Positions 1 to 64,000 of a DNA stretch of 64,000 nucleotides are shown piece after piece (within the stretch, counting starts at the first letter, position 1; each line of letters opens with the position of its first letter). This DNA is from Allocoleopsis franciscana PCC 7113 (GTDB lineage Bacteria > Cyanobacteriota > Cyanobacteriia > Cyanobacteriales > Coleofasciculaceae). The position numbers were made by a program, and so were the translations under genes. The stretch lies in contig NC_019738.1 of assembly GCF_000317515.1 (NCBI RefSeq), positions 2,940,001 through 3,004,000 on the forward strand. The letters run 5' to 3'. The notes below the pieces were generated by a model. That model saw only the letters and a list, made by a program, of their open reading frames with translations. It was not told the DNA's origin and ran no database searches.

Positions 1-748
1 AGGCAAGACATAACTGCCGCTTAAACTCTTCTGGCGTTCTCAAGTGATGCAGGTTAGCAGGAGAAATGAGAAAGGGATGAAGCAGCCATCTTAACCAGCG
101 ATCGAGGTATTCGGAGTCATCTTGTAAGGATGAATGATCGGGATTAGGGGCATCCTCGGTTAACCTCTCCCCTAACCCCTCTCCTACAAGGAGAGGGGCG
201 TCTAACTCCCCCCTTCCCTGGTAGGGAAGGAAGGCTAAGGGGGTTAGGTCAGTCTTATCCGAACAGTACTGGAACTGGGGAGAAATGCAGAAGTAAATTT
301 TACCCGTTGAAAAAGCAGGGCCATTGCGGATTAGGTCGTGCGCCCAAACGCAAAACATCTGATTAAAGGAACGCCGCAGAGATTTGGTGTAGGGTATGCA
401 TTTGGCGGCACTGCGACTTCCAGAGGTTTTTTCGTAGAAAAGGATGGGTTCGGTTGTGAGTTGCGCTTGTAATGGATGAGTGATGGGTTTCCCCTCTATC
501 CCCCTACTGCTATGTCCCCCGACTCCATCAATCCAGGGTTTGAGGTCTTCGTAGTCAACAATCGGAACTTGTTGCCAATCTTGGAGAGAGCGAATGCCCA
601 GGAACTTGCCGTATTCGCTCTTGATGAGGCGATCGCAAATTTCCTGCTGTACTCGCTTCTGCGCTTTTTGAGGATGTTTCAAAGCGTCTCGGAAGTGTGC
701 AGCGCTTGGGGTGAGAAGTTGCTCAAAGAGTTTGATGAACCAACGCAT
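1..748 (-). CDS. GH3-family acyl-acid amido synthetase-like protein (N-terminal part, runs off window)
   Basis: Reading the minus strand from ATG at 748 gives an open frame to the window edge. The N-terminus (MRWFIKLFEQLL), the segment around YGKFLGI, the VPIVDYEDLKPWI block and FYEKTSGSRSAAKCIPYT resemble the adenylate-forming GH3 auxin-responsive family, which activates acyl acids with ATP and joins them to amines; the FYEKTSGS block is the ATP-binding loop. The start overlaps the upstream acyltransferase by about 70 nt, suggesting translational coupling. A dispersed palindromic repeat lies in frame inside the gene and adds about 30 residues. The C-terminal half is outside the window. Family assignment is good; the substrate is unknown. 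Confidence 0.75.
   Translation of the reverse strand, partial: MRWFIKLFEQLLTPSAAHFRDALKHPQKAQKRVQQEICDRLIKSEYGKFLGIRSLQDWQQVPIVDYEDLKPWIDGVGGHSSRGIEGKPITHPLQAQLTTEPILFYEKTSGSRSAAKCIPYTKSLRRSFNQMFCVWAHDLIRNGPAFSTGKIYFCISPQFQYCSDKTDLTPLAFLPYQGRGELDAPLLVGEGLGERLTEDAPNPDHSSLQDDSEYLDRWLRWLLHPFLISPANLHHLRTPEEFKRQLCLA
158..250. repeat. Palindromic GC-rich dispersed repeat inside the GH3 gene
   Basis: Two adjacent inverted-repeat blocks (CTCTCC...GGAGAG and CCCTTCC...GGAAGG) match the class of intergenic repeats seen at about 1.4, 13.1, 14.6, 24.1, 25.4 and 51.0 kb. Here the element keeps the GH3 frame open and is translated as a Pro/Gly/Leu-rich insert. Confidence 0.7.
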
Positions 749-1356
749 GATTTCGCTTCTTGATTAGGATAAAGGTTAGTGGCGACAGGTAGATAAGTGC
801 CATCTGGGACGACGACGCCGGGGCCAAAATGAGAACCTGCCCCCAGGAAAACATCACTGCCAATCTTGACTTTTTTGACGTACAACATTAAGTCTTGTTT
901 GCGGGGTTTGATGGCGTGGGGGTAGATGCCAATGTGATGACCGAAGACAGTGCGATCGCCAATTTCCAACAATCCCCGATCCGCAATTTCCAGTCCAGGC
1001 GTCCAGTATACGTTTTTACCGACTTTTGCTCCCCAAAGGCGCAACCACAGGGAGAAAGCACCAGGAATGAGTCTCAGTAAGGCTTCCAATGTCGGAACGG
1101 CGATATAAATTGCCTGAATTTGATGGCTACCCCACCAAGGGCTATACTCGTTACCGCACAGATAGCTAATGCCTTCCTTGATAGGATAGAACCGCTGATG
1201 GAGGCGATAAATTAACACGGGAAATCCGTATAAGGAAAACAGCAATAGTCCAACGCCGACGAACCCCGGATGAGTGCACAAATAGATGAAAGAAGCTATG
1301 GCTAGCAAGATGATTAGGGTAGGAAAGTAGGCAAGGATTTTACTCAAGAGCGTCAT
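679..1356 (-). CDS. Hexapeptide-repeat (left-handed beta-helix) acyltransferase-like protein
   Basis: This is a 225-residue protein. The N-terminal third has two hydrophobic stretches (about residues 10-60). The C-terminal half has imperfect hexapeptide repeats (IGDRTVFGHHIGIYP, then VKIGSDVFLGAGSHFGPGVVVPDG), typical of trimeric left-handed beta-helix acyltransferases that use acyl-CoA or acyl-ACP donors. It starts at ATG 1356 and overlaps the GH3 start downstream. Next to a GH3 enzyme and a fatty-acid-hydroxylase-type gene it could modify a lipid or amine intermediate. The final 35 residues, inside the overlap, look non-helical and may be a recent C-terminal extension. The acceptor is unknown. 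Confidence 0.7.
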   Translation of the reverse strand: MTLLSKILAYFPTLIILLAIASFIYLCTHPGFVGVGLLLFSLYGFPVLIYRLHQRFYPIKEGISYLCGNEYSPWWGSHQIQAIYIAVPTLEALLRLIPGAFSLWLRLWGAKVGKNVYWTPGLEIADRGLLEIGDRTVFGHHIGIYPHAIKPRKQDLMLYVKKVKIGSDVFLGAGSHFGPGVVVPDGTYLPVATNLYPNQEAKSCVGSSNSLSNFSPQALHTSETL

Positions 1357-1394
1357 ATAGTACCAATTTCAAAGAATAATCCAACACTTGGAAG

Positions 1395-1553
1395 ATCCCC
1401 CTAAATCCCCCTTAAAAAGGGGGACTTTGAAGGCTCAAGATTTTACCCGCAGTCCATGACTTTGGTTTCTGTTTGTATGGCGTATTGAAAATGGGGACTT
1501 TGAATACTCAAGATTTTCCCCCCTTAAAAAGGGGGGCTAGGGGGGATCTAATC
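1395..1553. repeat. Pair of palindromic CCCCCT/AGGGGG dispersed repeats
   Basis: Two copies of a CCCCCTTAAAAAGGGGG-type palindrome (about 1397-1425 and 1520-1553) are linked by a duplicated phrase, GGGGACTTTGAA(G/T)(G/A)CTCAAGATTTT. They lie between the hydroxylase and acyltransferase genes, and the second copy runs into the last codons of the hydroxylase. Confidence 0.7.
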
Positions 1554-2327
1554 TGTAACATCATTAAAGGAAATTGGTATTACGGGATAAAGTAGTTTTT
1601 GAGTTAGGGTCAGCGTAGTCGGAATACCCAGAGAAGCAGGGGGGGCATCACAGTTATAGTAAGTTCCATGTAATTTGTCCCAGATTTTCAAATTTGCCCC
1701 GTAATTCCTGGAACCTGAATCACTGGCATGATGCCAAGCATGATCTTGAGGCAAAATTAGCCAGGGTGACAGGAAGCGAAAAAGCCAGCTTTGAGGTGCG
1801 ATCGCTAATTGACTGTGCCGCCATAGATCTAGCGCTGCGGTGAGACTGACTCCTATCAGGTATCCAGTGGAGTCGTTTAATAAGTAGAGAAAAAACGCAT
1901 GTATCCACAGGTAAATAATCAGAAAGCTTGTCCAAAGACAATTGCGGGAGGTTCCCAGGACATCCATATCCGTGACAGTATGATGAACCTGATGCAAAGA
2001 CCAGAACCAGCGACTATGTAAACAGCGATGGTTCCAGTAGTAGAGGTAATCTACCCAGATGAAACTGAGTAGGAAGGTTGCGACGTGAGGCAAATGCAAG
2101 CATCCTTGCGGCAAGGGTAGAAAGTAGCGATATAGTTGGTAAACTACGGCAATTTGAAGGATGGGAATCAGTAAACCCTGAACCAGCAAACCCACACTAT
2201 CTAAAATCCAATCTTCACGGCTTTTTGTCTGTAACTTTGCCCAACTGGGTTGATGAGTAATAGTGAATCCTATTAATACTATAAAGGTCGCAAAAATTAA
2301 TATATTTTCCACTGTTTTTATACCCAA
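1548..2327 (-). CDS. Fatty acid hydroxylase / sterol desaturase family membrane protein
   Basis: This 259-residue protein has several membrane spans and the histidine clusters of the diiron membrane hydroxylase superfamily: HRCLH (in YYWNHRCLHSRW), HQVHH and, near the C-terminus, HAWHH. The family (C-5 sterol desaturase, fatty acid 2-hydroxylase, carotene hydroxylase) uses O2 and electrons from a ferredoxin or cytochrome b5 to hydroxylate or desaturate lipids. It overlaps the upstream Rieske gene by 10 nt, so the two are probably co-translated. The ferredoxin three genes upstream could supply electrons. The substrate is unknown. Confidence 0.85.
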   Translation of the reverse strand: MGIKTVENILIFATFIVLIGFTITHQPSWAKLQTKSREDWILDSVGLLVQGLLIPILQIAVVYQLYRYFLPLPQGCLHLPHVATFLLSFIWVDYLYYWNHRCLHSRWFWSLHQVHHTVTDMDVLGTSRNCLWTSFLIIYLWIHAFFLYLLNDSTGYLIGVSLTAALDLWRHSQLAIAPQSWLFRFLSPWLILPQDHAWHHASDSGSRNYGANLKIWDKLHGTYYNCDAPPASLGIPTTLTLTQKLLYPVIPISFNDVTD

Positions 2328-3340
2328 AATGTGATTTCAACCGAGCGCTCAGGAAGTTCTCTAGGGTCTTCTCCTGCCGCGATTTTGTTGCGGATAGACT
2401 CGACAAAAACGTGGATGGTATCGGCGGGAGTGTTGGTAAAGTGGGAACCGTATTTAGCGATCGCTTCGCCTTGAATATCCAAAATTTTGATATCCTGACG
2501 AATAATATGCTGCGCCGTCCAGTGTACAAAGGGACGAGCAATTTTATTCCAGATGCCATAGTTATAGGTTACATCTGTATAAACCAGTGTTGAATTCTCT
2601 GTTTCCGGAATGGATTGACTGGTGATGAAAAGTCGTCGATGCGGCCCCATATCGTACTCCACACTGGTAATATTTGGCATGTGGAAACTATCTGTATGCC
2701 GAATTTCATAGCCTTTCCAATTCAGAAAGCGAGAGTACCACCCCAAATTAGTTGTTTCGTTGTAATATTCCACAAACGTCGAACCATTGCGACGTTCTAC
2801 GCTCATTTTGAGCGGTTGCTGACGAGAAGTACGAAATACACCAGGATGGACAAAAGCGGTGTGCGGAATATCGATAAAATTCTCGGCACAGTTCGTTACA
2901 TTGTTGCGAAAGCGGTTAATAACTCGTACCGTTTCCCATCCGGGTTCCTGATAATACGGCATGGCAAAGGGTGCAAATTCTTCGCTCTTGTTATCGCTGA
3001 GTTGTACGTAAATATACCCGTCTTGTTCCTTAGTTTGGTAGGATTTAACTTGACGGGTAGAGAGTGGTTGGAAATCTTTCCCTTCTGAAGGAACTGCCAT
3101 AATTTTTCCAGTATTATCGTATATCCATCCATGATAGGGACATTGAATTTTTCCTTGGCGGACTTTACCACAAGAGAGGCGGCTGTTGCGATGCATACAG
3201 CGATCGCGTAATGCTACGGCTTTACCGTTTTCGTCTCTAAATATTGCTAGCCATTCCCCTAATAGGGTGCGTTGTAAAATTTTATTGGGTGGGAGTTGTT
3301 TGCTGAGTGCTATGATGTACCAGAAATCCTCAAATTTCAT
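2318..3340 (-). CDS. Rieske non-heme iron oxygenase (copy A)
   Basis: This is a 340-residue protein. The N-terminal Rieske [2Fe-2S] motif is CMHRNSRLSCG...CPYHGW (CxH...CxxH, about residues 47-70). The catalytic domain carries the mononuclear iron motif D-x2-H-x4-H in IDIPHTAFVH. This architecture is that of ring-hydroxylating or demethylating monooxygenase alpha subunits, which take electrons from a ferredoxin; a [2Fe-2S] ferredoxin is the next gene upstream. It ends with a 10-nt overlap into the hydroxylase. It is only distantly like the other two Rieske proteins here, which resemble each other more closely. Confidence 0.9.
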   Translation of the reverse strand: MKFEDFWYIIALSKQLPPNKILQRTLLGEWLAIFRDENGKAVALRDRCMHRNSRLSCGKVRQGKIQCPYHGWIYDNTGKIMAVPSEGKDFQPLSTRQVKSYQTKEQDGYIYVQLSDNKSEEFAPFAMPYYQEPGWETVRVINRFRNNVTNCAENFIDIPHTAFVHPGVFRTSRQQPLKMSVERRNGSTFVEYYNETTNLGWYSRFLNWKGYEIRHTDSFHMPNITSVEYDMGPHRRLFITSQSIPETENSTLVYTDVTYNYGIWNKIARPFVHWTAQHIIRQDIKILDIQGEAIAKYGSHFTNTPADTIHVFVESIRNKIAAGEDPRELPERSVEITFWV

Positions 3341-3470
3341 TGTGTTTGAGTTAGAAATAAGGTTTTTTTAACGCAGAGGAACGCGGAGGAATGCGCGGAG
3401 GAGCGCAGAGTTTATGAGGGGATTTGTAGATGAAAATGGTAATAATGTTTTGGGGTTTATACTGGTTTTT

Positions 3471-3764
3471 TCATTCTTTTAAGTGTGTAATTTCTAAATG
3501 GCTTGTAAGTTCTAGCTGGCAGGAAAGTCTGGCATTAGGATGTTCTGGTGCTAGTACTTCTAGCACTTCCCGTTCTTCTGCGCTTGGTGGTGAGGTTTCA
3601 CCGTTGACTAAGACGAGGCAAGTTCCACAAATGCCAGTGCGACAACCAAACAATACCGGAGAATTTTGGATTGTAAGGTGTTCTGATAGTTTTTGATGCG
3701 CGTCTAGGATGATGGATGGATAGTTAGTGCCTGGAAAAGAGATGATGTATTGTTTCTCATTCAT
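3471..3764 (-). CDS. Plant-type [2Fe-2S] ferredoxin
   Basis: The start chosen is ATG 3764 (MNEKQYIISFPG), which overlaps the stop of the upstream diiron gene in the string ATGAATGA; a longer in-frame start at 3812 would overlap 56 nt. The cluster motif is CRTGICGTCLVLVNG with a distal cysteine in RLSCQLEL, the C-x4-C-x2-C...C pattern of soluble plant-type ferredoxins. Its likely role is electron donor to the neighbouring Rieske and diiron oxygenases. No reductase gene is visible in the cluster. Confidence 0.85.
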   Translation of the reverse strand: MNEKQYIISFPGTNYPSIILDAHQKLSEHLTIQNSPVLFGCRTGICGTCLVLVNGETSPPSAEEREVLEVLAPEHPNARLSCQLELTSHLEITHLKE

Positions 3765-4932
3765 AGGTTTTCTTCCTGTTAAATAACGCCAATGCTTTCT
3801 TTTGCGTGGCAAGATATTGGGGTATTGAATTAGAAGCCATTAAGGACATTTCTCGATTAATCTTCCAGGCGTAATCTACTTTTTCTAGATAAACCTTATA
3901 AGATGCGATCGCTTCTCGATGGGTTTGGTAACTTCGTTGTAAGCCTTCCGACTCTTGGCTAAAGCACAATTGCATCATCTCTTTGGCTTCATGATCGTCC
4001 ATATTAAAAATAGACGATCGCAAGATTTGATAAATTGCTGAGTAAAGTGCTGGATCATACCAAAAAATCCCATTGATTGCGGCGGAAAAATGGTAATGAT
4101 CTCGCTGACAACCCCGCAATCCCAAATTAGCTACAAATTGTTCAAAAACTGTCGGAGGCTTGAGGCACTTTACGACTTCATGGGAAAGAATTGTTGAACT
4201 ATTAAAATGAAAGCTCTCATCCATAAAGTGATAGTAGGAAATTTTGGCGGGAATAGGAGCTTTTTCCGGGTGAGGATGTTTTTGGTAATAATTACTTAAC
4301 TTATGCTGTACTAACTTGCCATTGAGTGTTCGTATTCCCCGCACGGTAAAGTATTGACAGGCGAGAAATGCATTATCTGACGACAATAACCCAAAGCAAT
4401 GGAGTTGCAGTTTTTTCCACCAAGTTTTTAGATCATTGGTATCGGCATAAATCATTGTTTCGGTAAAAGGGCCACGCATGGCATAAGTAAAAATATGCCG
4501 ACCAAATAAAGCTATTTCGACTTGGCTGGAAATCGTTCTAAATGCGTGAATGTGAGCGCGTTCTTGCATCGATTCTAAATCCAGCATGTCGCAAACTAGG
4601 CGAAAATCCTCCTGCGCGTAGAGTCCGGCGGCACTGGTTTGGTTAAAGAAGATAGTAGCAATTTCAGCAGAAACAATTTGGGAATAGTAAGCTACCCAAT
4701 AGAGTTGATTTAAAATGATTCGCTGGCTGGGAGTTGCCTGTTCCCAAACAGGAGTTCCGTAAAGCAGGGAGAATTCTTCCGGATTCCAATATTCGTCCTT
4801 ACAATCTTCATAACGGAAAGCTTGGGATGCTTCATCCATTAAAATCGTGTGGTCTTGTTGCTTGTTGCGCGTATAGTTGAGATAGATTTTTTTATAAATC
4901 TTCTGATTTTCTGATATAGTATTATTAATCAT
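3757..4932 (-). CDS. AurF-like non-heme diiron oxygenase
   Basis: This 391-residue protein has the spacing of carboxylate-bridged diiron oxygenases of the AurF type (p-aminobenzoate N-oxygenase): Glu90 in SAEIATIFF, E124-R-A-H127, and an H-x3-E-x2-H motif at 235-242 (HFMDESFH) followed by another His. AurF-family enzymes oxidise aryl amines, hydroxylate carbons or cleave bonds with O2. It is translationally coupled to the ferredoxin by an 8-nt overlap. A 93-nt gap separates it from the ferritin-like gene upstream. The ligand pattern is clear; the reaction cannot be read from sequence. Confidence 0.75.
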   Translation of the reverse strand: MINNTISENQKIYKKIYLNYTRNKQQDHTILMDEASQAFRYEDCKDEYWNPEEFSLLYGTPVWEQATPSQRIILNQLYWVAYYSQIVSAEIATIFFNQTSAAGLYAQEDFRLVCDMLDLESMQERAHIHAFRTISSQVEIALFGRHIFTYAMRGPFTETMIYADTNDLKTWWKKLQLHCFGLLSSDNAFLACQYFTVRGIRTLNGKLVQHKLSNYYQKHPHPEKAPIPAKISYYHFMDESFHFNSSTILSHEVVKCLKPPTVFEQFVANLGLRGCQRDHYHFSAAINGIFWYDPALYSAIYQILRSSIFNMDDHEAKEMMQLCFSQESEGLQRSYQTHREAIASYKVYLEKVDYAWKINREMSLMASNSIPQYLATQKKALALFNRKKTYE

Positions 4933-5025
4933 TTAATTTGAGTTTTATGGGTTAATTAATCCATTGCCAATCTCTATTTGGACGGGTCAATACAGCTAAT
5001 TTCTGTTGTTTATTCCAAGCCTTAG

Positions 5026-6018
5026 CTATAAACACTGACTTGCCGGAAGAGGTTCAAAAGCTCCTCTTACTGAGAGTGCTTGCACGATCGCTTCTGAGGC
5101 TTCCCCTCGCATCAGAGAACGCAGCAGATTTAACCGAGTGCCACTGTGGGTTTCGGTGTCGAGTTCTTCCAAGATGTGGATTTTTTGCGATCGCGTCAAA
5201 TCCCCTTTAACTTGAGCAATTGCTCCCACCACTCGCTGAGGGCCGACGCGAATCATCTGCAAGAAAGAGAAGAGTGTCTCGACAATGACGGCTCGACTTT
5301 GCGAAGAAACCGATGTTTGCTCAAATAGAATTAATCCAGTCCCGTGATGTCGTGCTTCGTCTTGCAGGAATCCGGTTAAGACTTGACTTAGGGTGCGATC
5401 GCAACAACCTTTAGCCAGACTGCGATAATGACTCAACCCCCACCCCTCCAGTACTAGCTGGATCGTAAACAACAACACCGTTTTATCCTGACTCTCGACT
5501 AAATCTGCGAGGAAGCGCAAAAATGTATCGTCCGAACCAACAGGGCGATCGGGCAGGAAAGCGCTAATCTGTCTGAGATGGGTAGCTTCATTCGCGGCGA
5601 ACAAACTGTAAAGCATCCGTTCTTCTGTTGTCTCTGCCAGCAACGCCATTTTTGCCATATAGCCCATGCCAGCTTTTTCGACAAAATACGCCTCTTCCAG
5701 CAATCCGCGATTAGCAATTTGCAAAATGGCGGCCTGTTCCTCTAAGCTGGAATCCTGAAAAATCTTTACCTTGTGCAATCCGAAGTAGTCCGCATCCCAA
5801 TATAGGGCGCTGCTACGCTTTGAAGATAAGGAATCGCCGAACCGATTTCCTAGCGCCGCAGACAGGATGCATCCTAACTTATCCGCTTCCCCGACGTGGG
5901 GTAAGTCTAATCCTGCCGTTTCAAAGGGTAATGGTTGCAAGGGAATGTTGAAATGTACATTCTCGCCTGTTGTCTGATCGATGGGTTCTGACCTTACCCC
6001 GTAGTTTTTAGTGTTCAT
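5026..6018 (-). CDS. Ferritin-like diiron-domain protein
   Basis: The start chosen is ATG 6018, two nt after the upstream stop; an in-frame ATG at 6051 would sit inside the upstream gene. The 330-residue helical protein has two ExxH motifs (E144-A-T-H147 and E221-A-R-H224) with further acidic residues (EEAYFVEK, LEGWGLSHY), as in a four-helix diiron carboxylate site. Such proteins include oxygenases, oxidoreductases and chaperone-like ferritins. Its place between the AurF-like and Rieske genes suggests an oxidation step. The exact family was not recognised. Confidence 0.65.
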   Translation of the reverse strand: MNTKNYGVRSEPIDQTTGENVHFNIPLQPLPFETAGLDLPHVGEADKLGCILSAALGNRFGDSLSSKRSSALYWDADYFGLHKVKIFQDSSLEEQAAILQIANRGLLEEAYFVEKAGMGYMAKMALLAETTEERMLYSLFAANEATHLRQISAFLPDRPVGSDDTFLRFLADLVESQDKTVLLFTIQLVLEGWGLSHYRSLAKGCCDRTLSQVLTGFLQDEARHHGTGLILFEQTSVSSQSRAVIVETLFSFLQMIRVGPQRVVGAIAQVKGDLTRSQKIHILEELDTETHSGTRLNLLRSLMRGEASEAIVQALSVRGAFEPLPASQCL

Positions 6019-6020
6019 CT

Positions 6021-7052
6021 TTAATCCTTCGCGCTTTCCCACGTACCCCATAGCAAGGGTTTTTGCCCCTCTACGTGTTCAATAAACTGTAAAATTGACC
6101 GATCGGCTGGAGTGGGAGTCTTCAAATCAAACTTAATTGTCTGAAAAACTTGAGAATCCCCCTTAGCAAAGTAATTCCCGACCTGCTGAGTTAACCAGAG
6201 TACAATTCGGTTAAAAATCCACCCACCCAATCCAGAACGCTTGCGGGTAATCATAATAGTTTGACCTTCAGTCTTACCATCCTCAATTAGTCGCAGGGCA
6301 AACATAATATGAAAGTGCAGGAAATCTGGTCCCAAGGTGACTGTACCTGTGCTGCCGTACCAATAGCACATACTGTAAGTGACTGCATTTTTGTAGAACG
6401 GGCGAAGGAGTTTGATTAAAAAAGACTCTTCCCCACCCCTTGTTGTGTTGCTAAAAGTAATTGCGTTTTGATTCAATTCTCGCTTCTCAAACACAATCTG
6501 TAGAGGCAGATTGTGAACAGTATTGAAGTGATGAGCATCAATCGCATTAATCAGCAACACATTGGGGTGACAGTTCTTCACAAAGCGAGAACCAAAAGCA
6601 ATATTGCACTCTTCATCCTGAAGTTCGGGTACAAAAGGTACGGGTTGTTGTGGCGTTTCCCCCGTCCATACCCAAACCATACCGTACTGCTCCGCTGTAG
6701 GCCAAGTTCGCACGCTAACTAGGACGGGTTTACCCAAAGATGGCGTATCAATGCACTTTCCTTGCTCGTCAAACTGCCAATTGTGAAAAAAACAGCGGAT
6801 TCGGCACCCTTCAACCTTGCCTTCTGCCAAGTGTGCGCCCATATGCGGACAGTAAGCATCTAGCGCGACTACCTTCCCATCCGTTCCCCGGTAAATTGCT
6901 AATTCTCGTCCGAGCAAGGTTACGGGTTTGACCTGACCAGCTTTAAGCTTACTAGAGGGAATCGCCCAGTACCACCCTTCGATAAAGCAGCCTGCATGGT
7001 TAAAAATCTGGGTTTTACGAGTTGAACGAACCCTGTGTGAATTTACCGTCAT
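6021..7052 (-). CDS. Rieske non-heme iron oxygenase (copy B)
   Basis: This is a 343-residue protein. The Rieske motif is C68-P-H70...C87-F-F-H90, and the mononuclear iron motif is in NAIDAHHFNTVH (D-x2-H-x4-H). It is clearly paralogous to the plus-strand Rieske at 13279-14313 (shared GWYxAxPS, CPHxGxxL, NxIDAxH, RGxGGW). This looks like the cholesterol-7-desaturase/VanA-like branch acting on hydrophobic substrates. Its start overlaps the stop of the upstream GNAT-like gene by 4 nt (ATGA), and the ferritin-like gene follows after 2 nt. Confidence 0.9.
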   Translation of the reverse strand: MTVNSHRVRSTRKTQIFNHAGCFIEGWYWAIPSSKLKAGQVKPVTLLGRELAIYRGTDGKVVALDAYCPHMGAHLAEGKVEGCRIRCFFHNWQFDEQGKCIDTPSLGKPVLVSVRTWPTAEQYGMVWVWTGETPQQPVPFVPELQDEECNIAFGSRFVKNCHPNVLLINAIDAHHFNTVHNLPLQIVFEKRELNQNAITFSNTTRGGEESFLIKLLRPFYKNAVTYSMCYWYGSTGTVTLGPDFLHFHIMFALRLIEDGKTEGQTIMITRKRSGLGGWIFNRIVLWLTQQVGNYFAKGDSQVFQTIKFDLKTPTPADRSILQFIEHVEGQKPLLWGTWESAKD

Positions 7053-7780
7053 GACGCAACCCCTAAGGAAGCTTTAGCAAACCACATGCGCCTACCTGCC
7101 GGAGTTAGATTTTCTTCCTTAATTTCTGTTAAACAGACTAATTCATCTCCCTGTTCATAGCCTGGATTTTGGGTTTGAAAGAAACAGATATGGGAATCTT
7201 TCAGCCGTTCTTGAGGGATGCCACACAATTTTTCTCGGAGTACCTGGGGATGGGGAAAGCGAACGACTCCAGCCTGTTTGTCGTAGTAATTGTCGAAACG
7301 GGTGTGAGCGAGGAATTGCATGAGTACCTGGATGCGGGGCGGGGTGGGGGTATCATAGCAGGGATAAAACTCTTTCCAAAAAATCGGTAAAAAGCGGTAA
7401 GTGCGATAACCGGAAGAAATAAGCAACCAGTAGAGTTTACCGTTGGGATACTTGTCCCGTAAAAAATGAATTGAGGCAATCCAAGCACGAGGCAAGAGCG
7501 AACTCGACCAAGCACTGGGGTCTACAATGGTATCTCCAGAATAGACGACACTCACGACTTCTCCCTCAAACTGGGTTTCGTAAACCAATAAGGTGGAAAA
7601 GCCTTTGAGCGTTTTTGTCTCCCGATCTTCTAAGAGAATAACCCAGTTTTTCTGCTCTAGGTCAGCCTCAAATCGTTCTGGCTTGACTCCCTGAAAATGG
7701 GTATTTAGAAGGGAGTACATCGCAATGCGATCGCTTTTCAGCAATTGTTGAACTTCAACCAGTCGCGCCTGCATAGGCAT
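7049..7780 (-). CDS. Conserved protein with GNAT-like features
   Basis: This 243-residue protein is the first gene of the minus-strand arm. WVILLEDRETKTLKGFSTLLVYE, VVYSGDTIVDPSAW and LYWLLISSGYRTYRFLP resemble the beta-strand core of GNAT-fold N-acyltransferases, but no firm acyl-CoA loop (RxxGxG/A) was found. Two start codons (7780 and 7774) are possible. If it is an N-acyltransferase it could make an N-acyl intermediate for the cluster; this is an inference from context. Confidence 0.5.
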   Translation of the reverse strand: MPMQARLVEVQQLLKSDRIAMYSLLNTHFQGVKPERFEADLEQKNWVILLEDRETKTLKGFSTLLVYETQFEGEVVSVVYSGDTIVDPSAWSSSLLPRAWIASIHFLRDKYPNGKLYWLLISSGYRTYRFLPIFWKEFYPCYDTPTPPRIQVLMQFLAHTRFDNYYDKQAGVVRFPHPQVLREKLCGIPQERLKDSHICFFQTQNPGYEQGDELVCLTEIKEENLTPAGRRMWFAKASLGVAS

Positions 7781-7967
7781 TGATGTCTGCTTTGTGCATA
7801 GTATTGTTCCAATCTAGGTTTCTCTAGACTATCAGCCGTCAAATCATGTGCAGCTTTATAAGCTGTCATTAGGAAAAGGTTTTTTACTGGAGTTGCCTTA
7901 TCTTGATAGTATCTGCTTTGAGAAATTTCTGGAGTTATCTGTATATAACAAATATTTAACCTATTGG

Positions 7968-7973
7968 TATAAT
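7968..7973 (+). promoter_or_regulatory. Candidate extended -10 promoter of the plus-strand arm
   Basis: TATAAT preceded by TGG (extended -10) lies 47 nt before the ATG at 8020, in the 239-bp divergent region between the two arms. No good -35 hexamer is present at 16-18 bp. Confidence 0.4.
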
Positions 7974-8019
7974 TGAAGGTTATTTCATTCCTGATTCTAA
8001 GCAGGAAAACAAGGAATAC

Positions 8020-8658
8020 ATGAGAGAACAGAGACGCTTAAGCAGATATAAATGGAGTCAGCGACTTGGGGCTATTTTACTTGTGCTAGCAATTTGGAAT
8101 GTACCCCAATGCGCTCTAGCGGATGTCAACCAACAGGAGGTTAATGCGATTATCCGCACGCGAGAGATGGCGCTGCAAGCACTTAACACTCGCAATTTTT
8201 CCAAAATTGAACCTTACTTGCATCCAAGCTTCACGATTACCACAGTTGATAACCGGGTTTTTCATAAAGTGCCTGAATTTGAGCAGTATTGGAATCAACA
8301 GTTCTCCAGTTCAATTAAAGACATCAAAATGGAGGCGAAGGTGGATACTCCTAGAACGTTTCTCTCCCCGGAAACGGCCATTTCCTACGGAGATGCGCTT
8401 GCAACCTTCTATTTTAAAGATGGCAATAAACCCACAATGGCAATGCGATGGACAGCCGTGCTGCAAAAGTTCCAGGATAGATGGACCATTCAATCGCTGC
8501 ATTTTTCTTCCAACCTGCTGGATAATCCAGTACTAAATGGTGCCCAGCTAGCTAGTCGTGTTTGGGCAGTTGCGGCAGGAGTGGGCGGTATCCTGCTGGG
8601 GGCAGTCGCGATGCTGTTGTGGCGTCGCAAGCCTAAGCGAACGATAGAGAGAGTTTAA
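8020..8658 (+). CDS. Secreted or anchored SnoaL-like (NTF2-fold) protein
   Basis: This is a 212-residue protein with a signal peptide (about residues 18-35, ending near CALA) and a SnoaL/DUF4440-like domain at 36-165 (IIRTREMALQALNTRNFSKIEPYLHPSF, AISYGDALATFYF, WTIQSLHF). A C-terminal membrane helix (about 180-203) is followed by a basic tail, so the domain is likely exported and anchored. The glycosyltransferase gene starts 8 nt downstream. NTF2-fold domains bind small hydrophobic ligands or act as isomerases/hydrolases; the function here is unknown. Confidence 0.65.
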   Translation: MREQRRLSRYKWSQRLGAILLVLAIWNVPQCALADVNQQEVNAIIRTREMALQALNTRNFSKIEPYLHPSFTITTVDNRVFHKVPEFEQYWNQQFSSSIKDIKMEAKVDTPRTFLSPETAISYGDALATFYFKDGNKPTMAMRWTAVLQKFQDRWTIQSLHFSSNLLDNPVLNGAQLASRVWAVAAGVGGILLGAVAMLLWRRKPKRTIERV

Positions 8659-8666
8659 AAAATCCA

Positions 8667-9962
8667 GTGGAACGAAGTACTTGTCACTTCAGTAACAATG
8701 TCAGCGTTGATCGCGATCGCCGCCTCAAAGCCACCCTCATGGTTCTATTTGTCTGGGGTTTCGTCAGTTTACTCCACTGGCAACCCCAGACACAGTGGCT
8801 GATGGTGGGATTAACGGCAGTTCTGACGATTCAAACGGTACGAATGCTCATGGCAAAAGCGAACCCTCCCAGGGTAGAGGGTGATGCCGATTTGCCCACA
8901 GTCTCGATTCTGGTTCCCGCCAAAAATGAAAGTGTTGTCTTGCCCGATGTGGTTCATAGCCTATTCCACCTGAACTATCCCAGCACTCATCTGGATATCT
9001 GGATTGTGGATGACGGCAGTACTGATGAAACCCCCCAAATTTTGAGGAAATTACAAACTGAATTTCCGGGGTTACAGGTTCATCAACGGGAATCCAAAGG
9101 AGGTAAATCAGGAGCACTCAATGCAGTTTTTCCCTTCACACAAGGCGATATTGTACTCGTTTGCGATGCCGATGCTCAACTTCCTGCCAATTTTCTCCGG
9201 CAAACCGTACCTCTGTTTCAGAAGAGGGCGATTGGTGCAGTGCAAGTGCGAAAAGCGATCTTGAATGCAGATACCAATTTCTTAACTCGTTGCCAGCAGA
9301 TGGAAATGAGCTGTGATGTTTTTCTGCAAACCCATCGAATTGCAATAGGAGGAATGACTGAGCTTCGGGGCAATGGTATGTTAGTTCGTCGGGAACTGCT
9401 AGAAAAGTGCAACGGTTGGAGTGAGGACACCGTCACCGATGATTTGGATCTCTGCTTCAAGCTTTATCTGACAGGCACAGAAATTGAGTTTGTCATAGTT
9501 CCAGCGATTCAGGAAGAAGGAGTGACAACCTGGAGAGAGTTTTGGCATCAACACTGTCGTTGGGCAGAAGGTGGATATCAGCGTTACCTGGATTATTTTC
9601 CCCAAATCCTGACCTTGGGATGGGCTAAAGAAATCGATTTACTATTGTTTTTTCTACTACAGTTTATTCTCCCAATTGGACTTATTCCTGACTTACTCTG
9701 GACAATCTTTTATAGTCATCATCCAGTCTTATTTCCACTCCAGACACTACTGAGCATCATTCTGACAGTTGCTTTTATCGCCGGACTTTACCAATATCAA
9801 AAATTACGAGGAGGGTCTTTACTGTGGGCGACCATCCAAGGTTCTTTCTACATGGTGCATTGGATTCCAGTGATGATTGTGACCACCTTAAAGCTGTGTA
9901 TCAAACCACAGAAATTGAATTGGATTAAGACGGAGCATCGCGGTGGAATGAATTATGAATGA
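8667..9962 (+). CDS. Processive-type family 2 glycosyltransferase, membrane protein
   Basis: This 431-residue protein uses a GTG start; an internal ATG 25 codons later is an alternative. A GT-A catalytic domain (VSILVPAKNE, DDGSTDETP, DXD in CDADAQ, TVTDDLD, and Q-x2-RW in HQHCRWAEGG) is flanked by two N-terminal and three or four C-terminal membrane helices. This is the layout of cellulose/hyaluronan/poly-GlcNAc synthase-like and glycolipid beta-glycosyltransferases, which use nucleotide sugars at the cytoplasmic membrane. It overlaps the next gene by 8 nt. It may glycosylate the cluster's lipid product; the sugar is unknown. Confidence 0.85.
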   Translation: MERSTCHFSNNVSVDRDRRLKATLMVLFVWGFVSLLHWQPQTQWLMVGLTAVLTIQTVRMLMAKANPPRVEGDADLPTVSILVPAKNESVVLPDVVHSLFHLNYPSTHLDIWIVDDGSTDETPQILRKLQTEFPGLQVHQRESKGGKSGALNAVFPFTQGDIVLVCDADAQLPANFLRQTVPLFQKRAIGAVQVRKAILNADTNFLTRCQQMEMSCDVFLQTHRIAIGGMTELRGNGMLVRRELLEKCNGWSEDTVTDDLDLCFKLYLTGTEIEFVIVPAIQEEGVTTWREFWHQHCRWAEGGYQRYLDYFPQILTLGWAKEIDLLLFFLLQFILPIGLIPDLLWTIFYSHHPVLFPLQTLLSIILTVAFIAGLYQYQKLRGGSLLWATIQGSFYMVHWIPVMIVTTLKLCIKPQKLNWIKTEHRGGMNYE

Positions 9963-10872
9963 GGAAGCAGATAATCTTTTAGAAAAACAGAAAAAATACT
10001 TTACGTTAATTGGGTTAACCGTTTATGAAAGTCAATGCATTGAACATAAGCTAAAAATGCTGAGTAAGTTTATGCCTCTTCCCTATGATAAATTTCATAG
10101 TACCAAAGAAGAGTTTTTGTCAAGAGAAACATCCCTTGACAAAAAAACACTTGGTTTTGTCATTAATGAATTAAAAAAAAGGTCATTTACGTTAAATGAT
10201 GATGCAGAATTTTTAATTAACAAATTTGTGATTGAAAGAAATACTGTTGTTCATCACCTTGTGAAACTACCAGGATTTAATGTTAACACAGAGGAAGGAA
10301 TCGATAGAGGAATAAAATTTTTAGATGAATATAGAAAAACGATACAAGTAATTAATGATATTTTTGACCCAATTCTAATCTCAGTACATATTGTATTATG
10401 CGAAAATGCTAACACTGATGACATCAAATTATATCAAGAAAAACTGAATGAACTTTATTTACTCTTAAATGACTCATTAAAAAGAGCAGGCGGCTCTCTT
10501 GAAATAGAGTTTCATGACAATAATAATATTGATGATCGTTTTGATTCGTTAATTAAAAATCATTTGAATAAAAATGATTCGTCTGCATTGAACCCACAAA
10601 AAGAGAAAAAGAAGTTATGGAAAAAAACTAAAATTATTCAGGCATTGAGTCGGATTGCGGCAGATATAGCCAATCAAGATGGATGGATTGCCTTATCTGT
10701 TTGTGAACAACGGTTGAAAACAGAATGTCCTGACATAAAACCTGATGATTATGGGTTTAACACTATTCTGGAAATAATCAAAACATGCAATTTATTTGAA
10801 ATTAAAAAATCAAAACACAAAAAGCACAAAATCTCTGTTCGGTTCCATCAAGAAAGAAATGAAATTGGCTGA
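9955..10872 (+). CDS. Protein with C-terminal OST-HTH/LOTUS-like domain, AT-rich
   Basis: This is a 305-residue, Lys/Asn/Ile-rich protein. Residues about 215-300 (QALSRIAADIANQDGWIALSVCEQ..., then DDYGFNTILEIIK) resemble an OST-HTH/LOTUS RNA-binding domain. The N-terminal 190 residues are helical and of no recognised family (ESQCIEHKLKML..., NTVVHHL). Base composition is far more AT-rich than the genes on both sides, a sign of transfer. It overlaps the glycosyltransferase 3' end by 8 nt, so it would be translated with it. It may be unrelated to the pathway. Confidence 0.6.
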   Translation: MNEEADNLLEKQKKYFTLIGLTVYESQCIEHKLKMLSKFMPLPYDKFHSTKEEFLSRETSLDKKTLGFVINELKKRSFTLNDDAEFLINKFVIERNTVVHHLVKLPGFNVNTEEGIDRGIKFLDEYRKTIQVINDIFDPILISVHIVLCENANTDDIKLYQEKLNELYLLLNDSLKRAGGSLEIEFHDNNNIDDRFDSLIKNHLNKNDSSALNPQKEKKKLWKKTKIIQALSRIAADIANQDGWIALSVCEQRLKTECPDIKPDDYGFNTILEIIKTCNLFEIKKSKHKKHKISVRFHQERNEIG

Positions 10873-10892
10873 AATTAGAAAAATTGCGAATA

Positions 10893-12602
10893 ATGCTGGA
10901 TTTACTGATTCAAAACGGGTTAATTTTCGACGGTTTAGGCTCTGCGCCGATTCGCGGGGATATTGGCATTCAAAAGGGTCGAATTATTGCCATATCTCCA
11001 TCTTTACCTAACAATGCCCGTGAAGTGGTGGATGCTTCCGGATTGTGGGTTACGCCAGGATTTATCGATATCCACACCCACTATGATCTAGAGTTAGAGA
11101 TTGCACCGGGATTGAGTGAATCCGTTCGTCATGGCGTTACCAGCGTTGTGATTGGCAACTGTAGCTTGTCTGTTGCTGTTGGGAAACCCCAAATGCTGGC
11201 GGATATTTTTCAGAGAGTAGAGACGCTTTCCCATCGACTGATTGAGAAATGGTTAAAACAGTCGCTTTCTTGGCATACACCAGCCGAATATTTGAACCAT
11301 TTGCAGCAGTTGCCACTTGGCCCCAATGTTGCCCCTTTGTTTGGGCATAGTGCTTTACGCGCCCACGTCATGGGATTGGAACGTAGTCTGACAGTTCAGC
11401 CCTCAAAAACTGAACTAAAAACCATGCAACAAATAGCCGCAGATGCTTTAGATGCGGGATTTTTTGGCATTTCAATTGACATGTTTCCCTGGCATCGGAT
11501 GAGTGGAGAATGGCGGGGCTGCTCCATTCCGTCGCAACATGCCAAACTGGGTGAATACGCTATGTTAGCCAATCTGTGTCGGCAACGCGATCGGGTTTTT
11601 CAAGTCACTCCGAATTTACAGCGACTGGCTTCCTTTCTAGATATTCTCCGCATGGGTTTAGGCATTGGACAACGACCCCTGCGCCTAACCGTACTCTCCG
11701 CTTTAGATGCCGTACACGATCGCAAACTATGGCGAATATTTTCCCCTCTCCTGTTCATCTGGAACCGGATTCTCAGGGGCAATGTGCGCTTTCAAACCCT
11801 CACCGAACCCTTCACGATATACTCCGATGGCCCAGTCACGCCATTATTTGAAGAATTCTCCACAGGCGCACAACTTAATAGCTGTGAGTCACGACAAGAA
11901 CGGCAAAAATTGTGGCAATCTGAACGTTTCCGTCGTCAGTTTCGACAAGAATGGAGCAATCCGTGGCGTAAGTCATTCCATCGTCAGTTGGAATTGATGG
12001 AAATTGTCCGGTGTCCTGAAGTGAGTTGGCAAGGGTTGAGTTTTGCCGAAATTGCCCGCCAAAAGCAACAAGATCCGGTGGATTTCTTCATCCAGGCGTT
12101 GCATCACTACGACACCGATCTAGGCTGGGTGGCAACGGGAGCCAACGATCGCTTAGAACCCCGTCTAGCTATGATGCAGCACCCCTATATCTTGCCCGGT
12201 TTTACGGATGCGGGTGCCCATGTCCGTAACCTCGGCTACTATGATGGAGCTTTATCGTTGCTTAAACAAGCTGTTACCACTCATTTCCTCTCTCCTGAAA
12301 CCGCTATTCATCGCGTCACCGGAGAACCTGCTCAATGGTTTCGTCTCGATACCGGAGTTCTGAAAATTGGCGCTAAAGCCGATCTGGTTTTACTCAATCC
12401 GCAAGCTTTGAACCAGCCCATCAGCCCACAAGTAGAAATATCAGATCCAGTCTTAGATGGCGAACTTCGTAGGGTCAAACGTGGGTCAGATGATATCGTG
12501 CAAGCTGTTTATATTAATGGGATTCAGGCTGTTCATCAAGGTCAAGTTTGTGAACAATTGGGGCGCGAACAACTGGGAACTGTTTTATCTCCCATACTTT
12601 AG
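10893..12602 (+). CDS. N-acyl-D-amino-acid deacylase-like amidohydrolase
   Basis: The ATG at 10893 (MLDLLIQNGLIFDG) is preferred over a TTG 9 nt upstream. The 569-residue protein shows the amidohydrolase/D-aminoacylase layout: an N-terminal beta-sandwich strand (IQKGRIIAI), GFIDIHTHYD metal-binding motif, HGVTSVVIGNCS, late TDAGAHVRNLGY with the catalytic Asp, and a closing GVLKIGAKADLVLLNP. Members hydrolyse N-acyl-D-amino acids, dihydropyrimidines or related amides. Together with a GH3-type amide-forming enzyme this gives the cluster an amide-making and an amide-breaking activity. The exact substrate is not predictable. Confidence 0.85.
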   Translation: MLDLLIQNGLIFDGLGSAPIRGDIGIQKGRIIAISPSLPNNAREVVDASGLWVTPGFIDIHTHYDLELEIAPGLSESVRHGVTSVVIGNCSLSVAVGKPQMLADIFQRVETLSHRLIEKWLKQSLSWHTPAEYLNHLQQLPLGPNVAPLFGHSALRAHVMGLERSLTVQPSKTELKTMQQIAADALDAGFFGISIDMFPWHRMSGEWRGCSIPSQHAKLGEYAMLANLCRQRDRVFQVTPNLQRLASFLDILRMGLGIGQRPLRLTVLSALDAVHDRKLWRIFSPLLFIWNRILRGNVRFQTLTEPFTIYSDGPVTPLFEEFSTGAQLNSCESRQERQKLWQSERFRRQFRQEWSNPWRKSFHRQLELMEIVRCPEVSWQGLSFAEIARQKQQDPVDFFIQALHHYDTDLGWVATGANDRLEPRLAMMQHPYILPGFTDAGAHVRNLGYYDGALSLLKQAVTTHFLSPETAIHRVTGEPAQWFRLDTGVLKIGAKADLVLLNPQALNQPISPQVEISDPVLDGELRRVKRGSDDIVQAVYINGIQAVHQGQVCEQLGREQLGTVLSPIL

Positions 12603-12615
12603 CTGAAGATACCTT

Positions 12616-13053
12616 ATGAGTAACCTCAATCCTACTCTCCGGCAGACGTTGAGCAATCGAATTAACGACCAAATTTTGGAGCATCCGTTTACAGACTACT
12701 GGGATATCTTTGTCCTCAAACACCAGCACCCCATTAATGTTGCTCTCCATATAGTGGGGATAATCTTCTTTTACAGCTTGCTTTTTTGGACTTGGAAGTT
12801 GCAAAATTTCTGGTTCCTCTTGGGCTTGCCGCTCACTCAGTTAATAGGATTAACGGGGCATTTTCTGTTTGAGCAGAGTCATATCGATCGACAAGATGCT
12901 GTATTTTCTTGGCGAGCTTCTTGCTGTTTAGGTCGAATGCTATTAAGGATTCTTTTAGGCAAATATGGAGAGGATATCCGCCAACGGCAAGAGGTATTAC
13001 AGCAGTATCAGTCAAAAGGAGATTCAACTGACATCTGTCTTGAAAATGGGTAA
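12616..13053 (+). CDS. Mpo1-like (DUF962/YGL010w) membrane protein
   Basis: This 145-residue protein lies 13 nt after the amidohydrolase. It has the pattern of the Mpo1/YGL010w family: HPFTDYWDIFVLKHQHPINVALHIVG, two membrane helices, and GLTGHFLFEQSHIDRQDAVFSW. Yeast Mpo1 is an Fe(II)-dependent dioxygenase for alpha-oxidation of 2-hydroxy fatty acids. Conserved His residues (H34, H36, H42, H74) are present. This adds another O2-dependent lipid enzyme to the cluster. Assignment is from remembered family pattern. Confidence 0.65.
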   Translation: MSNLNPTLRQTLSNRINDQILEHPFTDYWDIFVLKHQHPINVALHIVGIIFFYSLLFWTWKLQNFWFLLGLPLTQLIGLTGHFLFEQSHIDRQDAVFSWRASCCLGRMLLRILLGKYGEDIRQRQEVLQQYQSKGDSTDICLENG

Positions 13054-13110
13054 TGGGTAATGGGGTAGAGAGATTTTCATTGTTTGTTGTGAGCGCTAGC
13101 TCATGGGAAG

Positions 13111-13202
13111 TCTTGCACCAAGCATTTTTACCCCTCCCCAGCCCTCCGGTTATCAAGGGGAGGGAGTTAAATTCCCCCCTTAACAAGGGGGGTGGTGCAA
13201 GA
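13111..13202. repeat. Palindromic dispersed element with TCTTGCACCA terminal inverted repeats, copy 1
   Basis: The element starts TCTTGCACCA and ends with the perfect reverse complement TGGTGCAAGA. Inside are CCCCTCCCC...GGGGAGGG and CCCCCCTT...AAGGGGGG palindromes. It matches the element at 14586-14686 and sits between the Mpo1-like and Rieske genes. Confidence 0.75.
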
Positions 13203-13278
13203 TGTGAATTCAACCAACGGCTGAACGATATCAGTCATAAAGCAAATCACAGAGAGAAAAAATACCAGGTTTTAAGCC

Positions 13279-14313
13279 ATGCAAATCTTCAACAACTGGA
13301 ATGTCGTTGCTAAGGGTTGGTATATTGCCTGTCCCAGTCATGAATTACTGAAGGGAAAAGTAAAATCTTTAGAGGTTTGTGGGCAAAGAATTGTGATATT
13401 TCGGGGTGAGGATGGGCAAGTGCGGGCAATGGATGCTTATTGCCCTCATCTTGGGACAGATTTGGGAATTGGACAGGTTGATGGCAATTGGATTCGTTGT
13501 GCGTTTCATCATTGGGCATTTGATGAAACAGGGCATTGTCAGAACATTCCCTGTCAGCCGGAAATTCCTGCTAAAGCTAAATTACAAGCTTATGCAACGG
13601 AAGAAAAGTATGGGTTTATTTGGATTTATCCAGACGCATCAGCACCAGAGAAAGTCGCTGATTTTGATGAACTTAAAAACAAAGCGATCGCTATTCAATA
13701 TGATCGAGCCTTTGAGCGGAGTTGCCATCACCACATTTGCATGATGAATGGGATTGATGCTCAACATTTAAAGACGATTCATCATCTCGACATCAAAATG
13801 GAATTGTCTTTGGATCGAGATGAATCAGGGACACAAATGGATTTCACAATGCGGGGGCAGTTTCCTCAAACAACTTTTCGGGAACGCTTAGGGCAGAGAT
13901 TTTTAGGTTCTACCTATGAATATTCAATGCGGTATGCTCATGGCTGCATCGGCTTGCTAACGATGATGAAAAATGTACGGTTTTTTTCTCCACTACAGAT
14001 GATTTTTGCCTACACCCCCATCACACCGGGAAGAACGCGAATTCAACCCATTTATGTGACCGAAAAGCGCCGAGGCATCGGGGGGTGGCTGCTGAGTCAG
14101 TTCTTGCTATTGTGTACTCGCTTGGCTTACTACATGCTCAGAGATGAAGACGGCGAGATTTATGACAATATTCGATTTAATCCGAAGGTACTCCTGGGTA
14201 TTGATACGCCCTTGGTTCAGTATATGGACTATGTGAACAAGTTAGAACCGTCGCAATGGTCGCTGACGAAAACAGATGCTTCTGTTAAGCATGAGACGTT
14301 TCAAAGATTTTAG
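13279..14313 (+). CDS. Rieske non-heme iron oxygenase (copy C)
   Basis: This is a 344-residue protein. The Rieske motif is CPHLGTDLG...CAFHHW, and the mononuclear iron motif is NGIDAQHLKTIH (D-x2-H-x4-H). It is paralogous to the Rieske protein at 6021-7052, with the same GWYIACPS opening and RGIGGW near the C-terminus. It is last in the plus-strand arm and is separated from the Mpo1-like gene by 225 bp containing a palindromic repeat, so it may have its own transcript. It presumably uses the ferredoxin of the minus-strand arm. Confidence 0.88.
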   Translation: MQIFNNWNVVAKGWYIACPSHELLKGKVKSLEVCGQRIVIFRGEDGQVRAMDAYCPHLGTDLGIGQVDGNWIRCAFHHWAFDETGHCQNIPCQPEIPAKAKLQAYATEEKYGFIWIYPDASAPEKVADFDELKNKAIAIQYDRAFERSCHHHICMMNGIDAQHLKTIHHLDIKMELSLDRDESGTQMDFTMRGQFPQTTFRERLGQRFLGSTYEYSMRYAHGCIGLLTMMKNVRFFSPLQMIFAYTPITPGRTRIQPIYVTEKRRGIGGWLLSQFLLLCTRLAYYMLRDEDGEIYDNIRFNPKVLLGIDTPLVQYMDYVNKLEPSQWSLTKTDASVKHETFQRF

Positions 14314-14585
14314 ACCTCAATCCGGTGTATAGGGTAGAAAAGTTGATCTCATGCACCCTTGGGGTAGGAATTTTTCAGGGGCGATCGCACTTTAATCTTT
14401 ATCAAAAGTTCATAAAGCTTCCGTAATTCCTCAGATCTGGAAAAGTTCCGTATTTATTCCGATCCCCTGACGCAAAAATTCGAGAACAATAGGTGTAATC
14501 CTTTGCATTCTAAACAGTCCATCAAACAAACTTAATCTTTCTTCAAAAGGACTTAACAAAACTTCAAAAACTAGGTTACCTCAGA

Positions 14586-14686
14586 TCTTGCACCAAGCCC
14601 TTGTACCCCTCCCCAGCCCTTCCCTGATCAAGGGGAGGGAGCTAGATTCCCCCCTGGATCAGGGGGGTTAGGGGGGTGATGCAAGA
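14586..14686. repeat. Palindromic dispersed element with TCTTGCACCA-type ends, copy 2
   Basis: It starts TCTTGCACCA and ends TGATGCAAGA (one mismatch to a perfect inverted repeat), with the same internal CCCCTCCCCAGCCCT and CCCCCCT blocks as copy 1. It lies in the 466-bp gap before the histidine kinase; nothing else recognisable was seen there. Confidence 0.75.
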
Positions 14687-14779
14687 TGTGAGTTACCCTA
14701 ACTTTCCCCCTCTCCTTAGCTTGCAACCTCAATAATCAGTAATTTGCTCCTTTGCAATTCTGCTACTTTTGAATAGCCC

Positions 14780-16888
14780 ATGCTGCAATCGATACAAGAC
14801 TTTTTCTCCGGAAATTTCATGGCACACGGCTACTGCTTCCTCTGGAAGCCGGAATTAGTGTGGTTGCACGCCGGCTCGGACTTTTTGATTGGTCTTGCCT
14901 ACTACTCAATTCCTCTGATGCTGCTCTATTTTGTGCGTCAGCGTCAGGATGTGCCTTTCCAAGGAATTTTTCTGCTGTTTAGTGCCTTTATTTTGTCCTG
15001 TGGCACGGGTCATTTACTGGAAATATTGACGCTTTGGCATCCGGTTTATTGGCTATCGGGTTTGATGAAAGCCATTACTGCAATAGTTTCTCTATATACG
15101 GCTTCAGAATTAGTGCCTCTAATCCCACAGGCGTTAGCATTACCCAGTCCAGCCCAACTTGAAGCCGCAAACATAGCTCTGGAAAAAGAAATTGTTGAGC
15201 GCAAGGAAGCGGAGAATGCCTTACGCCAAGCGAAACAAGAGTTAGAACAACGGGTAGAGGAACGAACCAGAGAGCTAGCAAGAGCCAATCAAGTGTTGCA
15301 ATCTGAAATCATTGAGCGGGAGTTAGCCGAGTTAGCATTGGCAGAGCGTGAACGATATTTGGCGGCTTTAGCCGAAGTACAGCACAGCTTGTTGTCACTC
15401 AAAGGGGATAAAAACTACTACACCTCAATTTTGGAGCTGCTGGGGCAATCGGCTAAAGCCAGTCATGTTTATGTGTTTGAGAATTTTTACGATACTAGGG
15501 GTGAGTTGTGGAGCCGTCCCTGTGCCCAGTGGTATGTTCCTCACCTCTACAGTGAAGGTGATAGTGCCAAATGTCCTTATTTGCCTTATGAAACCTGCTT
15601 ACCCCGATGGACTGAGATTTTGGCACGGGGTGAAACCATTATGGGACTCGTCAGCGAATTTCCTGAAGAAGAGCGTTTTACTCTAGAGCAAATGGGGATT
15701 TTATCACTATTAGTTTTGCCCCTATGCGTGAACGATCAGTTCTTTGGGTTCATTGTCTTCGATAACTGTACAAAGGCAAAGGTATGGTCAGCATCGGCAG
15801 TGGACTTGTTAAGGGCGGCGGCGGCGGCACTCTCACTTCAGCACGAGCGTTTTAAAGCAGAGGTGGCGCTGCGGCACTCAGAAGCTCAGCTTAGAGAACA
15901 AGCGACTCAACTAGAGCAAGCGCTGAATAAGATTAAGCAAACCCAAACCCAGCTAGTACAAAGTGAAAAAATGTATAGCTTGGGCATGATGGTAGCTGGC
16001 ATTGCCCATGAAATTAATAATCCAGTCGGTTTTGTTTATGGGAATATTACCCCAGCCAGCGAATCGATCCAAGACCTGCTGACACTGGTCAATCTTTATC
16101 GGCAGCACTATCCAAATCCAGTACCTGTCATTCAGGAGTATGAAGAGACGATAGACTTAGACTTTATCATGGATGATTTGCCGAAGCTATTGCAATCGAT
16201 GAAAGTGGGAGCCGAGCGAATTCGTGATATTGTCGCCTCTCTGCGGACATTCTCGCGCACCGATCAATCGCAAATGAAGCGAGTGAATATTCACGAAGGT
16301 CTCGATACGACCTTACAAATTTTGCAGCATCGGCTGAAGAAAAAGCCGGGACGCCCTGCTATTGAGGTGATAAAAAAGTACGGAAGAATCACTTCTGTCG
16401 AGTGTTATTCGGGACAGATCAATCAAGTCTTTATGAATATTTTGGCGAATGCGATTGATGCTTTGGAGTCGATGATTATTAGCAGTGAACATATCGAAAG
16501 TGAGACGATGGTGGCTCACCCTTCGCCTCAGATTCAGATTTATACAGAGCTGATAGACGCGAGGGAATCTATTTCTAACTTACCGAGTGTCGTTATCCGA
16601 ATTATCGACAATGGCCCCGGCATGACCGAACGAGTTAGGCTTCTGCTTTTTGATCCTTTTTTTACAACCAAACCTATAGGTCAGGGAACGGGTCTGGGGT
16701 TGTCCATTAGTTATCAAATTATTGTGGCAAAACACGGGGGGCAAATACGATGTGTATCCGCACCCGGACAGGGCACTGAGTTTATTATTGAGATTCCCAT
16801 TCGGCAGTGCCATCGCAAGTTTTCTCCTAGCCGTCAAGATAGTTCAGAACCACAAGTATTGCCTGCAAAAAATTGGCAGCTTTGCTAA
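14780..16888 (+). CDS. Histidine kinase with ethylene-receptor-type copper-binding membrane domain
   Basis: This is a 702-residue protein. Three N-terminal membrane helices match the ethylene-binding domain of plant ETR1 and Synechocystis SynEtr1: SDFLIGLAYYSIP with Asp34, and SCGTGHLLEI with Cys74 and His78 at the copper-ligand positions. The residue equivalent to ETR1 Glu38 is Met. A coiled coil (about 130-195), a GAF-like domain (about 200-360), a second coiled coil, a HisKA box (GIAHEINNPVGFV, His about 411) and an HATPase domain (NILANAIDAL, DNGPGM, GQGTGLGLSI) follow. No receiver domain and no adjacent response regulator gene are seen. It probably senses ethylene or a similar ligand. 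Confidence 0.88.
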   Translation: MLQSIQDFFSGNFMAHGYCFLWKPELVWLHAGSDFLIGLAYYSIPLMLLYFVRQRQDVPFQGIFLLFSAFILSCGTGHLLEILTLWHPVYWLSGLMKAITAIVSLYTASELVPLIPQALALPSPAQLEAANIALEKEIVERKEAENALRQAKQELEQRVEERTRELARANQVLQSEIIERELAELALAERERYLAALAEVQHSLLSLKGDKNYYTSILELLGQSAKASHVYVFENFYDTRGELWSRPCAQWYVPHLYSEGDSAKCPYLPYETCLPRWTEILARGETIMGLVSEFPEEERFTLEQMGILSLLVLPLCVNDQFFGFIVFDNCTKAKVWSASAVDLLRAAAAALSLQHERFKAEVALRHSEAQLREQATQLEQALNKIKQTQTQLVQSEKMYSLGMMVAGIAHEINNPVGFVYGNITPASESIQDLLTLVNLYRQHYPNPVPVIQEYEETIDLDFIMDDLPKLLQSMKVGAERIRDIVASLRTFSRTDQSQMKRVNIHEGLDTTLQILQHRLKKKPGRPAIEVIKKYGRITSVECYSGQINQVFMNILANAIDALESMIISSEHIESETMVAHPSPQIQIYTELIDARESISNLPSVVIRIIDNGPGMTERVRLLLFDPFFTTKPIGQGTGLGLSISYQIIVAKHGGQIRCVSAPGQGTEFIIEIPIRQCHRKFSPSRQDSSEPQVLPAKNWQLC

Positions 16889-16908
16889 AGCTGAGACTCG
16901 TTAGATTT

Positions 16909-19563
16909 TTAAGGCTGTTGTGCCATCTGAGTTTGTCCTGATGGACTAGCTAAACCTGCCTGTTTCCTGAGTTCCTGAGCAACAAAGTCAGGCACCTTAA
17001 CATCTGCCCCCTGACGCAAACAGCAATCGTGTACGGCAAGTAGGAAGCCTTGAATAGCCGCGGGTGCTCCCGGCATGGTTGCAGCTTGGTTGAGGAATTT
17101 GCGCCACTGTCCCTGATTTTTGCCGTAATTCTCAATCAACTGCAAAGCGGCGAGATATTCGGCGAGAGGGTCGAGGGCGAAGCGGATTTGGTCTTGAGCA
17201 GGGCCAATAGTTTGGATTAGACGCAGACGGTCTTCTAAATATTTTAGGCGAGCTTCTGCATCGTCTCCGTTTAATAGAGCTAACGCATCTTTGCGTTTGG
17301 CAGCAGCAGGACGATAGGTTCCCTTCAAGCATTCCCAGGCTAGGGCTTTAGCATCCTCCTGAATCATGCGATCATCCAGCTTATCTGCGTTTACATCACG
17401 GTTAAGTTCGTTGAGGTAACTCAGCATCAAATCGGGGATGTTATCCGGTAGGGGTGCAAGACTTTGTGTCCCTGTAGCCGATGCTGTGCCGTCTTGACGG
17501 GCAATCAACTGTTCCGCATACAGTTTCGCCAGCAACACGGTGATGTTGCGTGTTCCCACCATCGTGGACAGTCGGCTACAGGCATCGAAGAACTCCGTAT
17601 CTGTAAAGCGATCGCGTTTTCCTCGTTGCGTCAGATACGCTTCCATAAAGGATGAGAGTCGATTGCCTTCAATCCGCAAAGGTTTGAGCGTGGTTTTGGT
17701 AACTTTGCCCAGGGTTTCCTCGGTGCGGGAGGTGATAACCAACGCATTGACACAAAAATCCGGTAACTCCGGACGAATCGCTTTGCGCGTCGCCTCACTC
17801 ATTTCCGAAAGGTGATCGACAATCACGAGAATACGTCGTTGTCGCAGCAGACGTTCCAGCAATTCCTCAGAGATTGGATCAGCCTCATTGGTTAAATCTT
17901 GCAACTGCCCTCGGATAGCAGCAATGAACGGTGGTTTGTCCGTGGCTTCAAAGTCCAATTCTTCCTCAATCAATACAGGCAGCATCTGGTGTTCACACAG
18001 GCGTTCTGCCGGATCATCAGAGGTTGCCCACTTGGCAATTTGACAAGCTAAGCTGGTTTTTCCTGCACCTCCTTCACCCCAGATGAGTAGACAACTACGC
18101 TGTTTTTGGAACTTGGGCTGTAAATCTTGGGCGGTAAGTTGGGGGACAGTTTCGCCATCAAGAACGACGGGGACAGGAATGTACACGTTGCGATCGCGTA
18201 CTGTATCCTTTTGTTGGAATTCCTCTCGCACAGATTTTACATGTGATGCCACCCAACCATCTAACACTTTCGGGTGGTAGTGGAAGAACCCGACAAATAA
18301 GGCATATCGAATGGGTACGCTGATACCGATCACGGGCAGGGGAACATCAGTGTAAGGCTTGAGGGCGTTGTTAATTTGTAGCAACCACAACGGACGCACG
18401 CGGAGGAGAATGAACCAGATGAGGGGGACAAAGAGAATGTAAGCGATCGCACCTAACCACCATTTATGCTGAAGTATCCATTCCAAAGTGCGATCAAATA
18501 GGCGGGTTTGTTTTTCAGCTTGCAGTGCTAGAAGAGGACGGCGAACAACAGCGATGTATTCCTCTGGAAACTTGGCTTCGGGGTCTTCTACAATTTTGAG
18601 AGCTTTCTCTAAGTCCGAGATGTCTTTGTCCAACTCGGTGTTGGATAGCTTCTTGGCTTTATCTTGAAACACACCGGCAATTCCTCCCAGTCCGTTGGCA
18701 GCATTGCGACGAACTTCCACCTTGTCATCTTGTAAAGCGGCAATTAGTGCAGGAATGGCGGGTTTGGCTTCTAAACCAATTCGCCCCAACGCAGAAGCCG
18801 CATTCAAGCGAACGTATTTATTCTCATCCTTTAAGGTGGTAATCAGGGCTGGTACAGCAGTTTTCGCTTTAGCACCAAATTGCCCTAAAGCATCCGCAGC
18901 ACCTTGGCGAACATGTTTCGTCTTGTCTTGCAAGGCGGCAATGAGAGCCGGCACTACGGTATTGGCATCCGCACCAATGCGTCCCAAAGCCATTGCCGCA
19001 TTCCAGCGAACTTCTGCATTCGTGTCCTGTAGGGTGACGATTAAAGCAGGGGTGGCGCTGGAGGCGGCAGAACCGATTTTTCCTAAAGCATAGGCAGCAA
19101 CTAAGCGCAGGTTTCGATCAGAATCGTGCAGAGCTTCAATCAGGTCAGGGACGGCTGTGGAGGCTTCTGGGCCAATTTTTCCAAGTGCATAGGCGGCAAT
19201 CCGGCGAATGTATTCATCCTGATCGTGCAAGGTCGTCAGCAACGTGGGGACGGCCGTTGAGGCTTCGGCACCGATGTCTGCAAGGGCAGAGGCAGCACGC
19301 CAACGAACTTGCTGATTTTCAGCTTTGAGCGCATTAATCAGAAAGGGAACAGCGGGGGAGCCAATTTTTGCGATCGCATCGGCAGCATCATGGCGTACCC
19401 GAAAATCAGTATCGGTGAGTTTCTCAATTAGGGGGGCAACTGGGGCGTATGGGACAGGTTGCGCTAGAGCTTTGCCGCTTACCTGCAAGAACAGGAACAG
19501 GCAGAGGATGGCAACTTTGAGTATTGCAGTTAGGAGGACTTTAGCTTGAGTGTGTTTAACCAC
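16909..19563 (-). CDS. HEAT-repeat/transmembrane/NACHT-like NTPase receptor
   Basis: This is an 884-residue protein. A signal-type hydrophobic segment (10-35, ending KALAQ) is followed by about eight PBS-lyase-type HEAT repeats (40-300; recurring ALGKIG, VPALI, VR.NAA) and a membrane helix at about 368-388. A second hydrophobic patch is at 418-427. The NTPase domain has P-loop GEGGAGKT (496-503), Walker B-like ILVIVDHLSE and a helical C-terminus. The layout implies a periplasmic HEAT sensor coupled to a cytoplasmic STAND/NACHT-type switch. It is convergent with the kinase gene (20-bp gap). No effector domain is visible. Confidence 0.8.
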   Translation of the reverse strand: MVKHTQAKVLLTAILKVAILCLFLFLQVSGKALAQPVPYAPVAPLIEKLTDTDFRVRHDAADAIAKIGSPAVPFLINALKAENQQVRWRAASALADIGAEASTAVPTLLTTLHDQDEYIRRIAAYALGKIGPEASTAVPDLIEALHDSDRNLRLVAAYALGKIGSAASSATPALIVTLQDTNAEVRWNAAMALGRIGADANTVVPALIAALQDKTKHVRQGAADALGQFGAKAKTAVPALITTLKDENKYVRLNAASALGRIGLEAKPAIPALIAALQDDKVEVRRNAANGLGGIAGVFQDKAKKLSNTELDKDISDLEKALKIVEDPEAKFPEEYIAVVRRPLLALQAEKQTRLFDRTLEWILQHKWWLGAIAYILFVPLIWFILLRVRPLWLLQINNALKPYTDVPLPVIGISVPIRYALFVGFFHYHPKVLDGWVASHVKSVREEFQQKDTVRDRNVYIPVPVVLDGETVPQLTAQDLQPKFQKQRSCLLIWGEGGAGKTSLACQIAKWATSDDPAERLCEHQMLPVLIEEELDFEATDKPPFIAAIRGQLQDLTNEADPISEELLERLLRQRRILVIVDHLSEMSEATRKAIRPELPDFCVNALVITSRTEETLGKVTKTTLKPLRIEGNRLSSFMEAYLTQRGKRDRFTDTEFFDACSRLSTMVGTRNITVLLAKLYAEQLIARQDGTASATGTQSLAPLPDNIPDLMLSYLNELNRDVNADKLDDRMIQEDAKALAWECLKGTYRPAAAKRKDALALLNGDDAEARLKYLEDRLRLIQTIGPAQDQIRFALDPLAEYLAALQLIENYGKNQGQWRKFLNQAATMPGAPAAIQGFLLAVHDCCLRQGADVKVPDFVAQELRKQAGLASPSGQTQMAQQP

Positions 19564-19736
19564 GCACTTACCTCTAGAAGTCTTCTATTTTAGACTTCAC
19601 GCAGATCGAGACAAATTACGCAAGTTTAGCGAGTTCACCTTTTGAATCATATTTTTTAACGCAGAGAGCGCAGAGGGGGACGCGGAGGGACACCGAGGTT
19701 TTTGAATAATTCCGATGCAGATGGAAATGATATCAT

Positions 19737-20303
19737 TTACCAAATCTGAGTCAAATCTAAGACAAATCCTGGCAGTACATCTTCCCCTGAAATTGTGCTT
19801 GGCGAGTTCAGTACGACAACATCTTGCCCAGGTTTGTAGATTTCTACTTTGTTGGTTTTCGGGTCAATCAACCATCCCAAACGCACACCGTTATCGATGT
19901 ACTCTCGCATTTTCTCTTGAAGTTCTTTCAATGTATCGTTTTTGGAGCGTAACTCGACCACAAAATCAGGAGAAAGTCGTGAAAACTCTTGTTGTTCGTC
20001 TTCGGTTAAGGTATTCCAGCGTTCATTGCTCACCCAAGTAGCATCTGGCGACTTGACGGCACCATTAGGTAACGTAAAGCCAGTGGAGGAGTCGAAGGTT
20101 TTACCCAAGCCTGTCTGTCGATTCCACAACCAGAGTTGACCATATACTTCACCGTTTTTCTTACCTGTCCAAGGGGTTGTTGGGGGCATAATGATTACTT
20201 CTCCAGTAGCGGCGCGTTCTAACCGTAAGTCTCGGTTCACTTCGCACAGTTTCACAAAGTCTTTGCTGGTGAGGTTGGGGATGGTGAGGGTGATGTGGTT
20301 CAT
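19737..20303 (-). CDS. Uma2-family (DUF820) PD-(D/E)xK nuclease-like protein
   Basis: It begins MNHITLTIPNLTSKDF at ATG 20303; a GTG at 20333 would add ten residues. The protein has the Uma2 pattern: LCEVNRDLRLERAATGEVIIMPPT, KSPDATWV, SPDFVVELRS, EYIDNGVRLGWLIDP and LPGFVLDL. The family has a restriction-endonuclease-like fold and is greatly expanded in cyanobacteria, with no settled function. A second, more distant copy lies at 25586-26320. Confidence 0.85.
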   Translation of the reverse strand: MNHITLTIPNLTSKDFVKLCEVNRDLRLERAATGEVIIMPPTTPWTGKKNGEVYGQLWLWNRQTGLGKTFDSSTGFTLPNGAVKSPDATWVSNERWNTLTEDEQQEFSRLSPDFVVELRSKNDTLKELQEKMREYIDNGVRLGWLIDPKTNKVEIYKPGQDVVVLNSPSTISGEDVLPGFVLDLTQIW

Positions 20304-20431
20304 GGCTAGTGGGATGGGTACTGGCTTACTCACATTTTGTCAGATGCTTAAATTGTGCGATCAGCTTCGCTGGTGCCAAAGGCAATCGCTTGCTCCTTGT
20401 TGCCTGAATTCTCCCAGCAGGTTTAGGCGGC

Positions 20432-23161
20432 CTAATTTTGCACAACCCAACGACGAAACAGTTCCACAATAATCTGCCAATGTCCTTCTCTTTCTTGAAT
20501 CACATCGTGACGTATCAGAGTCTTGAGGGCTTCCTGCAACGTTTCCTCCTGTAGGGGCGTAAGGCCTTGCGCCCCTACCAACTCGTCTAATTCTGTCCTT
20601 AATTCGTCGAAGTTTAACCCGTTTGGATGAGGTACCAATGCTTTTAGTATTGCCTGCTGCCCAGAAGCGCCTCGTGCTGCCTGTCCCCAAACGCCATCGA
20701 AGTAGTAGCGCCCTCGCTTGAAGAATTCAGGGTCGTTGATGACGGCTTCCACATCCTCTACGGTGAATACTGGGTTGCGGGAGCGTCCTTGCTCGAAAAC
20801 ATAGTCATTGTAGCGGCGAACGAGCTGGAATCCTACGAGCTGAACTAAGTAGGGTTGACCTGCGGTGAGGGTGTAGATTTGGTCTAGGGCTTCGGGGGTG
20901 TAGTCGAGGGGGAAGTCACCCCCCTCTTTCCCCCCTACAGGAGGGATGGCAGAGGAAGAATTTTCATCACTTGGGTTTGCGAGAATCTGGCGGGTAGCCC
21001 CAGGTTGCAGGAAGCCAACGTGGATGGGGATGACGCTGGCGAAGAAGGGTTGGAAGTAATCGGCTGTCATTTCTTCCAAGGTGTGCAAACCTGCAAAGGC
21101 GAAGGCGACTTTGGAACTCATTTGCACCAATCCCCGCAGGTATCCCATAAAGTCTTTGGGGATTTTCTCAGCTTCTATCAGTTCTTCGATTTTCTCGAAC
21201 TCGTCTAGGGCGACGATTAACCCACCGCTAAGAAGTGCTTCGACCTGTTTCAAATAGCGTTCAAAGGTACGGTAGGGAAGGTTCAGCAAATCTGCATCAG
21301 ATGGAGGTGTGCAGCCTGTCGCATCGGAAATAGCATCACTAATCGCCATCAGTACTTCCCCGACTCCTTGAGAAGTAGCTCCCATGTTTAGTAGGTTGAT
21401 ATAGGCTACCTTTACCCCTGAGCCTGAACAGTTGGCGACGTTACGGAGGATGGAGGTTTTGCCCATGCGTCGGTGTCCGTAGAGAACTACAGATTGCAGT
21501 TGATGACCCATAACCCAGAGTTCTTCTAGCTGTCTGAGTATGTCTTCTCGCCCGACAAAGAGATTCCCCTCAACAGGATCGCCTACTACATACGGATTAG
21601 TTACAGGTTTGGTGATGGAAATTTCTCCGACTTCACCAGCTACTTGCAACAGGGCTTCTTTCCAAGTTTGAGCAATGTCTACGATTAGGGATCGCTCCGC
21701 TTGCGGTACAGTGTCGGCATTGTTCAGGATCTTTGTGAGTTCTCCTTGGGCGCGAGCGAGGGCGAAGGCTTTGGCAGAACGAGACACGCTGCCTTGAACA
21801 AGCTGGACATCCTCAACAACGCGACGTAGAGATGCGATCGCTTCCCAGGTTGCTGGACGCAGAAGAGGTTCCTTTCGGAAAGTAAGCACTTGACGTGCAG
21901 CAATAGTGTTTTGCTCTTTAGCTTCGTTTAAAGTTACTAGCGTTTGGGCAAGGGTGAACATTTCTTCACCGTAGAAAAGAGAACGCACTTCTGCAAAATG
22001 TTTCTTCGCTTTCTCAGGTTCTTTTTTATAGAGATGCCAGAAACCAGCGGCAGCAATACCGGAAGGGGTACTAGCAGGGGTAGGTTTATGTAATTGGGTT
22101 TTCTCATCATCTTCTTCTACTACAAAATCTGAGACAGAATGCACTAGCTCCCAATTGAAAGGGTCTTCAACCAGCTTGACTACACGAAGGATGGCTTGCT
22201 CCAGAGGCGTCTCAGCAAACACATGATTTATTGCCTGGACAACAGGGCTGAACTGAAGAGTATAGCTCAGCAATTGATTAACATTATGCACACCGCTTTC
22301 CCAATCCTGACGTAGCCAATGTGTTAATCGAGAAGAGAGGAAGGGAATGGGAAGCGAAGTGACATGGGGAATTTGCCAGTATTCACTCCGAGGTGAACAC
22401 AGGGCGACAGATATACCCAAAAGCCAATTCACTGGACGGAGTTTTGCCATGCTTAACACCACGAGCCATGCCACACTCCACGTCACGCCCCACACCATCC
22501 CCAACACCAGCACAGACGCCACACCAACTACTCCACCCAACAGCAAGCCAGATGACACGCCGACTGCCCCACGTAATACTACACCCCAAACTACACCCCA
22601 TGCCACGCCTAATGTTACGTACAATACTGTACCCCCTACCACTCCCATTGTCATACCCTGCACCAGGTCGAACCCTACAACGGAGGCCACAACTAACACC
22701 ATGCCCAGCATCATCAGCTGCATTAGGTCGAACCCTACAACAGAGGCCACAACTAACATCACAACCAATGTCATGCCGAACTCCCCGATGGATGCTACGA
22801 CCAACGCCACACTGAACCAATTAGGCGAAACTCGCATGTCGAACCAATTAAGAAGAACGACTATTTTCTGAAAAATTACACCCAGAGCCACCCAAGCTAG
22901 GGCAATAGCGACAGTTAATACAAGTCCTTGTAGGAGTAGCTGATCTCGGTGTTGACGCTCTAACTCCCCTTCCTTTCGCCCATTGATTTCCCCTTCAGGA
23001 ATATACCCACCCCCAAAGGTTTCCACATACCACCTCAAAGCCTGGGGGAAGAAAAAGACCCAGTACAACAACCGCAGGTAATCCAGTGGATTCCACAACG
23101 ATAGGGGTCGCTTTAGCTTGGGGGCTAAGTCTAAGCGGGGAACAGGGTGCTGCTGGCTCAT
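20432..23161 (-). CDS. Multi-spanning membrane STAND-type ATPase
   Basis: This 909-residue protein has a long, Val/Gly/Met-rich membrane region (about 75-260, with internally repeated VVASVVGFDL units), then a helical linker. The C-terminal ATPase has P-loop GHRRMGKTS, a Walker B-like LIVALDEFEK and a final winged-helix-like region. It resembles cyanobacterial nSTAND/AAA-like proteins that couple a sensor to an ATP switch. Two dispersed repeats are in frame: one giving SSSAIPPVGGKEGGDF and a 28-bp palindrome giving LVGAQGLTPLQ. It follows a broken STAND gene. Confidence 0.75.
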   Translation of the reverse strand: MSQQHPVPRLDLAPKLKRPLSLWNPLDYLRLLYWVFFFPQALRWYVETFGGGYIPEGEINGRKEGELERQHRDQLLLQGLVLTVAIALAWVALGVIFQKIVVLLNWFDMRVSPNWFSVALVVASIGEFGMTLVVMLVVASVVGFDLMQLMMLGMVLVVASVVGFDLVQGMTMGVVGGTVLYVTLGVAWGVVWGVVLRGAVGVSSGLLLGGVVGVASVLVLGMVWGVTWSVAWLVVLSMAKLRPVNWLLGISVALCSPRSEYWQIPHVTSLPIPFLSSRLTHWLRQDWESGVHNVNQLLSYTLQFSPVVQAINHVFAETPLEQAILRVVKLVEDPFNWELVHSVSDFVVEEDDEKTQLHKPTPASTPSGIAAAGFWHLYKKEPEKAKKHFAEVRSLFYGEEMFTLAQTLVTLNEAKEQNTIAARQVLTFRKEPLLRPATWEAIASLRRVVEDVQLVQGSVSRSAKAFALARAQGELTKILNNADTVPQAERSLIVDIAQTWKEALLQVAGEVGEISITKPVTNPYVVGDPVEGNLFVGREDILRQLEELWVMGHQLQSVVLYGHRRMGKTSILRNVANCSGSGVKVAYINLLNMGATSQGVGEVLMAISDAISDATGCTPPSDADLLNLPYRTFERYLKQVEALLSGGLIVALDEFEKIEELIEAEKIPKDFMGYLRGLVQMSSKVAFAFAGLHTLEEMTADYFQPFFASVIPIHVGFLQPGATRQILANPSDENSSSAIPPVGGKEGGDFPLDYTPEALDQIYTLTAGQPYLVQLVGFQLVRRYNDYVFEQGRSRNPVFTVEDVEAVINDPEFFKRGRYYFDGVWGQAARGASGQQAILKALVPHPNGLNFDELRTELDELVGAQGLTPLQEETLQEALKTLIRHDVIQEREGHWQIIVELFRRWVVQN
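20551..20578. repeat. GTAGGGGC...GCCCCTAC palindrome within a coding region
   Basis: This is a 28-bp inverted repeat with one mismatched pair, of the GTAGGGGC type that is common in cyanobacterial genomes. It is in frame in the STAND ATPase gene near its 3' end. Confidence 0.75.
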
Positions 23162-23194
23162 TGCACACCTTCCAGGTAATAGACTTCTGGTAAA

Positions 23195-23330
23195 AATACC
23201 TGGCGAATGAATTCGCGGCTATACAAACCAAGTCCGCCTACGCGGACTAAGAGCAAATTGTGATTGAAATCTGCATAGGCAGGTTTTGTTTGTGTAGCCC
23301 CAGACTTCAGTCTGTGGGCGCAGATTGACG
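23195..23330. repeat. Composite dispersed repeat between two STAND genes
   Basis: It contains palindromes AGACTGAAGTCT, CCTGCCTATGCAG and AGTCCGCGTAGGCGGACT, followed by TTGTATAGCCGCGAATTCATTCGCC. This string of short hairpins is the form of a widespread cyanobacterial interspersed repeat. A minus-strand ORF across it is judged to be a by-product. Confidence 0.65.
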
Positions 23331-23342
23331 ATTGCAAGAGGT

Positions 23343-24410
23343 TCATTCCCCACCCTCCAGATACCGAGAATAAGTTTGATAACACAACTGCATCAGTCGC
23401 CGAGGATGTCCGCTACTTTCCTGCACTAGCTGAATAATTTCCTCGTCAGTAAAACGCACCGAAGTCATAGCAAGACGCGCATCAATAAAAGCACGGACAG
23501 TAGTTTCATCCCAATGTTTTAGGTTCTCCTCTTGGCAAATGCCTGCAAGCGGAGATGTCTTCCCTTCATCCTGACTATCGTTAAACAGACGCTCCAGAGG
23601 TTCACTAGCCGCTAAAATCAGCTTTAAAGGAGCATTGCTTCCCTCGGCTAAACCACGCAAGCGATCGCGTACTCCACGAGTAAACCCAACCCATGTCATC
23701 TTCCCCACATTATCTATCGCTAATAAAATTCTGCGATCGCGCAAATTGCGAGTTAGGCTATAGTCCTTGCTTTCAGGGATACCAACCTCGTGACACAAAG
23801 CACTGTAGAAGTCATTTTCATCATTAACCCAATTCAAATCTAGGAAGACTGACTGACGCGGCGAATTGAGGCAACTTTCCGCCAGTTGGCAAATTTTCCA
23901 TAGCACAGAGGATTTGCCGATACCTTCCTCTCCGATTAGAGCAACACTACTACCGCTATTCAGAACCTCGAATATGCGACGGATTTCGCGTTCTCTGTTA
24001 AAGAACTGTTGCACATCGTCCACTCTGCCTTGTTGGGGAACAAAGGGGTTGAAATTGCTCCCCTCCCCTTGCAGGGGAGGGGTTGGGGGAGAGGTCATCC
24101 GCAGATTATCGGGGTTTAGCTGTACCGGAGAATCTTGCTTTAATATCTGCTGTTGATATCGATATTGTGTGGGGTTTTTAAAATTTTTCTTAGTAACGTT
24201 TATCCCTAAATCTTTTTTAAGCCTATTATATAATTTTGTACCAACCTCTCTTATATATTGCTCAGTATAATCAGTCTTAGCACTAATGACAGCCTAAGTC
24301 TCACCTGACCATACCCATAAAAAAATATTTTCCTCTAATTCATTTAAAATAGGCTTTGTTTGTTCATTAAAAAGCGAATTTATAAATTCTAATGCTTCTT
24401 TGGAGTCCAT
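23343..24410 (-). pseudogene. STAND-type ATPase gene interrupted by an in-frame amber codon
   Basis: From ATG 24410 the frame reads MDSKEALEFINSLFNEQ... to WVWSGET, meets TAG at 24296-24294 (codon 39), and continues in the same frame as AVISAKTDYTEQYIREVG...NVTKKNF through the ATPase domain to 23343. The N-terminal block resembles the helical segment that precedes many cyanobacterial STAND proteins, where a Tyr normally follows W-x-G-x-T; one base change (TAT or TAC to TAG) explains the stop. Downstream are a P-loop (GEEGIGKSS) and Walker B-like RRILLAIDNVG. An internal ATG at 24098 could still give a 251-residue ATPase. A dispersed repeat encodes TPPLQGEG at that point. Confidence 0.75.
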
Positions 24411-24599
24411 TAGAGGAAATTTACGTTCATAAGCGGATTTTCAAACCAACCAATTAGAGACTACTTCTCCCTACAAACCAACATTAACCTACTTTTGCCT
24501 ACAAAACCAGGATAGTCAAGCTTCCTACTTAAGCCAACCTAAACCTTATGAGCCGAAAGCCATCATGGTCTTATCAACCAATACAAGAACTTTAAGACC

Positions 24600-24946
24600 A
24601 TGATTAACCAACAATCAGAAACTCAGCAATCTATTGAACAGCAACAGCAAAAAAATCAGTTGAACAGCAACAGCAAAAAAATCAGTTATTGAACTGTCAA
24701 AAAGCAGTAAATAAACCCGAACAATTCATCTGTACCATTCAACCCGTAACCCCCACAGCAGCCAAACCATTAGATCCATCGACATTTTTGCAATATGTAG
24801 ATGCTTTAAGCACAATTATTCATGGGAGTACTATTCTTGTTGTTGCTTTAACTCAATTTAGCAAGGTTTTTGTGCCTTTGATAGGTCAAAAGCCAGACAA
24901 CAAGACAAACCTGCCTGTTCAACGAACCGCTAAGCCTAAAAAATAA
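24600..24946 (+). pseudogene. Small membrane-protein gene frameshifted by a 26-bp tandem duplication
   Basis: From ATG 24600 the frame (MINQQSETQQSIEQQQQKNQ) ends early because a 26-bp unit (24634-24659) is repeated exactly at 24660-24685. Removing one copy joins this start to the downstream frame (LLNCQKAVNKPEQF...), giving an intact protein of about 106 residues with one hydrophobic segment (DALSTIIHGSTILVVAL) and a basic tail. A TTG at 24689 could still start an 85-residue product. A terminator hairpin follows. The family is not recognised. Confidence 0.65.
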
Positions 24947-24985
24947 CATCAATTAGTTTTAGCTTAGATTTAGTACCCGCCACTC

Positions 24986-25021
24986 ACCCGTCAGAAAATC
25001 ATTGATTTTCGGGCGGTTTTT
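24986..25021 (+). terminator. Rho-independent terminator
   Basis: The stem CCGTCAGAAAAT / ATTTTCGGGCGG (one mismatch and one G-U pair) has a CATTG loop and is followed by TTTTTG. It lies 40 bp after the small disrupted gene. Confidence 0.75.
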
Positions 25022-25155
25022 GTCATCTGCCCATACTTTTGTAGTGATTTAAAGCTCTAATTTCTCAGCAATTATTTTTAATTTCGTAGCAAAAAACACT
25101 TGCCTAAACGTAGACAAGTTACTACAATAATAATGTTGCAACAGCAACAAGTCAG

Positions 25156-25200
25156 GAGCCAACCCCGCACCGTGGAAAGTCAAGGGTTGGCTCTGGCTCC
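25156..25200 (+). promoter_or_regulatory. Structured leader hairpin, copy A
   Basis: The stem GAGCCAACCC / GGGTTGGCTC (10 bp, 25156-25165 with 25184-25193) is followed by TGGCTCTGGCTCCAA, 26 nt before the ATG at 25226. The same architecture, with a different but still paired stem, precedes the related gene at 51731-51856. Confidence 0.6.
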
Positions 25201-25225
25201 AACAAACGAAGGAGTTAAATTCATT

Positions 25226-25408
25226 ATGACGAAAAAACAGTGTCTTAATCCTTGGGCAGTGGCGCGTCAACTTCCCAGCCTGAAATGGTTAATCATTGGT
25301 CGCTATCGCTCTCGCTCCGATGCAGATGGACATCTCCTGCTCTTGCGTCAGCGTGTCCCCAATATCCAATTTAAGGTTGTTTTTGATGTGAGCGATCGCA
25401 AGCAATAG
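25226..25408 (+). CDS. Small PW-motif protein
   Basis: The start is ATG 25226 (MTKKQCLNPW), with GGAG 12 nt upstream; a longer frame would run through the leader hairpin. The 60-residue protein has NPWAVARQLPSLKWLIIGRYRSRSDADGHL and ends VPNIQFKVVFDV. The same pattern (PWAIVRLLP...TVARFVNRQDAEDHRRFLNR...FEVLFDV) occurs in the 165-residue protein at 51134-51631. It appears to be a small alpha/beta domain of unknown function. Confidence 0.65.
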   Translation: MTKKQCLNPWAVARQLPSLKWLIIGRYRSRSDADGHLLLLRQRVPNIQFKVVFDVSDRKQ

Positions 25409-25410
25409 AC

Positions 25411-25470
25411 GCTTAGTCCCCCTAGCTCTTCACTCAAGCTCCCCCCTTAATAAGGGGGGTTGGGGGGGTC
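25411..25470. repeat. CCCCC/GGGGG palindromic dispersed repeat
   Basis: CCCCCCTTAATAAGGGGGG with a GGGGGG extension lies in the gap between the small PW protein and the Uma2 gene; it is the same class as the repeat at 51006. Confidence 0.7.
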
Positions 25471-25585
25471 AATGTGTAGCAGCACAAAAGGGAGAGGGGA
25501 TGAGAGCCATCAATCGGCTCTCCCATGCCCCCTGAGCCGTTTATCTAAAATTAATAAAGCTGCTAGCGGATTTGGAATTAAAGCG

Positions 25586-26320
25586 ATGGTCACACAGCTA
25601 CAATCTTCCACCCCAAAAGACATCATCTACCCCGAAAGCGACGGGCAACCAATGGCAGATAACACCAAGCAATTTAACTGGATTGTTGCCATCAAGTTAG
25701 GCTTAGAACTCTTGTTTACCAACGACTCCAATATATTCGTTGCTGGCAACTTACTCTGGTATCCCCTAGAAGGCAGTAACAAAACCAGATGCGCCCCAGA
25801 TGTCATGGTCATCTTTGGCAGACCAAAAGGAGACAGGGGTTCTTACCAACAGTGGCGAGAAGATAACATTCCCCCGCAAGTGGTGTTTGAAATTCTCTCT
25901 CCTGGCAATACTGTCAAAGAGATGATTGAAAAATACAAGTTTTACCAACGCTATGGCGTTGACGAATATTATCTCTATAACCCCGATGGGGGTGAGTTGA
26001 CCGGCTGGCTACGTTCTAGCAATGAGTTAGAAGCCATTGAAGAGATGATGGGTTGGATTAGTCCACGCTTAGGGATACGGTTTGAACTCTCTGAAGGTGA
26101 ACTCATCATTTATCGACCGGATGGAGAACGGTTTGCCACTTATGTGGAACTAGCTCAACGGCTAGAACAGGAACGGCAAGAAAAAGAACAAGAGCAACAA
26201 CGGGCAGAGCAAGCTGAAGCTAGGGCAGAGCAGACAGAAGCACTACTAGAGCAAGAACGACTGAAAGCGCAAGCCTTAGAAGCTAAACTACGAGAACTCG
26301 GCATCAACCCAGAACAATAG
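25586..26320 (+). CDS. Uma2-family (DUF820) nuclease-like protein with coiled-coil tail
   Basis: ATG 25586 (MVTQLQSSTPKDI) is preferred to an upstream frame that crosses a repeat. The Uma2 domain (about 35-200) contains KTRCAPDVMVIFGRP, PQVVFEILSPGNT and YGVDEYYLYNPDGGEL. The last 60 residues form a Glu/Gln/Ala coiled coil with a short repeated AEQAEARAEQTEA unit. The stop overlaps the GTG start of the next gene by one base, so the two are co-translated, although a functional link with RNA modification is not known. Confidence 0.85.
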   Translation: MVTQLQSSTPKDIIYPESDGQPMADNTKQFNWIVAIKLGLELLFTNDSNIFVAGNLLWYPLEGSNKTRCAPDVMVIFGRPKGDRGSYQQWREDNIPPQVVFEILSPGNTVKEMIEKYKFYQRYGVDEYYLYNPDGGELTGWLRSSNELEAIEEMMGWISPRLGIRFELSEGELIIYRPDGERFATYVELAQRLEQERQEKEQEQQRAEQAEARAEQTEALLEQERLKAQALEAKLRELGINPEQ

Positions 26321-27267
26321 TGACAGAAATTAATTTACAAGTCGAAGAAAAGGACGATCGCATCGATCGCTACCTTTCCCAACACCTTCGGGATCTCTCG
26401 CGATCGCGTATTCAACAACTGCTCGAACAAGGGCAAGTGCAGGTTAACGATAAACTCTGTACCTCGAAAAAAGTAACTGTGCAATCGGGCGATCGCATTT
26501 CCATCACCATCCCCGAAGCCAAACCCCTGGATTTACAACCTGAAGCCATTCCTCTAGACGTTCTGTACGAAGATGACTCCCTGATCATTATTAACAAACC
26601 CGCCGGCTTAGTTGTCCATCCGGCTGCCGGTCATGAAAGCGGCACTCTCGTCAACGCTCTCCTGGCACACTGCACAAATCTTGCGGGGATTGGTGGCGTT
26701 CAACGTCCGGGAATCGTCCACCGATTAGATAAGGATACAACGGGTGCGATTGCGATCGCCAAAACCGATCAAGCTCATCAACACCTACAAGCCCAACTTA
26801 AAGCCAAAACTGCCCAACGGGAATACTTAGGTGTTGCCCACGGTTCGCCATCAGCAGAGAGTGGCACCATTGACCAACCCATCGGACGCCATCCTGTTGA
26901 CCGTAAAAAAATGACAATCTTGCCAGTGGATAAAGGCGGACGTACCGCTATCACCCACTGGCAAGTTAGAGAACGATTGGGGAATTACACCCTAATCTAT
27001 TTTCAACTCGAAACCGGTCGTACTCACCAGATTCGTGTTCACAGCGCCCATATTGGGCATTGTCTCGTCGGCGACTCTGTTTATGGCAGTGGTCGCTCTG
27101 TAGGGGTGAATTTACCAGGTCAGGCACTCCACGCTTGGCGACTTCGCTTGCAGCATCCAGTTTCTGGAGAGTGGATTGAGGCAATTGCCCCTCTGCCACC
27201 CGCCTTCATCACACTCCTGGATGTGCTGCGGCGACGTACTGCTGCACTAACGCCGAGGCACCCTTGA
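26320..27267 (+). CDS. RluD/RluA-family 23S rRNA pseudouridine synthase
   Basis: This 315-residue protein has a GTG start. The N-terminal S4 RNA-binding domain (about 10-75: [30 protein letters not shown]) is followed by the catalytic domain with [11 protein letters not shown], the [16 protein letters not shown] motif carrying the catalytic Asp, GRTHQIRVH, and VGDSVYG. This is the layout of RluD, which isomerises uridines in helix 69 of 23S rRNA. Its 3' end overlaps the convergent cpcG by 21 bp. Confidence 0.92.
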
Positions 27268-27996
27268 TAAATAATCGATGTTCTGCGCTGACACCCGTGG
27301 GACTGGGTTGGATTGGGGAGCGATAGACCGTGCCATCTCTGCATACAGAGATGGGTCGCCTGCTCTTGCCTTCCTCTCTTGTGGGATGTAGCTGCGAATC
27401 TCGTTCTGCCAGATAATTTGAGGAAAGCCCAGTTGCGAGCGGTAATAAGCGTCGTAACGGGGAGATTTGATGTTGAAGGGTCGTTCACCCTCATTCCGGC
27501 TATGTAAAACTCGACGCCGCTGATAGGGGACGGTGTTGTACCCGAAATTGCTCAGGTACTCGTCGCTATTGAGCAGTTGATCGACAAAGCCTGTAATACC
27601 CTTGGTAGCAACTACAATTGACCAAGCGATTTTTTCACGTTCGCTGTAGACATCACGTCCCAGCACCCGTTGTACGCATTGCTCAACAAAGCGGTAGTTG
27701 CTGTTTTTCTCATAGAAGCTGTTTCTGAAAGTCTTAGAAAGCAGCAATCCACGAATGAAGTCCCGAACAGTGCTTTGACCATTCCGGAGCTGAGATTCAA
27801 GAGCCGGCTCTCGATCCCAAGCAAAGGCATGGAAGAAGATCTGGCGGTAGGCGGCTTCAATCAGATTATCCATATCTCCAGAGGAGAGCAGGTTATCTGT
27901 TGTAAAAATTCTAGGTTGTTCATCACCAGGAATTTCATATGCAGCTACGCGCTGATTTTGGCTTTTAGGTGAGTAGCTTAATAAAGGTAAGGCCAC
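27247..27996 (-). CDS. cpcG: Phycobilisome rod-core linker polypeptide CpcG
   Basis: This 249-residue protein opens [17 protein letters not shown], typical of CpcG. It has one PBS linker domain (about 30-180: [70 protein letters not shown]) and a C-terminal extension that in this family binds the allophycocyanin core. It attaches phycocyanin rods to the core. It is transcribed alone on the minus strand, away from the cpc operon 4.5 kb off. No hydrophobic C-terminus of the CpcL type is seen, so it is the conventional CpcG form. Confidence 0.93.
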
Positions 27997-28141
27997 GTTG
28001 GCAATCTCCGTAATCTTAGAAAATCTTACAAAGCTTAAATTTTAAATATATAGCAAATCCTGTACCAATCCCTAAAAAAGTAGGTATTTATTTGATTAAA
28101 TGACACCTGATGAAATTGCTAATCGTTGTCTAGTGGCAGTT

Positions 28142-28729
28142 TCAGGAATATCCCATCCAGAAAGTTAGTGGGTTTGCTAACGAAGCACAATGAGGCCAAT
28201 TTCGCAAGTAATTCTCCATATTTGGCTGCCAATGCGGAGGTGCTAATCCTAATCCCAAGCAAAGATGAGAAATAATATTAAAAAACTGCCAATCGTGACC
28301 AGGAGAGCCTAAATGGGCATGAGCGTATTCATGCACAACAATACTTAACCAATCTTGACGTGCTGTTCGCCCTACATCGATCAGGATGACAGCGGGATAG
28401 ACCATAATATTGCACAAGCCGTCTATACCATACTCAGTCGCTAGAGGGGTTGCCAGAATATGCATAGGGCGACGTTGTTCAGGATGAAAGCAGCCATGAC
28501 AGGCTTCTAGATAGGTATTGAGTTCAGCATTGATGGCATCGATATGATTGCCAATCCAGGTATAAATGCGCTCACTTTCCCTTAAATCATCAGTCACGTC
28601 CAGCATTTCTGGCTCTAAGGCAAGCTGACGCACAGCAGTCAAATACTGATAACCACGCACAAATGGAATTGCACTAATTGTTGATTCACCAACCCAAGGA
28701 GGACTGAAACTGTCTGACGGCCAAGACAT
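28142..28729 (-). CDS. Putative zinc metallopeptidase-like protein (HExxH)
   Basis: This 195-residue protein has a [17 protein letters not shown] segment containing an HExxH-type zinc-binding motif with further His residues nearby. The rest ([41 protein letters not shown]) is not recognised. The first 44 nt overlap the end of cpcS in another frame, so the two are coupled. A role in phycobilisome biogenesis is only suggested by position. Confidence 0.6.
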
Positions 28730-29303
28730 CCTGTGCTTGTTGAGGTACTAAAGTTTCACGGCGTTCATCATCCAAATCAGAGCCAATGCGAGTTTCGACA
28801 CACAAGGAGGCTGTGCTAAATCCACCAAAGCGCTTTACGGTACTGGTTCGCATCCGCACATCTGAGCTGACGAAGCAGAATCGCTCTTCAGAACTCATCG
28901 TTTCATATTCGGTTAACAGAACCAGGGCATCCTCATCATCGATCAGATAGCGACCCGCCACTGGCACAATCTCGGCATAGCCTCTTTCTCGGAGTAAGCG
29001 GCCCTGTCTGGGGTTATCCTGATCAGGGACAATCACCATGACGGTGGAGCCGGTGTGATTTTCTTCTTCGCTTCTATCCCAAGCCATCGTCCCCTGCCAA
29101 CTCACCAGTGCTCCTCCCGCAGCCTTACTCGGTTCAACTTGGTGCAATCGGCAAATCTCTACCACTTGGGGATGATCGGCAGCTAACGTTGCCACATTGA
29201 TTTCTGATTCTCCTGTCTCCGCTCGCCTAAAAGCAAGGTGATGGGTTGTGCGCTGCGAACGCCACTTGCCAGCACTTAACTGAAAAAATTCCATTCCATC
29301 CAT
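28686..29303 (-). CDS. cpcS: Chromophore lyase CpcS/CpeS family
   Basis: This 205-residue protein has the CpcS pattern: [18 protein letters not shown] near the N-terminus, [52 protein letters not shown] and [12 protein letters not shown]. CpcS lyases attach phycocyanobilin to Cys82-equivalent positions of beta-phycocyanin and to allophycocyanin subunits through a lipocalin-like fold. With cpcE/cpcF downstream this covers the alpha Cys84 and beta Cys82 sites; a CpcT for Cys153 is not in the window. Confidence 0.88.
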
Positions 29304-29444
29304 CTATATGTATCTCCTGCGGAGGATTGCTCACCGTTTTGGCTTTTTTTACATTCCCTGATTATAGAGTCACTGTATCGCCTGAAGTTATTTGCGATCG
29401 CCTTTAACACCAAAGACAGCCTCTACCGTAAATGTGGGTTTGGT

Positions 29445-30734
29445 CTATCTAGAAGCATTGCGGCTTTGCCACTTGTTCAATCGAGTTTCTCCAACTGCCG
29501 CCAAGGAGCGCAACTGGGCGATTTGTTGCCGTAACGTAGCAAGTTCAGTCGCTTGCTCTTGGGATTGTTGCTTCAGAGATTCGTAGGTTGAATTCTGACT
29601 TGTTTGTAATACAACCTGACTCTCTAATCGACCTTGCAGTTGACCGATTTGTTGTTCTTTTTCGGCAAGCTGCTGTTGTGATTGCTGTTGCAGGGAGTCG
29701 TAACTTGATTGCAGTTGTGTCTGCTCACTCATCCGACTTTGCAGTTGTTCTTGCAGTTGACCGATTTGCTGTTCTTTTTCGGCAAGCTGCTGTTGTGATT
29801 GCTGTTGCAGGGAGTCGTAACTTGATTGCAGTTGTGTCTGCTCACTCATCCGACTTTGCAGTTGTTCTTGCAGTTGACCGATTTGTTGTTCTTTTTCGGC
29901 AAGCTGCTGTTGTGACTGCTGTTGTAGGGAGTCGTAACTTGATTGCAGTTGTGTCTGCTCACTCATCCGACTTTGCAGTTGTTCTTGCAGTTGACCGATT
30001 TGCTGTTCTTTTTCGGCAAGCTGCTGTTGTGACTGCTGTTGTAGGGAGTCGTAACTTGATTGCAGTTGTGTCTGCTCACTCATCCGACTTTGCAGTTGTT
30101 CTTGCAGTTGACCGATTTGTTGTTCTTTTTCGGCAAGCTGCTGTTGTGACTGCTGTTGCAGGGAGTCGTAACTTGATTGCAGTTGTGTCTGCTCACTCAT
30201 CCGACTTTGCAGTTGTTCTTGCAGTTGACCGATTTGTTGTTCTTTTTCGGCAAGCTGCTGTTGTGACTGCTGTTGTAGGGAGTCGTAACTTGATTGTACA
30301 GAGGCTTGATCGGCAACCTGACTCTCTAATTGACCTTGCAATTGAGTAATTTGTTGCTGTAAATCGGTAATGATATGGGCTTGCTCTGCCGACTGCTTTT
30401 GCTGGGATTCGTCTTTCTCTGATGACAAGCTCTGATCTTTTGGTTTGGCAACCTGATTTTTGGGTTGCTTCTCTATAGTCACCCCCTGAAGCTCGCTGCC
30501 TTTTGCAGATTCATTAGCTGCTGCCTGGATGGCAAGTTTGATTTCTGCCGAATCACTATAGAGTGCGATCCGGCCTGCCGCCATAGCCTCACACAGCTCA
30601 GACGGAGATAGTCCTGCTTTTTCAGCCAGCGTACTCAAGAAATGAAGCCCTTTAGGTGTAAGGGACTCCCCCATCTTGACTGGTGTTTTTGAGTGCAAGT
30701 TGGGAGCGCCACGCCTCTTCTTTGGCATTGGCAT
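29445..30734 (-). CDS. Coiled-coil protein built of 39-residue tandem repeats
   Basis: This is a 429-residue protein. The N-terminus (about 1-75) is basic, then helix-turn-helix-like (LTPKGLHFLSTLAEKAGLSPSELCEAMAAGRIALY). A Gln/Glu-rich coiled coil follows with about five near-identical 39-residue units (SYDSLQQQSQQQLAEKEQQ, then IGQLQEQLQSRMSEQTQLQS) plus degenerate copies at each end. It may be a DNA-binding or structural protein with a variable-length rod. The antisense frame is also open for 253 codons, a by-product of repeat composition. Confidence 0.7.
   Translation of the reverse strand: MPMPKKRRGAPNLHSKTPVKMGESLTPKGLHFLSTLAEKAGLSPSELCEAMAAGRIALYSDSAEIKLAIQAAANESAKGSELQGVTIEKQPKNQVAKPKDQSLSSEKDESQQKQSAEQAHIITDLQQQITQLQGQLESQVADQASVQSSYDSLQQQSQQQLAEKEQQIGQLQEQLQSRMSEQTQLQSSYDSLQQQSQQQLAEKEQQIGQLQEQLQSRMSEQTQLQSSYDSLQQQSQQQLAEKEQQIGQLQEQLQSRMSEQTQLQSSYDSLQQQSQQQLAEKEQQIGQLQEQLQSRMSEQTQLQSSYDSLQQQSQQQLAEKEQQIGQLQEQLQSRMSEQTQLQSSYDSLQQQSQQQLAEKEQQIGQLQGRLESQVVLQTSQNSTYESLKQQSQEQATELATLRQQIAQLRSLAAVGETRLNKWQSRNASR
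29651..30300. repeat. 117-bp coding tandem repeat array
   Basis: Five to six copies of a 117-bp unit, each marked by TTCTTTTTCGGCAAGCTGCTG, differ by only one to three silent changes. This suggests recent expansion or gene conversion. Confidence 0.85.
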
Positions 30735-30860
30735 TTTTTTCCGATGATTTTCTGATGATTGACTGGCCTTCAGTATAGATCTATCTGCACCAAAACTAAA
30801 GAAGAAGCGTCAGAAACCGTCTGATTCGTAAGGCACTGACAGTCGTTCAACTCCAGACAA

Positions 30861-31097
30861 TTACATCCAGACAATTACAACCTCTGCCAGCTCAAAGCTG
30901 ATACCGAGGGGTGAGTGCACAGAGTCGGGATGGCAAAAGCCGTGAGTGACAATTAACAGGATGCTGGGCGATTGGCGAGTAGTCAGGTGAGGCTGTTTCG
31001 CTTCGCTGCCCAAATAGGGCGTGACTCCTAGCCTCTTGGCAACTTCTTCACCTAAAAAGCGGGTTTTGGGAATGGGTTTGAAGCGTTGGGGTGTGGG
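30861..31097 (-). pseudogene. Remnant of a CHAT (caspase-like) domain gene
   Basis: A 78-codon minus-strand frame without a start reads KTRFLGEEVAKRLGVTPYLG, then SPSILLIVTHGF. This matches the part of CHAT domains around the catalytic His (usually IATHG). The following Cys-containing half is missing, and the frame ends at TAA 30861-30863. It sits in the 540-bp gap after the coiled-coil gene. Confidence 0.6.
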
Positions 31098-31275
31098 TTA
31101 CTGAGGTTCGGGTGCTGAGAGGGTTACGGGGGAGGAAGTACGGGTGCTGCCTGCATCAATAGTAGTCAAAAAATTAACTCTTCATTGATTAGTTTAATCC
31201 TTAATATTTGCAGCTATACTCATACTCGAAAAGTTAGATTTCCCCTGGTATTAGCGTTTTAAACAGTGTCATTCT

Positions 31276-31527
31276 GTGCTGTGGCTTACGGTAACATTCG
31301 TTATGTTTGAAACCTGTTTTGTAACTCCAGGCTTGTTATCTTTATTTAATCCTAGAGTTGCCAGTCAATGGCAAGCGCAAATTCTAATCATTACGGGAGC
31401 AGGATTAGCGGATCTGGTAAACGTAGAGTTAGCCTGGAGTATCGCGTTAGTGCAACTCGATTGGAAACGAGATTTTTTACAACCCAAACAACAAGTATCT
31501 CTAAAAAATCAAGAATTTCGCACATAA
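31276..31527 (+). CDS. Hypothetical hydrophobic protein or gene fragment
   Basis: This is an 83-codon frame with two hydrophobic stretches (LTVTFVMFETCFVTPGLLSLF and QILIITGAGLADLVNVELAWSIALV) and a charged tail. No family was recognised and no clear ribosome-binding site was seen. A second fragment just downstream (31555-31689; NINDAFERARVKHSRWEHAVREW in another frame) lacks a start, so this stretch may hold decayed genes. Confidence 0.3.
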   Translation: MLWLTVTFVMFETCFVTPGLLSLFNPRVASQWQAQILIITGAGLADLVNVELAWSIALVQLDWKRDFLQPKQQVSLKNQEFRT

Positions 31528-31814
31528 GTCGCCGCCGCCAACGCTTCCGCTAAAGCCAGTTTTCTCCAAATCTAGAAACAATTTTCCCGAAAGAAAAAAT
31601 ATTAACGATGCTTTCGAGAGGGCTAGAGTAAAACACTCTCGATGGGAACATGCCGTCAGAGAATGGATACAAAAATACCACAAAAATTGATTCAATGAAT
31701 GTCAATTGAAGGCTGAAGCGTTAAGGATGAGGCGACTTCCCCATGAAGGAGCAAAACTGTTGTTTTTGTGAGCATTTTTGTCAATTCAGATCTTGCAACC
31801 GTTGTAATAACCGC

Positions 31815-31870
31815 TAGTGGTTTTAACCACTGTCTTAGCTAATAGCTAAAGTCGTCTTTAGACGACTGGG
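31815..31870. repeat. Array of three short hairpins
   Basis: Consecutive palindromes AGTGGTTTTAACCACT, TTAGCTAATAGCTAA and GTCGTCTTTAGACGAC have 2-4 nt AT loops. The same design (7-bp stems in series) occurs at 63864-63977, so this is likely a dispersed repeat family. A perfect 16-bp palindrome (TAGAAATTAATTTCTA, 31921-31936) follows. Confidence 0.55.
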
Positions 31871-31971
31871 ATGAGCCTTTGAGTCTACTTAACACTTAAC
31901 TGGACTTGAGCTACTCGCTGTAGAAATTAATTTCTAGTGCAGCATGGCACAAATAACTGACCAGCTAAAAT

Positions 31972-32010
31972 CTCCCCCGCTCCCCTGCTCCCCTGCTCCC
32001 CTGCTCCCCT
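31972..32010. repeat. 10-bp tandem repeat (GCTCCCCT-type)
   Basis: Four consecutive CTCCC(C/T)(C/T)GCT-like decamers lie upstream of the cpc promoter, in the 1-kb non-coding stretch 31528-32530. Confidence 0.7.
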
Positions 32011-32102
32011 CTTCTCCGCCTGTCCAGGCATCAAGGGGTTTCCTGACCGAATTGGGTATCCTGCGGGCATCGTATTACCCTAAATTCCGCTAAAAATGCA
32101 AT

Positions 32103-32130
32103 TTGTTAAGTTTTTGTTAACTTGTTATAC
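32103..32130 (+). promoter_or_regulatory. Candidate cpc operon promoter
   Basis: TTGTTA (32103-32108) and TTATAC (32125-32130) are spaced by 16 bp. This predicts a transcript start near 32137 and a leader of about 390 nt before cpcB; long leaders are usual for cpc operons. No protein-coding frame was accepted in the leader. The call rests on hexamer match alone. Confidence 0.4.
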
Positions 32131-32530
32131 GCGTGCGAACCCGGCTAAGCCTTGATGTAGAAGGGTTTGAGTTCAATATTGCCTGGGTGAGCGGGTTTAA
32201 TCATCTTAACAATTTGTAATAGATCTAAGACCCAAGGACGGTGTATAAAAAAACGGTGAGGGAATCGACGACAGGCAAAAGCTAAGTAAAACACTAGTTC
32301 AGCAAGTTTTTAGGTTTCTCATAAAAGCCTAAAAATTTCTCAGATTTCTCAAAAGCTCCATATTGTTGCCTGGTATACAGAACATCCGGAACTAAAGAGC
32401 AAGTTGAACTAAAATTTTATTGGCTGTCTGTAGTTGACATCCCTAGCTGCTCGAACTGCTCAGAACTGGCTTCATCCAGTTCTCAAGCAAAACCCAAAAC
32501 TAACCACCCAGTAAGTAGGAGTTATCTTTC

Positions 32531-33049
32531 ATGTTCGACGCTTTCACAAAGGTTGTTTCACAAGCTGATACACGCGGTGAATACCTGAACTCTGGTCAAT
32601 TGGATGCTTTGATCTCCATGGTCAAGGAAGGCAACAAGCGGATCGATACCGTTAACCGTATCACAGGCAACGCTTCCAGCATTGTTGCTAACGCCGCTCG
32701 TTCTCTGTTTGCTGAGCAACCCCAGTTGATTGCTCCTGGTGGAAATGCTTACACCAACCGTCGTATGGCGGCTTGCTTGCGCGATATGGAAATCATCCTG
32801 CGTTATGTGACCTACGCCATGTTTGCAGGTGATGCCAGTGTTCTGGATGATCGCTGCCTGAACGGTCTGCGTGAAACCTACTTAGCTCTAGGTGTTCCTG
32901 GCGCTTCTGTAGCCGCAGGTGTTCAAAAGATGAAGGAAGCTGCGATTGGAATTGCCAATGACCGTAGCGGTATCACCCAAGGTGATTGCAGCGCTCTGAT
33001 GTCTGAACTGGCTAGCTACTTTGATCGTGCTGCTGCTGCTGTTTCCTAA
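32531..33049 (+). CDS. cpcB: C-phycocyanin beta subunit
   Basis: This is the 172-residue phycobiliprotein [19 protein letters not shown]... The bilin-binding cysteines are Cys82 ([12 protein letters not shown]) and Cys153 (TQGDCSAL), and Asn72 (GGNAYTNR) is the position methylated in beta subunits. It pairs with CpcA into alpha-beta monomers that build the light-harvesting rods absorbing near 620 nm. It is the first gene of the operon, with AGTAGGAG 10-15 nt before the ATG. Absence of extra cysteines argues for C-phycocyanin rather than phycoerythrin. Confidence 0.98.
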
Positions 33050-33141
33050 TTAAGTGCTAAGCGATATTCGCTAACACTTGTCAGTTGGACAAAAAAAATT
33101 TCAACCAGAACTTTGTAAAACACTAGGGAGATACCTCAACG

Positions 33142-33630
33142 ATGAAGACACCTCTAACCGAAGCGGTTTCAGCAGCTGATTCTCAAGGCCGTTTTCTTTC
33201 CAGCACAGAACTCCAAGTGGCTTTTGGTCGCTTCCGTCAAGCTACAGCTAGCTTAGAAGCTGCAAAAAGCTTGAGTTCTAATGCTGACCGTCTGGCTCAA
33301 GGCGCGGCTCAAGCGGTGTACAACAAGTTCCCTTACACCACCCAAATGCAAGGTAACAACTATGCAGCGGATCAGCGTGGTAAGGACAAGTGTGTTCGTG
33401 ACATCGGCTACTACCTGCGGATTGTGACCTACTGCTTGGTTGCTGGTGGCACAGGCCCTCTAGATGAGTACCTGATCGCTGGCTTGGATGAAATCAACAG
33501 CACCTTTGAACTGTCTCCTAGCTGGTACGTTGAAGCCCTGAAGTACATCAAGGCTAATCACGGTATCACTGGTGATGCGGCTACCGAAGCCAACTCTTAC
33601 ATCGACTATGCAATTAACGCCCTGAGCTAA
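33142..33630 (+). CDS. cpcA: C-phycocyanin alpha subunit
   Basis: This is a 162-residue phycobiliprotein with a single bilin-binding Cys84 in [17 protein letters not shown]. It is the partner of CpcB, 92 nt upstream. Bilin attachment at Cys84 is normally catalysed by the CpcE/CpcF heterodimer encoded 2.4 kb downstream in the same operon. The gene is followed by a strong hairpin that could set the cpcBA to linker ratio. Confidence 0.98.
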
Positions 33631-33642
33631 CAGGCGCGTGTA

Positions 33643-33714
33643 GCCCGGTAAGGTAATCAGCTCTACCAGCAAAGAAAGCGAGTCAGAGTTGTTCATCTTA
33701 CCGGGCAGTTTTAT
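33643..33714 (+). terminator. Attenuator/terminator hairpin between cpcA and the linker genes
   Basis: GCCCGGTAAG (33643-33652) pairs perfectly with CTTACCGGGC (33697-33706) and is followed by AGTTTTATT. Partial termination here is a known way for cpc operons to make more cpcBA than linker mRNA. Confidence 0.7.
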
Positions 33715-33782
33715 TCTCACCATTCTGATAAAAGACTTGAAAAAACATTTTGTGTTAGGTCATTGAGGGGGGAGATAAAAAT

Positions 33783-34595
33783 ATGACAGCGTTAGGAGAA
33801 GCCGGACGTTTAGGAATTAAACCTTTTGAAGAATCAGGATTGGTAGAACTCCGTTCTGATAGAACCGAAGCCAATGTGCAAGCCGTGATCCGGGCGACCT
33901 ATCGACAGGTTCTCGGTAATGAGTACCTAATGGAATCGGAGCGCCTCGTCAGCGCTGAGTCACTATTGCGCCAAGGACAAATCACAGTTCGGGATTTTGT
34001 GCGCTCAATCACCCAATCAGAACTGTATCGGAAGAAGTTTTTTTACTCCAATTCACAACCTCGGTTTATCGAGCTTAATTATAAGCATTTATTGGGTCGG
34101 GCACCCTACGATGAATCGGAGATTTCTTACCACGTTGAGCTTTACAACTCAAAAGGGTACGAAGCTGAGATCAACTCTTATATTGATTCAGCAGAATATC
34201 AACAAAATTTTGGCGAAAATACAGTACCCTACCCTCGCGGATTTCAAACCCAAACTGGGCAGAAAACCGTGGGGTTTAGCCGGATATTCCAGTTATATCG
34301 GGGTTATGCCAGTAGCGATCGCGCACCCAGCCCAAAACAAGCAAAACTAACCTGGGAAGTGGCGAAAAATGTAGCCTCACCCATCCACGCCCCCTCTTCG
34401 TCAGCTCTAGCCGGCACCTCAGGTGGTCGTCGCGGGGATATTTATCGGGTGAGGGTGATGCAATCCGCTTCCCTGAACTCGCCTGTAGTGCGGCGGACTA
34501 CCACAGAAGTGCTCGTCCCCTACGCTCAGTTGTCTAGTAAGTTACAGCAATTGAATCGTCAGGGCAGTAAAGTGATGAGCATCTCACCTGCATAA
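33783..34595 (+). CDS. cpcC: Phycobilisome rod linker polypeptide (first copy)
   Basis: This is a 270-residue protein. The PBS linker domain (about 20-165: [60 protein letters not shown]) is followed by a C-terminal CpcD-like domain (about 215-270: YRVRVMQSA..., [22 protein letters not shown]). It joins phycocyanin hexamers within rods. It is closely related to the next gene, from which it probably arose by duplication; which one is proximal or distal to the core cannot be told here. Confidence 0.95.
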
Positions 34596-34784
34596 ATGGG
34601 GAATGGAAAATGGGGAAGGGTAAAAAATGATTACCTGTAACCTATTCCCTACGATTAAGCAGGTCGGTGTGAATCGACTCAAAATCAATTTCAGATCTAA
34701 ATAATTAAAACCAGAGATGGAACGGTTTGGGTGTTATGTAGAGTTACACCTACCTGCTTACCTATTAACAAAGGAGAAGATTGA

Positions 34785-35654
34785 ATGGCCATTACGACAG
34801 CAGCATCTAGACTCGGAACATCAGCTTTTAGCAATGCCAATCCGGTAGAATTGCGCCCGAATGCAAGTAGAGAAGACGTTGAAGCCGTGATTCGCGCTGT
34901 CTACCGTCAGCTATTGGGCAATGACTATTTAATGAAATCTGAGCGTCTGACTAGTGCTGAATCACTCCTGCGTGATCGGAAGATTACAGTGCAAGACTTT
35001 GTGCGTCAGGTGGCGAAATCGGAACTGTACAAATCTAAGTTTTTCTATAACAGTTTCCAAACGCGAGTCATAGAACTAAATTATAAGCATTTGTTGGGTA
35101 GAGCACCCTATGACGAGGCTGAGGTGATTTATCACTTGGACTTGTACGAAACCAAAGGGTACGATGCCGACATTGATTCCTACATTGATTCGCCAGAGTA
35201 TCAGGGCAACTTCGGTGAAAATATCGTGCCCTACTATCGGGGTTTCGAGACCCAAACCGGGCAAAAAACTGTAGGGTTTAGCCGCATGTTCCAGCTTTAT
35301 CGCGGCTATGCCAACAGCGATCGCGCCCAACTCAAAGGCACTTCTTCTCGCCTTGCCAGTGAGTTAGCTCAGAATGGTGCTTCCACCGTGATTAATCCCT
35401 CTAGTAGCAATGGTAGCTTTGCCTACCTACCTTCCTTGAGAGGTGTTACTCCCAGCAGTGGTTTTGGTGGATCAGCCACCTTTGGCAAGTCCGGCCGACT
35501 CTACCGCGTCGAAGTTGCTGGACTCAATCAGCCCAGATATCCTAACGTGCGCCGGATCAACCAAGCCTTCATCGTGCCTTATGAAGAGCTATCCACGCAA
35601 ATGCAGAGAGTTCTACGCCAAGGTGCCAAAATCGCCAGCGTTACTCCTCTCTAG
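34785..35654 (+). CDS. cpcC: Phycobilisome rod linker polypeptide (second copy)
   Basis: This 289-residue protein has the same two-domain layout as its neighbour: PBS linker domain ([49 protein letters not shown]) and C-terminal CpcD-like domain ([38 protein letters not shown]). A longer Ser/Gly-rich spacer separates the domains. AAAGGAGAAG lies just before the ATG. Two linker copies suggest rods of at least three hexamers. Confidence 0.95.
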
Positions 35655-35665
35655 TTGGAATGAGT

Positions 35666-35714
35666 CATGGGTCACGAGATGATTGGATTTTGGCGAATCA
35701 TCTCGTGACCCATG
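35666..35714. promoter_or_regulatory. Perfect 19-bp inverted repeat between the second linker gene and cpcD
   Basis: CATGGGTCACGAGATGATT is followed by an 11-nt loop and its exact reverse complement. No run of T follows, so this looks like an RNA-stability or processing hairpin, or an inserted palindromic element, more than a terminator. Confidence 0.65.
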
Positions 35715-35760
35715 AACCTTGTGAATTCTGAATTCTGTATTTTGATGAGGATATAAAGGT

Positions 35761-36024
35761 ATGTTGGGTTCAATTGTCGCCGGAAGAACAGGTAGTTCAC
35801 CTTCTAGCAATCGCTGCTTTCGCTATGAAGTCGTCGGTATGCGTCAAAGCGTAGACACAGATAATACCGATTATCCAATTCGCTCTAGTGCCAGTGTGTT
35901 TATCACGGTGCCTTACAACCGGATGAATGAAGAAATGCAACGGATTACGCGGTTGGGAGGCAAAATTGTCAGCATTCAGCCATTAAATTCTGACGCTGAA
36001 CCCGTTACCGAATCAGAAAGCTAA
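35761..36024 (+). CDS. cpcD: Phycobilisome rod-capping linker CpcD
   Basis: This is an 87-residue protein with a CpcD domain (CFRYEVVGMRQ, SSASVFITVPYNRMNEEMQRITRLGGKIVSIQPL), the small linker that caps the distal end of phycocyanin rods. The acidic Ser/Glu tail is an extra few residues. Ten nt separate it from cpcE. Confidence 0.95.
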   Translation: MLGSIVAGRTGSSPSSNRCFRYEVVGMRQSVDTDNTDYPIRSSASVFITVPYNRMNEEMQRITRLGGKIVSIQPLNSDAEPVTESES

Positions 36025-36034
36025 CTAAGCCTCC

Positions 36035-36889
36035 ATGCGAGAGTCGAGTTTTGGGAATTTTGAATCTTTATCACCGGAACAGTCACCGGAAGGTAGTGAG
36101 TCTTTAACTGTAGAGCAGGCGATCGCTAATCTACAAGGCCAAGACCAAGGACTTCGCTATTACGCAGCTTGGTGGCTGGGTAGATTCAGAGTTCGCGAAT
36201 CGGCAGCGATTGATGCGCTAATCGCCACGTTGGAGGATGAGACAGACCGGACGCCTGAAGGCGGTTACCCCCTACGGCGGAATTCAGCGAGGGCATTGGG
36301 CAAACTGGGAGACCGAAAAGCTGTGCCTGCACTCATTCGTTGTTTAAACTGCTCAGATTTCTACGTGCGTGATGCCGCAGCTGAGTCATTAGGAATGTTG
36401 GGCGATCCGGTCTGTATCCCAGAATTGATGAAACTACTAGAAGGTGGGTTAGAAGCCGCTCAACCGATACCGGGCTGTCCCCATTTGGCGCAACCTTATA
36501 ATGCAACGATTGAAGCCTTAGGTTCCCTGGGTGCCACCGCCGCTATTGACCTAATTCAACCCTTTCTGGATCATCCGATAGAGCGGGTACAATACGCCGC
36601 TGCACGAGGGATGTATCAGTTGACAAAAAATCCAATATATGCAAATAAATTAATCCAGGCTTTAGGTGGACAAAAGCTACAACTGCGACGGGCAGCGCTG
36701 GGCGATCTGGGAGCCATTGGTTATTTACCGGCAGCAGAAGCGATCGCAGAAACGTTGGCAGAAAATAGCCTGAAGCTGATTTCTCTCAAAGGACTTTTAG
36801 AGTACCAAGTGAAAAACAACTCCACAGAGTCCTCATCGATATCGGAAGCGGCGATTCAGGTAATGACTTTGATGGATAATCTGCTATAG
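36035..36889 (+). CDS. cpcE: Phycocyanobilin lyase subunit CpcE
   Basis: This is a 284-residue HEAT-repeat protein (LTVEQAIANLQGQDQGLRYYAAWWLGRFR, NSARALGKLGDRKAVPALI, DAAAESLGMLGDP, PFLDHPIERVQYAAARGMY). With CpcF it forms the heterodimeric lyase that attaches phycocyanobilin to Cys84 of CpcA, and can also detach it. Its place after cpcD and before cpcF is the common cyanobacterial order. Confidence 0.93.
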   Translation: MRESSFGNFESLSPEQSPEGSESLTVEQAIANLQGQDQGLRYYAAWWLGRFRVRESAAIDALIATLEDETDRTPEGGYPLRRNSARALGKLGDRKAVPALIRCLNCSDFYVRDAAAESLGMLGDPVCIPELMKLLEGGLEAAQPIPGCPHLAQPYNATIEALGSLGATAAIDLIQPFLDHPIERVQYAAARGMYQLTKNPIYANKLIQALGGQKLQLRRAALGDLGAIGYLPAAEAIAETLAENSLKLISLKGLLEYQVKNNSTESSSISEAAIQVMTLMDNLL

Positions 36890-37026
36890 TCCATCAGAAG
36901 AAGAGGGGAAGTGAGAGACTCCAGCCAAGCGGAGGAGGGGAGATGGGGAACAGTCCTCAACTCTCCCCCAAGACAGAGAACGAGCCGACCCTCCCACACC
37001 CTCTCGCCTGTGTATCGAAGTGACCA

Positions 37027-37668
37027 ATGACGAATGACAGAGGACTCAAACTGATTCAATCCGTTGAGCAGGCGGATTCTTCACAGAAATTGCTAGATGC
37101 TGTGCAATCATTAGCCGCTGCCCGTTTAGAGGAAGGAATTCCGACCTTGATTGCAGCTCTGAGCTACAACAATCCTGGTGCCGCCGTAGCCGCTGTGGAT
37201 GGGTTGGTGCAATTAGGAGAAGTAGCCGTGCCAAAGCTGCTCACCCTGTTGGATGATTACAACTACAGTGGTAGAGCCTGGGCGATTCGAGCCTTAGCGG
37301 GAATCGGCGACCCAAGAGCGCTAGAAACATTGCGAGAAGCCGCAGAAACTGACTTTGCCATGAGTGTGCGTCGCTCCGCTGCCAAAGGTTTGGGCAATCT
37401 GCGTTGGTCGGCTTTACCCGCTCAAGACGTTTCAGCCGCTCAAGCACAAGCTCTCAAAACCCTGCGCTTGACAGCCCAAGACCCGGAATGGGTGGTTCGC
37501 TATGCTGGCGTTGTGGGATTACAAGGGCTGACAACCTCTGTCGCAGAGAGTCAGACAGATATTCGCCCAACCGTAAGTGAGCATTTTGAGCAAATGCTGA
37601 AGACAGAATCTGATTTAGCCGTTCGCGCCCGCGTTCAACTGGCGTTGGATCAACTGCACAAGGATTGA
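37027..37668 (+). CDS. cpcF: Phycocyanobilin lyase subunit CpcF
   Basis: This is a 213-residue HEAT-repeat protein (EGIPTLIAALSYNNPGAAVAAVDGLVQLGEVAVPKLLTLL, GRAWAIRALAGIGDPRALETL, SVRRSAAKGLGNLRW), partner of CpcE. The 137-bp gap after cpcE holds no gene. It ends the cpc operon; the CHAT gene follows within 85 bp with no evident terminator. Confidence 0.92.
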   Translation: MTNDRGLKLIQSVEQADSSQKLLDAVQSLAAARLEEGIPTLIAALSYNNPGAAVAAVDGLVQLGEVAVPKLLTLLDDYNYSGRAWAIRALAGIGDPRALETLREAAETDFAMSVRRSAAKGLGNLRWSALPAQDVSAAQAQALKTLRLTAQDPEWVVRYAGVVGLQGLTTSVAESQTDIRPTVSEHFEQMLKTESDLAVRARVQLALDQLHKD

Positions 37669-37750
37669 CACTCCCACGCCCTCGATTACCGGGGGATGAT
37701 TGCTTGATCCACTTGCCGTTAGACGACAGGAAAGAAAGACTTTTCCTAAA

Positions 37751-40363
37751 ATGGGCTTATCTTATCCTGGCACGTTGCCTAAAAAATTCCAGATGTGGCA
37801 GCATTGGCATCGATTCAGTCTTTTGTTCTTAGCCAGTCTTGTCTTTTGCTGTGTCTTCCACTTTGGGTCACTAAGACAAGTCGCTCACTCAGCAACGCCA
37901 CAGAGGCAATTCACTGCATCAATACCCAGTCAAGAACCCTACTCTCAAGTAGTGCAGCAAGGAGTTGAACGCTATCAAGCTGGCAAATTTACGGAAGCGA
38001 TCGCACTGTGGCAAAAAGTCCTATCACAAATTACAAGCCCGAAAGAGCGAGCCGCCCTTTATAGTAATCTGGCACTGGCTTATCGGCAAATTGGACAATC
38101 AGGGAAAGCGATCGCCCATTGGCAGCAAGCGATTCAAATTTACCAGCATCAAGACGATCAGGCAGCACGTAGCCAGCTACCCAAACTCCTGACCGAGCAA
38201 GCACAAGCTTACAACGAACTGGGGCAGAATCGACAGGCGATTAAAATTTTACAGTCGGCGCTAGAACGTGCCAAACAAATCCCAGACTTACAAACCCAGG
38301 CGGCAACCTTAGGAGCATTAGCTAATGCCTATTGGGCGGTGGGGAACTACGAAAAAGCTCTCTTTTCTCATCAAGCAAGTTTAAAAATTGCCCGTCAGCT
38401 CAACACTCCAGACTATATTGCAAGTTCCCTGAATAATTTAGGTAATCTCTACATCAGCCGTTCTGAGCGGTATCGCTATCAAGCAAACGTTGCTCGTGTC
38501 GAAGGGGATGAACCCGAAAAAATTCGGCTCATGCAGTTGGCAGAACAAGAGATGACGGCTGCACAATCAGCCTTTAACGAAAGCTTGCGGGAGACTCAAG
38601 CTGTAGGCGGTATCACCTACGTCAAGACGTTACTCAATCTCAATCGTCTACTAGAGCAATTGCCATCACCTGACTGGGCAGCTATTGCCAGGAACCGCGA
38701 AAAGTTGTTAGTAAGGGTGGAAACACTACCCGACTCACGGGATAAAGCCTACATTTTGATCAACCTTGCACAGCATTTTAGCGATCCAGAGCCAGGGAGA
38801 AATGCTTTAGACGCTTCACTTGTGTTGAAAAAAGCCGTTAGTATAGCCAGAAACATAGGAGATCAGCGAGCAGAATCCTTTGCTCTGGGTAGTTTAGGGC
38901 AGATTTACAAGTCAGCCGGTCAAACCTCAGAGGCGATGGAGTTAACCCAACAAGCACAATGGGTAGCCATGCAAGCCAATGCGCCTGATAGTGCTTATCG
39001 CTGGCAGTGGCAAACTGGGCGGTTGTTGAAGGCAGGCGGGAAGACAAAAGAAGCGATCGCCTCTTACGAACAAGCGATCGCAACCCTCCAGAGCATTCGC
39101 AACAATCTACTAGCAATTAACACTAATTTGCAATTTGACTTCCGCGACTCCGTTGAACCCGTTTATCGCGAGTTGATGCAACTATTACTAGAACCATCCA
39201 TGCTCAGGAATCTAGAGCAACGAAAAACCAATTTGAGTAAAGTGATTGATACTCTAGAATTGCTCAAATTAGCAGAACTGCAAAATTATTTTGGCGATGA
39301 GTGTGTAGAAGTTGCCCAGGCAGATGCCAAAAGCGAGGCGAGTCTGCTTGATGCCAATAGCGCCATTATTTACTCAGTGATTCTCCATGATCGCACTGAA
39401 ATGATTCTCCGCTTGCCGGACGGTCTATTAACCAGCTATTCCGTCTCTCTTAATCAAGAGCAAATGCAGCAAGAAATTGACCAATTACGCAAGTTACTCG
39501 AAAAACGCTCAACAAACGAGTACTTATTAGCTGCCCAAAAAATCTATAACGCCTTGATTCGTCCCTTGGAGGCAGACTTAGCAGCAGCCAAAGTTAAGAC
39601 GCTGATTTTCATCCAAGATGCCATGTTGCGGCAAGTACCGATGGCAGCGTTGCATAATGGTCAACAGTTTTTGATTGAGAACTATGCGATCGCCACAACA
39701 CCTAGTTTGGCACTCACCACTCGCACTCGTGCTCCAGAACACTACTCTAGTGCTTTAATTATGGGCTTAACCGTAGAGCGTCCGCCTTTTATCGCCTTAA
39801 CGAATGTCCGTACTGAAGTCGCGAGTGTGCAAAAACTTCTGGGCGGTACTCAACTTTTAGATCAAGACTTTACCTTGGCAAATCTGCAAGAGCAATTGCA
39901 AAACAAAAGTTATCCCGTGGTTCACATTGCAACTCATGGGAAATTTGGAGTGGATGCCGCGAGTACCTTTTTATTAACGTTCGACTCACGCATGACGTTG
40001 GAGCAATTTGACGAAGTTTTGCGAGAAGCCAAGTTATCCCAAAAGCGATCGCAACGAAACCAACAACCCGTAGAATTACTAACTTTAAGTGCTTGTCAAA
40101 CAGCAGCCGGCGATAACCGAGCCGCTTTGGGAATTGCGGGTGTAGCTGTTCGGGCAGGGGTTAGGAGTGCTCTTGCTAGCTTATGGAATATTAATGATGA
40201 AGCTACAGTTCCCCTGATTGAAGAATTTTACACTCAGTTAGAACAACCCTATGTCACAAAAGCCAAAGCACTTCAAACAGCGCAGTTGAAGATGATTAAT
40301 CATTTAGAATACTCTCATCCAGCAGTTTGGTCGCCTTTTATTTTGATTGGCAATTGGCTTTGA
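37751..40363 (+). CDS. TPR-CHAT caspase-like protein (copy 1)
   Basis: The start chosen is ATG 37751; ATG 37793 is the alternative, but similarity to copy 2 (FQxxQxWxRFSL) begins just before it. The protein is about 870 residues. A hydrophobic signal-type segment (RFSLLFLASLVFCCVFHFGS) is followed by six or more TPR repeats (YQAGKFTEAIALWQKVL, LALAYRQIGQSGKAIAHWQQAI) and a C-terminal CHAT domain with the catalytic pair His (VHIATHGKFG) and Cys (LTLSACQTAAGD). CHAT domains are clan CD (caspase/separase-like) proteases. Probably exported or membrane-anchored, with TPRs binding a partner. Confidence 0.88.
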   Translation: MGLSYPGTLPKKFQMWQHWHRFSLLFLASLVFCCVFHFGSLRQVAHSATPQRQFTASIPSQEPYSQVVQQGVERYQAGKFTEAIALWQKVLSQITSPKERAALYSNLALAYRQIGQSGKAIAHWQQAIQIYQHQDDQAARSQLPKLLTEQAQAYNELGQNRQAIKILQSALERAKQIPDLQTQAATLGALANAYWAVGNYEKALFSHQASLKIARQLNTPDYIASSLNNLGNLYISRSERYRYQANVARVEGDEPEKIRLMQLAEQEMTAAQSAFNESLRETQAVGGITYVKTLLNLNRLLEQLPSPDWAAIARNREKLLVRVETLPDSRDKAYILINLAQHFSDPEPGRNALDASLVLKKAVSIARNIGDQRAESFALGSLGQIYKSAGQTSEAMELTQQAQWVAMQANAPDSAYRWQWQTGRLLKAGGKTKEAIASYEQAIATLQSIRNNLLAINTNLQFDFRDSVEPVYRELMQLLLEPSMLRNLEQRKTNLSKVIDTLELLKLAELQNYFGDECVEVAQADAKSEASLLDANSAIIYSVILHDRTEMILRLPDGLLTSYSVSLNQEQMQQEIDQLRKLLEKRSTNEYLLAAQKIYNALIRPLEADLAAAKVKTLIFIQDAMLRQVPMAALHNGQQFLIENYAIATTPSLALTTRTRAPEHYSSALIMGLTVERPPFIALTNVRTEVASVQKLLGGTQLLDQDFTLANLQEQLQNKSYPVVHIATHGKFGVDAASTFLLTFDSRMTLEQFDEVLREAKLSQKRSQRNQQPVELLTLSACQTAAGDNRAALGIAGVAVRAGVRSALASLWNINDEATVPLIEEFYTQLEQPYVTKAKALQTAQLKMINHLEYSHPAVWSPFILIGNWL

Positions 40364-40535
40364 TTTAAGTTTTACACTTATAAAGTGCAACTGGCGGAGG
40401 CAGTTGATGTTGCTTACCGGTAGGATTAACCATTGGAAAATGGACATATTCAGCCTTCCCCCCTGGCATTAAGGCAAATTCAAGATAGAAGCAAAGGGCT
40501 TTTAGCGCAATATTTCTCGAACAAAGGTAGGGATT

Positions 40536-40903
40536 GTGCTCGGTGAAGCAAATTTGGCGGGTTCGACATTGGATTTTCGCTTGCTCTTTGAGTCAGTATC
40601 CGGTGCGTATTTAGTGCTGACACCGGATTCTCCAAGGTTCACGATTGTTGTCCGAAATGTATTCGCCAACGGGCAGGCACAATTCGAGGGAGAGGGGCTA
40701 GCCCGACGACCCGTTGGGTTCTTGGGAACCGCCCTCAACATCACCAGGGCGGGCAGACTCCAGCAGTCGCCCTCACCGCTTATGCTGGGGAAATCAATCA
40801 GCAACAAGCGATCGCGGCAGGATTTCAGCGGCATCTTGCCAAACCTGTTGAGCCAGAGGCACTGATGAAAGTAATTGCCGAGCTGGCTCAACAAACTCGA
40901 TAA
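40536..40903 (+). pseudogene. Collapsed hybrid-kinase remnant: PAS start joined to receiver end
   Basis: From GTG 40536 the frame gives [27 protein letters not shown], the opening of a PAS domain. After a short unrelated stretch another frame gives [20 protein letters not shown], then [17 protein letters not shown] and a stop at 40901-40903: the end of a response-regulator receiver domain. That last part resembles the C-terminus of the hybrid kinase just downstream. A large internal deletion plus frameshift of a similar kinase gene explains it. Confidence 0.65.
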
Positions 40904-40954
40904 TGCTGTTCATCCTCGTCTGCAAATCCTGACCTATGGATTAACCCAAATCTT

Positions 40955-43147
40955 ATGACCAACCTGATGGCTGAAGCAATGCCCATGGCTCCGATACCTG
41001 CAAACGAAGTTGAACGCTTAGCGGCTCTCTATCGGTATCGCATTCTCGATACTCCTCCTGAAGCAGCTTTCGATCGCCTTACCACATTGGCAGCGCGGCT
41101 ATTTGATATGCCGATCGCTCTCGTTTCGCTAGTGGACAAATCGCGAGCCTGGTTCAAGTCTTGCCACGGCTTCAATTTGAGTGAAGTTCCGCGAGATGCC
41201 ACGATTTGCAGCTTTGCGCTTTTATACAATCAGGTTTTAGTCGTTCCAGATACCCGACAAGATGAGCGATTCGCGTGTAATCCGTTTGTGCAAAGTGAAC
41301 CGGGCGTTCGTTTCTATGCAGGCGCTCCTCTAGTCACCCACGATGGCTTTAATCTGGGTACCCTCTGTCTGCTAGACAGCAAGCCCCGTGATGCTTTGAG
41401 TGCAGAGCAGCAAACCATTCTGGCTGATTTAGCCGCGATGGTGGTGGACGAACTGGAACTCCGCTATTCAGCTAATCGCATTACTCAAATCGATCAGGCA
41501 CTGCTAGCCGTAACGCAGGGGGTTTCAGCCGCAACGGGTGAAGCATTCTTCTATTCCCTGGTACAACATTTTGCCAATGTTTTGGCAGTGGATTACACCT
41601 ACATTGGTCTACTTGTCGAGCGCGACTCAGAAGAACTGATTCAAACGATCGCCACCTGTGCCCAGGGTCAAATTGTAGACAACTTCGAGTACTTACTGCG
41701 AGATACCCCTTGTCAAGCCGTACTGAAGCACCGAAAAATTTGTTGCTACCCTTCTAGTGTGCAAGCTCTATTTCCCCACGCTCCCCTACTCGCTCCGCTG
41801 CAAATAGAAAGCTATATCGCGGTTCCGTTTTTTGACTCAACTGGCACACCATTAGGATTACTGGGTGTGATGGATCGCAAACCGTTAGAAAATGCCCAAC
41901 TCACAGAAACCCTGCTTTCTATCTTTTCCATGCGAATCGCGGCTGAACTAGAGCGGCAGTGGGCGGAGGAGAAACGCATTCAGATGCTAGCCCGCGAACA
42001 GGAAGCCCGCGAGCAAGCTGAGGCAGCAAACCGCATCAAGGATGAATTTCTGGCGGTACTCTCCCATGAATTGCGATCACCCCTCAACCCGATTCTGGGT
42101 TGGTCTAAGCTACTCCGTAGCGGCAAATTAAATGCTGCAAAAACGGCTCAGGCTTTGGAAATAATTGAGCGCAATGCCAAACTCCAATCACAACTGATTG
42201 AGGATTTGTTGGATGTCTCTCGCATCTTGCGGGGCAAACTTAGCCTGAATATGGTTCCGGTGAATCTAGCCTCTACGATTAAAGCCGCATTAGAAACTGT
42301 GCGGTTAGCGGCAGAAGCGAAGTCCATTCAAATTCAGACCATGTTTGACCCAACAATCGGGCAAGTGTTGGGAGATGCCGCTCGCCTACAGCAGGTGATT
42401 TGGAATTTACTCACCAATGCCGTTAAGTTTACTCCTGAGGGAGGACGAGTAGAAATCCAGTTGCAGCTCATTGGCTCACAGGCTCAAATTCAAGTGAGGG
42501 ATACAGGGAAAGGCATTTCTCCTGATTTCCTGCCGCATGTGTTTGAATACTTCCGTCAGGCGGATGCGACTACAACTCGAACGTTTGGCGGATTGGGGTT
42601 AGGGTTGGCGATTGTACGGCATCTGGTGGAACTGCATGGTGGTACTGTTCAAGTAGACAGTCCTGGGGAAGGACAGGGAGCCACATTTACAGTTAGGCTG
42701 CCTCTAATCAAGGATAAAAGCAGTAAGCAGAAAGCAGAGGGGAATTCCTCACCTCTGACTCCTGAGCCTTCACCGCTTACAGGGATACGGGTACTGGTCG
42801 TTGATGATGACACAGATAGCCGCGAGTTTATTGCCTTCGCCCTCGAACAGTTGGGGGCACAAGTCAGCACGGTGACATCAGCAGAAGAAGCGATCGCTTT
42901 CCTGGAGCAATCGCAGCCAAATATTCTGTTGAGTGACATTGGTATGCCTGACATGGACGGCTATATGCTGATGCGCCAAATCCGGGCAATGCCACCAGAG
43001 CAAGGCGGACAGATTTTAGCGATTGCCCTAACGGCTTATGCTGGGGAAATTGATCGGCAACAGGCACTATTTGCCGGATTTCAACACCATCTCGCCAAGC
43101 CAGTCGAACCGAATGAACTCGTCAAAATGATTCTCAGCTTACTTTAA
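40955..43147 (+). CDS. GAF-GAF hybrid histidine kinase with receiver domain
   Basis: This is a 730-residue soluble protein. The first GAF domain (about 18-170: ALYRYRILDTPPEAAFDRLTTLA, DRFAC-like motif, FYAGAPLVTHDGFNLGTLCLLD) is followed by a second GAF (about 180-330), coiled coil, HisKA box (FLAVLSHELRSPLNPILGW) and HATPase (NLLTNAVKFTP, DTGKGI, GGLGLGLAIV). The C-terminal receiver domain has VLVVDDDTDS, phospho-acceptor Asp in LLSDIGMPD and a conserved Lys in LAKPVE. Lies between the CHAT and TPS genes on the same strand and could control them. No membrane span is seen. Confidence 0.92.
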   Translation: MTNLMAEAMPMAPIPANEVERLAALYRYRILDTPPEAAFDRLTTLAARLFDMPIALVSLVDKSRAWFKSCHGFNLSEVPRDATICSFALLYNQVLVVPDTRQDERFACNPFVQSEPGVRFYAGAPLVTHDGFNLGTLCLLDSKPRDALSAEQQTILADLAAMVVDELELRYSANRITQIDQALLAVTQGVSAATGEAFFYSLVQHFANVLAVDYTYIGLLVERDSEELIQTIATCAQGQIVDNFEYLLRDTPCQAVLKHRKICCYPSSVQALFPHAPLLAPLQIESYIAVPFFDSTGTPLGLLGVMDRKPLENAQLTETLLSIFSMRIAAELERQWAEEKRIQMLAREQEAREQAEAANRIKDEFLAVLSHELRSPLNPILGWSKLLRSGKLNAAKTAQALEIIERNAKLQSQLIEDLLDVSRILRGKLSLNMVPVNLASTIKAALETVRLAAEAKSIQIQTMFDPTIGQVLGDAARLQQVIWNLLTNAVKFTPEGGRVEIQLQLIGSQAQIQVRDTGKGISPDFLPHVFEYFRQADATTTRTFGGLGLGLAIVRHLVELHGGTVQVDSPGEGQGATFTVRLPLIKDKSSKQKAEGNSSPLTPEPSPLTGIRVLVVDDDTDSREFIAFALEQLGAQVSTVTSAEEAIAFLEQSQPNILLSDIGMPDMDGYMLMRQIRAMPPEQGGQILAIALTAYAGEIDRQQALFAGFQHHLAKPVEPNELVKMILSLL

Positions 43148-43322
43148 GCTAGCCACTTGGGGCAAGGGTTTGGTTGCTGTCCCGTCACTCTACTAAAAGG
43201 AGTCCAATCTCAGTTCATTCTGATGCTAACGGAAATAATATTACTCAACAATAAAAGCAACTTCTCGTAGATTATTCTCAGGCTTTCCCTAAGCCTAGAC
43301 CAGAGAGGATAATTATTACCTT

Positions 43323-45947
43323 TTGGTAGATAAAAATTCTCTCAAAAAAATTCAAACTAGGTTGAAGTCGTGGGAAATAACGTTGGCACAAGATATAGAG
43401 AATGGGTGCGATGAGTCGAAACTTCGTATCCGACTTAACGGTTGCCTGCTGATCAGGGAAGTGTTAGAGAAGCTTATCCTAAGCATTCCCGTCAAGAAAT
43501 CAAAAACATTAATTAATTACACTTTTCTGTTACTTTTTTACGTTTTACTTCCTCAAGGTCGGGCATTCGCTCAGTTAACCCCGGATACTACTTTAGGCAG
43601 CGAAAGTTCTATCATTACTCCTAGCGTTCTCATCAATAATCAACCCGCCGATCGCATCGATGGTGGAGCATTGAGAGGTGCAAACCTATTTCACAGTTTT
43701 TTAGAATTTAATCTTAACGACGGACAGCGGCTTTATTTTGCCTCACCAACTGGAATTGAAACTATTATTACGCGGGTAACAGGGGCTAATCCTTCTAATA
43801 TATTAGGAACGCTAGGTGTTAATGGTTCGGCTAATTTATTTTTAATGAATCCGAATGGCATTCTATTTGGCTCTAATGCGCGTCTGGATATAAAGGGTTC
43901 CTTTTTCGCAACGACGGCTAGCAGCATGGTGTTTGCCGATAGCAACTCATTCAGTGCGACAACGCCTCAAAACCCCTCACTTTTAACCGTCAGCGTTCCC
44001 TTGGGAGTGCAATTCGGGGCAACACCCGCAACGGTACAGGTGCAAGAATCAACTCTACAGGTGCCGTTGGGAAGAACCTTGGCACTTGTGGGCGGTGAAG
44101 TGAGGCTGCAAGGTGGCACAGTGGCAGCACCGGGCGGACGAATTGAACTCGGTAGCGTTGCAGATCATAGTTTTGTCAGTCTAAAACCGATTAATAATGA
44201 TTGGCAATTGGGCTATGAGGGTGTGCAGAACTTCCAAGATATACAGCTATCGAATCGGGCGGTCGTCAATGCCAGTGGTGACGGGGGAGGTGATATTCTG
44301 GTTTGGGCGCGATCGCTACGACTCGGTGAAGAGTCACGCCTTGAAGCATTAACCCTGGGTTCCCAACGCGGAGGAAAAATTAACGTCAACGCATCCAACT
44401 CAGTAGAACTCACCGGAACAGGAACCTATCTCCAGGACATACAACTGTTTTTAACCGGACAAATTAAACCGGCTAATCTACGCAATGGCTTGTTTACCCT
44501 AAGTTACGGTTCGGGTGCGGCGGGCGATGTGGTGATTAATACGCCTTCCTTTGTTGCCCGTAATGGAGCGTTTGTTGCCACATCTACCCTGGGAGCGGGT
44601 GAAGGTGGAGATTTAACCGTCAACGCCTCGGATAACGTCGAACTCACCACTTCTGCTTTAATCACAGGTAGTGGACTGGGGGATAGCGGTCAGGCTGGAA
44701 ACTTAACCGTGAATACAGGACGCTTTTTAGTGCAAGAGTATGGCGTTTTGGGAACGAGTACCCTGGGAAGCGGTAGGGGGGGAGAGTTAACCGTGAATGC
44801 CTCCCAATCCGTGGAACTCCTCGGCAACAATCCGATTGTGTTGGGTTCAGGTACTCGCTTTTTGACGGGCTTGTTTAGCACAACCTTCGGGGGTGGAGAT
44901 GCGGGAGACGTACAGGTGATGACACCGCGCTTGTCGGTACGGGATGGGGCGGCAATCGGGGCGAGTACCGCGAGTCTGGGAAAGGGGGGAAATCTTACAG
45001 TGACGGCGTCTGAGTTTGTGGAAATCATCGGCAAGTCTGGCGATGGTTCGGCTCAAAGTGCTGTGGCGGCTACAGCGGAGGCGGGTTCGACCGGTCAAGG
45101 CGGAAACTTAACCGTCCAAACTGGAGAATTGAGGCTTGAGGATGAGGGAAGACTCAGCGTCCGCAGTCGCGGAACGGGAGATGCAGGTAACTTGGAAGTC
45201 ATTGCTGATTCGATTAATCTTGACAATCAAGGCAGCATTGCCGCCGCCACAACCGTAGCTGGAGAGGGCGGGAATATTAAGTTACAAACCCATTCTTTGC
45301 AACTACGCCGCAACAGCATCATCAACGCCGAAGCGGGTGGTAGTGGAAATGGCGGCAACATCACGATTGACACAGACATCTTAGTTGCTCTGAAAAATAG
45401 CAGCATTACCGCTAACGCCTTCCAAGGGACTGGGGGAAATATTACAATTAACACCCAAGGTTTATTTGTTGCTCCAACAAGCAAAATCACGGCTAGTTCC
45501 ACTCTGGGAATTAGCGGCGTGGTAGATATCAATACCGAAGTGAATAGCGTTGAAGCGTCTCTGCCGCCCCTAGAAGAAGATTTTGTCAGTTCCGAACAAG
45601 TGATTGCCGATAGTTGTCTGGGACGCCCAAATGCTCAAGGTCGCAGCTTTACCGTCACTGGTACGGGTGGGTTACCGGCGACACCAGATGGTGCCTTCAC
45701 GACTTCTTATCCTATAACTGATGTACAGCAGATTGCTGAGAACAGCACCACGGGGTGGCGCGTGAGTCCAGAAGCGATCGCGGAACACTCCGACCGCCGC
45801 ATCGTCCTTCCCCTCCAAGAGGCGCAAGGAATGTTTATCACGGCTGATGGTCGTGTGGTTCTCGGTACTATCCCACAATTGGCAGCTCTCGCCCAGGCAG
45901 AGGACTTAATCTGCTACTTTCAAACACAGTCAGCATCTAGGAAGTAG
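43323..45947 (+). CDS. Two-partner-secretion exoprotein (TpsA) with filamentous-haemagglutinin N-terminal domain
   Basis: This is an 874-residue protein from a TTG start; no earlier ATG was found. A long N-terminal region ends in a signal peptide (LINYTFLLLFYVLLPQGRAFAQ). The TPS domain follows (LTPDTTLGSESSIITPSVL, FHSFLEFNLNDGQRLYFASP, then NPNGILFGSNARLDIKGSF with the NPNGI motif). The rest is a beta-helix of repeated G(G/E)GG(N/E/D)LTVNAS units. The tail has a Cys pair (DSCLGRP...LICYF). Exported across the outer membrane by a TpsB such as that at 54834-56597. Function is probably surface or adhesion related. Confidence 0.9.
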   Translation: MVDKNSLKKIQTRLKSWEITLAQDIENGCDESKLRIRLNGCLLIREVLEKLILSIPVKKSKTLINYTFLLLFYVLLPQGRAFAQLTPDTTLGSESSIITPSVLINNQPADRIDGGALRGANLFHSFLEFNLNDGQRLYFASPTGIETIITRVTGANPSNILGTLGVNGSANLFLMNPNGILFGSNARLDIKGSFFATTASSMVFADSNSFSATTPQNPSLLTVSVPLGVQFGATPATVQVQESTLQVPLGRTLALVGGEVRLQGGTVAAPGGRIELGSVADHSFVSLKPINNDWQLGYEGVQNFQDIQLSNRAVVNASGDGGGDILVWARSLRLGEESRLEALTLGSQRGGKINVNASNSVELTGTGTYLQDIQLFLTGQIKPANLRNGLFTLSYGSGAAGDVVINTPSFVARNGAFVATSTLGAGEGGDLTVNASDNVELTTSALITGSGLGDSGQAGNLTVNTGRFLVQEYGVLGTSTLGSGRGGELTVNASQSVELLGNNPIVLGSGTRFLTGLFSTTFGGGDAGDVQVMTPRLSVRDGAAIGASTASLGKGGNLTVTASEFVEIIGKSGDGSAQSAVAATAEAGSTGQGGNLTVQTGELRLEDEGRLSVRSRGTGDAGNLEVIADSINLDNQGSIAAATTVAGEGGNIKLQTHSLQLRRNSIINAEAGGSGNGGNITIDTDILVALKNSSITANAFQGTGGNITINTQGLFVAPTSKITASSTLGISGVVDINTEVNSVEASLPPLEEDFVSSEQVIADSCLGRPNAQGRSFTVTGTGGLPATPDGAFTTSYPITDVQQIAENSTTGWRVSPEAIAEHSDRRIVLPLQEAQGMFITADGRVVLGTIPQLAALAQAEDLICYFQTQSASRK

Positions 45948-46176
45948 GAAATAGAAGACATCAGGGAGTAAAAGAAGTCGTTTCTTTCATCTATAACGGG
46001 AGGTAAGCGCCCGTGAACTGCTTTAAACAGAATTCAATGCTTCCTACAGACTTTATATTTCAGCCTTCAGTTGACGCCGGAAATTAATCTCCGGGCGGGT
46101 TTGGTCGCTTACTGAAAAGGGTGCAAATCCCCAGCTTTTTTTACTATCGTCCTTGACTTTTAGGACTACCAATGAC

Positions 46177-48117
46177 ATGAAATTGAAGCGACTGAGACAG
46201 ACAATTTGGCAACGGCGTGGAGTTGGGATTGGAGCGATTACGGTCGCTAGCCTTGTGGTTGTCCTACGCCTTTCAGGTCTGTTGCAGTCATGGGAGTGGG
46301 CGGCACTTGATCAATTCTTTCGCAATCGTCCGGCAAAGCTACCTGATCAGCGCATTTTGGTTGTTGGGATTAATGAGTCAGACCTTCGTTATGTGGGACA
46401 GTGGCCTGTCAGTGATGCTGTTCTAGCTCAACTGATCAACAAACTGAAAGCCTTAAAGCCAAGAGCGATTGGTTTAGACCTGTATCGAAATTTGCCAGTG
46501 CCACCCGGTACCCAAACCTTGGAAAGCGTGTTTAAATCTACACCGAATCTGATTGGTATTGAAAAAAAAGTTGAGGATAGCATCGGCAATGCCACCGCAC
46601 CACCACCCGTGTTAAAAGAGTTGGGTCAGGTGGGTGCCAATGATGTCGTGCCTGATGCAGATGGCAGAATTCGTCGTGGCATGTTGTTTCTCACGCCTCA
46701 ATCCGAACCCGCTTTACCTAGCTTGGGGCTAAGATTGGCGTTGATTTATCTAGAGCGTCAAGGCATTACCCCAACAGCGGATGTAAACGGTTTTATGAAG
46801 TTAGGGAAGACTGTCTTGGTTCCCTTTGAAAAGAATGATGGCGGCTATGTTCGGGCAGATGCCGGTGGGTATCAAATCTTGTTGAATTTTAAAGGAAATG
46901 CCCCTTTTGATCAGGTTTCGATGACTGAGGTTTTGCTCGACCAAGTCCCGCCCTCGTTGGTGCGCGATCGCATTGTCTTAATTGGGTCGGTTGCACCGAG
47001 CTTGAAAGATTTATTTTATACCCCCTATAGCAACGATCTGCTCCCGTCGCCCAAGCAAAGTCCTGGTGTCGAGATTCAAGCCCATCTTACCTCCGTCGTC
47101 TTAAGTGCTGCTTTAGAAGGGCGTCCCGTGCTTCGGACGTGGTCAGAATCGGTAGAAGTTTTGTGGATTTTCCTCTGGTCGAGTGCGGGTACGGCTTTAA
47201 CATGGGCTGTGCGTTTTCAAGGTTATAAAAATTACTCTCTGTTACGCACAGTGATGGGTTTAGTGATTGTGGCGATCGCACTAATTATTATCGCGTATCT
47301 GCTGTTTTTGAACCACTGGTGGATTCCAGTGGTGCCACCTCTGATCGCTTTATTTGGGTCTGCCACTGTCTTGGTTGGTTATATTGCTCAATTAGAGCGG
47401 CAAGATAGACGAACTGTGATGAATCTATTTGGGCGTCACGTCAGTCCAGCTATTGCCAGAACCATCTGGCACAATCGCCGTCAGCTTCTAAAAAAAGGAC
47501 GCTTGTTGGGGCGTCAGATGACAGCAACGGTACTCTTTGCAGACTTAAAAGGTTTTACTTCTATTGCAGAGCAAACTGATCCAGAGACACTCATGTCTTG
47601 GCTCAACGAATATATGAGTGCAATGGTCGGGGTGATTCACGCCCATGGAGGCACTGTGGATAAGTTTATTGGGGATGCAATCATGGCTGTTTTCGGCGTC
47701 CCCATTCCACACACGGCACTAGAAGACATTGCCAAAGATGCGATCGCCGCTGTGCATTGCGCCAAAGTTATGGCATCCACCCTTCAGGCGCTCAATCAAA
47801 AATGGCAACTTCAAGGACGCCCCACGGCTGGAATGCGAGTCGGGATTGCCACCGGTCTTGTGGTCACCGGCAGTCTTGGTAGTTCCCAAAGACTCGATTA
47901 CACAACAATTGGGGACAGTGTGAATGTGGCATCGCGGTTAGAAAGTTATGATAAATCTCTCAACGGCGGGATTTGTCGCATTTTGATTAATAAAGAAACT
48001 TATTTGCATATACAGGGACAGTTCCCCACAAAGTTTATTGGGGAGGAACAACTCAAAGGACGTAAGCAGCCCACTGAAATTTATCAAGTTTTACTATCTA
48101 AATCTAATAAAAATTAA
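46177..48117 (+). CDS. CHASE2-domain class III nucleotide cyclase
   Basis: The start is ATG 46177 (MKLKRLRQTIWQ). An N-terminal membrane anchor is followed by an extracytoplasmic CHASE2 domain (about 40-310: LDQFFRNRPAKLPDQRILVVGINE, QWPVSDAVLAQLINKLKALKPRAIGLDLYR), three membrane helices (about 320-405) and a cyclase domain. The metal ligands are in LFADLKGFTS and FIGDAIMAVFG, and DKFIGD plus LDYTTIGDSVNVASRLE fit an adenylate cyclase. It would make cAMP in response to an outside signal. Lies between TpsA and DUF928 genes, all co-directional, within 250-bp gaps. Confidence 0.92.
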   Translation: MKLKRLRQTIWQRRGVGIGAITVASLVVVLRLSGLLQSWEWAALDQFFRNRPAKLPDQRILVVGINESDLRYVGQWPVSDAVLAQLINKLKALKPRAIGLDLYRNLPVPPGTQTLESVFKSTPNLIGIEKKVEDSIGNATAPPPVLKELGQVGANDVVPDADGRIRRGMLFLTPQSEPALPSLGLRLALIYLERQGITPTADVNGFMKLGKTVLVPFEKNDGGYVRADAGGYQILLNFKGNAPFDQVSMTEVLLDQVPPSLVRDRIVLIGSVAPSLKDLFYTPYSNDLLPSPKQSPGVEIQAHLTSVVLSAALEGRPVLRTWSESVEVLWIFLWSSAGTALTWAVRFQGYKNYSLLRTVMGLVIVAIALIIIAYLLFLNHWWIPVVPPLIALFGSATVLVGYIAQLERQDRRTVMNLFGRHVSPAIARTIWHNRRQLLKKGRLLGRQMTATVLFADLKGFTSIAEQTDPETLMSWLNEYMSAMVGVIHAHGGTVDKFIGDAIMAVFGVPIPHTALEDIAKDAIAAVHCAKVMASTLQALNQKWQLQGRPTAGMRVGIATGLVVTGSLGSSQRLDYTTIGDSVNVASRLESYDKSLNGGICRILINKETYLHIQGQFPTKFIGEEQLKGRKQPTEIYQVLLSKSNKN

Positions 48118-48284
48118 GCGGATTTTCTATCTAAATAGAGAGGAAATATGTCTTGGAGTATTTTATCCTAAACAGATAGATGACTCTGTGAAATCTTAGA
48201 ATTTCTACTGCACGATTCTCCAAATTAGGGTAAATCAGGGCGCTCTACTCATAGTAAAAAACTTTAAAACATTGCGTCTTTATT

Positions 48285-49031
48285 ATGGTGAATACTCGAC
48301 TAATGATGAGTGTGGTTACGGCTACCGCATCTCTATTCCTCATGCCTGTGATCCGTTGGGTGGATGGTTCTCCACTTCAAAAATTATCCAGCCCTGCTTT
48401 AGCCAGCTTTGCGGAACAACCAGCCTATAAATTTAACTATGTGCCTCCCTATCGCGGCACACCCAGACGCACCCAAGGAGCGGGTACACGAGGCGGTGAT
48501 GAGTCTGGAGAGGTGACACTGAAACTATTAGTTCCGGACGATCACACAGGACAAACGTTATCGGGTCATCCTACCTTTTTCTGGTATGTCTCAGAAATAC
48601 CAGAGGAACCCGTAGAATTTGCCTTAGTAGAATCGGGCGTTGCCCAGCCAATTTTTGTGCAGCAACTACAACTCGAAAAAGCGGGTATTATTCGCTTGAA
48701 AATGCCAAAAAATCTGCCCGCATTGGTTCCAGGGAAAGAATACCGTTGGTCTGTGAGCTTAGTCAGCAATGCTAATCGGCGCTCCTCAGACACCGTTGCC
48801 CAAAGCTGGATTAAGCGCGTAGCAGAAACACCAGCACTCAAGCAACAGCTAGCCACGGCAAAAAGCGATCGCGATCGTGCTTCAATTTATGCCGAAGCTG
48901 GACTCTGGTACGACGCTATAAATATCCTTTTAAAGGCTCAATCTACCAACTCCACTGATCGATCGATACATGAAGCTTTTCTCTCTTTACTTGATCGGGC
49001 TGGATTAACGGAAGTAGCGGAACAAGAGTGA
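48285..49031 (+). CDS. DUF928-domain exported protein
   Basis: This 248-residue protein has a signal peptide (LMMSVVTATASLFLMPVIRW) and the DUF928 pattern (PYRGTPRRTQGAGTRGG, LLVPDDHTGQTLSGHPTFFWYV, EIPEEPVEFALVESG, LPALVPGKEYRWSVSLV). DUF928 is mainly cyanobacterial, has no known activity and from memory often lies near CHAT, CHASE2 and TPS genes, as here. It is likely periplasmic. The C-terminal helical third may contact a partner. Confidence 0.8.
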   Translation: MVNTRLMMSVVTATASLFLMPVIRWVDGSPLQKLSSPALASFAEQPAYKFNYVPPYRGTPRRTQGAGTRGGDESGEVTLKLLVPDDHTGQTLSGHPTFFWYVSEIPEEPVEFALVESGVAQPIFVQQLQLEKAGIIRLKMPKNLPALVPGKEYRWSVSLVSNANRRSSDTVAQSWIKRVAETPALKQQLATAKSDRDRASIYAEAGLWYDAINILLKAQSTNSTDRSIHEAFLSLLDRAGLTEVAEQE

Positions 49032-49120
49032 CTAAGCTGCGGCGCATCTAAATTGGATATGAAAATTTTTGAAAGGGGTGTGGGGTGTAGGGTGTGGGGT
49101 GTGAAGGTATACAAATTAAA

Positions 49121-49191
49121 TAGACATCTCCGATAATTAATCTGAAATCCTTGTACTACGGTAGTTGAAACTTAATTTCCGGAGATGTCTA
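49121..49191. mobile_element. 71-bp MITE-like element
   Basis: The ends TAGACATCTCCG...CGGAGATGTCTA form a 12-bp perfect terminal inverted repeat that extends imperfectly to about 20 bp (ATAATTAA / TTAATTTC). It has no coding capacity. TA at each end may be the target duplication. The ends recall cyanobacterial IS630/IS5-type elements, so it could be moved in trans. It sits in the 350-bp gap after DUF928, next to a GTGTGGG tandem tract (49080-49110). Confidence 0.65.
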
Positions 49192-49379
49192 ATGCGTAAC
49201 AGCTTACGCCAAGGATACTAGTGCAAGAAGGCAGAAGGCAGAAGGTAAGGACGCTTGTACACTAAGCTTTTTACACCTTTTTGGACTGGTGGGTTATTTC
49301 TGCCGCGCTGCACTAGCAGGCTGTCCGTTGAGAGTTTTTATACTGATATTTTGCATTATTCTCAACTAGCTCTGCTAAG

Positions 49380-49502
49380 ATGAATCAAAAGCCAGTACAT
49401 TCCGGTCTGTTGCTGGCGCATTGGAGAAAGCTCATTCAAGCGATCCAACTGAACACCAATTTCCTGCTCTTAGACTGGCCCCAGGCATTTGATTTGGGAT
49501 AG
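49380..49502 (+). CDS. Possible leader ORF of the helicase gene
   Basis: This is a 40-codon frame ([20 protein letters not shown]...) that ends 26 nt before the helicase start. Cold-shock helicase genes in cyanobacteria have long regulated 5' leaders. No strong ribosome-binding site was seen, and it could be chance. Confidence 0.3.
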
Positions 49503-49528
49503 GGGCACCACTAGGAGTAACTACATCC

Positions 49529-50830
49529 ATGACATTTCGTAACCTCGGTCTTTCGACCGACTTGCTTCGTGCTGTTGCTGACTCTGGCTACACGGAGCCA
49601 ACCCCGATTCAGCAGCAGGCCATTCCCGCCGTCCTGCAAGGAAAAGACGTTTTCGCCAGTGCCCAAACTGGAACAGGTAAGACAGCAGGCTTTACCCTGC
49701 CTCTACTGCAACTCCTGAACACCACCAACCCCAACAAGGTACATCGCACGCCTCGCGCCCTCATCCTCACCCCCACTCGTGAACTGGCAGATCAGGTTAA
49801 CGATAGCGTCAAAACCTATGGCAAATACCTGTCCCTGCGCTCGGCAGTCGTTTATGGTGGCGTCGGAATTAAAGCACAAATTCAAACACTGCGCCGGGGA
49901 GTTGATATTCTAGTCGCCACGCCGGGACGGTTACTCGACCACGTTGGGCAAAAGACTGTCGATCTCTCTCAAGTGGAGATACTGGTGCTGGATGAATGCG
50001 ATCGCATGTTAGACATGGGCTTCATCCGCGACATCCGCAAAATATTGGCAATTCTCCCCTCATCCCGGCAAACGCTGATGTTCTCTGCCACATTCTCTAA
50101 ACCGATTCAGCAGCTTGCCAACACCCTGCTCAAGTCTCCCACTCAGATCGAAGTGGCTCCCCGTAATACTGCCGCACAGCAAGTGGAACAGGTGGTTCAT
50201 CCTGTCGATCGCGATCGCAAGCGAGAACTGCTTTCTTATATGATCGGCTTCCATAACTGGAAACAGGTGCTAGTCTTCACCCGCACAAAACACGGAGCCA
50301 ACCGTCTTGCCGAGCAGCTTGCTAAAGATGGGCTGAAAAGCACTGCCATTCATGGCAACAAAAGTCAAGCCGCCCGCACCCGCGCCCTGCAAGACTTTAA
50401 GCAAGGGAAAGTGCGGGTATTAGTCGCCACCGACGTAGCCTCACGGGGTCTAGATATCGATCAGCTCCCTCACGTAGTTAACTATGAACTGCCCAATGTC
50501 CCAGAAGACTACGTGCATCGCATTGGTCGCACAGGTCGCGCTGGAAACGAAGGGCGAGCCGTTTCCCTGGTCTGTGGCGATGAATATCCATTCTTAAAGG
50601 ATATCGAACGGTTGCTCAATCAAACCCTTGCCAAGGAAGTGATTCCAGGATACGAGCCAACCTCAAAATCCCAGCCTGGGGCAGACCAGCCGACGAAGCC
50701 TCAGCGATCGAATCAACGTCGCAGTAATCGTGCAAAGTCCCAGACACCATCCAAACCCACCCGCACCCAAAAGCCCATAAAATCAGGGACTCCGGCTCGG
50801 AAACGACGACCCACTGCCTCATCGGTTTGA
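49529..50830 (+). CDS. DEAD-box family ATP-dependent RNA helicase (RhlE-like, DECD variant)
   Basis: This 433-residue protein has all helicase motifs: Q ([14 protein letters not shown]), I (AQTGTGKT), Ia (PTRELADQV), II ([12 protein letters not shown]), III (SATFS), V ([12 protein letters not shown]), VI ([10 protein letters not shown]). Motif II reads DECD instead of DEAD. A basic, Ser/Thr/Pro/Lys-rich tail (about 365-433) may bind RNA. It resembles RhlE/CrhR helicases used in cold or redox stress. GGAG lies 10 nt before the ATG. Confidence 0.93.
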
Positions 50831-50837
50831 TGTTCTC

Positions 50838-50957
50838 TTAGAGCCAGGATTCGATTTTGACAATCAGTGAAGAGGGAATTCTCAATAATTTGGCAATTTG
50901 ATGCTTGGTGATGCGGAATTTTTGTGCGGGGTTGATGCGGCGAAATAGGGTTGTCAT
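50838..50957 (-). CDS. Possible small HTH-like protein
   Basis: This is a 39-codon frame (MTTLFRRINPAQKFRITKHQ, then IAKLLRIPSSLIVKIESWL) convergent with the helicase. The KHQIAKLLRIPSSLIVKIE part looks like a helix-turn-helix. It may be a truncated copy of a longer small protein. No ribosome-binding site of note. Confidence 0.35.
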   Translation of the reverse strand: MTTLFRRINPAQKFRITKHQIAKLLRIPSSLIVKIESWL

Positions 50958-51005
50958 GGTCGCTTGATTCTGTGTTTAATAAACTTCTTGTAAAAGTCAA
51001 AATCT

Positions 51006-51115
51006 CACCCCCCTAGCCCCCCTTATTAAGGGGGGAATATGAGAAACTTTTATCCTGGGAGTAGAAAGAAATCTTACTCCCTCCCCTTACCAAGGGGAGG
51101 GTTGGGGAGGGGTCT
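51006..51115. repeat. Palindromic GC-rich dispersed repeats
   Basis: CCCCCCTAGCCCCCCTTATT AAGGGGGG and CTCCCTCCCCTTACC AAGGGGAGGG blocks lie in the gap before the PW-domain gene; same class as the elements at 1.4, 13.1, 14.6 and 25.4 kb. Confidence 0.7.
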
Positions 51116-51133
51116 AGCATTTTTGCGAGAAGT

Positions 51134-51631
51134 CTAATCTTCTTCTTCAGTTGCGCGTTGAAGCTGCGCGTCAGGAACATCAAAGAGGACTTCAAATTCA
51201 GCAGCAGGCATGAAGCGGTTGAGAAACCGTCGGTGATCTTCGGCGTCTTGGCGGTTAACGAATCTCGCCACTGTATACCGTCTGGCATCAGGTAGGAGTC
51301 GGACAATCGCCCAAGGGCGGGAGTAGTCTTCAGCTTGTGAAGCGCGTTTTGGCTGAGTTTTCATGACTTCTTCTCTGATGCTGGTTAAGGTATGTTCAAT
51401 GAGTTGCCAAAGCTGTTCGCGTTGTGGGCTGGTATTGTGGGGTATCAATGTCCAGTCGCTGACAGGTGTTGGTGTGATCGTGAGAATGTAATCGCCCTGA
51501 CCCAATGAGCAAAGTTTCCAGGATAGGCGTTTGGTTTGTTTGCGGCATTGGTATCCCTGTTGGCGCAAGGTTGCACAGATGCTCTCGCCTTCTGCTTGAA
51601 GGCGCAGCCAGTCGGAGTGTTTCATTGTCAA
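51134..51631 (-). CDS. Conserved protein with C-terminal PW-motif domain
   Basis: This is a 165-residue protein. The N-terminal part (LRLQAEGESICATLRQQGYQCRKQTKRLSWKLC, GDYILTITPTPVSDWTLIPH) is an alpha/beta region of unknown family. The C-terminal domain (YSRPWAIVRLLPDARRYTVA, RFVNRQDAEDHRRFLNRF, FEVLFDVP) is homologous to the 60-residue protein at 25226-25408. A truncated third relative lies 100 bp upstream on the same strand. Function unknown. Confidence 0.65.
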   Translation of the reverse strand: MTMKHSDWLRLQAEGESICATLRQQGYQCRKQTKRLSWKLCSLGQGDYILTITPTPVSDWTLIPHNTSPQREQLWQLIEHTLTSIREEVMKTQPKRASQAEDYSRPWAIVRLLPDARRYTVARFVNRQDAEDHRRFLNRFMPAAEFEVLFDVPDAQLQRATEEED

Positions 51632-51730
51632 ATTCTGGGTAATGTCTTGAAGAAGGGTGGTACTGCGATCGCGTATTTGAGCGCACGACTGCGTAAAATG
51701 ACAAACTGGTTAAGAAAAGGCAGCGATAAT

Positions 51731-51856
51731 CTAGAGCGCTCTGATCAGTTCAAGGAGCGCTGCCCTTCTTGAGATATCTATGTTTAGTGTCAATCTTTGC
51801 ATCTTGAACAGCAGGCGAACCAGTATCCAAGGGTGAAGGCGTTCTTTGTAAGGCAT
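51731..51856 (-). CDS. Truncated PW-motif small protein
   Basis: This is a 41-codon frame (MPYKERLHPWILVRLLFKMQ...) whose first 20 residues match the start of the PW-motif protein at 25226 (KKQCLNPWAVARQLPSLK). The rest diverges and stops early. It follows a leader hairpin of the same design as the 25.2-kb gene, with GGAG before the start. It may be a decayed copy. Confidence 0.45.
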   Translation of the reverse strand: MPYKERLHPWILVRLLFKMQRLTLNIDISRRAALLELIRAL

Positions 51857-51882
51857 AATTAACTTGTCTCCATGTGTAATTG

Positions 51883-51928
51883 GAGCCAGAGCCAGTGCTG
51901 ATTGGTTGGTAGCCCGGACGCACTGGCT
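51883..51928 (-). promoter_or_regulatory. Structured leader hairpin, copy B
   Basis: On the minus strand AGCCAGTGC pairs with GCACTGGCT (51920-51928 with 51890-51898), followed by TGGCTCTGGCTCCAA. Stem bases differ from copy A at three pairs, all with compensating changes. It lies 27 nt before the start of the truncated PW-motif gene. Confidence 0.6.
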
Positions 51929-51969
51929 TTCTGACCGTGTGAAGTTATGCCTTCATACTACGGGCAAAT

Positions 51970-51993
51970 AATAGTTAAGTCAACTTAACTATT
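51970..51993. promoter_or_regulatory. Operator-like palindrome upstream of the XRE gene
   Basis: AATAGTTAAGT-CA-ACTTAACTATT is a perfect 11-bp inverted repeat with a 2-nt spacer, ending 23 nt before the ATG at 52017. This is a typical site for autoregulation by a dimeric XRE protein. Confidence 0.55.
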
Positions 51994-52016
51994 CTAGTTC
52001 TGGAATAAGACAGTTA

Positions 52017-52217
52017 ATGGCTAGTGTGGGGGAAAAGCTCAAACAACGGCGCAAATTGCTCAATTTGACGCAGCAGCAAATCGCTGATGAATTGGGTGTG
52101 ACTGTAACTACTGTGAAAAATTGGGAAGCTGGTAGATATATTCCAAAGCTCTATTTACCACAGACTAAAGCGTTGTGTGACCTCCTGAAGCTTTCCTTAG
52201 ATGAGCTGGTAGATTAA
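52017..52217 (+). CDS. XRE-family transcriptional regulator
   Basis: This is a 66-residue protein consisting of one helix-turn-helix domain (LKQRRKLLNLTQQQIADELGVTVTTVKNWEAGRYIPKL), with a short C-terminal helix. It has no other domain, so it is probably a simple dimeric repressor. GGAATAAGA precedes the ATG. A palindrome upstream is the likely binding site. No toxin-like gene is directly attached. Confidence 0.88.
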   Translation: MASVGEKLKQRRKLLNLTQQQIADELGVTVTTVKNWEAGRYIPKLYLPQTKALCDLLKLSLDELVD

Positions 52218-52327
52218 CCAACGAAGGTGCAGAGAGGTTGGAGTGAGAAGGACATTAGCGATCGCCTCCGATACTAGCAAAGGCGATCGCACTGACGTAC
52301 AATTTCTTTATAATTCAGCGTCAGAAA

Positions 52328-52364
52328 AGCCACGGCTACTGAGGTTTTCCTTATAGCCGTGGCT
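52328..52364. terminator. Strong hairpin after the XRE gene
   Basis: AGCCACGGCTA and TAGCCGTGGCT form an 11-bp perfect stem with a 15-nt loop. A T run is present on the minus-strand side (AAAAAAGT at 52381 read in reverse), so it may serve as terminator for the converging small ORF and XRE gene. Confidence 0.55.
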
Positions 52365-52389
52365 CTTAGTTAGTAAGGTCACTTTTTTG

Positions 52390-52494
52390 TTAAGCTTTCG
52401 TAGCTTCCAGCAGTTTGCCCCGATTACCCACTATTTGTCTGACCGTATTTGTAGCAATATCTGGATCGTCGGCTTTCACTATGATTTCTACCAT
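52390..52494 (-). CDS. Possible 34-residue protein
   Basis: The frame MVEIIVKADDPDIATNTVRQ...KLLEATKA begins at the only ATG available and ends next to the hairpin at 52328-52364. Composition looks protein-like (alternating hydrophobic and charged residues). The ribosome-binding site is poor (AGG touching the ATG). Not recognised. Confidence 0.3.
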   Translation of the reverse strand: MVEIIVKADDPDIATNTVRQIVGNRGKLLEATKA

Positions 52495-52732
52495 CCTAAA
52501 ATTATTGAACAGTAAATATCAAATGCTAATGTTTCCAGCGATGGATCAAGTAAAATATTCCAGGTATAGCGACTACTATTTCAGCAGGCGGACCCCCAAA
52601 ACAAAAAGCTAACACGAGTGAAGCAATATAACTAGTGGTTAGGACAAGTGTCGTTGTTGCCATATCTTTTCTTTGTTCATTAACGCTTCTACTCCGAGTA
52701 TCAACGGCTGATGCTTACAAGCGCTACGGCAA

Positions 52733-52777
52733 AAACACGGAATTTATTTTCAAGAAAGCTCAAAAAATTCCGTGTTT
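52733..52777. terminator. Inverted repeat with AT-rich loop
   Basis: AAACACGGAATTT and AAATTCCGTGTTT (13 bp perfect) are separated by 19 nt. It lies about 40 bp after the stop of the HNH-like gene on the minus strand and could terminate it. No other feature was seen in 52500-52816. Confidence 0.45.
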
Positions 52778-52816
52778 ATACGGAATCGCACTGGTGTTAA
52801 ACCAGTTCGCAATTAT

Positions 52817-53332
52817 TTATGCAAGCGACATACTAACAACTATAAGCGCTCCAGTTACAGGATCTCTTCGATAAGTGGTTCGTACACCATTCTTTACTTC
52901 ATCGAAAAACTCTGATGCTTGCTGATTGTATACAGTTTGATGACCGATGGCTGTATTACCACTGTTTACCTGTACTCCAGAATTATCATTTTTGAATTCT
53001 TGAACAGTACCAATACCCTGAACAGGTTCATCGGAACGTGTGTGTTCACCCCTAGAAATCGCAGCTAATAGTGATTTCTTATACTCCCGTAGCTCTGATT
53101 GAGTAATGCCTTTACTTTGGCTTGTACTACTGTCATATTCGTCATGATGCTCAAAGCACAGATACACTAGGTTAGCCTCATCGGGATTCGATGAATCCTG
53201 ATCGATATGGGCAATCTGCCCCTTCTTGCGAGTGAAATCCCCTTCAAAACCAAAACATAATGCACATCTCCGTGCAGATGCAAGGAGTATATTTATTTCC
53301 ACTTGTGGCGGAATCGGCTTCCTATTTCCCAT
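52817..53332 (-). CDS. HNH-like (treble-clef) nuclease-domain protein
   Basis: This is a 171-residue protein. ARRCALCFGFEGDFTRKKGQ, IAHIDQDSSNPDEANLVYLCFEHHDEYDS matches an HNH-type zinc finger: CxxC, a His-containing AHID strand, then CxxHH. The middle is helical (SELREYKKSLLAAISRG) and the tail is Asn/Gln-rich with a NSGNTAIGHQTVYNQ segment resembling ligand or nucleotide-binding repeats in some conflict-system proteins. Could be a toxin or defence nuclease. No partner gene is obvious. Confidence 0.6.
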   Translation of the reverse strand: MGNRKPIPPQVEINILLASARRCALCFGFEGDFTRKKGQIAHIDQDSSNPDEANLVYLCFEHHDEYDSSTSQSKGITQSELREYKKSLLAAISRGEHTRSDEPVQGIGTVQEFKNDNSGVQVNSGNTAIGHQTVYNQQASEFFDEVKNGVRTTYRRDPVTGALIVVSMSLA

Positions 53333-53501
53333 ACTTGACTGCCTAGTGTAGCTTAACAGCAGAGTTTACGACAGCAAACATCTCATACATCGTAATCCAA
53401 GGGATCTCAAAGCAGCAGGGAGTTCTCAATCGCGGTATAGTGTGATAGCACTGGAGCAGCTAACAGCATACTTGAGCGGTAGCAAGCAAGCTTAAAATCA
53501 A

Positions 53502-53771
53502 TCATTTTGGACTTTCGTCCTTTTGCTCCAACGAAGTACTCGGCTGCATTTTGGGAGCAAGAGCTTGATTTTCTTGCATAATCCTGATCAGAAACCGTAG
53601 AGCCTCATTGACTGCATCAGCATTAGGAAACATCTCTGCAACATCAGGCTCTAAGCGTACAGTTGTCCCACCAAAACTCTTCCGTCCAGAGCCTAACTTT
53701 CTGACTCGTAGGCTCTTTAAGTCATATTCTGACCGCAGATCATCTTCCATGTCTGGCTTAACCCTCTTCAT
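53502..53771 (-). CDS. Antitoxin partner of BrnT-like toxin
   Basis: This 89-residue protein overlaps the toxin 3' end by 14 nt. It has RLEPDVAEMFPNADAVNEALRFLIRIM, a ribbon-helix-helix-like end as in BrnA-type antitoxins, but the N-terminus (KPDMEDDLRSEYDLKSLRVR) does not match classical BrnA closely. It should bind and neutralise the toxin and repress the operon. Confidence 0.7.
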   Translation of the reverse strand: MKRVKPDMEDDLRSEYDLKSLRVRKLGSGRKSFGGTTVRLEPDVAEMFPNADAVNEALRFLIRIMQENQALAPKMQPSTSLEQKDESPK

Positions 53772-54030
53772 AAACTTCTCGTTCGGATCGTGTTACTTCT
53801 CTTGCGCTAATCAGGCGAATAACATCTCCTCTTTCTGTATAGGACACAATCAGTAAACGTCCCCGGTTTGACTCTCCAACAATAAGGTAACGCTCCTCAT
53901 CCTTAGAGTGGTCTGGATCGTAGAAGTCAACATAGAGTGGATCATCGAAAACGGTTTTGGCTTCCTCGAACGAAACTCTGTGCTTTGACAGATTCCTTGC
54001 CGCCTTGTTTTCGTCCCATTCAAAATTCAT
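53758..54030 (-). CDS. brnT: BrnT-family toxin
   Basis: This 90-residue protein has the BrnT signature: FEWDENKAARNLSKHRVSFEEAKTVFDDPL, DHSKDEERYLIVGESNRGRLLIVSYTERGDVIRLISAREVTRSERE. BrnT toxins are RelE-like ribonucleases that block translation. The operon order is toxin then antitoxin with an overlap, as in BrnTA modules. It sits among small mobile or conflict-type genes (51-54 kb). Confidence 0.9.
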   Translation of the reverse strand: MNFEWDENKAARNLSKHRVSFEEAKTVFDDPLYVDFYDPDHSKDEERYLIVGESNRGRLLIVSYTERGDVIRLISAREVTRSEREVYEEG

Positions 54031-54253
54031 GGAATGATTCTAGCCTCAAGCATTTGAAGGGATTTTTAGTACGATTGCCTTGTGTACTCGATCGCACGCT
54101 CAACGCCTTGTGTGCTGAATGGCATCCTCAACTCGTTACAATTAGCAATAAACATCGTTACAATTAGTAACAAATAAGCCAGTAAAATCTCCATCTCCTT
54201 GCTGGGGAGAATGTTAACAACGCTTCCAACGCTAATTGATTCTGCAACCCCCT

Positions 54254-54757
54254 ATGCCCTCATCAAATACCCAACTCCACGAATCCGTTGAAGTCGCCAC
54301 TGTGCCTGAACAGCCGTCCTGGCAAATCAAATTGCTGTACGACGGTGAATGTCCGTTGTGCGTGCGAGAAGTCAACTTCTTGAGAAAACGCGATGCAGGC
54401 CGAAGAAAAGTGGCGTTTGTGGACATTGCCGAGGATGACTACACTCCCTCTTCGCATGGCGGGGTAGACTTTGAGACAGCAATGGGGCGAATTCACGCGG
54501 TACTCCCCGACGGCACTGTGATCAAAAATGTCGAGGTTTTTCGTCGAGTCTACGAAATCCTGGGGATGGGGTGGATTTATGCTGCCACCAAGCTACCTGT
54601 GATTGGTTGGATTGTGGATACCCTATACGAAATCTGGGCGGACTGGCGACTGGCTCTCACGGGACGACCAGACTTAGCTACTATTATGAGCGATCGCCAG
54701 AAGCGGATTGAGTGTAACACCACCGGGCGTTGCCGATTGAATGACGATGATGATTAA
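54254..54757 (+). CDS. DCC-family (DUF393) thiol-disulfide oxidoreductase-like protein
   Basis: ATG 54254 is preferred to a TTG at 54236. The protein is about 167 residues, with the DCC motif DGECPLCVREVNFLRKRDAGR (CPLC active site), VAFVDIAEDDY, a central helix and PVIGWIVDTLYEIWADWR. DCC proteins have a thioredoxin-like fold and are predicted redox enzymes. It stands alone between the BrnT and TpsB genes. Confidence 0.88.
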   Translation: MPSSNTQLHESVEVATVPEQPSWQIKLLYDGECPLCVREVNFLRKRDAGRRKVAFVDIAEDDYTPSSHGGVDFETAMGRIHAVLPDGTVIKNVEVFRRVYEILGMGWIYAATKLPVIGWIVDTLYEIWADWRLALTGRPDLATIMSDRQKRIECNTTGRCRLNDDDD

Positions 54758-54833
54758 CTCTTTCTCCACTCAGATCTCGCACCTCTTGCAGAAATGCCTA
54801 ACCTATAAGCTCTATTCCTTGTATTTTTTTAGT

Positions 54834-56597
54834 TTAAAAAGGCTGAAAACGAATTGAAAACGAAATCCCATTATCTTGCAGAGAATTACCATCTTCAGTA
54901 ACCGAAATCAGAGGAATTCCCCAATCCAAACGAGCAGAAAAATGAGGATTACGTTGCCAACGTAATCCTAAACCAATGCTAGCTAAAGTACTGGAACTGG
55001 GGATTTCGCCCTGATTATTCCAAACCGTACCCACATCAAAAAAAGGAGTCAACAGCAAGGTTCCCATACCATCCGGTTGGCGAATAATCGGATAGTGCAA
55101 TTCCAGAGAACCCACAATCCCATTATCCGCTACTCTTTGATTTTGCCGATAGCCCCGCACCGTCTCGACTCCCCCCATACTAAACTGTTCAATGGGTAAG
55201 AGAGAATCTAAGGAAAATTGAGCGGCGGCGCGAGCCAAGAAGATGGTATTTCCACCTAAAGCCTCAACCCATTGAAACTGTCCCAACCAACTCGCAAACT
55301 GCCCATCAACGCCAGTTTCATTAGACGTAGCTCCCAAAGCATTCAATCCCAAACTCAACTGCGATCGCGCCGCTAAAACTCTCGTTGTCGAGCGATTAAT
55401 CCAGTCCTGATTCAACCGCAGAACCGTCAACTTAGACTTACCATTTTCTGGCCCTGGAGAAAAAGAATAGGGTACATTTTCAAATAAATAAGTCTGACTT
55501 TGACGCAAATCCAAAGAGACACCAACGGTAAATTCACTCTTGGGAGTGCGAACAATAGGCTGACGAAAACCCAGTGAAACGTTGTAAGAATCCGCGTTAA
55601 TATCTAAATCTGCAAAGGGTTGTTCCACAATCCGGCTGCTACTACTGCCATAGCTAATATTCACCGTGCCATCACGAGGATTGACGGGAAATTCATAGCC
55701 CAAGTTATAAGTATTGATCCCTGGACTGACTCCATAATCGAAAGTAAAGCGATCGCCAAAACCCAGCAAGTTGTTATGGGCAATTTCGGCTGTTCCCCGA
55801 ATCTCACCCACACTGGGGGAATCCCGATTTTCGACGGTGAATGCGGCGGTATAGGGTTGTGCTTCTTTTACATTGAGCGTTAATACACTCAAACCGGGGG
55901 CGGTACCTGCGGCAAGTTCAGCTTGTACTGTCTTGATTAAAGGATTAAGTTGCAAGAGTTGTAAGGCTTCTTCCAGACGGGGAAGATTAACGGGGGCAAG
56001 AGTTGCGAGGTTAATGCGCGATCGCACATAAGCGCTTCTCAAACGTGTCAATCCCTCAATCTCAATCTTTTCAATCGCACCTTCTACCACCTGAATCTTC
56101 ACCACACCATCGGTTAAATCTTGGGCGGGCAAAAATGCACCCGAAGTGGTGTAACCCTGATTGGTATATAACTGAGTAATAGCAGCCCGAATCGCCAACA
56201 AATCTTCAAACGTGGCTTCTTTTCCGATAAAAGACGCCACGGCAGCTTCTAATTCTTGGGGTGAAAAGACTGTACTGCCTAAAACTTCTACTCGTTTCAC
56301 CTTCACCTTCACCCCCAATTCGGTGGGTGGTGTCAGGGGTATCTCCGGTGGGGGTGTGAGTGGAGAGGGTGGCGTAGGCGTGTCGGGAGAGGTGGAGGGT
56401 AAAGGGGGTAATCCTGGACGAGTCGGTTCGAGAATTCCAGGTGGCAGATTAGGATTGGTTTGTGCTAACTGTAAAACGATTGAGGGGGTTGGCGTCTGTT
56501 GATTTTCTTCCGACTCAGGAGCCTGTTGTGCTAAGGTCACACAATGGCAACTGAAGTATAACAAACCCGTACCGAGCAGAATTTGTCTCAAATGCAT
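54834..56597 (-). CDS. TpsB outer-membrane transporter (ShlB/FhaC/HecB family)
   Basis: This is a 587-residue protein. A signal peptide (LLGTGLLYFSCHCVTLAQQ) is followed by a Pro-rich linker (about 40-95) and two POTRA domains (VKVKRVEVLGSTVFSPQELEAA, QGYTTSGAFLPAQ, VVEGAIEKIEIEG). A 16-strand beta-barrel ends in Phe (FSIRFQPF), as required for outer-membrane insertion. GVETVRGYRQNQ is the loop region with the conserved VRGY motif that enters the pore. It should export the TpsA at 43323-45947, although the two genes are 9 kb apart and on opposite strands. Confidence 0.93.
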   Translation of the reverse strand: MHLRQILLGTGLLYFSCHCVTLAQQAPESEENQQTPTPSIVLQLAQTNPNLPPGILEPTRPGLPPLPSTSPDTPTPPSPLTPPPEIPLTPPTELGVKVKVKRVEVLGSTVFSPQELEAAVASFIGKEATFEDLLAIRAAITQLYTNQGYTTSGAFLPAQDLTDGVVKIQVVEGAIEKIEIEGLTRLRSAYVRSRINLATLAPVNLPRLEEALQLLQLNPLIKTVQAELAAGTAPGLSVLTLNVKEAQPYTAAFTVENRDSPSVGEIRGTAEIAHNNLLGFGDRFTFDYGVSPGINTYNLGYEFPVNPRDGTVNISYGSSSSRIVEQPFADLDINADSYNVSLGFRQPIVRTPKSEFTVGVSLDLRQSQTYLFENVPYSFSPGPENGKSKLTVLRLNQDWINRSTTRVLAARSQLSLGLNALGATSNETGVDGQFASWLGQFQWVEALGGNTIFLARAAAQFSLDSLLPIEQFSMGGVETVRGYRQNQRVADNGIVGSLELHYPIIRQPDGMGTLLLTPFFDVGTVWNNQGEIPSSSTLASIGLGLRWQRNPHFSARLDWGIPLISVTEDGNSLQDNGISFSIRFQPF

Positions 56598-56705
56598 GAA
56601 TGAGTTAACCGTAAATCTAGGAGTTAAGAAATGTCGGTGGATTTACGGACACTCCCCAGTCTACTCAATAAAATACACTTATCTGTCTCTGGATAGTTGA
56701 CTGAA

Positions 56706-59378
56706 ATGTTTCAAATTTGCCAAGATTGGCGTCGATTCAGTCTTATCTTCTTCGCGAGTCTTGTTTTTTGCAGCGTATTTCACGTGGGAGCAATAGGACA
56801 AGCTCAGTCTTCGGCTCCTGTAGAGCAGCCATCTCTCCCCTCTCCTCCTGCGAGTGGGAGTCAACAACCCTATTCCCAAGCGATACAGCAGGGGATTGAA
56901 CGCTATCAAGGGGGGCAATATGCTGAAGCGATCGCACTCTGGCAACAAGCCTTAACCCAAATTTCCGCCGCCCCAGAGAGAGCGATCATTTACAGTAATT
57001 TAGCGATCGCCTATCGACAAATCGGTCAATTGGATCGAGCAATCGCTCATTGGGAACAAGCCATCCAAATTTATCGCGCCCAAAAAGATGAGGCGGCACG
57101 CTCAGCACAGGCGAGATTGTTCACCGAGCAAGGACAGGCTTACAGCGATTTGGGACAACACAAACGAGCGATTACCCTATTGCAATCAGCGGTTAAAATT
57201 ACTCAAAACACTCCCAATCGACTCACAGAAGCGGCAGCTCAAGGAGCCTTAGGCAGTGCCTACTGGGCATTAGGGGACTATGATCAAGCATTGGCAGCGC
57301 ACCAAACCAGTTTAAAAATTGCCCGTGAATTGAATTATCCCCCTTACATCACAACCGCGTTGAATAACCTGGGCAATGTCTACGCGAGCCGGGGCGATCG
57401 CTATACTTATCAGGCTGAGTTAGCTCAATTAGAGGGCAATAATCGAGAATTTTCGCGCCTATCCCAAGCCGCAACACAAGATCGAACCCAGGGCAAAACT
57501 TACTTTGAGCAAAGTTGGCAAGCAGCTCAAGGGGTTTCAGGGTTAGAGGAAGCAAGAGCCTTGATGAATTGGAATCGTTTGCTGGTTCGGAGTCAGCGTT
57601 CGGGAGCCAGTGGGAACGCCCAGACACAAATTACCCAGCATGACGGAAATTTAATCCTAAAAAATTTTAACCGAGCCAGCGAGTTACTGCAAACCGCACC
57701 GGATTCGCGAGACAAAGCCTATGCGTTAATTAATCTGGCAGAACAAATTTCAAAGGTTGAGGGTTCAAATCTACAACCTGCAACTCTTTTAGAACAAGCG
57801 CTGACGGTGGCGAGAAAGATTGGGGATGCTAGAGCGGAATCCTTTGCTTTAGGAAGCTTCGCCGAGTTACACGAGGCGGCAGGAGACTTGAATCGTGCCC
57901 TGGCATTGAATCGCAAAGCGCAGTTTGCGGCTCAGCAAATCAATGCACCGGATAGCTTGTATCGCTGGCAGTGGCATGTGGGGCGAATGCTCAAAGCGTT
58001 GGGTGAAACCGAACAAGCGATCGCCGCTTATGAACAAGCGATCGCAACGTTGCAAAGCATTCGAGGGGATATTGTTGGCGCGAACAAAGATTTGCAACTC
58101 GATTTCCGCGAACAGGTGGAGCCAGTCTATCGGGAATTGATGACATTATTACTGGAATCTCCCCCATCCGCGAAGGTGAAAAGTGTTATCCCCACGCCAA
58201 AATCTTTGCTCCCCAATCCGTATATTCAGGTAAGTTTGAAAACGACAAAATCCAATCGTGCCAAGTCTTCTGTAGAGCAAGTTGTGGATATTTTGGAATT
58301 ACTCAAACTGGCTGAATTGCAAAACTTCTTTGGGGATGAGTGTGTGCAGGTAGCCTTGGCTGAGAGTGAGGGTGAGGCAGCGTTGACGGATACCAATACC
58401 GTTGTGGTTTACTCGGTGATTTTGGACAAGCAGACGCACCTAATTTTGCGATCGCCGGATGGTTCACTTACCCATTATCCCATTGCAATGGGACGGCAGG
58501 CAATTGAGCAAAAAATTGACCAATTGCGCTATTTCTTGGAATTACGGGCAACGGAAGATTATCTATCCCAAGCGCAGAAAATATACGATTGGCTGATTCG
58601 TCCCTTAGAAGCAAACTTAACGACGTTCAAGCCCAATACTGTGGTTTTTATTAACGATGGAGTGCTGCGGAAAGTCCCGATGGCAGCATTACATGATGGC
58701 AAGGAATTTTTAATTCAGAAGTATCCCATTGCCACAACACCGAGTCTGAGCCTAACGACTCGCCAACCTGTACACAATAACAATTTATCAGCTCTCAGTT
58801 TAGGATTAACCGTGGAGCGATCGCCCTTTGCTTCCCTCTCCAATGTCAGGGCGGAGGTAGAAGCGGTAAACCAGATTTTAGGCGGCACGAAACTCATTGA
58901 TGAAGGGTTTACCCTGCCCAACTTGCAAACCCAATTGCAGAAAAAAAGTTACCCCATTGTACATATCGCCACTCACGGTAAGTTTGGTGTGGATGCGGAG
59001 AGTACATTTTTGGTAGGATTTGACCAGCGGCTGAGTATTGAAACCCTGGATAACTTGTTGCGTTCTCGTCGCAGTCGAGAGGCGGTAGAATTGCTGACAC
59101 TGAGTGCTTGTCAAACCGCTGCTGGGGATAACCGTTCAGCCTTGGGAATTGCGGGGGTTGCGGTTCGTGCTGGGGTTGAGAGTGCCCTAGCAACGCTGTG
59201 GTATATCAACGACGAAGCCACAGTGCCCCTGATTAAGGAATTTTATAGCCAATTGCGTCAACCGAATGTGACCAAGGCGGAAGCGTTGAGACGGGCACAG
59301 GTGAAGATGATTGCGGATGCAAATTACAATCATCCTGCGGTTTGGTCGCCGTTTGTTCTGATTGGGAATTGGTTGTAG
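56706..59378 (+). CDS. TPR-CHAT caspase-like protein (copy 2)
   Basis: The start chosen is ATG 56706 (MFQICQDWRRFSL); a TTG lies 9 nt upstream. About 890 residues with the same layout as copy 1: hydrophobic segment (FSLIFFASLVFCSVFHVGAI), TPR repeats (YQGGQYAEAIALWQQALTQ, GDYDQALAAHQTSLKIARE) and a CHAT domain with His (VHIATHGKFGVDAE) and Cys (LTLSACQTAAGDNRSALG). It is divergent from TpsB with a 108-bp shared upstream region, which suggests joint control. It differs from copy 1 by insertions, such as a linker near 490-520. Confidence 0.9.
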   Translation: MFQICQDWRRFSLIFFASLVFCSVFHVGAIGQAQSSAPVEQPSLPSPPASGSQQPYSQAIQQGIERYQGGQYAEAIALWQQALTQISAAPERAIIYSNLAIAYRQIGQLDRAIAHWEQAIQIYRAQKDEAARSAQARLFTEQGQAYSDLGQHKRAITLLQSAVKITQNTPNRLTEAAAQGALGSAYWALGDYDQALAAHQTSLKIARELNYPPYITTALNNLGNVYASRGDRYTYQAELAQLEGNNREFSRLSQAATQDRTQGKTYFEQSWQAAQGVSGLEEARALMNWNRLLVRSQRSGASGNAQTQITQHDGNLILKNFNRASELLQTAPDSRDKAYALINLAEQISKVEGSNLQPATLLEQALTVARKIGDARAESFALGSFAELHEAAGDLNRALALNRKAQFAAQQINAPDSLYRWQWHVGRMLKALGETEQAIAAYEQAIATLQSIRGDIVGANKDLQLDFREQVEPVYRELMTLLLESPPSAKVKSVIPTPKSLLPNPYIQVSLKTTKSNRAKSSVEQVVDILELLKLAELQNFFGDECVQVALAESEGEAALTDTNTVVVYSVILDKQTHLILRSPDGSLTHYPIAMGRQAIEQKIDQLRYFLELRATEDYLSQAQKIYDWLIRPLEANLTTFKPNTVVFINDGVLRKVPMAALHDGKEFLIQKYPIATTPSLSLTTRQPVHNNNLSALSLGLTVERSPFASLSNVRAEVEAVNQILGGTKLIDEGFTLPNLQTQLQKKSYPIVHIATHGKFGVDAESTFLVGFDQRLSIETLDNLLRSRRSREAVELLTLSACQTAAGDNRSALGIAGVAVRAGVESALATLWYINDEATVPLIKEFYSQLRQPNVTKAEALRRAQVKMIADANYNHPAVWSPFVLIGNWL

Positions 59379-59533
59379 TTATTCGCTAAATGTAGGAGGA
59401 AGGTATGCCTTGCTCTTACGAAGATCGTGTATTAAAACAATAAAACTCTCCTGCTAACCTTGGAAAATCTTGACTCGTCGCTGAATTATTTAAAAACCTG
59501 ATATACTCTTGCGATAGATTTTGGGAAAAACTC

Positions 59534-59770
59534 ATGTCTCTAGAAAGCTTGCAACAATTTTACCAACGAGTACTTGAAGACCCAGCGCTGCAAGAGCGAG
59601 TGCGACGGGCGACTAGTCAGGAAAGCCTGGTCAGGCTAATGGTTCGGTTGGGACAAGAAAACGGCTACGATTTCACTGTTGAGGAGGTGAGGCAACGCAT
59701 GGAGGAAGAATGGATAAAGTACGAAATACGCTACCCAATAGAAAACTTACTTAACCTTCCCGTACTTTAA
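59534..59770 (+). CDS. Nif11-like RiPP precursor peptide (1)
   Basis: This is a 78-residue peptide. It has the Nif11 leader pattern (SLESLQQFYQRVLEDPALQERVRRATSQESLVRLMVRLGQENGYDFTVEEVRQRM). It lacks the double-Gly cleavage site and Cys-rich core of most Nif11 precursors; the tail is EIRYPIENLLNLPVL. A -10-like TATACT (59502-59507) precedes it. It lies 246 bp before the radical SAM maturase, so it may be a substrate, or a leader-like binding protein. Confidence 0.82.
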   Translation: MSLESLQQFYQRVLEDPALQERVRRATSQESLVRLMVRLGQENGYDFTVEEVRQRMEEEWIKYEIRYPIENLLNLPVL

Positions 59771-59798
59771 TTAACATCTCGTACTTTAATTAACATCT
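59761..59798. repeat. 19-bp tandem duplication
   Basis: CGTACTTTAATTAACATCT is present twice in direct succession. The first copy includes the last codons and stop of the Nif11 gene. Confidence 0.8.
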
Positions 59799-60016
59799 CG
59801 CAGGAATGCCACCGTTACAACCCAGACGCATATTATAACGATGGGCTAAAGTAATTGACTCACTATCTCCAGCACTCACGGGCATCAGTCGCATTCTACA
59901 TACAGCAATTTTCAACGCCTTCGCAATAGATGACGGTACAACCGTCGGAAGCAACTTATTTCATCTTTTAGGAATGAGGGATGGTAATTTAGCTTTAATT
60001 ACCAATTAATAATCCT

Positions 60017-61969
60017 ATGACGGATGTATGCTTGGTTTTGATGCCTTACGCTGCAATGGAGCGCCCCTCTCTCGCTCTGGGTTTGTTGAAAGCCAGCCTC
60101 ACGGAGAGTGGAATTAACTCGACGGTGCTCTACCCCAATCTCTGGTTTGCCCAAGAAGTTGGAATCTATAACTACAAGATAATCAGTGAAGGGCTGGCAG
60201 CCTATTTCGTGGGTGAATGGACGTTCTCAGGGGTAGCGTTCCCCGACTTTGAGCCGAACCACTCAGACTATTTCAGGACTATCCCGAATCTTAAAGAAGA
60301 TACAATCAAGGAACTTTGGCGAGTGCGCCAGAAGGCGGCGGCGTTCATTGAGCGCATGGCTGAATCGATTCTGGACTTACAGCCTCGGATTGTCAGTTGT
60401 AGCTCCACCTTTCACCAAAACTGTGCTTCATTAGCCTTGCTGCGGCGAATTCGGGAGTTAGCGCCGGAGGTGATAACGGTGATGGGGGGGGCGAACTGTG
60501 AAGGGGTAATGGGTTTGGCGACTCTCCAGGCGTTTCCTTGGGTGGATTTTGTTTGTTCGGGGGAAGGGGATGAAATCTTTGCCCAGTTATGCGGCAAGGT
60601 TCTGGAACGGGGTCGGGATTTGGACTTGACAGAGTTACCCTTTGGTGTAGTTGGCTCTGCTCATCGGGACAAGGAAGTCGTAATGGCTTTGGCTCCTCGT
60701 GCATCGGTGCAGGATTTGGATCAAATTGCGATTCCGGACTACGACGATTATTTTCAAACGCTGGAAAATTGCCCAAAACTTGCCCCTTACATTACGCCTG
60801 GGATGTTTGTGGAAACGTCACGGGGTTGTTGGTGGGGGCAAAAGCAACATTGTACGTTTTGTGGGCTGAATGGTGCGGGGATGACGTATCGCTCGAAGTC
60901 GCCGGAACGAGTGGTGCGGGAGTTTAGTTGGCTATCTAGGCGCTACGGGCAGCGGAAGTTCTTTGTGGTGGATAGCATTCTGGATTTAAAGCACATTGAT
61001 ACGGTGCTGCCGATGTTTGCGGCGTTGGAGGAGCCTTATTCAATTTTTTATGAAACGAAGGCGAATCTGAAGCGCCAGCAGGTGCAGCAGTTGGCACAGG
61101 CGGGGGTGCGCTGGCTGCAACCGGGAATTGAAAGTATGCATGATTCGCTGCTGGGGCTGATGAAGAAGGGTAATACGGCGTTGATGAATGTCCAGTTGCT
61201 CAAGTGGGCGCGGGAGTTTGGGATTCAGGTGTTTTGGAATTTTTTGGTGGGGTTGCCGGGGGAGTGTGGGGAGTGGTACATCCAGATGTTGGAATGGCTA
61301 CCGTTAATGGTTCACTTGCAGCCGCCAACTGAAGAGACTAGACTCATGCGTTTTGATCGCTTCAGTCCCTATTATGAGCGACAAGAGGAGTATGGGTTAA
61401 CCCTTGTCCCTCAGCGCACCTATTCCTATCTCTATCCCTTGGATGCCGAGAGGCTGAAGGATTTAGCGTACTCGTTTGATGAAGTGGGGGAAGAGAGGAA
61501 GATTCCGGAGCATCAAAGGCTCAAAGAGTGGGTGAGTGAATGGCAAAGGCTGTTTAAGTCGGAGTCGCCGCCGATGTTGAGTGTCATGGAGGATAATGGC
61601 GATCGCATGAAGCTAGTTGATACTCGACCTTGTGCAATTGAGCAGGAAATTAGTTTAGATGGGTTAGCCTATCAAGTGTATGTGGAATGCGATCGGACTT
61701 TGACTTATCGAGAACTGTTGGATGTCCTAAATAAGAAGTACGGATATGAGGTTTCCTGGGATGAGATTCAGCCTGTTGTGGAGGAGTTGCTTCAACGCCA
61801 AATTGTATTGGAACTCAACGGGAGATTGCTGAGCCTTGCAGTTAGGGAACCGATTGTGCCTCTGTTGGATGTTAGAGAACAGCCAGCAGGATATGTAGAT
61901 GTGCAGGGTTATGTCAGCGATAGCCGGAAAGCCTTTTGGGAGTTATTCAGAAAAAAGGTGCCAACTTAA
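60017..61969 (+). CDS. B12-binding radical SAM RiPP maturase
   Basis: This is a 650-residue protein. An N-terminal cobalamin-binding-like domain (MTDVCLVLMPYAAMERPSLALGLLKASL, VMGGANCEG, VCSGEGDEIF) is followed by a radical SAM barrel: ETSRGCWWGQKQHCTFCGLNG, a C-x7-C-x2-C cluster motif, then ILDLKHIDTVLPMF, YETKANLKRQQVQQLAQAGV, QPGIESMHDSLLGLMKKG, WNFLVGLPGE. The pattern is that of ribosomal-peptide maturation radical SAM protein 1, linked with C-methylation of RiPPs. The C-terminal 130 residues include a PqqD-like segment (LDGLAYQVYVECDRTLTYRE, LLDVLNKKYGYEVSWDEI) that may bind the leader. Confidence 0.9.
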   Translation: MTDVCLVLMPYAAMERPSLALGLLKASLTESGINSTVLYPNLWFAQEVGIYNYKIISEGLAAYFVGEWTFSGVAFPDFEPNHSDYFRTIPNLKEDTIKELWRVRQKAAAFIERMAESILDLQPRIVSCSSTFHQNCASLALLRRIRELAPEVITVMGGANCEGVMGLATLQAFPWVDFVCSGEGDEIFAQLCGKVLERGRDLDLTELPFGVVGSAHRDKEVVMALAPRASVQDLDQIAIPDYDDYFQTLENCPKLAPYITPGMFVETSRGCWWGQKQHCTFCGLNGAGMTYRSKSPERVVREFSWLSRRYGQRKFFVVDSILDLKHIDTVLPMFAALEEPYSIFYETKANLKRQQVQQLAQAGVRWLQPGIESMHDSLLGLMKKGNTALMNVQLLKWAREFGIQVFWNFLVGLPGECGEWYIQMLEWLPLMVHLQPPTEETRLMRFDRFSPYYERQEEYGLTLVPQRTYSYLYPLDAERLKDLAYSFDEVGEERKIPEHQRLKEWVSEWQRLFKSESPPMLSVMEDNGDRMKLVDTRPCAIEQEISLDGLAYQVYVECDRTLTYRELLDVLNKKYGYEVSWDEIQPVVEELLQRQIVLELNGRLLSLAVREPIVPLLDVREQPAGYVDVQGYVSDSRKAFWELFRKKVPT

Positions 61970-62039
61970 GTTTGGATAGGTTGTCAACTGGAAAAGCGAA
62001 CGAGGTATAATCCACATAGTTGAATTGGGTATAGCAATC

Positions 62040-62297
62040 ATGAGCCAAAGCACCTTAACGATTTCAGGCTTAGAAGACTTTATGCAATTAGTGCTGGAAG
62101 ATCAGGTGCTGCAAGATAAACTCCAAGCCTGCCCTGATGAAGAAAGCCTTGTTTCCTGTGTCGTTCAACTAGGTCAAGAGAAGGGATACAGATTCACTGA
62201 TGAAGAAGTTCGAGAGAAGCTAGCGCAAATAAGAGAAGAGCACGAATTTACATACCCACTAAGTGATGTACCACCTCAAATTCTTTACTTTTATTAG
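62040..62297 (+). CDS. Nif11-like RiPP precursor peptide (2)
   Basis: ATG 62040 is preferred to a TTG 15 nt upstream. This 85-residue peptide has ISGLEDFMQLVLEDQVLQDKLQACPDEESLVSCVVQLGQEKGYRFTDEEVREKL. Like the first copy it has no Gly-Gly and ends in EFTYPLSDVPPQILYFY, matching the first tail at E-[FI]-x-Y-P-[LI]. It lies 70 bp after the radical SAM gene; TATAAT upstream (about 62007) may be its own promoter. Confidence 0.82.
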   Translation: MSQSTLTISGLEDFMQLVLEDQVLQDKLQACPDEESLVSCVVQLGQEKGYRFTDEEVREKLAQIREEHEFTYPLSDVPPQILYFY

Positions 62298-62434
62298 CCT
62301 AGCTCACACTCTACAGGCAGACTTTGCAACATTCTGTTTGGGAAATTGCAGTAGTTGTGAAGCAGCTTTAGAGCCATAACAGCAAGTTGTACAAGGTAGG
62401 CAAAGTTGAAGTCCACGATAAAAGGGGTAAGTCT

Positions 62435-63487
62435 ATGGACAGCTCAATGGCAGATTACTTGAAAGTGGTTACTTCCTACCTTCCCTCTGAGTTGCTCTCT
62501 CCTAACTCAAGTCTTCACCTCCAAAGCTTGGCTCAAATCTTACCCCCCTTCTCTTCAGCCATGTTGGAGTTTCGCTTAGGCGCTGATCAGTCTCAGACTG
62601 ACATGTCAGTTTTTTTTACCCCTCGTATCCTAAATTTATCAGAGACGTTGCTCAATCATGGTGTTTGGCAAGCTTTACAGGATTTTTGCCAGAATTGCGT
62701 TGAGCCAACATCTCTAGAGCATCGTTACGTGAAAAAAATAGCACTTGAATTTGATTTGGATGAACAGCAATCACAAGTACCAATCCCTTCTATTTTTCTA
62801 TTCTGGAATGAGGGAAATGTTAATGATGCTCAAGCACTGATTGAAATTCTCTTCAGGTTACCTAATTATTTAGTCTCTTCAAAATTACAGTCTAATCTTC
62901 AGCTTTGTGTTAATTCGCTTCCTCAGGGTGCTAAAGTCGAGCATATTGGGGCAATGTTGTCTCGTCCGGGTGAGGTGTTGAGACTAATAGTGGGGGGTAT
63001 CCCTCCACAGCAGTTTTCAGATTATCTGATGCAAATAGGCTGGTGTGAATCCACAGAGACTATCTCTACTCTCGTCTCTAATTTATATGGCTTGGTAGAT
63101 GAAATACGTTTTTTGTCCTTCGATATTGGTGATGTTATTTATCCCAGAGTAGGTTTAGAATTTTTTCTAAAAAAGCAGCCTGAGCATGAACCTAGATGGG
63201 AATTATTTTTAGACCGTTTGATTGAAATGGGATTATGTACGCCAGCTAAAAAAAATGCCCTTCTAGCGTGGTCTGGCATTTCTCAAAAAGCCGACAATCC
63301 AGAATTATGGCCTCAGAATCTGAGTAGGGGAGATCGTTTACTAAGTTCCAGGGCATCTAGCGTTTTTTGGAGAACAATCAACCATATAAAAATTGTCTAT
63401 CAAACAGACAGTCCTTTGGAAGCTAAGGGATATTTAACGTTTAGTCATCAGTGGATCGATGCCAGAACCCTAACTACTAGCTGTTAA
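62435..63487 (+). CDS. Unknown protein of the Nif11/radical SAM locus
   Basis: ATG 62435 follows AAGGGGTAAG and is preferred to a TTG at 62387. The 350-residue protein has no signal peptide and no motif recognised for lanthionine, cyclodehydratase, protease or transporter families. Conserved-looking parts are MLEFRLGADQSQTDMSVFFTP, IPSIFLFWNEGNV and RVGLEFFLKKQPEHEPRWELF. It looks globular alpha/beta. Position suggests a maturation or carrier partner of the Nif11 peptides. Confidence 0.7.
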   Translation: MDSSMADYLKVVTSYLPSELLSPNSSLHLQSLAQILPPFSSAMLEFRLGADQSQTDMSVFFTPRILNLSETLLNHGVWQALQDFCQNCVEPTSLEHRYVKKIALEFDLDEQQSQVPIPSIFLFWNEGNVNDAQALIEILFRLPNYLVSSKLQSNLQLCVNSLPQGAKVEHIGAMLSRPGEVLRLIVGGIPPQQFSDYLMQIGWCESTETISTLVSNLYGLVDEIRFLSFDIGDVIYPRVGLEFFLKKQPEHEPRWELFLDRLIEMGLCTPAKKNALLAWSGISQKADNPELWPQNLSRGDRLLSSRASSVFWRTINHIKIVYQTDSPLEAKGYLTFSHQWIDARTLTTSC

Positions 63488-63760
63488 TCCAAGAATTCAA
63501 TCAACCATAAACAATCGATACTCGCCCTGGATGACAGCTTAAGAAAAATACCCTAAAAAGGTTAGCTTACTGGACATAGACTGGGTGCGATTGCTCCGCA
63601 ACATAGCTGAATTTGAGCCTGCACGCTAGAAATCCCCAGCAATTCAACTTAGGCTCAAGCCGGATAAGGCTATTTAGCTGATTCTTGAAGATTTTTTGCT
63701 GCTACAAATGAAAAATCTAAGAACCTGCTATACTTTTGCGATAACTTTTGGGAAAACTAT

Positions 63761-63848
63761 ATGTCTCAAGACAACTTAGAGCGGTTCTGCCAATTAGTTA
63801 AGAGAAAATCAGGCACTTGAAGTAACCTGTTTCACAGTTTTAGATTGA
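63761..63848 (+). pseudogene. Frameshifted, truncated Nif11 peptide gene (3)
   Basis: ATG 63761 gives MSQDNLERFCQLV then a frameshift and stop at 63820. If one A is removed from the run at 63800-63801 the frame continues RENQALEVTCFTVLD to 63848. The 42 bp before the ATG match the region upstream of Nif11 gene 1 (CCTG(A/C)TATACT(C/T)TTGCGATA, then TTTTGGGAAAA), so a promoter and leader were copied with it. Confidence 0.65.
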
Positions 63849-63863
63849 ATGTCACTGACATAA

Positions 63864-63977
63864 GAGCCTTGAAATAAATTTCAGGCTCAAAGCTTAAGTA
63901 AGCTTTAGCTTACTAAATAAGCATTTCAACCCGTTAAAACGGGTTTCAGCTTTTAGCCCGAACTTTAGTTCAGGGCT
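63864..63977. repeat. Array of four short hairpins
   Basis: Palindromes in series: GAGCCTTGAAAT/ATTTCAGGCTC, AGTAAGCTTTAGCTTACT, ACCCGTTAAAACGGGT and AGCCCGAACTTTAGTTCAGGGCT. It is the same design as the array at 31815-31870. Nothing else was seen in 63488-63718 and 63849-64000. Confidence 0.6.
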
Positions 63978-64000
63978 TAAGTCAGTGCCATCCGTTTTAG

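Follow-up and report, generated by a model that had tools for sequence, protein, structure and literature searches.

Among gene clusters that encode homologues of the halogenase CylC, a 'Rieske-containing' class was described in 2021 by Eusebio et al. as an orphan class (PMC8406957), and it was the largest class of that survey, accounting for 36 of ~95 clusters. No characterized product of this class was found in the literature searched, which lies mostly outside subscription journals. The known CylC-family enzymes that have been studied act on unactivated C-H bonds and require substrates tethered to a carrier protein. For one of these enzymes, NocO, the ninth active-site residue is a glutamate (E252) whose exchange for alanine abolishes chlorination; this residue is not a metal ligand, and the authors of that study accept glutamine at this position in a small subset of sequences. 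Another relevant system is the bacterial GH3 protein OlsH, which makes N-acyl-ornithine (PMC12493201). In Nostoc punctiforme ATCC 29133, an unassigned metabolite feature, C31H59O2Cl, depends on chloride but not on ngl (PMC10849952).

The locus described here belongs to the published orphan class of Rieske-containing CylC-homologue clusters and is not new in kind. The author of the preliminary description of this DNA knew of no named pathway with such a set of genes, and this statement has to be revised in light of the 2021 survey. We estimate a probability of roughly 0.55 that the cluster encodes an O2-dependent pathway that activates, conjugates and stepwise oxidizes a fatty-acyl substrate. 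To the 2021 description we add the full conserved set (GNAT, FERR, FDX, HEX and GH3, with AMID, MPO1, GT2 and SnoaL as optional members), the co-inheritance of genes that are unlinked, and a glutamine that is present throughout the clade of CylC homologues.

Gene content and layout

The window that was analyzed is a stretch of 64,000 nucleotides from Allocoleopsis franciscana PCC 7113 (NC_019738.1, positions 2,940,001 to 3,004,000). The cluster occupies ~14 kb of it plus ~1 kb to the left, where the rest of the GH3 gene resides (whole gene G000:C1:2939018-2940748, L001 17018-18748). It encodes three Rieske oxygenases, two diiron proteins, a membrane fatty-acid hydroxylase and a [2Fe-2S] ferredoxin, together with GNAT, GH3, hexapeptide, GT2, amidohydrolase and Mpo1-like proteins (Table 1).

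Table 1. Genes of the A. franciscana cluster, with positions given in the window.
Feature	Position	Strand	Evidence
GH3 acyl-amido synthetase, N-terminal part	2..748	-	Pfam GH3/GH3_M/GH3_C; motifs TSGS..K, ATE, GLYRYRIGD
HEX, hexapeptide (left-handed beta-helix) acyltransferase-like	679..1356	-	Pfam Hexapep near cut-off; conserved GH3 neighbor
FAH, membrane fatty-acid-hydroxylase/sterol-desaturase superfamily	1548..2327	-	PF04116 86 bits; invariant histidine boxes
RieA, VanA-type Rieske oxygenase	2318..3340	-	PF00355 86 bits, VanA_C 42 bits
FDX, plant-type [2Fe-2S] ferredoxin	3471..3812 (likely start ATG at 3764)	-	Fer2 32 bits
CylC-family diiron protein	3757..4932	-	ESMQERAH, HFMDESFH; Gln209; separate clade
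FERR, ferritin-like diiron carboxylate protein	5026..6051	-	Ferritin_2 23.3 bits; invariant ligands
RieB, Rieske oxygenase	6021..7052	-	PF00355 88.5 bits
GNAT-fold acyltransferase-like protein	7049..7780	-	AlphaFold model, Foldseek to GNAT structures
SnoaL-like protein, optional second module	8020..8658	+	SnoaL_3/DUF4440
GT2 processive-type glycosyltransferase, optional second module	8667..9962	+	Glyco_tranf_2_3 110 bits; DDG, DAD, QHCRW
AMID, amidohydrolase, optional second module	10884..12602	+	Amidohydro_3 66.5 bits
Mpo1-like membrane protein (MPO1), optional second module	12616..13053	+	PF06127 35.5 bits vs cut-off 24
RieC, Rieske oxygenase, RieB paralogue	13279..14313	+	PF00355 89 bits

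The minus-strand genes are operon-like, in partial agreement with the operon organization proposed initially. The GNAT and RieB genes overlap at ATGA, the genes for the CylC homologue and FDX overlap at ATGAATGA, and the RieA/FAH and HEX/GH3 pairs overlap too, but the chain is broken by gaps of 93 bp (FERR/CylC homologue), 130 bp (FDX/RieA) and 191 bp (FAH/HEX). The switch from minus-strand to plus-strand genes lies between 7.8 and 8.0 kb, where transcription is divergent. A LOTUS-domain gene at 9955-10872 was rejected as a pathway member, as it is found beside the core in just 3 of 49 loci.

Conservation of the gene set

Co-occurrence was counted in the genomes of 59 relatives, and gene neighborhoods were compared at 49 cyanobacterial loci with near-full flanks and at eight other loci. 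The Rieske-type CylC homologue and RieA are present in exactly the same nine of the 59 relatives, which represent eight families. FERR occurs in these nine and one other, and GH3 in these nine and two others. The nine-gene core is whole in 34 of the 49 cyanobacterial loci, and four loci from Myxococcota and Bacteriovorax-like MAGs have all ten genes including RieC. In two genomes (G035 and G056) the cluster genes are unlinked. Homologues do co-occur in the comparative neighborhood analysis proposed at the outset, with the gene set recurring in dozens of genomes, beyond chance. The cluster genes are a co-inherited unit, and the earlier view of a single coherent oxidative pathway of lipid type is backed both by neighborhood conservation and by genome-wide co-occurrence that includes unlinked genes. 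That the same genes are kept or lost together, even when dispersed and across unrelated phyla, points to a single conserved product. When additional conserved neighbors were sought, the only one to emerge was an SDR, present in seven loci that are outliers or non-cyanobacterial.

The divergent arrangement could also mean that two unrelated clusters happen to adjoin, one running from GH3 to GNAT on the minus strand and the other from SnoaL to RieC on the plus strand. SnoaL, GT2, AMID and MPO1 are indeed missing near many core clusters, with SnoaL beside the core in only 5 of 49 cyanobacterial and 2 of 8 other loci. However, RieC adjoins the core in 44 of the 49 cyanobacterial loci, and AMID and MPO1 accompany an upstream RieC in 22 of 23. 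Loci from Elusimicrobia, Accumulibacter and SZAS-4 also have AMID, MPO1 or SnoaL next to the core, and AMID is limited to carrier genomes (4/59 relatives, all four of them carriers), including one, G041, in which it resides on another contig. On this evidence we regard two separate clusters as very unlikely.

Diiron, Rieske and acyl-type enzymes

Metal ligands of the redox enzymes are invariant across all aligned homologues. The diiron protein that had been called 'AurF-like' is a diiron-family protein as proposed, but by motif it belongs to the CylC family. It carries both motifs that define dimetal halogenases (PMC12871659), namely ExxQExxH (ESMQERAH at 120) and HxxDExxH (HFMDESFH at 235). 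With AurF N-oxygenase it shares the diiron four-helix fold family and a partial Pfam match, which at 21.3 bits is below the gathering score of 29.6 for PF11583, and glutamine replaces both AurF D135 and the seventh AurF ligand, E196. With these halogenase-type motifs and this score, an AurF identity was rejected.

The halogenase-specific glutamine of ExxQExxH is present in all 85 members of the Rieske-type clade, and it is one of eight active-site residues that are kept. The position that corresponds to NocO E252, adjoining the proposed chloride site, is glutamine (Gln209) in 85/85 clade members and glutamate in 11/11 other CylC homologues. This glutamine thus replaces the very residue whose exchange abolishes NocO chlorination, an observation that runs against the explanation we favor. 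The exchange might mark a different activity, such that the enzyme is a diiron hydroxylase, desaturase or cyclase and the product is a polyoxygenated, non-chlorinated lipid. The clade indeed sits on a long separating branch (support 1.0), and the literature searched holds no assay of a CylC-type enzyme from it. Retention of all eight other active-site residues, including the halogenase-specific glutamine, speaks against such a switch, as do the facts that the exchanged residue is no metal ligand in NocO and that glutamine there is accepted by the NocO authors. We consider a non-halogenase a serious possibility, though less likely than not. With the clade-wide glutamine, one substitution in either direction could test what decides between chlorination and hydroxylation at a diiron site.

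A second diiron protein, FERR, scores slightly under the Ferritin_2 cut-off, and fold searches with its model gave weak matches to AurF, ADO and R2lox folds, all with E >0.02. Its assignment as a ferritin-like diiron protein is upheld by the ligands E120, E125, E155xxH158, E202 and E232xxH235, which are kept in 80/80 homologues.

All three Rieske proteins match the Pfam Rieske profile (86-89 bits), and RieB and RieC are paralogous with ~31% identity, in line with the paralogous pair noted initially. The C-x-H and C-x2-H cluster ligands and the D-x2-H-x4-H iron site are present and invariant among homologues of RieA (n=68), RieB (n=78) and RieC (n=63). A PF00848 profile search of the genome itself gave no match, because the Rieske enzymes of the cluster have other C-terminal domains. 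FDX scores above the Fer2 cut-off and has four cysteines that are invariant in 74 homologues. It remains beside RieA in G056 and G035, where the CylC homologue lies elsewhere, and its chief partner may therefore be RieA. The notion of a dedicated ferredoxin remains plausible, with the dedication perhaps mainly to RieA.

By profile, the nearest solved relatives of RieB and RieC are KshA (3-ketosteroid 9-alpha-hydroxylase) and the saxitoxin oxygenases SxtDIOX and SxtT, and SxtDIOX and demethylases are among the near relatives of RieA. For RieB and RieC, the likeness to steroid and alkaloid oxygenases is no weaker than that to any lipid enzyme, which also runs against the favored explanation. The substrate could accordingly be a small ring compound, either an alkaloid, a terpenoid or an aromatic, that the acyl enzymes decorate late in the pathway. 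Sterol demethylase SdmA is moreover the best NCBIfam relative of all three Rieske proteins, though at 71-85 bits against a cut-off of 600 (NF052579), and SdmA membership was rejected. Countering this view, the conserved set lacks terpene cyclase, PKS, NRPS and aromatic-precursor genes, and GH3, FAH, GNAT and the Mpo1-like protein suit acyl chemistry. Seven of the 11 carriers lack squalene-hopene cyclase, and therefore hopanoids are excluded as the general substrate. A cyclic substrate seems unlikely to us, and an acyl substrate, assigned from the enzyme families, is most likely.

The acyl-type genes named in the preliminary description were confirmed. The whole GH3 gene matches all three GH3 profiles, and its motif residues (T,S,G,K / T,E / G,Y,D) are invariant in 55 homologues. 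The histidine boxes of FAH are invariant in 63 homologues, and its fatty-acid-hydroxylase assignment holds, as do those of the Mpo1-like protein and the processive-type glycosyltransferase. HEX falls just short of the Hexapep cut-off (25.5 of 27 bits). No Pfam family matches the GNAT-like protein, which was assigned from its AlphaFold model (pLDDT 92): the best Foldseek match to a GNAT structure has E 2.7e-6, and TM values of 0.4-0.6 indicate the core fold alone. GH3 and FAH score far from any characterized enzyme. The best named NCBIfam relative of FAH is OlsE (62 bits against a cut-off of 475, NF052566), and membership in this family was rejected.

Proposed pathway and comparison with known systems

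Judged by its enzyme families, the cluster probably encodes an O2-dependent, acyl- or lipid-tailoring pathway that is predicted to be halogenating. GH3 would adenylate an acyl chain and join it to an amine, and GNAT and HEX would transfer acyl groups, so that no carrier protein would be needed. The CylC homologue would abstract a hydrogen from the chain with the help of two irons, O2 and electrons, and would most likely introduce chlorine, in a step that may be cryptic. Further oxygenations or desaturations could come from FERR, FAH and the three Rieske enzymes, with FDX supplying electrons chiefly to RieA. AMID, the Mpo1-like protein, GT2 and SnoaL would constitute an optional second module for acyl-amide hydrolysis, chain oxidation and glycosylation. 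More tentatively, this all-or-none, phylum-crossing pathway might yield a new class of oxidized, possibly chlorinated acyl lipid, with a Gln-variant diiron enzyme acting on a free-standing substrate that is not carrier-bound, a chemistry unlike that of CylC. The conserved gene set provides a parts list for reconstitution.

The OlsH system for ornithine-lipid synthesis (PMC12493201) likewise has a bacterial GH3 protein with nucleotide-binding motifs beside lipid-modifying genes. In contrast, the GH3 protein here scores 28.5 bits against a cut-off of 620 (NF052613), by which OlsH membership was rejected, and no OlsI-type alpha/beta-hydrolase or OlsG is among the conserved genes. The CylC/NocO dimetal-carboxylate halogenases (PMC12101540) share both signature motifs and eight of nine active-site residues with the A. 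franciscana protein, which differs in its glutamine at the E252 position, its separate clade and the lack of an adjoining acyl carrier protein or FAAL.

The closest likeness is to the Rieske-containing class itself, to which the 'PriA-containing' clusters of Synechocystis are also related (PMC8406957). That class has two to four Rieske-domain proteins, a CylC homologue that is usually single, acyltransferases and, in most clusters, a sterol desaturase/fatty acid hydroxylase protein, with no neighboring carrier protein or FAAL. The A. franciscana cluster has three Rieske proteins, the one Rieske-type CylC homologue of its genome, FAH and acyltransferases, and the scan of its proteins revealed no carrier protein, FAAL, thiolation domain or PKS domain. 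The class ranges over cyanobacteria and a few other phyla, and there is no essential difference between it and the A. franciscana cluster.

Gene content and boundaries

The window belongs to a replicon of 7.47 Mb in a genome totalling 7.97 Mb (9 contigs), which gene content and relatives mark as cyanobacterial. Every protein class listed in the preliminary description was recovered. The window start truncates the gene for the GH3 enzyme. Further left lie a pentapeptide-repeat protein and, by inspection, apparent chlN and chlL genes, all of which fall outside the conserved set. The right end of the set is the Rieske oxygenase RieC. All three Rieske oxygenases (RieA, RieB and RieC) keep their Rieske ligands and mononuclear-iron site, and these residues are invariant in the aligned sequences (63-80 per family), as are the histidine boxes of the membrane fatty-acid hydroxylase (FAH), the four cysteines of the [2Fe-2S] ferredoxin (FDX) and the Glu/His ligands of the ferritin-like diiron protein (FERR). 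Operon organization had also been proposed; gene overlaps support an operon-like layout, interrupted by three gaps of 93-191 bp.

Coordinates of features in and around the cluster
Feature	Position	Remark
GH3 gene, far end	G000:C1:2939018 (window's own genome)	continues left of the window
Extra segment in GH3	window 65-208 (L001, window's own locus, 18065-18208)	between nucleotide-binding motifs I and II
FAH/HEX intergenic gap	window 1357-1547	two inverted copies of CCCCCTTTTTAAGGGGG-type element
Further copies of this element	window 13172, 25440, 51008	
CylC homologue	window 3757-4932 (-)	
OST-HTH/LOTUS-domain protein	window 9955-10872	between glycosyltransferase GT2 and amidohydrolase
RieC	right end at window 14313	
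Histidine kinase, ETR1 (ethylene-receptor-like) sensor	window 14780-16888	adjoins RieC
GNAT-FERR-HEX trio	L132 (G049:C1:1396000-1415999), 9126-11488	in related genome G049

The extra segment of GH3, of ~45 residues, is absent from the GH3 of other genera (match gap 160-207), and its DNA resembles an inserted G+C-rich palindromic repeat that is read in frame. Homologues of the ETR1-sensor kinase (41-54% identity) adjoin the GNAT-fold acyltransferase-like gene (GNAT) in loci L084, L085, L089 and L111, and lie close to the cluster in L035. This kinase may be a regulator of the cluster, though such kinases are common.

Conservation and co-inheritance of the parts

Scanning GTDB species genomes yielded 119 relatives, and the best 80 of these were fetched. 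These comprise 72 cyanobacterial loci and 8 others, mostly from MAGs (Planctomycetota, Elusimicrobia, two Myxococcota, two Bacteriovorax/Bacteriovoracaceae, Accumulibacter and ‘Cyanobacteria bacterium SZAS-4’, whose lineage is probably non-photosynthetic). The comparative neighbourhood analysis called for earlier, now run on these loci, reveals that the set recurs. A nine-gene core (GNAT, RieB, FERR, the CylC homologue, FDX, RieA, FAH, the hexapeptide acyltransferase-like HEX and GH3) is whole in 34 of the 49 cyanobacterial loci with near-full flanks among these best 80 of 119. RieB, FERR, the CylC homologue and FDX are present in all eight other loci, four of which (L123, L124, L125 and L127) carry all ten genes including RieC. 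Partner protein distances follow CylC-homologue distances (Spearman 0.81-0.97), values that shared descent alone could also yield.

Seven outlier loci (L121, L124, L125, L127, L128, L129 and L116) have a short-chain dehydrogenase (SDR) gene in or beside the cluster, which is absent from typical cyanobacterial loci. In the Spirirestis rafaelensis cluster (L053), RieC is present as two neighbouring copies (72% and 66% identity), which brings the Rieske oxygenases to four.

Co-occurrence was evaluated in 59 genomes, that of the window plus 58 relatives. The Rieske-type CylC homologue is carried by nine of these, from eight families (weaker matches are other CylC types), and RieA is found in exactly the same nine. 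The chance of this coincidence is 8e-11 under independence; the genomes are not independent, yet the nine carriers span eight families. GH3 occurs in the nine carriers with two weaker matches besides, and FERR in the nine plus G049. Genome G028, congeneric with carrier G056, lacks all of the tested parts. The parts are 0.4-0.95 Mb from one another on a single chromosome in G056 and sit on separate contigs in G035 and G048. Linkage suggests two modules, GNAT-RieB-FERR-CylC homologue and FDX-RieA(-FAH-HEX-GH3). GNAT-FERR-HEX may be a separable sub-pathway, because this trio stands adjacent (48-52% identity) in G049, a genome without RieA, GH3 or the CylC homologue.

The amidohydrolase (AMID) is restricted to carriers (4 of 59 genomes, all four carriers; chance 3e-4 under independence). 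AMID and the Mpo1-like protein (MPO1) stand alongside RieC in 22 of 23 loci with RieC upstream versus 1 of 21 with RieC downstream, and they recur next to the core at the loci from Elusimicrobia, Accumulibacter and SZAS-4. Therefore, the plus-strand genes are part of the system, but optional. The LOTUS-domain gene, seen close to the cluster in just 3 of the 49 loci, was ruled out as a member and is probably unrelated cargo.

A CylC homologue with a clade-wide glutamine

The protein initially described as AurF-like scores under the AurF gathering cut-off and has CylC-family motifs instead. Its ESMQERAH and HFMDESFH match ExxQExxH and HxxDExxH, by which dimetal-carboxylate halogenases are recognized and separated from AurF (PMC12871659; PMC12101540), and from these motifs we assign it as a CylC homologue. 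Eight of the nine NocO/CylC active-site residues are present. At the ninth position, which lies next to the proposed chloride site, Gln replaces the Glu of AurF E196/NocO E252; Gln209 was equated with NocO E252 by MAFFT alignment and by its 26-residue spacing to the following His, near NocO's 27. Among the gathered sequences, this position is Gln in 85/85 of the Rieske-type clade and Glu in the 11/11 CylC homologues outside it, and the two groups separate with support 1.0. A 2025 study of NocO/CylC-type halogenases (241 sequences) mentions Gln here for a small subset, which we infer to be the Rieske-associated clade.

Proposed chemistry and relation to known clusters

Because the cluster lacks genes for a carrier protein, a thiolation domain or a polyketide synthase, its substrate would have to be drawn from central metabolism and processed either free or as a conjugate, as has been argued similarly (PMC8406957). 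GH3 enzymes activate a carboxylic acid by adenylation and couple it to an amine; bacterial OlsH, the GH3 of ornithine-lipid synthesis, uses fatty acids and ornithine (PMC12493201). The cluster GH3 keeps the nucleotide-binding motifs but is distant from OlsH by score, and the best named relative of FAH is the ornithine lipid hydroxylase OlsE. Together, GH3, GNAT, HEX, FAH, MPO1 and AMID point to acyl-amide chemistry on a fatty chain, as judged from protein families. A hopanoid was excluded as the general substrate, since 7 of the 11 carriers tested lack squalene-hopene cyclase. In the scheme we consider most likely, whose substrate, step order and chlorination we infer, GH3 and GNAT would activate and conjugate the substrate, the CylC homologue would carry out radical C-H functionalization, and FERR, FAH and the Rieske enzymes would oxidize it further with electrons from FDX. 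What the analysis demonstrates is that the parts are present, are inherited together and retain intact active sites.

A lead on a product comes from Nostoc punctiforme ATCC 29133, which makes a chloride-dependent C31H59O2Cl even after deletion of ngl, a CylC-type cluster of another kind (PMC10849952). The present kind of cluster occurs in strain NIES-2108 (L066), whose record gives the species as N. punctiforme, and C31H59O2Cl is a candidate product of such a cluster. Were it the product, an acyl-amide could be no more than an intermediate, as the formula has no nitrogen.

The preliminary description knew of no named pathway with this set, and we found no product for it in the literature searched; its architecture, however, was published in 2021. 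Eusebio et al. (2021; PMC8406957) reported 36 ‘Rieske-containing’ clusters, in which a CylC homologue is accompanied by two to four Rieske proteins and usually a sterol desaturase, without a carrier protein or known product. They described related ‘PriA-containing’ clusters in Synechocystis, where the other functions are dispersed, and also saw a small number of homologues in proteobacteria and melainabacteria. The cluster studied here has the features of the ‘Rieske-containing’ class: it is real, well conserved and functionally coherent, yet belongs to a class already in the literature, to which our analysis adds the full parts list, the co-inheritance across phyla and the clade-wide Gln.

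Follow-up and report, generated by a model that had tools for sequence, protein, structure and literature searches.

Gene content of the locus

The window analysed here is a stretch of 64 kb from A. franciscana PCC 7113, and all coordinates are window positions unless marked as genome positions. Families were assigned by Pfam on ten window proteins; the following features are considered.

37700..40363, + strand: CHAT1, TPR-CHAT (caspase-like) protein (Pfam, E 2.4e-59; clade B of the CHAT tree)
40955..43147, + strand: GAF-HisKA-REC hybrid kinase inside the run, candidate member only (Pfam)
43323..45947, + strand: TPS1, TpsA-type exoprotein with TPS secretion domain (PF05860) and beta-helix (Pfam, E 1.3e-60)
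45615..45914, + strand: C-terminal tail of TPS1, first to second conserved Cys, predicted anchor/processing tail (alignment)
45648-45677, + strand: FTVTGTGGLP motif in the TPS1 tail (alignment)
46153..48117, + strand: CHASE2 receptor (PF05226) with class III adenylate/guanylate cyclase (PF00211) (Pfam, E 1.2e-72)
48285..49031, + strand: DUF928 protein (Pfam, E 1.3e-50; predicted model with fold matches)
49529..54757, no strand assigned: genes for a DEAD helicase, an XRE-type HTH protein, a BrnT toxin and a DCC1-like protein, separating DUF928 from TpsB (Pfam)
54834..56597, – strand: TpsB, POTRA_2 and ShlB barrel, putative TPS secretion pore of the outer membrane (Pfam)
56697..59378, + strand: CHAT2, second TPR-CHAT protein (Pfam, E 3.3e-57)

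Each family named in the preliminary description was found by Pfam where it had been placed, and the divergent upstream region described there for TpsB and CHAT2 is confirmed, with 99 bp between the longest ORFs. CHAT1 starts 31 bp past cpcF and has an N-terminal hydrophobic segment; its TTG start is the longest reading, with internal ATGs upstream of this segment. The helicase, HTH, toxin and DCC1-like genes are probably an interruption outside the module. Rfam gave no matches in the 37000–64000 region, the tRNA search of the window found none, and the only PADLOC models matched by window proteins are a TPR model and those for Pycsar cyclases, the latter through the cyclase domain (E 2.9e-28).

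A second run of TPS, CHASE2-cyclase and DUF928 genes is located downstream of CHAT2, past the window end (genome about 3005627–3011719, locus L264). Because this run follows CHAT2, the two CHAT genes, earlier described as bracketing one assembly, are better read as parts of a tandem arrangement, and the window holds one module copy and the start of a second. CHAT1 and CHAT2 are indeed close paralogs, as had been claimed, being 58% identical over the ORF and 67% over the CHAT domain, and each is the best match of the other among CHATs of the fetched own-genome loci (part of the 52 own CHATs). In the CHAT tree both fall into one six-row clade (97/93), yet they are not sisters. Among the same fetched loci, the DUF928 proteins of the window and of the downstream run are also mutual best matches, the two CHASE2 proteins are each other's second best, and the TPS domains do not match reciprocally. 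As CHAT and DUF928 are reciprocal best matches and the TPS domains are not, duplication of a partial set is likely, or else TPS domains have been exchanged. Duplication of the whole module was considered and rejected.

Linkage of the gene families

The preliminary description had left to a neighborhood survey the question of whether these families adjoin more often than their abundance predicts. They do so in the own genome, in 20 anchored versus 20 control stretches, in 80 CHAT loci and in 24 genomes, and the linkage of the TPS exoprotein, TPR-CHAT and the DUF928-CHASE2 pair in cyanobacteria, far above chance, constitutes a well-supported recurring module.

In the own genome, statistics were based on 52 of 54 CHAT, 33 of 36 TPS and 15 of 17 DUF928 rows, fragments and sub-cut-off rows having been removed or merged. 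Of the 15 DUF928 genes, 11 have CHASE2 within 5 kb against 0.3 expected, and nine have CHAT at this distance against 1.0 expected. At this distance, none of 2000 permutations reaches the observed CHAT-DUF928, CHAT-TPS, CHAT-CHASE2 or DUF928-CHASE2 linkage, and 0–3 of 2000 reach that of TPS-CHASE2. The DUF928-TPS linkage is weak (3/15 vs. 0.6 expected), being reached in 40–65 of 2000 placements (48 random, 65 shifted). Three of six TpsB-type genes have a CHAT at most 5 kb away, and 23 of the 52 CHATs stand alone.

Out of 59 genomes, 24 from the own genome and the same family, order or class were taken, the remaining 35 having no DUF928 match. They contain 105 DUF928 genes, 145 CHASE2 genes and 95 TPS tails, and 61 of the 105 DUF928 genes have CHASE2 within 5 kb, where 1.9 would be expected. 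The tail and DUF928 are both present in 16 of these genomes and both absent from seven, DUF928 occurring alone in one. With genome size held constant, rank correlations of the counts are 0.89 for DUF928-CHASE2 and 0.70 for DUF928 and the tail.

For the relatives and the 80-locus survey, family profiles were iterated from window seeds rather than taken from Pfam. Twenty of 28 relatives were used, the eight with short contigs or a contig-end match being omitted, and control stretches were chosen by hand at round coordinates of large contigs from 11 of these 20 genomes. CHAT, TPS, CHASE2, DUF928 and ShlB were found in none of the 20 controls, two of which contained a cyclase domain only. Among CHAT-centered loci, 65 of the best 80 of 572 confirmed contain TPS, CHASE2 or DUF928; as these 80 were chosen as most similar to the query, they favor this CHAT subfamily. 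A complete set occurs in Nitrospira, and whole or partial sets are present across Nitrospirota and Desulfobacterota, those in Desulfobacterota being partial. ShlB-type TpsB is present in just 17 of the best 80 of 572, and hence TpsB does not stand as an obligate neighbor. Out of 50 TPS-CHAT ORF pairs within 1 kb, 38 have TPS followed by CHAT on the same strand; measured between stop-to-stop ORFs, the median gap of all 50 pairs is 47 bp.

Ordinary co-location, with abundant families crowding the flexible regions of large cyanobacterial genomes and no functional coupling, would fit the many own-genome places of these families (54 CHAT, 36 TPS, 16 CHASE2 and 17 DUF928 rows before merging). However, it is contradicted by the control stretches and the 5-kb permutations, by the correlations at constant genome size, and by the recurrence of the set in Nitrospira and, partially, in Desulfobacterota, and we regard it as extremely improbable.

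The exoprotein tail and the CHAT proteins

Eighty of 96 TPS exoproteins have a C-terminal tail with a TG[R]GGLP motif, and in 78 of these 80 the motif lies within a pair of cysteines, 67 proteins having exactly these two. The tail also holds a VEAQGW element. In TPS1 of the window the cysteines are C21 and C120 of the last 130 aa, and the window's own tails have T instead of R in the motif. The motif is missing from 16 of the 96 proteins, including those of Nitrospira. The predicted model of the last 300 aa of TPS1 contains beta-strands at high confidence and a low-confidence region beyond, and the uncertain tail region may reflect poor prediction only.

In HMW1 and HxuA, according to the reviews PMC8151025 and PMC5422565, the C-terminal domain with the disulfide remains in the periplasm, where it keeps TpsA locked in TpsB. 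The proteins studied here resemble them, as far as sequence can tell, in the TPS domain, the TpsB partner and the C-terminal Cys pair beyond the beta-helix, and differ in the spacing of the cysteines (about 98 aa), the conserved TG[R]GGLP and VEAQGW elements, and the linked caspase-like protease and CHASE2 sensor.

The His/Cys dyad reported earlier for both CHAT proteins is indeed conserved (H746 and C799; CHAT domain PF12770), and it is kept in all 110 CHATs that make up clades A, B and F of the tree, 12 other tree rows being outside this count. The TPR-CHAT proteins Csx29 and HetF, known from CRISPR and heterocyst contexts, share the CHAT domain with this dyad, whereas the clade considered here appears to be exported. 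An N-terminal hydrophobic segment is present in 102 of 109 CHAT ORFs and 74 of 82 DUF928 ORFs by a crude hydropathy test, and this, together with 11 ORFs joining a TPS domain to a C-terminal CHAT (TPS::CHAT), supports the predicted export. In a comparison of the CHAT alignment profile with PDB sequences, the TPR part alone matched among the 60 of 130 matches listed.

All 11 TPS::CHAT ORFs are free of ambiguous residues, which occur in seven of 390 family ORFs; one (L134) ends at the locus border within its CHAT end, and another (L116) is directly followed by CHASE2-cyclase and DUF928 genes. The tail motif is present in none of the 11. Between the TPS domain and CHAT, seven of them have no 15-residue segment with hydropathy of at least 1.6; the other four have such a segment (1.67 to 1.92), in no case right at the CHAT start. 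A seeming TpsB::CHAT fusion, the POTRA-ShlB-TPR-CHAT ORF of a Syntrophaceae locus (L189), was dropped: one ambiguous codon sits exactly between barrel and CHAT, and after it come a Met and a segment resembling a signal, so that the ORF is most simply two adjoining genes.

TPS proteins are known to carry contact-dependent toxins, and the C-terminal position of CHAT in the fusions would suit a polymorphic-toxin or contact-dependent system with CHAT as the toxic C-terminus and the TPR-CHATs as detached toxins or spares. However, stand-alone CHATs mostly have an N-terminal hydrophobic segment of their own, and TPS proteins have a conserved C-terminus, not a polymorphic one, the 11 CHAT fusions being the ones that differ; this explanation seems very improbable.

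The motif residue varies with the neighboring CHAT: it is R or K in 42 of 42 tails beside clade A and in two of 12 beside clade B. This comparison covers 54 of the 99 clade A and B CHATs, the others having no motif-bearing TPS within 8 kb. Two changes along the CHAT tree are enough to give this pattern, and therefore it may reflect shared descent, not enzyme-substrate matching. No acidic switch in CHAT between the two clades was found in the alignment; the most different columns include 750–751, 795 and 822–824, which in the sequence lie close to the catalytic His and Cys. Ten TPS places of the own genome have none of the surveyed families in the 9 kb around them, and seven of these ten keep the tail too; if anything acts on the tail at such places, it would do so in trans.

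DUF928, CHASE2 and a possible mechanism

The best fold match of the predicted DUF928 model is MtxA (PDB 4z29; Z 10.8, rmsd 4.0, 151 aligned; next Z 7.2), and Foldseek gives E 1.4e-6 for the same pair. The two share an Ig-like and TPR-like fold, a signal peptide or predicted export, and a CHASE2-cyclase gene neighbor; unlike DUF928, MtxA has a further N-terminal region. In the DUF928 alignment profile search of PDB sequences 4z29 is absent at E up to 10, and since there is no similarity at the profile level, DUF928 is not classified as an MtxA ortholog. In magnetotactic bacteria the mtxA gene is followed by a CHASE2-adenylate cyclase gene, and its deletion showed no phenotype under standard conditions, as described in PMC4439547.

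DUF928 co-diverges with CHASE2 (r 0.46, 59 pairs, 0/5000 permutations), also among own-genome paralogs (r 0.42, n = 12, 11/5000 permutations), and weakly with TPS (r 0.21). On the same 42 loci, r is 0.30 with CHAT and 0.38 with CHASE2; on 27 loci, it is 0.51 with either. The CHASE2 output differs among copies (cyclase, histidine kinase, TIR domains, CHAT), while DUF928 remains. In CHAT-CHASE2 proteins, the CHAT domain is N-terminal to CHASE2 and predicted to be cytoplasmic. A Trichodesmium fusion has a caspase-like domain in the same arrangement, also predicted cytoplasmic, but it is a p20 metacaspase, and the parts seen of PMC3501461 and PMC2853523 report no TPS or DUF928 link. A Nostoc punctiforme CHASE2-DUF928-WD40 cluster, found in one of seven species and interpreted as extracellular-signal transduction, likewise has CHASE2 beside DUF928, with CHAT and TPS unmentioned in the accessible part of PMC5587647.

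We tentatively propose that the module serves surface-protein processing by a periplasmic TPR-CHAT acting on an anchor tail, with DUF928-CHASE2 sensing, a reading to which we give somewhat less than an even chance. The TPS protein would exit via the TpsB pore, while its C-terminal tail, possibly closed by a disulfide between the two conserved cysteines by analogy with HMW1 and HxuA, would remain periplasmic and hold it. The exported TPR-CHAT protease from the adjoining gene would act on the tail in the periplasm, clade A proteins cutting TG-R/K-GGLP at its basic residue or close to it, and the cleavage would release or mature the exoprotein. DUF928, as an exported Ig-TPR protein of MtxA fold, may partner the extracytoplasmic CHASE2 domain and report the envelope or cleavage state. 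The CHASE2 protein would convert this to a cytoplasmic output, which is a cyclic nucleotide here, whereas other copies would use a histidine kinase, TIR domains or a second CHAT located in the cytoplasm.

We base this proposal on the linkage of the families, the TPS-then-CHAT order, the TPS::CHAT fusions and their lack of the tail, the motif and Cys pair of the tail, the shared tail and DUF928 distribution, the match of clade A with R/K, the DUF928 fold, the CHASE2-cyclase gene after mtxA, the co-divergence of DUF928 with CHASE2 and its constancy while the CHASE2 output varies, and the HMW1/HxuA anchor. Counted against it are, on the tail side, the T in the window tails, the R/K pattern as two tree changes, the lack of an acidic CHAT switch, the tails at lone TPS places, the TPS proteins without the motif and a tail model that is possibly just poor; and, on the side of the partners, the solitary CHATs, the weak DUF928-TPS linkage and co-divergence, the co-divergence of DUF928 with CHAT almost as with CHASE2, MtxA being missed by the profile, and the mtxA deletion without a phenotype under standard conditions.

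Parallels to single steps exist. FhaB is matured by a dedicated surface protease, the subtilisin-like autotransporter SphB1; in our proposal, too, a protease would act on a TPS protein, with the difference that it is a CHAT protein encoded beside the TPS protein or fused to it. In the Lap system, the type I secreted adhesin LapA is held at the outer membrane, LapG is a periplasmic, transglutaminase-like cysteine protease, and LapD is an inner-membrane protein binding c-di-GMP. The proposed adhesin release by a periplasmic cysteine protease with a receptor tied to a cyclic nucleotide resembles it, though to our knowledge the two have no family in common, and neither a LapG-type protease nor a GGDEF/EAL Pfam domain was found in the ten window proteins.

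The module may also be real with CHAT not processing TPS, but acting as a periplasmic executioner or regulator switched by DUF928-CHASE2, TPS being a further output, e.g., a co-made adhesin. This agrees with the sampled stretches in which DUF928 adjoins CHAT or CHASE2 and TPS is absent, with DUF928-TPS as the weakest linkage of the pairs, with the independence of the tail from a nearby CHAT, and with outputs that include TIR and CHAT-like domains, as is typical of proteins involved in cell death and conflict. The fusions, all 11 without the tail, the gene order with its short gap, and the co-distribution of the tail and DUF928 among genomes speak against it, and we consider it somewhat unlikely.

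In an envelope-stress or surface-damage response, DUF928-CHASE2 would sense the periplasm and CHAT would be a quality-control protease clearing stalled TPS from TpsB. According to PMC5587647, a DUF928 protein of Synechocystis, sll1891, reportedly shows an acid-stress response, and CHAT and ShlB adjoin in 12 pairs within 1 kb. However, one would not expect such a protease to recur next to TPS copies, to be joined to its client in one protein, or to be paired with one tail residue, and we consider this explanation quite unlikely. Tail processing with DUF928-CHASE2 sensing may extend to a two-sided caspase system, with CHAT cutting the tail in the periplasm, DUF928 relaying to CHASE2, and a cytoplasmic cyclase, kinase, TIR or second CHAT firing; MtxA would then represent a class of CHASE2 partners, not a magnetotaxis protein. 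This wider version we consider unlikely.

No description of the module and no function for the set were found in the open-licence literature searched, which agrees with the earlier claim of novelty. The accessible parts of PMC5587647, PMC6390638, PMC5108060, PMC8195603, PMC3501461, PMC2853523, PMC8151025, PMC5422565, PMC7475262 and PMC5756287 contain no CHAT-TPS-DUF928 link; PMC5108060 describes, for relatives of Beggiatoa, two genes of TPR-CHAT proteins located close to REC genes. Of the surface-signal or regulated-proteolysis system put forward in the preliminary description, the gene set linked above chance stands, and signaling and proteolysis are what we infer from it.

Thus the module is well supported and the mechanism inferred, and the recurring gene set suggests an undescribed way of surface-protein processing and signaling. 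If it is one system, many orphan genes of large cyanobacterial genomes gain a common role, and a substrate site can be proposed for a caspase-like protease. DUF928, no longer a domain of unknown function, would then act as an exported protein partnering CHASE2 receptors, and MtxA would be newly read.

Gene content of the window

The window belongs to a cyanobacterial genome of 8 Mb. Pfam bears out the genes and coordinates of the preliminary description, and the His/Cys dyad claimed for its two TPR-CHAT caspase-like proteins is present in both (H746/C799); CHAT1 and CHAT2 also share TPRs and an N-terminal hydrophobic segment. The two CHATs had been taken to bracket one assembly; they rather belong to two tandem runs of the form CHAT-(x)-TPS-CHASE2-DUF928, because the TPS, CHASE2-cyclase and DUF928 genes recur beyond the window end in the same order as within it.

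Features of the window
29445-30734 (-), ORF mostly of near-identical Gln-rich repeats, seen in translation
32531-37668, phycocyanin-type genes including cpcE and cpcF, immediately before CHAT1 on its strand
37700-40363 (+), CHAT1
43323-45947 (+), TPS1, TpsA-type exoprotein of two-partner secretion
46153-48117 (+), CHASE2-cyclase
48285-49031 (+), DUF928
53502-53792, ORF beside BrnT
53758-54039 (-), BrnT ribonuclease toxin, Pfam E 1.6e-29
54834-56597 (-), TpsB, POTRA and ShlB outer-membrane transporter
56697-59378 (+), CHAT2
60017-61969, RiPP maturation radical SAM C-methyltransferase (TIGR03975, 782.7 bits), between CHAT2 and the second TPS run

CHAT1 starts 31 bp downstream of cpcF, the phycocyanin lyase genes cpcE and cpcF both being upstream of it, and transcriptional read-through from the phycocyanin-type genes may extend into CHAT1. 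The DUF928-TpsB interval holds a DEAD helicase, an XRE HTH protein, the BrnT toxin and a DCC1-like gene; the ORF beside BrnT has no match in Pfam and may encode the antitoxin. Among the fetched loci of this genome, CHAT1 and CHAT2 are reciprocal best matches, as are the DUF928 copies of the two runs, the CHASE2 copies are second-best matches only, and the TPS domains are not mutual best matches.

Linkage and spread of the gene set

The gene set is real and wider than first reported: its families lie adjacent above the expectation from their abundance in own-genome permutations, in relatives compared with control stretches, and in counts over 24 cyanobacterial genomes. In this genome (2000 random placements and 2000 shifts) CHASE2 is found within 5 kb of DUF928 in 11 of 15 cases (permutation mean 0.3), CHAT within 5 kb of DUF928 in 9/15 (mean 1.0) and of TPS in 12/33 (mean 2.2; the count includes fusions), and TpsB-type POTRA near CHAT in 3/6 (mean 0.4; equalled in 12 random and 20 shifted of 2000 each). 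The DUF928-TPS linkage is weaker, 3/15 at 5 kb (equalled in 48 random and 65 shifted of 2000 each) and 8/15 at 25 kb (3 and 9, respectively), and the same placement test gives no enrichment for TpsB-DUF928 and TpsB-CHASE2. Twenty stretches around a DUF928 gene in relatives contain CHAT in 13, CHASE2 in 13, TPS in 8 and ShlB in 4, and none of these families, nor DUF928, occurs in the 20 control stretches, where a cyclase domain is seen in two. Among the best 80 of 572 CHAT loci in named genomes, TPS is present in 50, DUF928 in 43, CHASE2 in 40 and ShlB in 17; 65 loci have one or more of TPS, CHASE2 and DUF928, 23 have the three together, and five have the three plus ShlB. Over the 24 genomes, 61 of 105 DUF928 genes have CHASE2 within 5 kb (1.9 expected), and DUF928 is within 10 kb of a C-terminal TPS tail in 38/95 (2.4 expected). 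No description of the set was found in open-licence literature on CHAT, CHASE2, TPS, caspases or hemagglutinins in cyanobacteria, and in the literature so surveyed it is undescribed.

The set reaches beyond cyanobacteria: in one Nitrospira locus (L241), TPS, TpsB, CHAT, CHASE2-cyclase and DUF928 stand in a row (Pfam), and partial sets occur in Desulfobacter, Desulfatirhabdium, Desulfococcaceae, Syntrophaceae and one Nitrospirae bin. CHATs of all these form one supported clade with a gammaproteobacterial CHAT, whose short stretch has no TPS, CHASE2 or DUF928 neighbour; the nearest relatives of the window CHATs are cyanobacterial. The CHAT family, present in 22/24 genomes, is broader than the tail or DUF928, which are co-distributed (both in 16, neither in 7, DUF928 only in 1). 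One surveyed genome (G026, C1:1390078-1421392) has five strong CHAT places within ~31 kb, a region where DUF928 has no match and CHASE2 a single partial one, at 1398173. DUF928 relatives are also found on 22 cyanobacterial plasmids, of which five are predicted to be conjugative.

DUF928, CHASE2 and MtxA

Outputs of the 56 CHASE2 proteins adjoining DUF928 differ: 16 have a cyclase, and in 17 a CHAT-like domain, recognised by motif and with His and Cys present, lies at the N-terminus, the remainder having another C-terminal region (16), another N-terminal region (5) or being cut or alone (2). Of nine CHASE2 proteins compared with Pfam, four have a CHAT domain, three a histidine kinase and one a TIR domain, and one has no further domain. 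The constant pair is therefore DUF928 and the CHASE2 sensor. One CHASE2 protein of this genome (locus L115, 13380-16583, minus strand) has three N-terminal TIR stretches, matches TIR defence models in PADLOC, and adjoins DUF928, a CHAT and two TPS genes.

Distances of DUF928 and CHASE2 are correlated (r 0.46, 59 pairs, 0/5000 permutations), also among own-genome paralogues (r 0.42, n=12, 11/5000). The correlation is 0.33 with CHAT (55 pairs) and a weak 0.21 with TPS (48 pairs); on equal sets CHAT gives 0.30 vs 0.38 for CHASE2, and in a second set 0.51 vs 0.51, so that DUF928 tracks CHAT about equally or somewhat less than CHASE2.

DUF928 has conserved Trp, Tyr and Arg positions (alignment of 30 sequences) and exactly two Cys within the domain in 77/82 copies, zero in the window copy. 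Its AF2 model (mean pLDDT 82.7) has a beta domain followed by helices, and the top solved-structure match of the model is the C-terminal domain of MtxA, an exported protein of magnetotactic bacteria (PDB 4z29; Z 10.8 vs 7.2 for the next; Foldseek E 1.4e-6), suggesting a shared fold; the DUF928 sequence profile does not detect MtxA among PDB sequences. According to PMC4439547, MtxA carries a signal peptide, the gene after mtxA resembles CHASE2 plus adenylate cyclase, and for the mtxA deletion no phenotype was seen under standard conditions. The fold search used no gene-neighbour information, yet its top match likewise has a CHASE2-cyclase gene next door. In the open-licence literature searched, DUF928 is named in a single paper (PMC5587647), which describes a CHASE2-DUF928 cluster of Nostoc punctiforme that also has WD40 proteins, and ascribes an acid-stress response to one DUF928 protein.

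The TPS tail and a proposed mechanism

Unfused TPS proteins end in Cys ... F-x-x-T-G-[R]-G-G-L-P ... VEAQGW ... Cys. The motif is present in 80/96, with R preceding GG in 66 of the 80; the Cys pair flanks it in 78/80 (median spacing 98 residues) and is the sole Cys from the TPS domain onward in 67. Ten TPS places in this genome have no surveyed neighbour, and seven of these keep the tail. AF2 modelling of the final 300 residues gives confident beta-strands, then an uncertain tail. Reviews (PMC8151025, PMC5422565) describe a similar arrangement in HMW1 and HxuA, where a C-terminal disulfide domain is retained in the periplasm and locks the protein into TpsB.

Eleven ORFs without ambiguous residues, nine from this genome, carry a TPS domain with a CHAT fused at its C-terminal side; none has the tail, and nine are Cys-free between the domains. 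In one locus (L116) CHASE2-cyclase and DUF928 genes come after such a fusion. In the CHAT tree the fused CHATs fall in an 11-row clade (100/100) that also takes in one CHAT that is not fused and two shorter copies of fusion genes; it is separate from the module TPR-CHATs, and thus two CHAT lineages are associated with TPS proteins. Elsewhere in this genome (L112, 3385-13016) a tandem pair of TPS genes, both lacking the tail, precedes a CHAT (the same gene as in L004) whose deep clade is distinct from A, B and that of the fusions.

Clades A and B comprise 99 TPR-CHATs, 54 of which have a motif-bearing TPS within 8 kb; R or K precedes GG in 42/42 beside clade A and 2/12 beside clade B, where T (as in the window), N, S, P, G or A is otherwise found, the CHAT tree needing two changes, so the 54 pairs do not count as independent. 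A preference for basic residues at P1 is common among clan CD proteases, and the R/K tails of clade A fit it; column comparison found no acidic switch between CHAT clades A and B.

Alongside the observed linkage, fusions, tail and distributions and the modelled fold, our hypothesis for the module is that CHAT and DUF928 would be exported to the periplasm, that a disulfide in the TPS tail would act as an anchor, that cleavage would occur at this tail, and that sensing would proceed via DUF928-CHASE2. Such a module would work like the Lap system with unrelated parts, not being a member of it.

Follow-up and report, generated by a model that had tools for sequence, protein, structure and literature searches.

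The window analysed here is a stretch of 64,000 nucleotides (G000:C1:2940001-3004000), and toward its end lies a compact group of genes with the appearance of a RiPP cassette. The cassette and its surroundings contain the following features, the last two of which lie outside the window.

54834-56597, minus strand: ShlB/FhaC-type outer-membrane transporter of two-partner secretion (TPS) (PF03865, E 2e-35; PF08479)
56697-59378, plus strand: TPR-CHAT protein, directly 5' of the cassette (PF12770, E 3e-57)
59534-59770, plus strand: Nif11 peptide P1, 78 aa (PF07862, E 2e-15; TIGR03798, 42.4 bits)
60017-61969, plus strand: predicted B12-type radical SAM RiPP C-methyltransferase, 650 aa (TIGR03975, PF04055)
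62040-62297, plus strand: Nif11 peptide P2, 85 aa (PF07862, E 8e-11; TIGR03798, 32.4 bits)
62435-63487, plus strand: X1, a predicted MppC-family ABBA-fold peptide prenyltransferase with an ATG start
63762-63821, plus strand: degenerate Nif11 remnant recognised by its sequence, 19 codons, MSQDNLERFCQLVKRKSGT and a stop
L005:10056-10301: Nif11 peptide P3 (PF07862, 31.5 against a cut-off of 23.8)
L005:10404-11447: X2, a second copy of X, 57% identical to X1

An earlier note on this DNA had described two Nif11 peptides flanking a radical SAM gene, and the matches to PF07862, TIGR03798 and TIGR03975 agree with that description, both P1 and P2 scoring above the TIGR03798 cut-off of 32.3. The end that the note gave to the locus, at 63848, does not hold: the degenerate remnant lies there, and P3 and X2 follow outside the window. 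The whole genome has four Nif11 genes, three of which are P1-P3. The remnant matches the upstream region and start of P1 over 69 bp of DNA (78%), and the sequence preceding P1 (CCTGATATACTCTTGCGATAGATTTTGGGAAAAACTC-ATG) is like the one in front of the Nif11 gene of the nearest other genome (G010) and like the one in front of the remnant. The end of P2 and the ATG of X1 are 137 bp apart. The 247 bp separating P1 from the radical SAM gene, with a 54-aa minus-strand ORF inside, have no second copy in the genome, and simple promoter scans scored no better than shuffled sequence.

The double-glycine (GG) cleavage site that is usual, not universal, for TIGR03798 precursors is absent from P1 and P2, as had been noted before, and likewise from P3. 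Again in line with the note, we see no protease or ABC transporter gene in the ORFs that were read on either side, part of which were searched against a domain library; a C39 peptidase/ABC gene, with a GG peptide of its own and a Nif11 gene as neighbours, was found only at a distance of ~480 kb, and since the cassette peptides have no GG site it is unlikely to act on P1-P3 in trans. The tail of P1 is EWIKYEIRYPIENLLNLPVL, with no GG, no Cys, and no Trp or Tyr after the YP; for this last reason P1 may serve the radical SAM enzyme alone. P2 ends in HEFTYPLSDVPPQILYFY, without GG and without Cys in the tail, and P3 ends in EISYPLANLDEIPSVVVW, without GG. The C-terminal aromatic residue is Tyr in P2 and Trp in P3, and V, I and L are plentiful in the tails of the cassette peptides. 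The E-x-x-YP ending to which the note drew attention is indeed shared by P1, P2 and P3, and appears as E-x-x-F-P in the Nif11 tail of G010, but it is narrow and confined to these peptides. What the tails share more widely is an aromatic residue that is C-terminal or nearly so, which suggests that the peptides are substrates and not only docking proteins.

The radical SAM protein matches TIGR03975 over the full length of the model (782.7 bits, positions 1-606 of 606, cut-off 281.85), and the C-x7-C-x2-C cluster motif that had been read from the sequence is located at C271/C279/C282. PF04055 is also matched, and PF02310 weakly, below its cut-off. The PqqD-like C-terminal end that had been suggested, a candidate RRE for peptide binding, has no match to Pfam PqqD. 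This part of the protein is modelled at a pLDDT of only 64, and no PDB entry matches it at an E lower than 0.4; the order of elements in this low-pLDDT model (beta-beta-alpha-alpha-alpha-beta-beta) fits a winged helix. Relatives include proteins 85% identical in G010 and 63% identical in G009, and close relatives (E<=1e-60) are present in 13 of 388 genomes. The note had proposed comparing the Nif11 tails beside such homologues. Among the other genomes with a close radical SAM relative, G010 alone keeps the full radical SAM-Nif11-X order, which, like the different precursors beside several of the remaining relatives, counts against the proposal made below. G009 has X and a GG-bearing Nif11 gene <=10 kb from the radical SAM gene, G106 has a broken radical SAM copy amid X fragments, and in G185, G258 and G339 the enzyme adjoins other precursor types, by eye nitrile-hydratase-type leaders. 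PoyC, which has the same CX7CX2C motif, methylates the C-beta of Val (PMC5682303, PMC11285071). By analogy, the cassette enzyme would C-methylate an aliphatic residue (V, I or L) in a tail.

The 350-residue protein that follows P2, which the note had left as unknown, belongs to a real gene family, present in 52 of the 388 genomes of the order and in 39 of 149 genera. The sequence of X finds no match in Pfam, NCBIfam or the PDB sequences, in the last case also when a profile of X is the query. Searching the genome contigs with the two X copies as queries gave no match; the same search with a seven-row X alignment gave seven loci. The identity of the family is suggested by a genome of the same family as that of the window (G007). 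At one of its loci (L047), an 84-aa Nif11 gene encodes exactly MppE, the precursor described as a 77-aa Nif11 leader followed by the core ACWRWSG, from a cluster with two arginases, LanM, the prenyltransferase MppC and a halogenase (PMC11791876). An X gene comes immediately after it, two arginase-like genes lie on its other side, and LanM-like and halogenase-like genes are nearby. The G007 X protein is taken as MppC by this gene context and by its Phe at position 340, and it has Leu at 336 where PAL MppC has Trp. Aligned over 281 aa, X1 and this protein share 33% identity (E 5e-48). From this homology, the gene context and F340, we place X in the MppC family.

MppC geranylates Trp82 of MppE only if the leader is attached and, in a model backed by mutants, inserts Phe340 into a hydrophobic cavity of the leader (PMC12715784). 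Every X protein that has a residue in the corresponding column has F, L or V; the G010 protein has F, and both X1 and X2 have L. The Leu that X1 and X2 carry at the position of this docking residue counts against the proposal made below. No LanM gene was seen in the cassette or in the nearby ORFs that were read, and the tails have no Cys; X may thus work in the manner of MppC, but we do not file it as a lanthipeptide enzyme.

An AlphaFold (AF2) model of X1 built from eight sequences (pLDDT 86.4, pTM 0.87) shows five beta hairpins separated by helices. The top Foldseek matches to this model are all ABBA prenyltransferases (EpzP, E 8.5e-8); the VIA Z scores of the model are 16.8 with FunA, 16.7 with CymD and 16.4 with an NphB mutant. 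The best 50 entries in both structure comparisons are all prenyltransferases (Z 14.8-16.8). We therefore predict with high confidence that X has the alpha-beta-beta-alpha (ABBA) barrel fold, an assignment that rests on the model because no PDB sequence matches. Residues E45, R183, K272, K331 and Y333 are invariant in 20 X homologues, including the MppC-like protein. Transfer from a prenyl diphosphate is the putative activity, and the ABBA fold neither proves prenylation nor names the donor. In a tree of the family, the X proteins beside GG-less peptides are split from MppC and the oxygenase fusions with a branch support of 98/100, although the inner forks of the GG-less group are weak and the GG-bearing L037, together with ungrouped rows, may lie inside it.

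How closely X is linked to particular Nif11 tails can be seen by comparing 15 different Nif11 peptides, each encoded just before an intact X gene in the same orientation, with a background of 27 Nif11 peptides away from X. GG-less peptides make up 7 of the 15. Trp or Tyr occurs within the last 25 aa of all 15 X-adjacent peptides and of 14/27 in the background (Fisher p=8e-4), and an aromatic residue within the last three positions in 6/7 GG-less X-adjacent peptides against 4/27 (p=1e-3); both counts were devised after the tails had been inspected, and the background is a small set that includes near-identical conserved families, so the p-values are rough, supporting rather than decisive. The sole X pseudogene adjoining a Nif11 gene (L051) has a neighbouring tail without Trp or Tyr. 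The most consistent enzyme partner of these Nif11 peptides is X, not the radical SAM enzyme. The earlier note was right about the type of locus, a radical SAM/Nif11 RiPP locus; it had missed the identity of X, its duplication and its association with Nif11 genes.

On the strength of the gene content, protein families, predicted fold, homology to MppC, gene adjacency and tail composition, we think it somewhat probable that the cassette makes RiPPs from linear peptides that are both C-methylated and, under guidance by the leader, prenylated, with no LanM involved. Two tailoring enzymes would act on the C-terminal tails, which are short and linear and have no Cys, and the Nif11-type leaders would direct them there. 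The B12 radical SAM enzyme, with its TIGR03975 match and PoyC-type motif, would C-methylate an aliphatic residue, and X, duplicated with its own precursor (P2-X1 and P3-X2), would bind the Nif11 leader and move an isoprenoid from its diphosphate to the C-terminal aromatic, Tyr in P2 and Trp in P3. Since neither LanM nor another ring-former was found in the cassette, the peptide that is prenylated would be linear, whereas MppC prefers a macrocycle. A housekeeping protease may remove the leader, which has no GG site, or the leader may stay in place. Like both chemistries, the donor and the order of the steps are what we infer from these data.

Several other readings of the same genes can be weighed against this one. 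X could be an ABBA-fold scaffold that binds the leader, or a different transferase, with the chemistry coming from the radical SAM enzyme and, elsewhere, from fused enzymes. X is in fact fused C-terminally to a SAM methyltransferase in four genomes (G010, G072, G004 and G164) and to a 2OG-Fe oxygenase in four others (G081, G059, G121 and G105), as might be expected of an adapter. The five invariant residues, however, look like those of an active site, and MppC itself is active (PMC12715784), and we regard the scaffold or different transferase as rather unlikely. A docking-only role for X was also considered and ranked below the prenyltransferase reading.

It is unlikely that the Nif11 peptides are unmodified docking or regulatory proteins, not RiPP precursors, at a locus in decay. 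The missing GG site, protease and transporter and the degenerate remnant at 63762 would suit such an explanation, as would the conserved GG-less Nif11 families that exist elsewhere, away from X genes. Three Nif11 genes, two X genes and the radical SAM gene are nevertheless intact at the locus, aromatic tails are retained across the families of the GG-less group, and the Nif11 upstream region is conserved between the window genome and G010. Finally, a radical SAM enzyme that crosslinks or otherwise rearranges the tail without methylating it, with X lipidating the product, is quite improbable given the full-length match at 783 bits to a family named for C-methylation and tails with no Cys to form thioethers.

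The cassette lies within a conserved TPS/CHAT/CHASE2 neighbourhood. In both the window genome and G010, the order is ShlB, CHAT, radical SAM, Nif11, X, TPS exoprotein and CHASE2-cyclase; DUF928 is also part of the G010 neighbourhood and in the window genome is found further on, in L006. A TPS exoprotein gene directly follows X (or X-methyltransferase) in G072, G164 and G295 too, the G004 contig stops inside X, and in the GG-less subgroup X precedes a TPS exoprotein wherever the contig extends far enough. With ~34 TPS exoprotein genes in the window genome, such a pairing would seldom arise by chance at a single locus. The repeated adjacency is explained by shared descent of one ancestral arrangement, and thus we do not count it as independent evidence. 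A bolder reading, to which we give only a small chance, is an unreported RiPP subclass: linear, GG-less, C-methylated Nif11 peptides with a lipidated terminal Tyr or Trp, whose leader would never be cut and which would be functionally tied to the adjoining TPS exoprotein, acting for instance as a membrane anchor or as a companion signal.

Returning to the favoured reading of a methylating and prenylating cassette, parts of it can be compared with systems already described. Enzymes of the proteusin TIGR03975/PoyC type (PMC5682303, PMC11285071) share the CX7CX2C motif and the full-length family match; the cassette enzyme differs in adjoining Nif11 rather than nitrile-hydratase-type leaders, in its predicted prenyltransferase partner and in having tails that are very short. 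Cyanobactin prenyltransferases (PagF and relatives) are likewise of the ABBA superfamily and carry out soluble peptide prenylation in cyanobacteria, and those such as PagF act leader-free (PMC12715784). X, in contrast, is encoded next to Nif11 leaders, and no PDB prenyltransferase could be detected that resembles it in sequence. Prenylated cyanobacterial RiPPs with cyclized isoprenoids have reportedly been described by Hubrich et al. in 2024 (cited in PMC12715784); the cassette appears to differ from these in having no terpene cyclase at the locus.

With X as a predicted ABBA prenyltransferase of the MppC family, the cassette is best seen as a new combination within a known kind of RiPP locus; our literature search, with many journals outside its scope, returned no report of a B12 radical SAM enzyme together with a leader-guided prenyltransferase. 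A family that is nameless in the domain libraries searched is thereby tied to a characterised, Nif11-leader-dependent peptide prenyltransferase, and a cassette predicted to act on linear peptides bears on whether a macrocycle is required for prenylation of the leader-dependent type. The mpp cluster of Moorena producens (PMC11791876, PMC12715784) and the cassette are alike in the Nif11 leader, in a (here predicted) ABBA prenyltransferase of the same family and in an aromatic acceptor (in the cassette, a candidate one) near the C-terminus. They differ in that the cassette has no LanM, lanthionine, tail Cys, GG, arginase or halogenase, has Leu in place of Phe340, and carries a B12 radical SAM enzyme instead.

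In several loci of the sampled genomes, X, the MppC-family protein with a predicted ABBA prenyltransferase fold, is fused to a second enzyme or precedes one. A class I SAM methyltransferase is fused to X in L032, L033, L034 and L087, and in L098 it is a separate gene after X. X1, inside the window, and X2, just past its end, are both without this methyltransferase, which is present in the nearest relative, G010. In L042, L043, L099 and L103 the C-terminal fusion partner of X is instead a 2OG-Fe(II) oxygenase, and several Nif11 peptides near these fusions end in Lys-Trp at the C-terminus.

The following features were located in the window's genome (the first in L007, the other two in the window) and in G106:

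L007:8584-9495, fourth Nif11 of the window's genome, forming the N-terminal region of a protein that resembles 2OG oxygenases
59770-60016, intergenic stretch between P1 and the radical SAM gene (247 bp), with a 54-aa ORF on the minus strand
37700-49031, second set of CHAT, TPS exoprotein, CHASE2-cyclase and DUF928-like genes, without RiPP genes
G106:C1:134000-153900 (L131), X fragments and a broken copy of the cassette's radical SAM

The fourth Nif11 gene is adjoined by a Cys-containing GG peptide (L007:8174-8473) and by a C39-type ABC exporter.

For the 247-bp stretch, a search of the window's genome found no second copy. The second CHAT set lies a short way before the corresponding set around the cassette. 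Elsewhere, L006:4136-16000 holds a gene set that on visual inspection resembles a type III CRISPR effector set and is broken up by transposase-like ORFs.

L131 also contains a WelO5-like 2OG halogenase/oxygenase and a squalene-hopene-cyclase-like protein; a LanM-like gene in L132 is grouped with these genes. Together, the L131/L132 set looks like a decayed terpenoid-lanthipeptide cluster.
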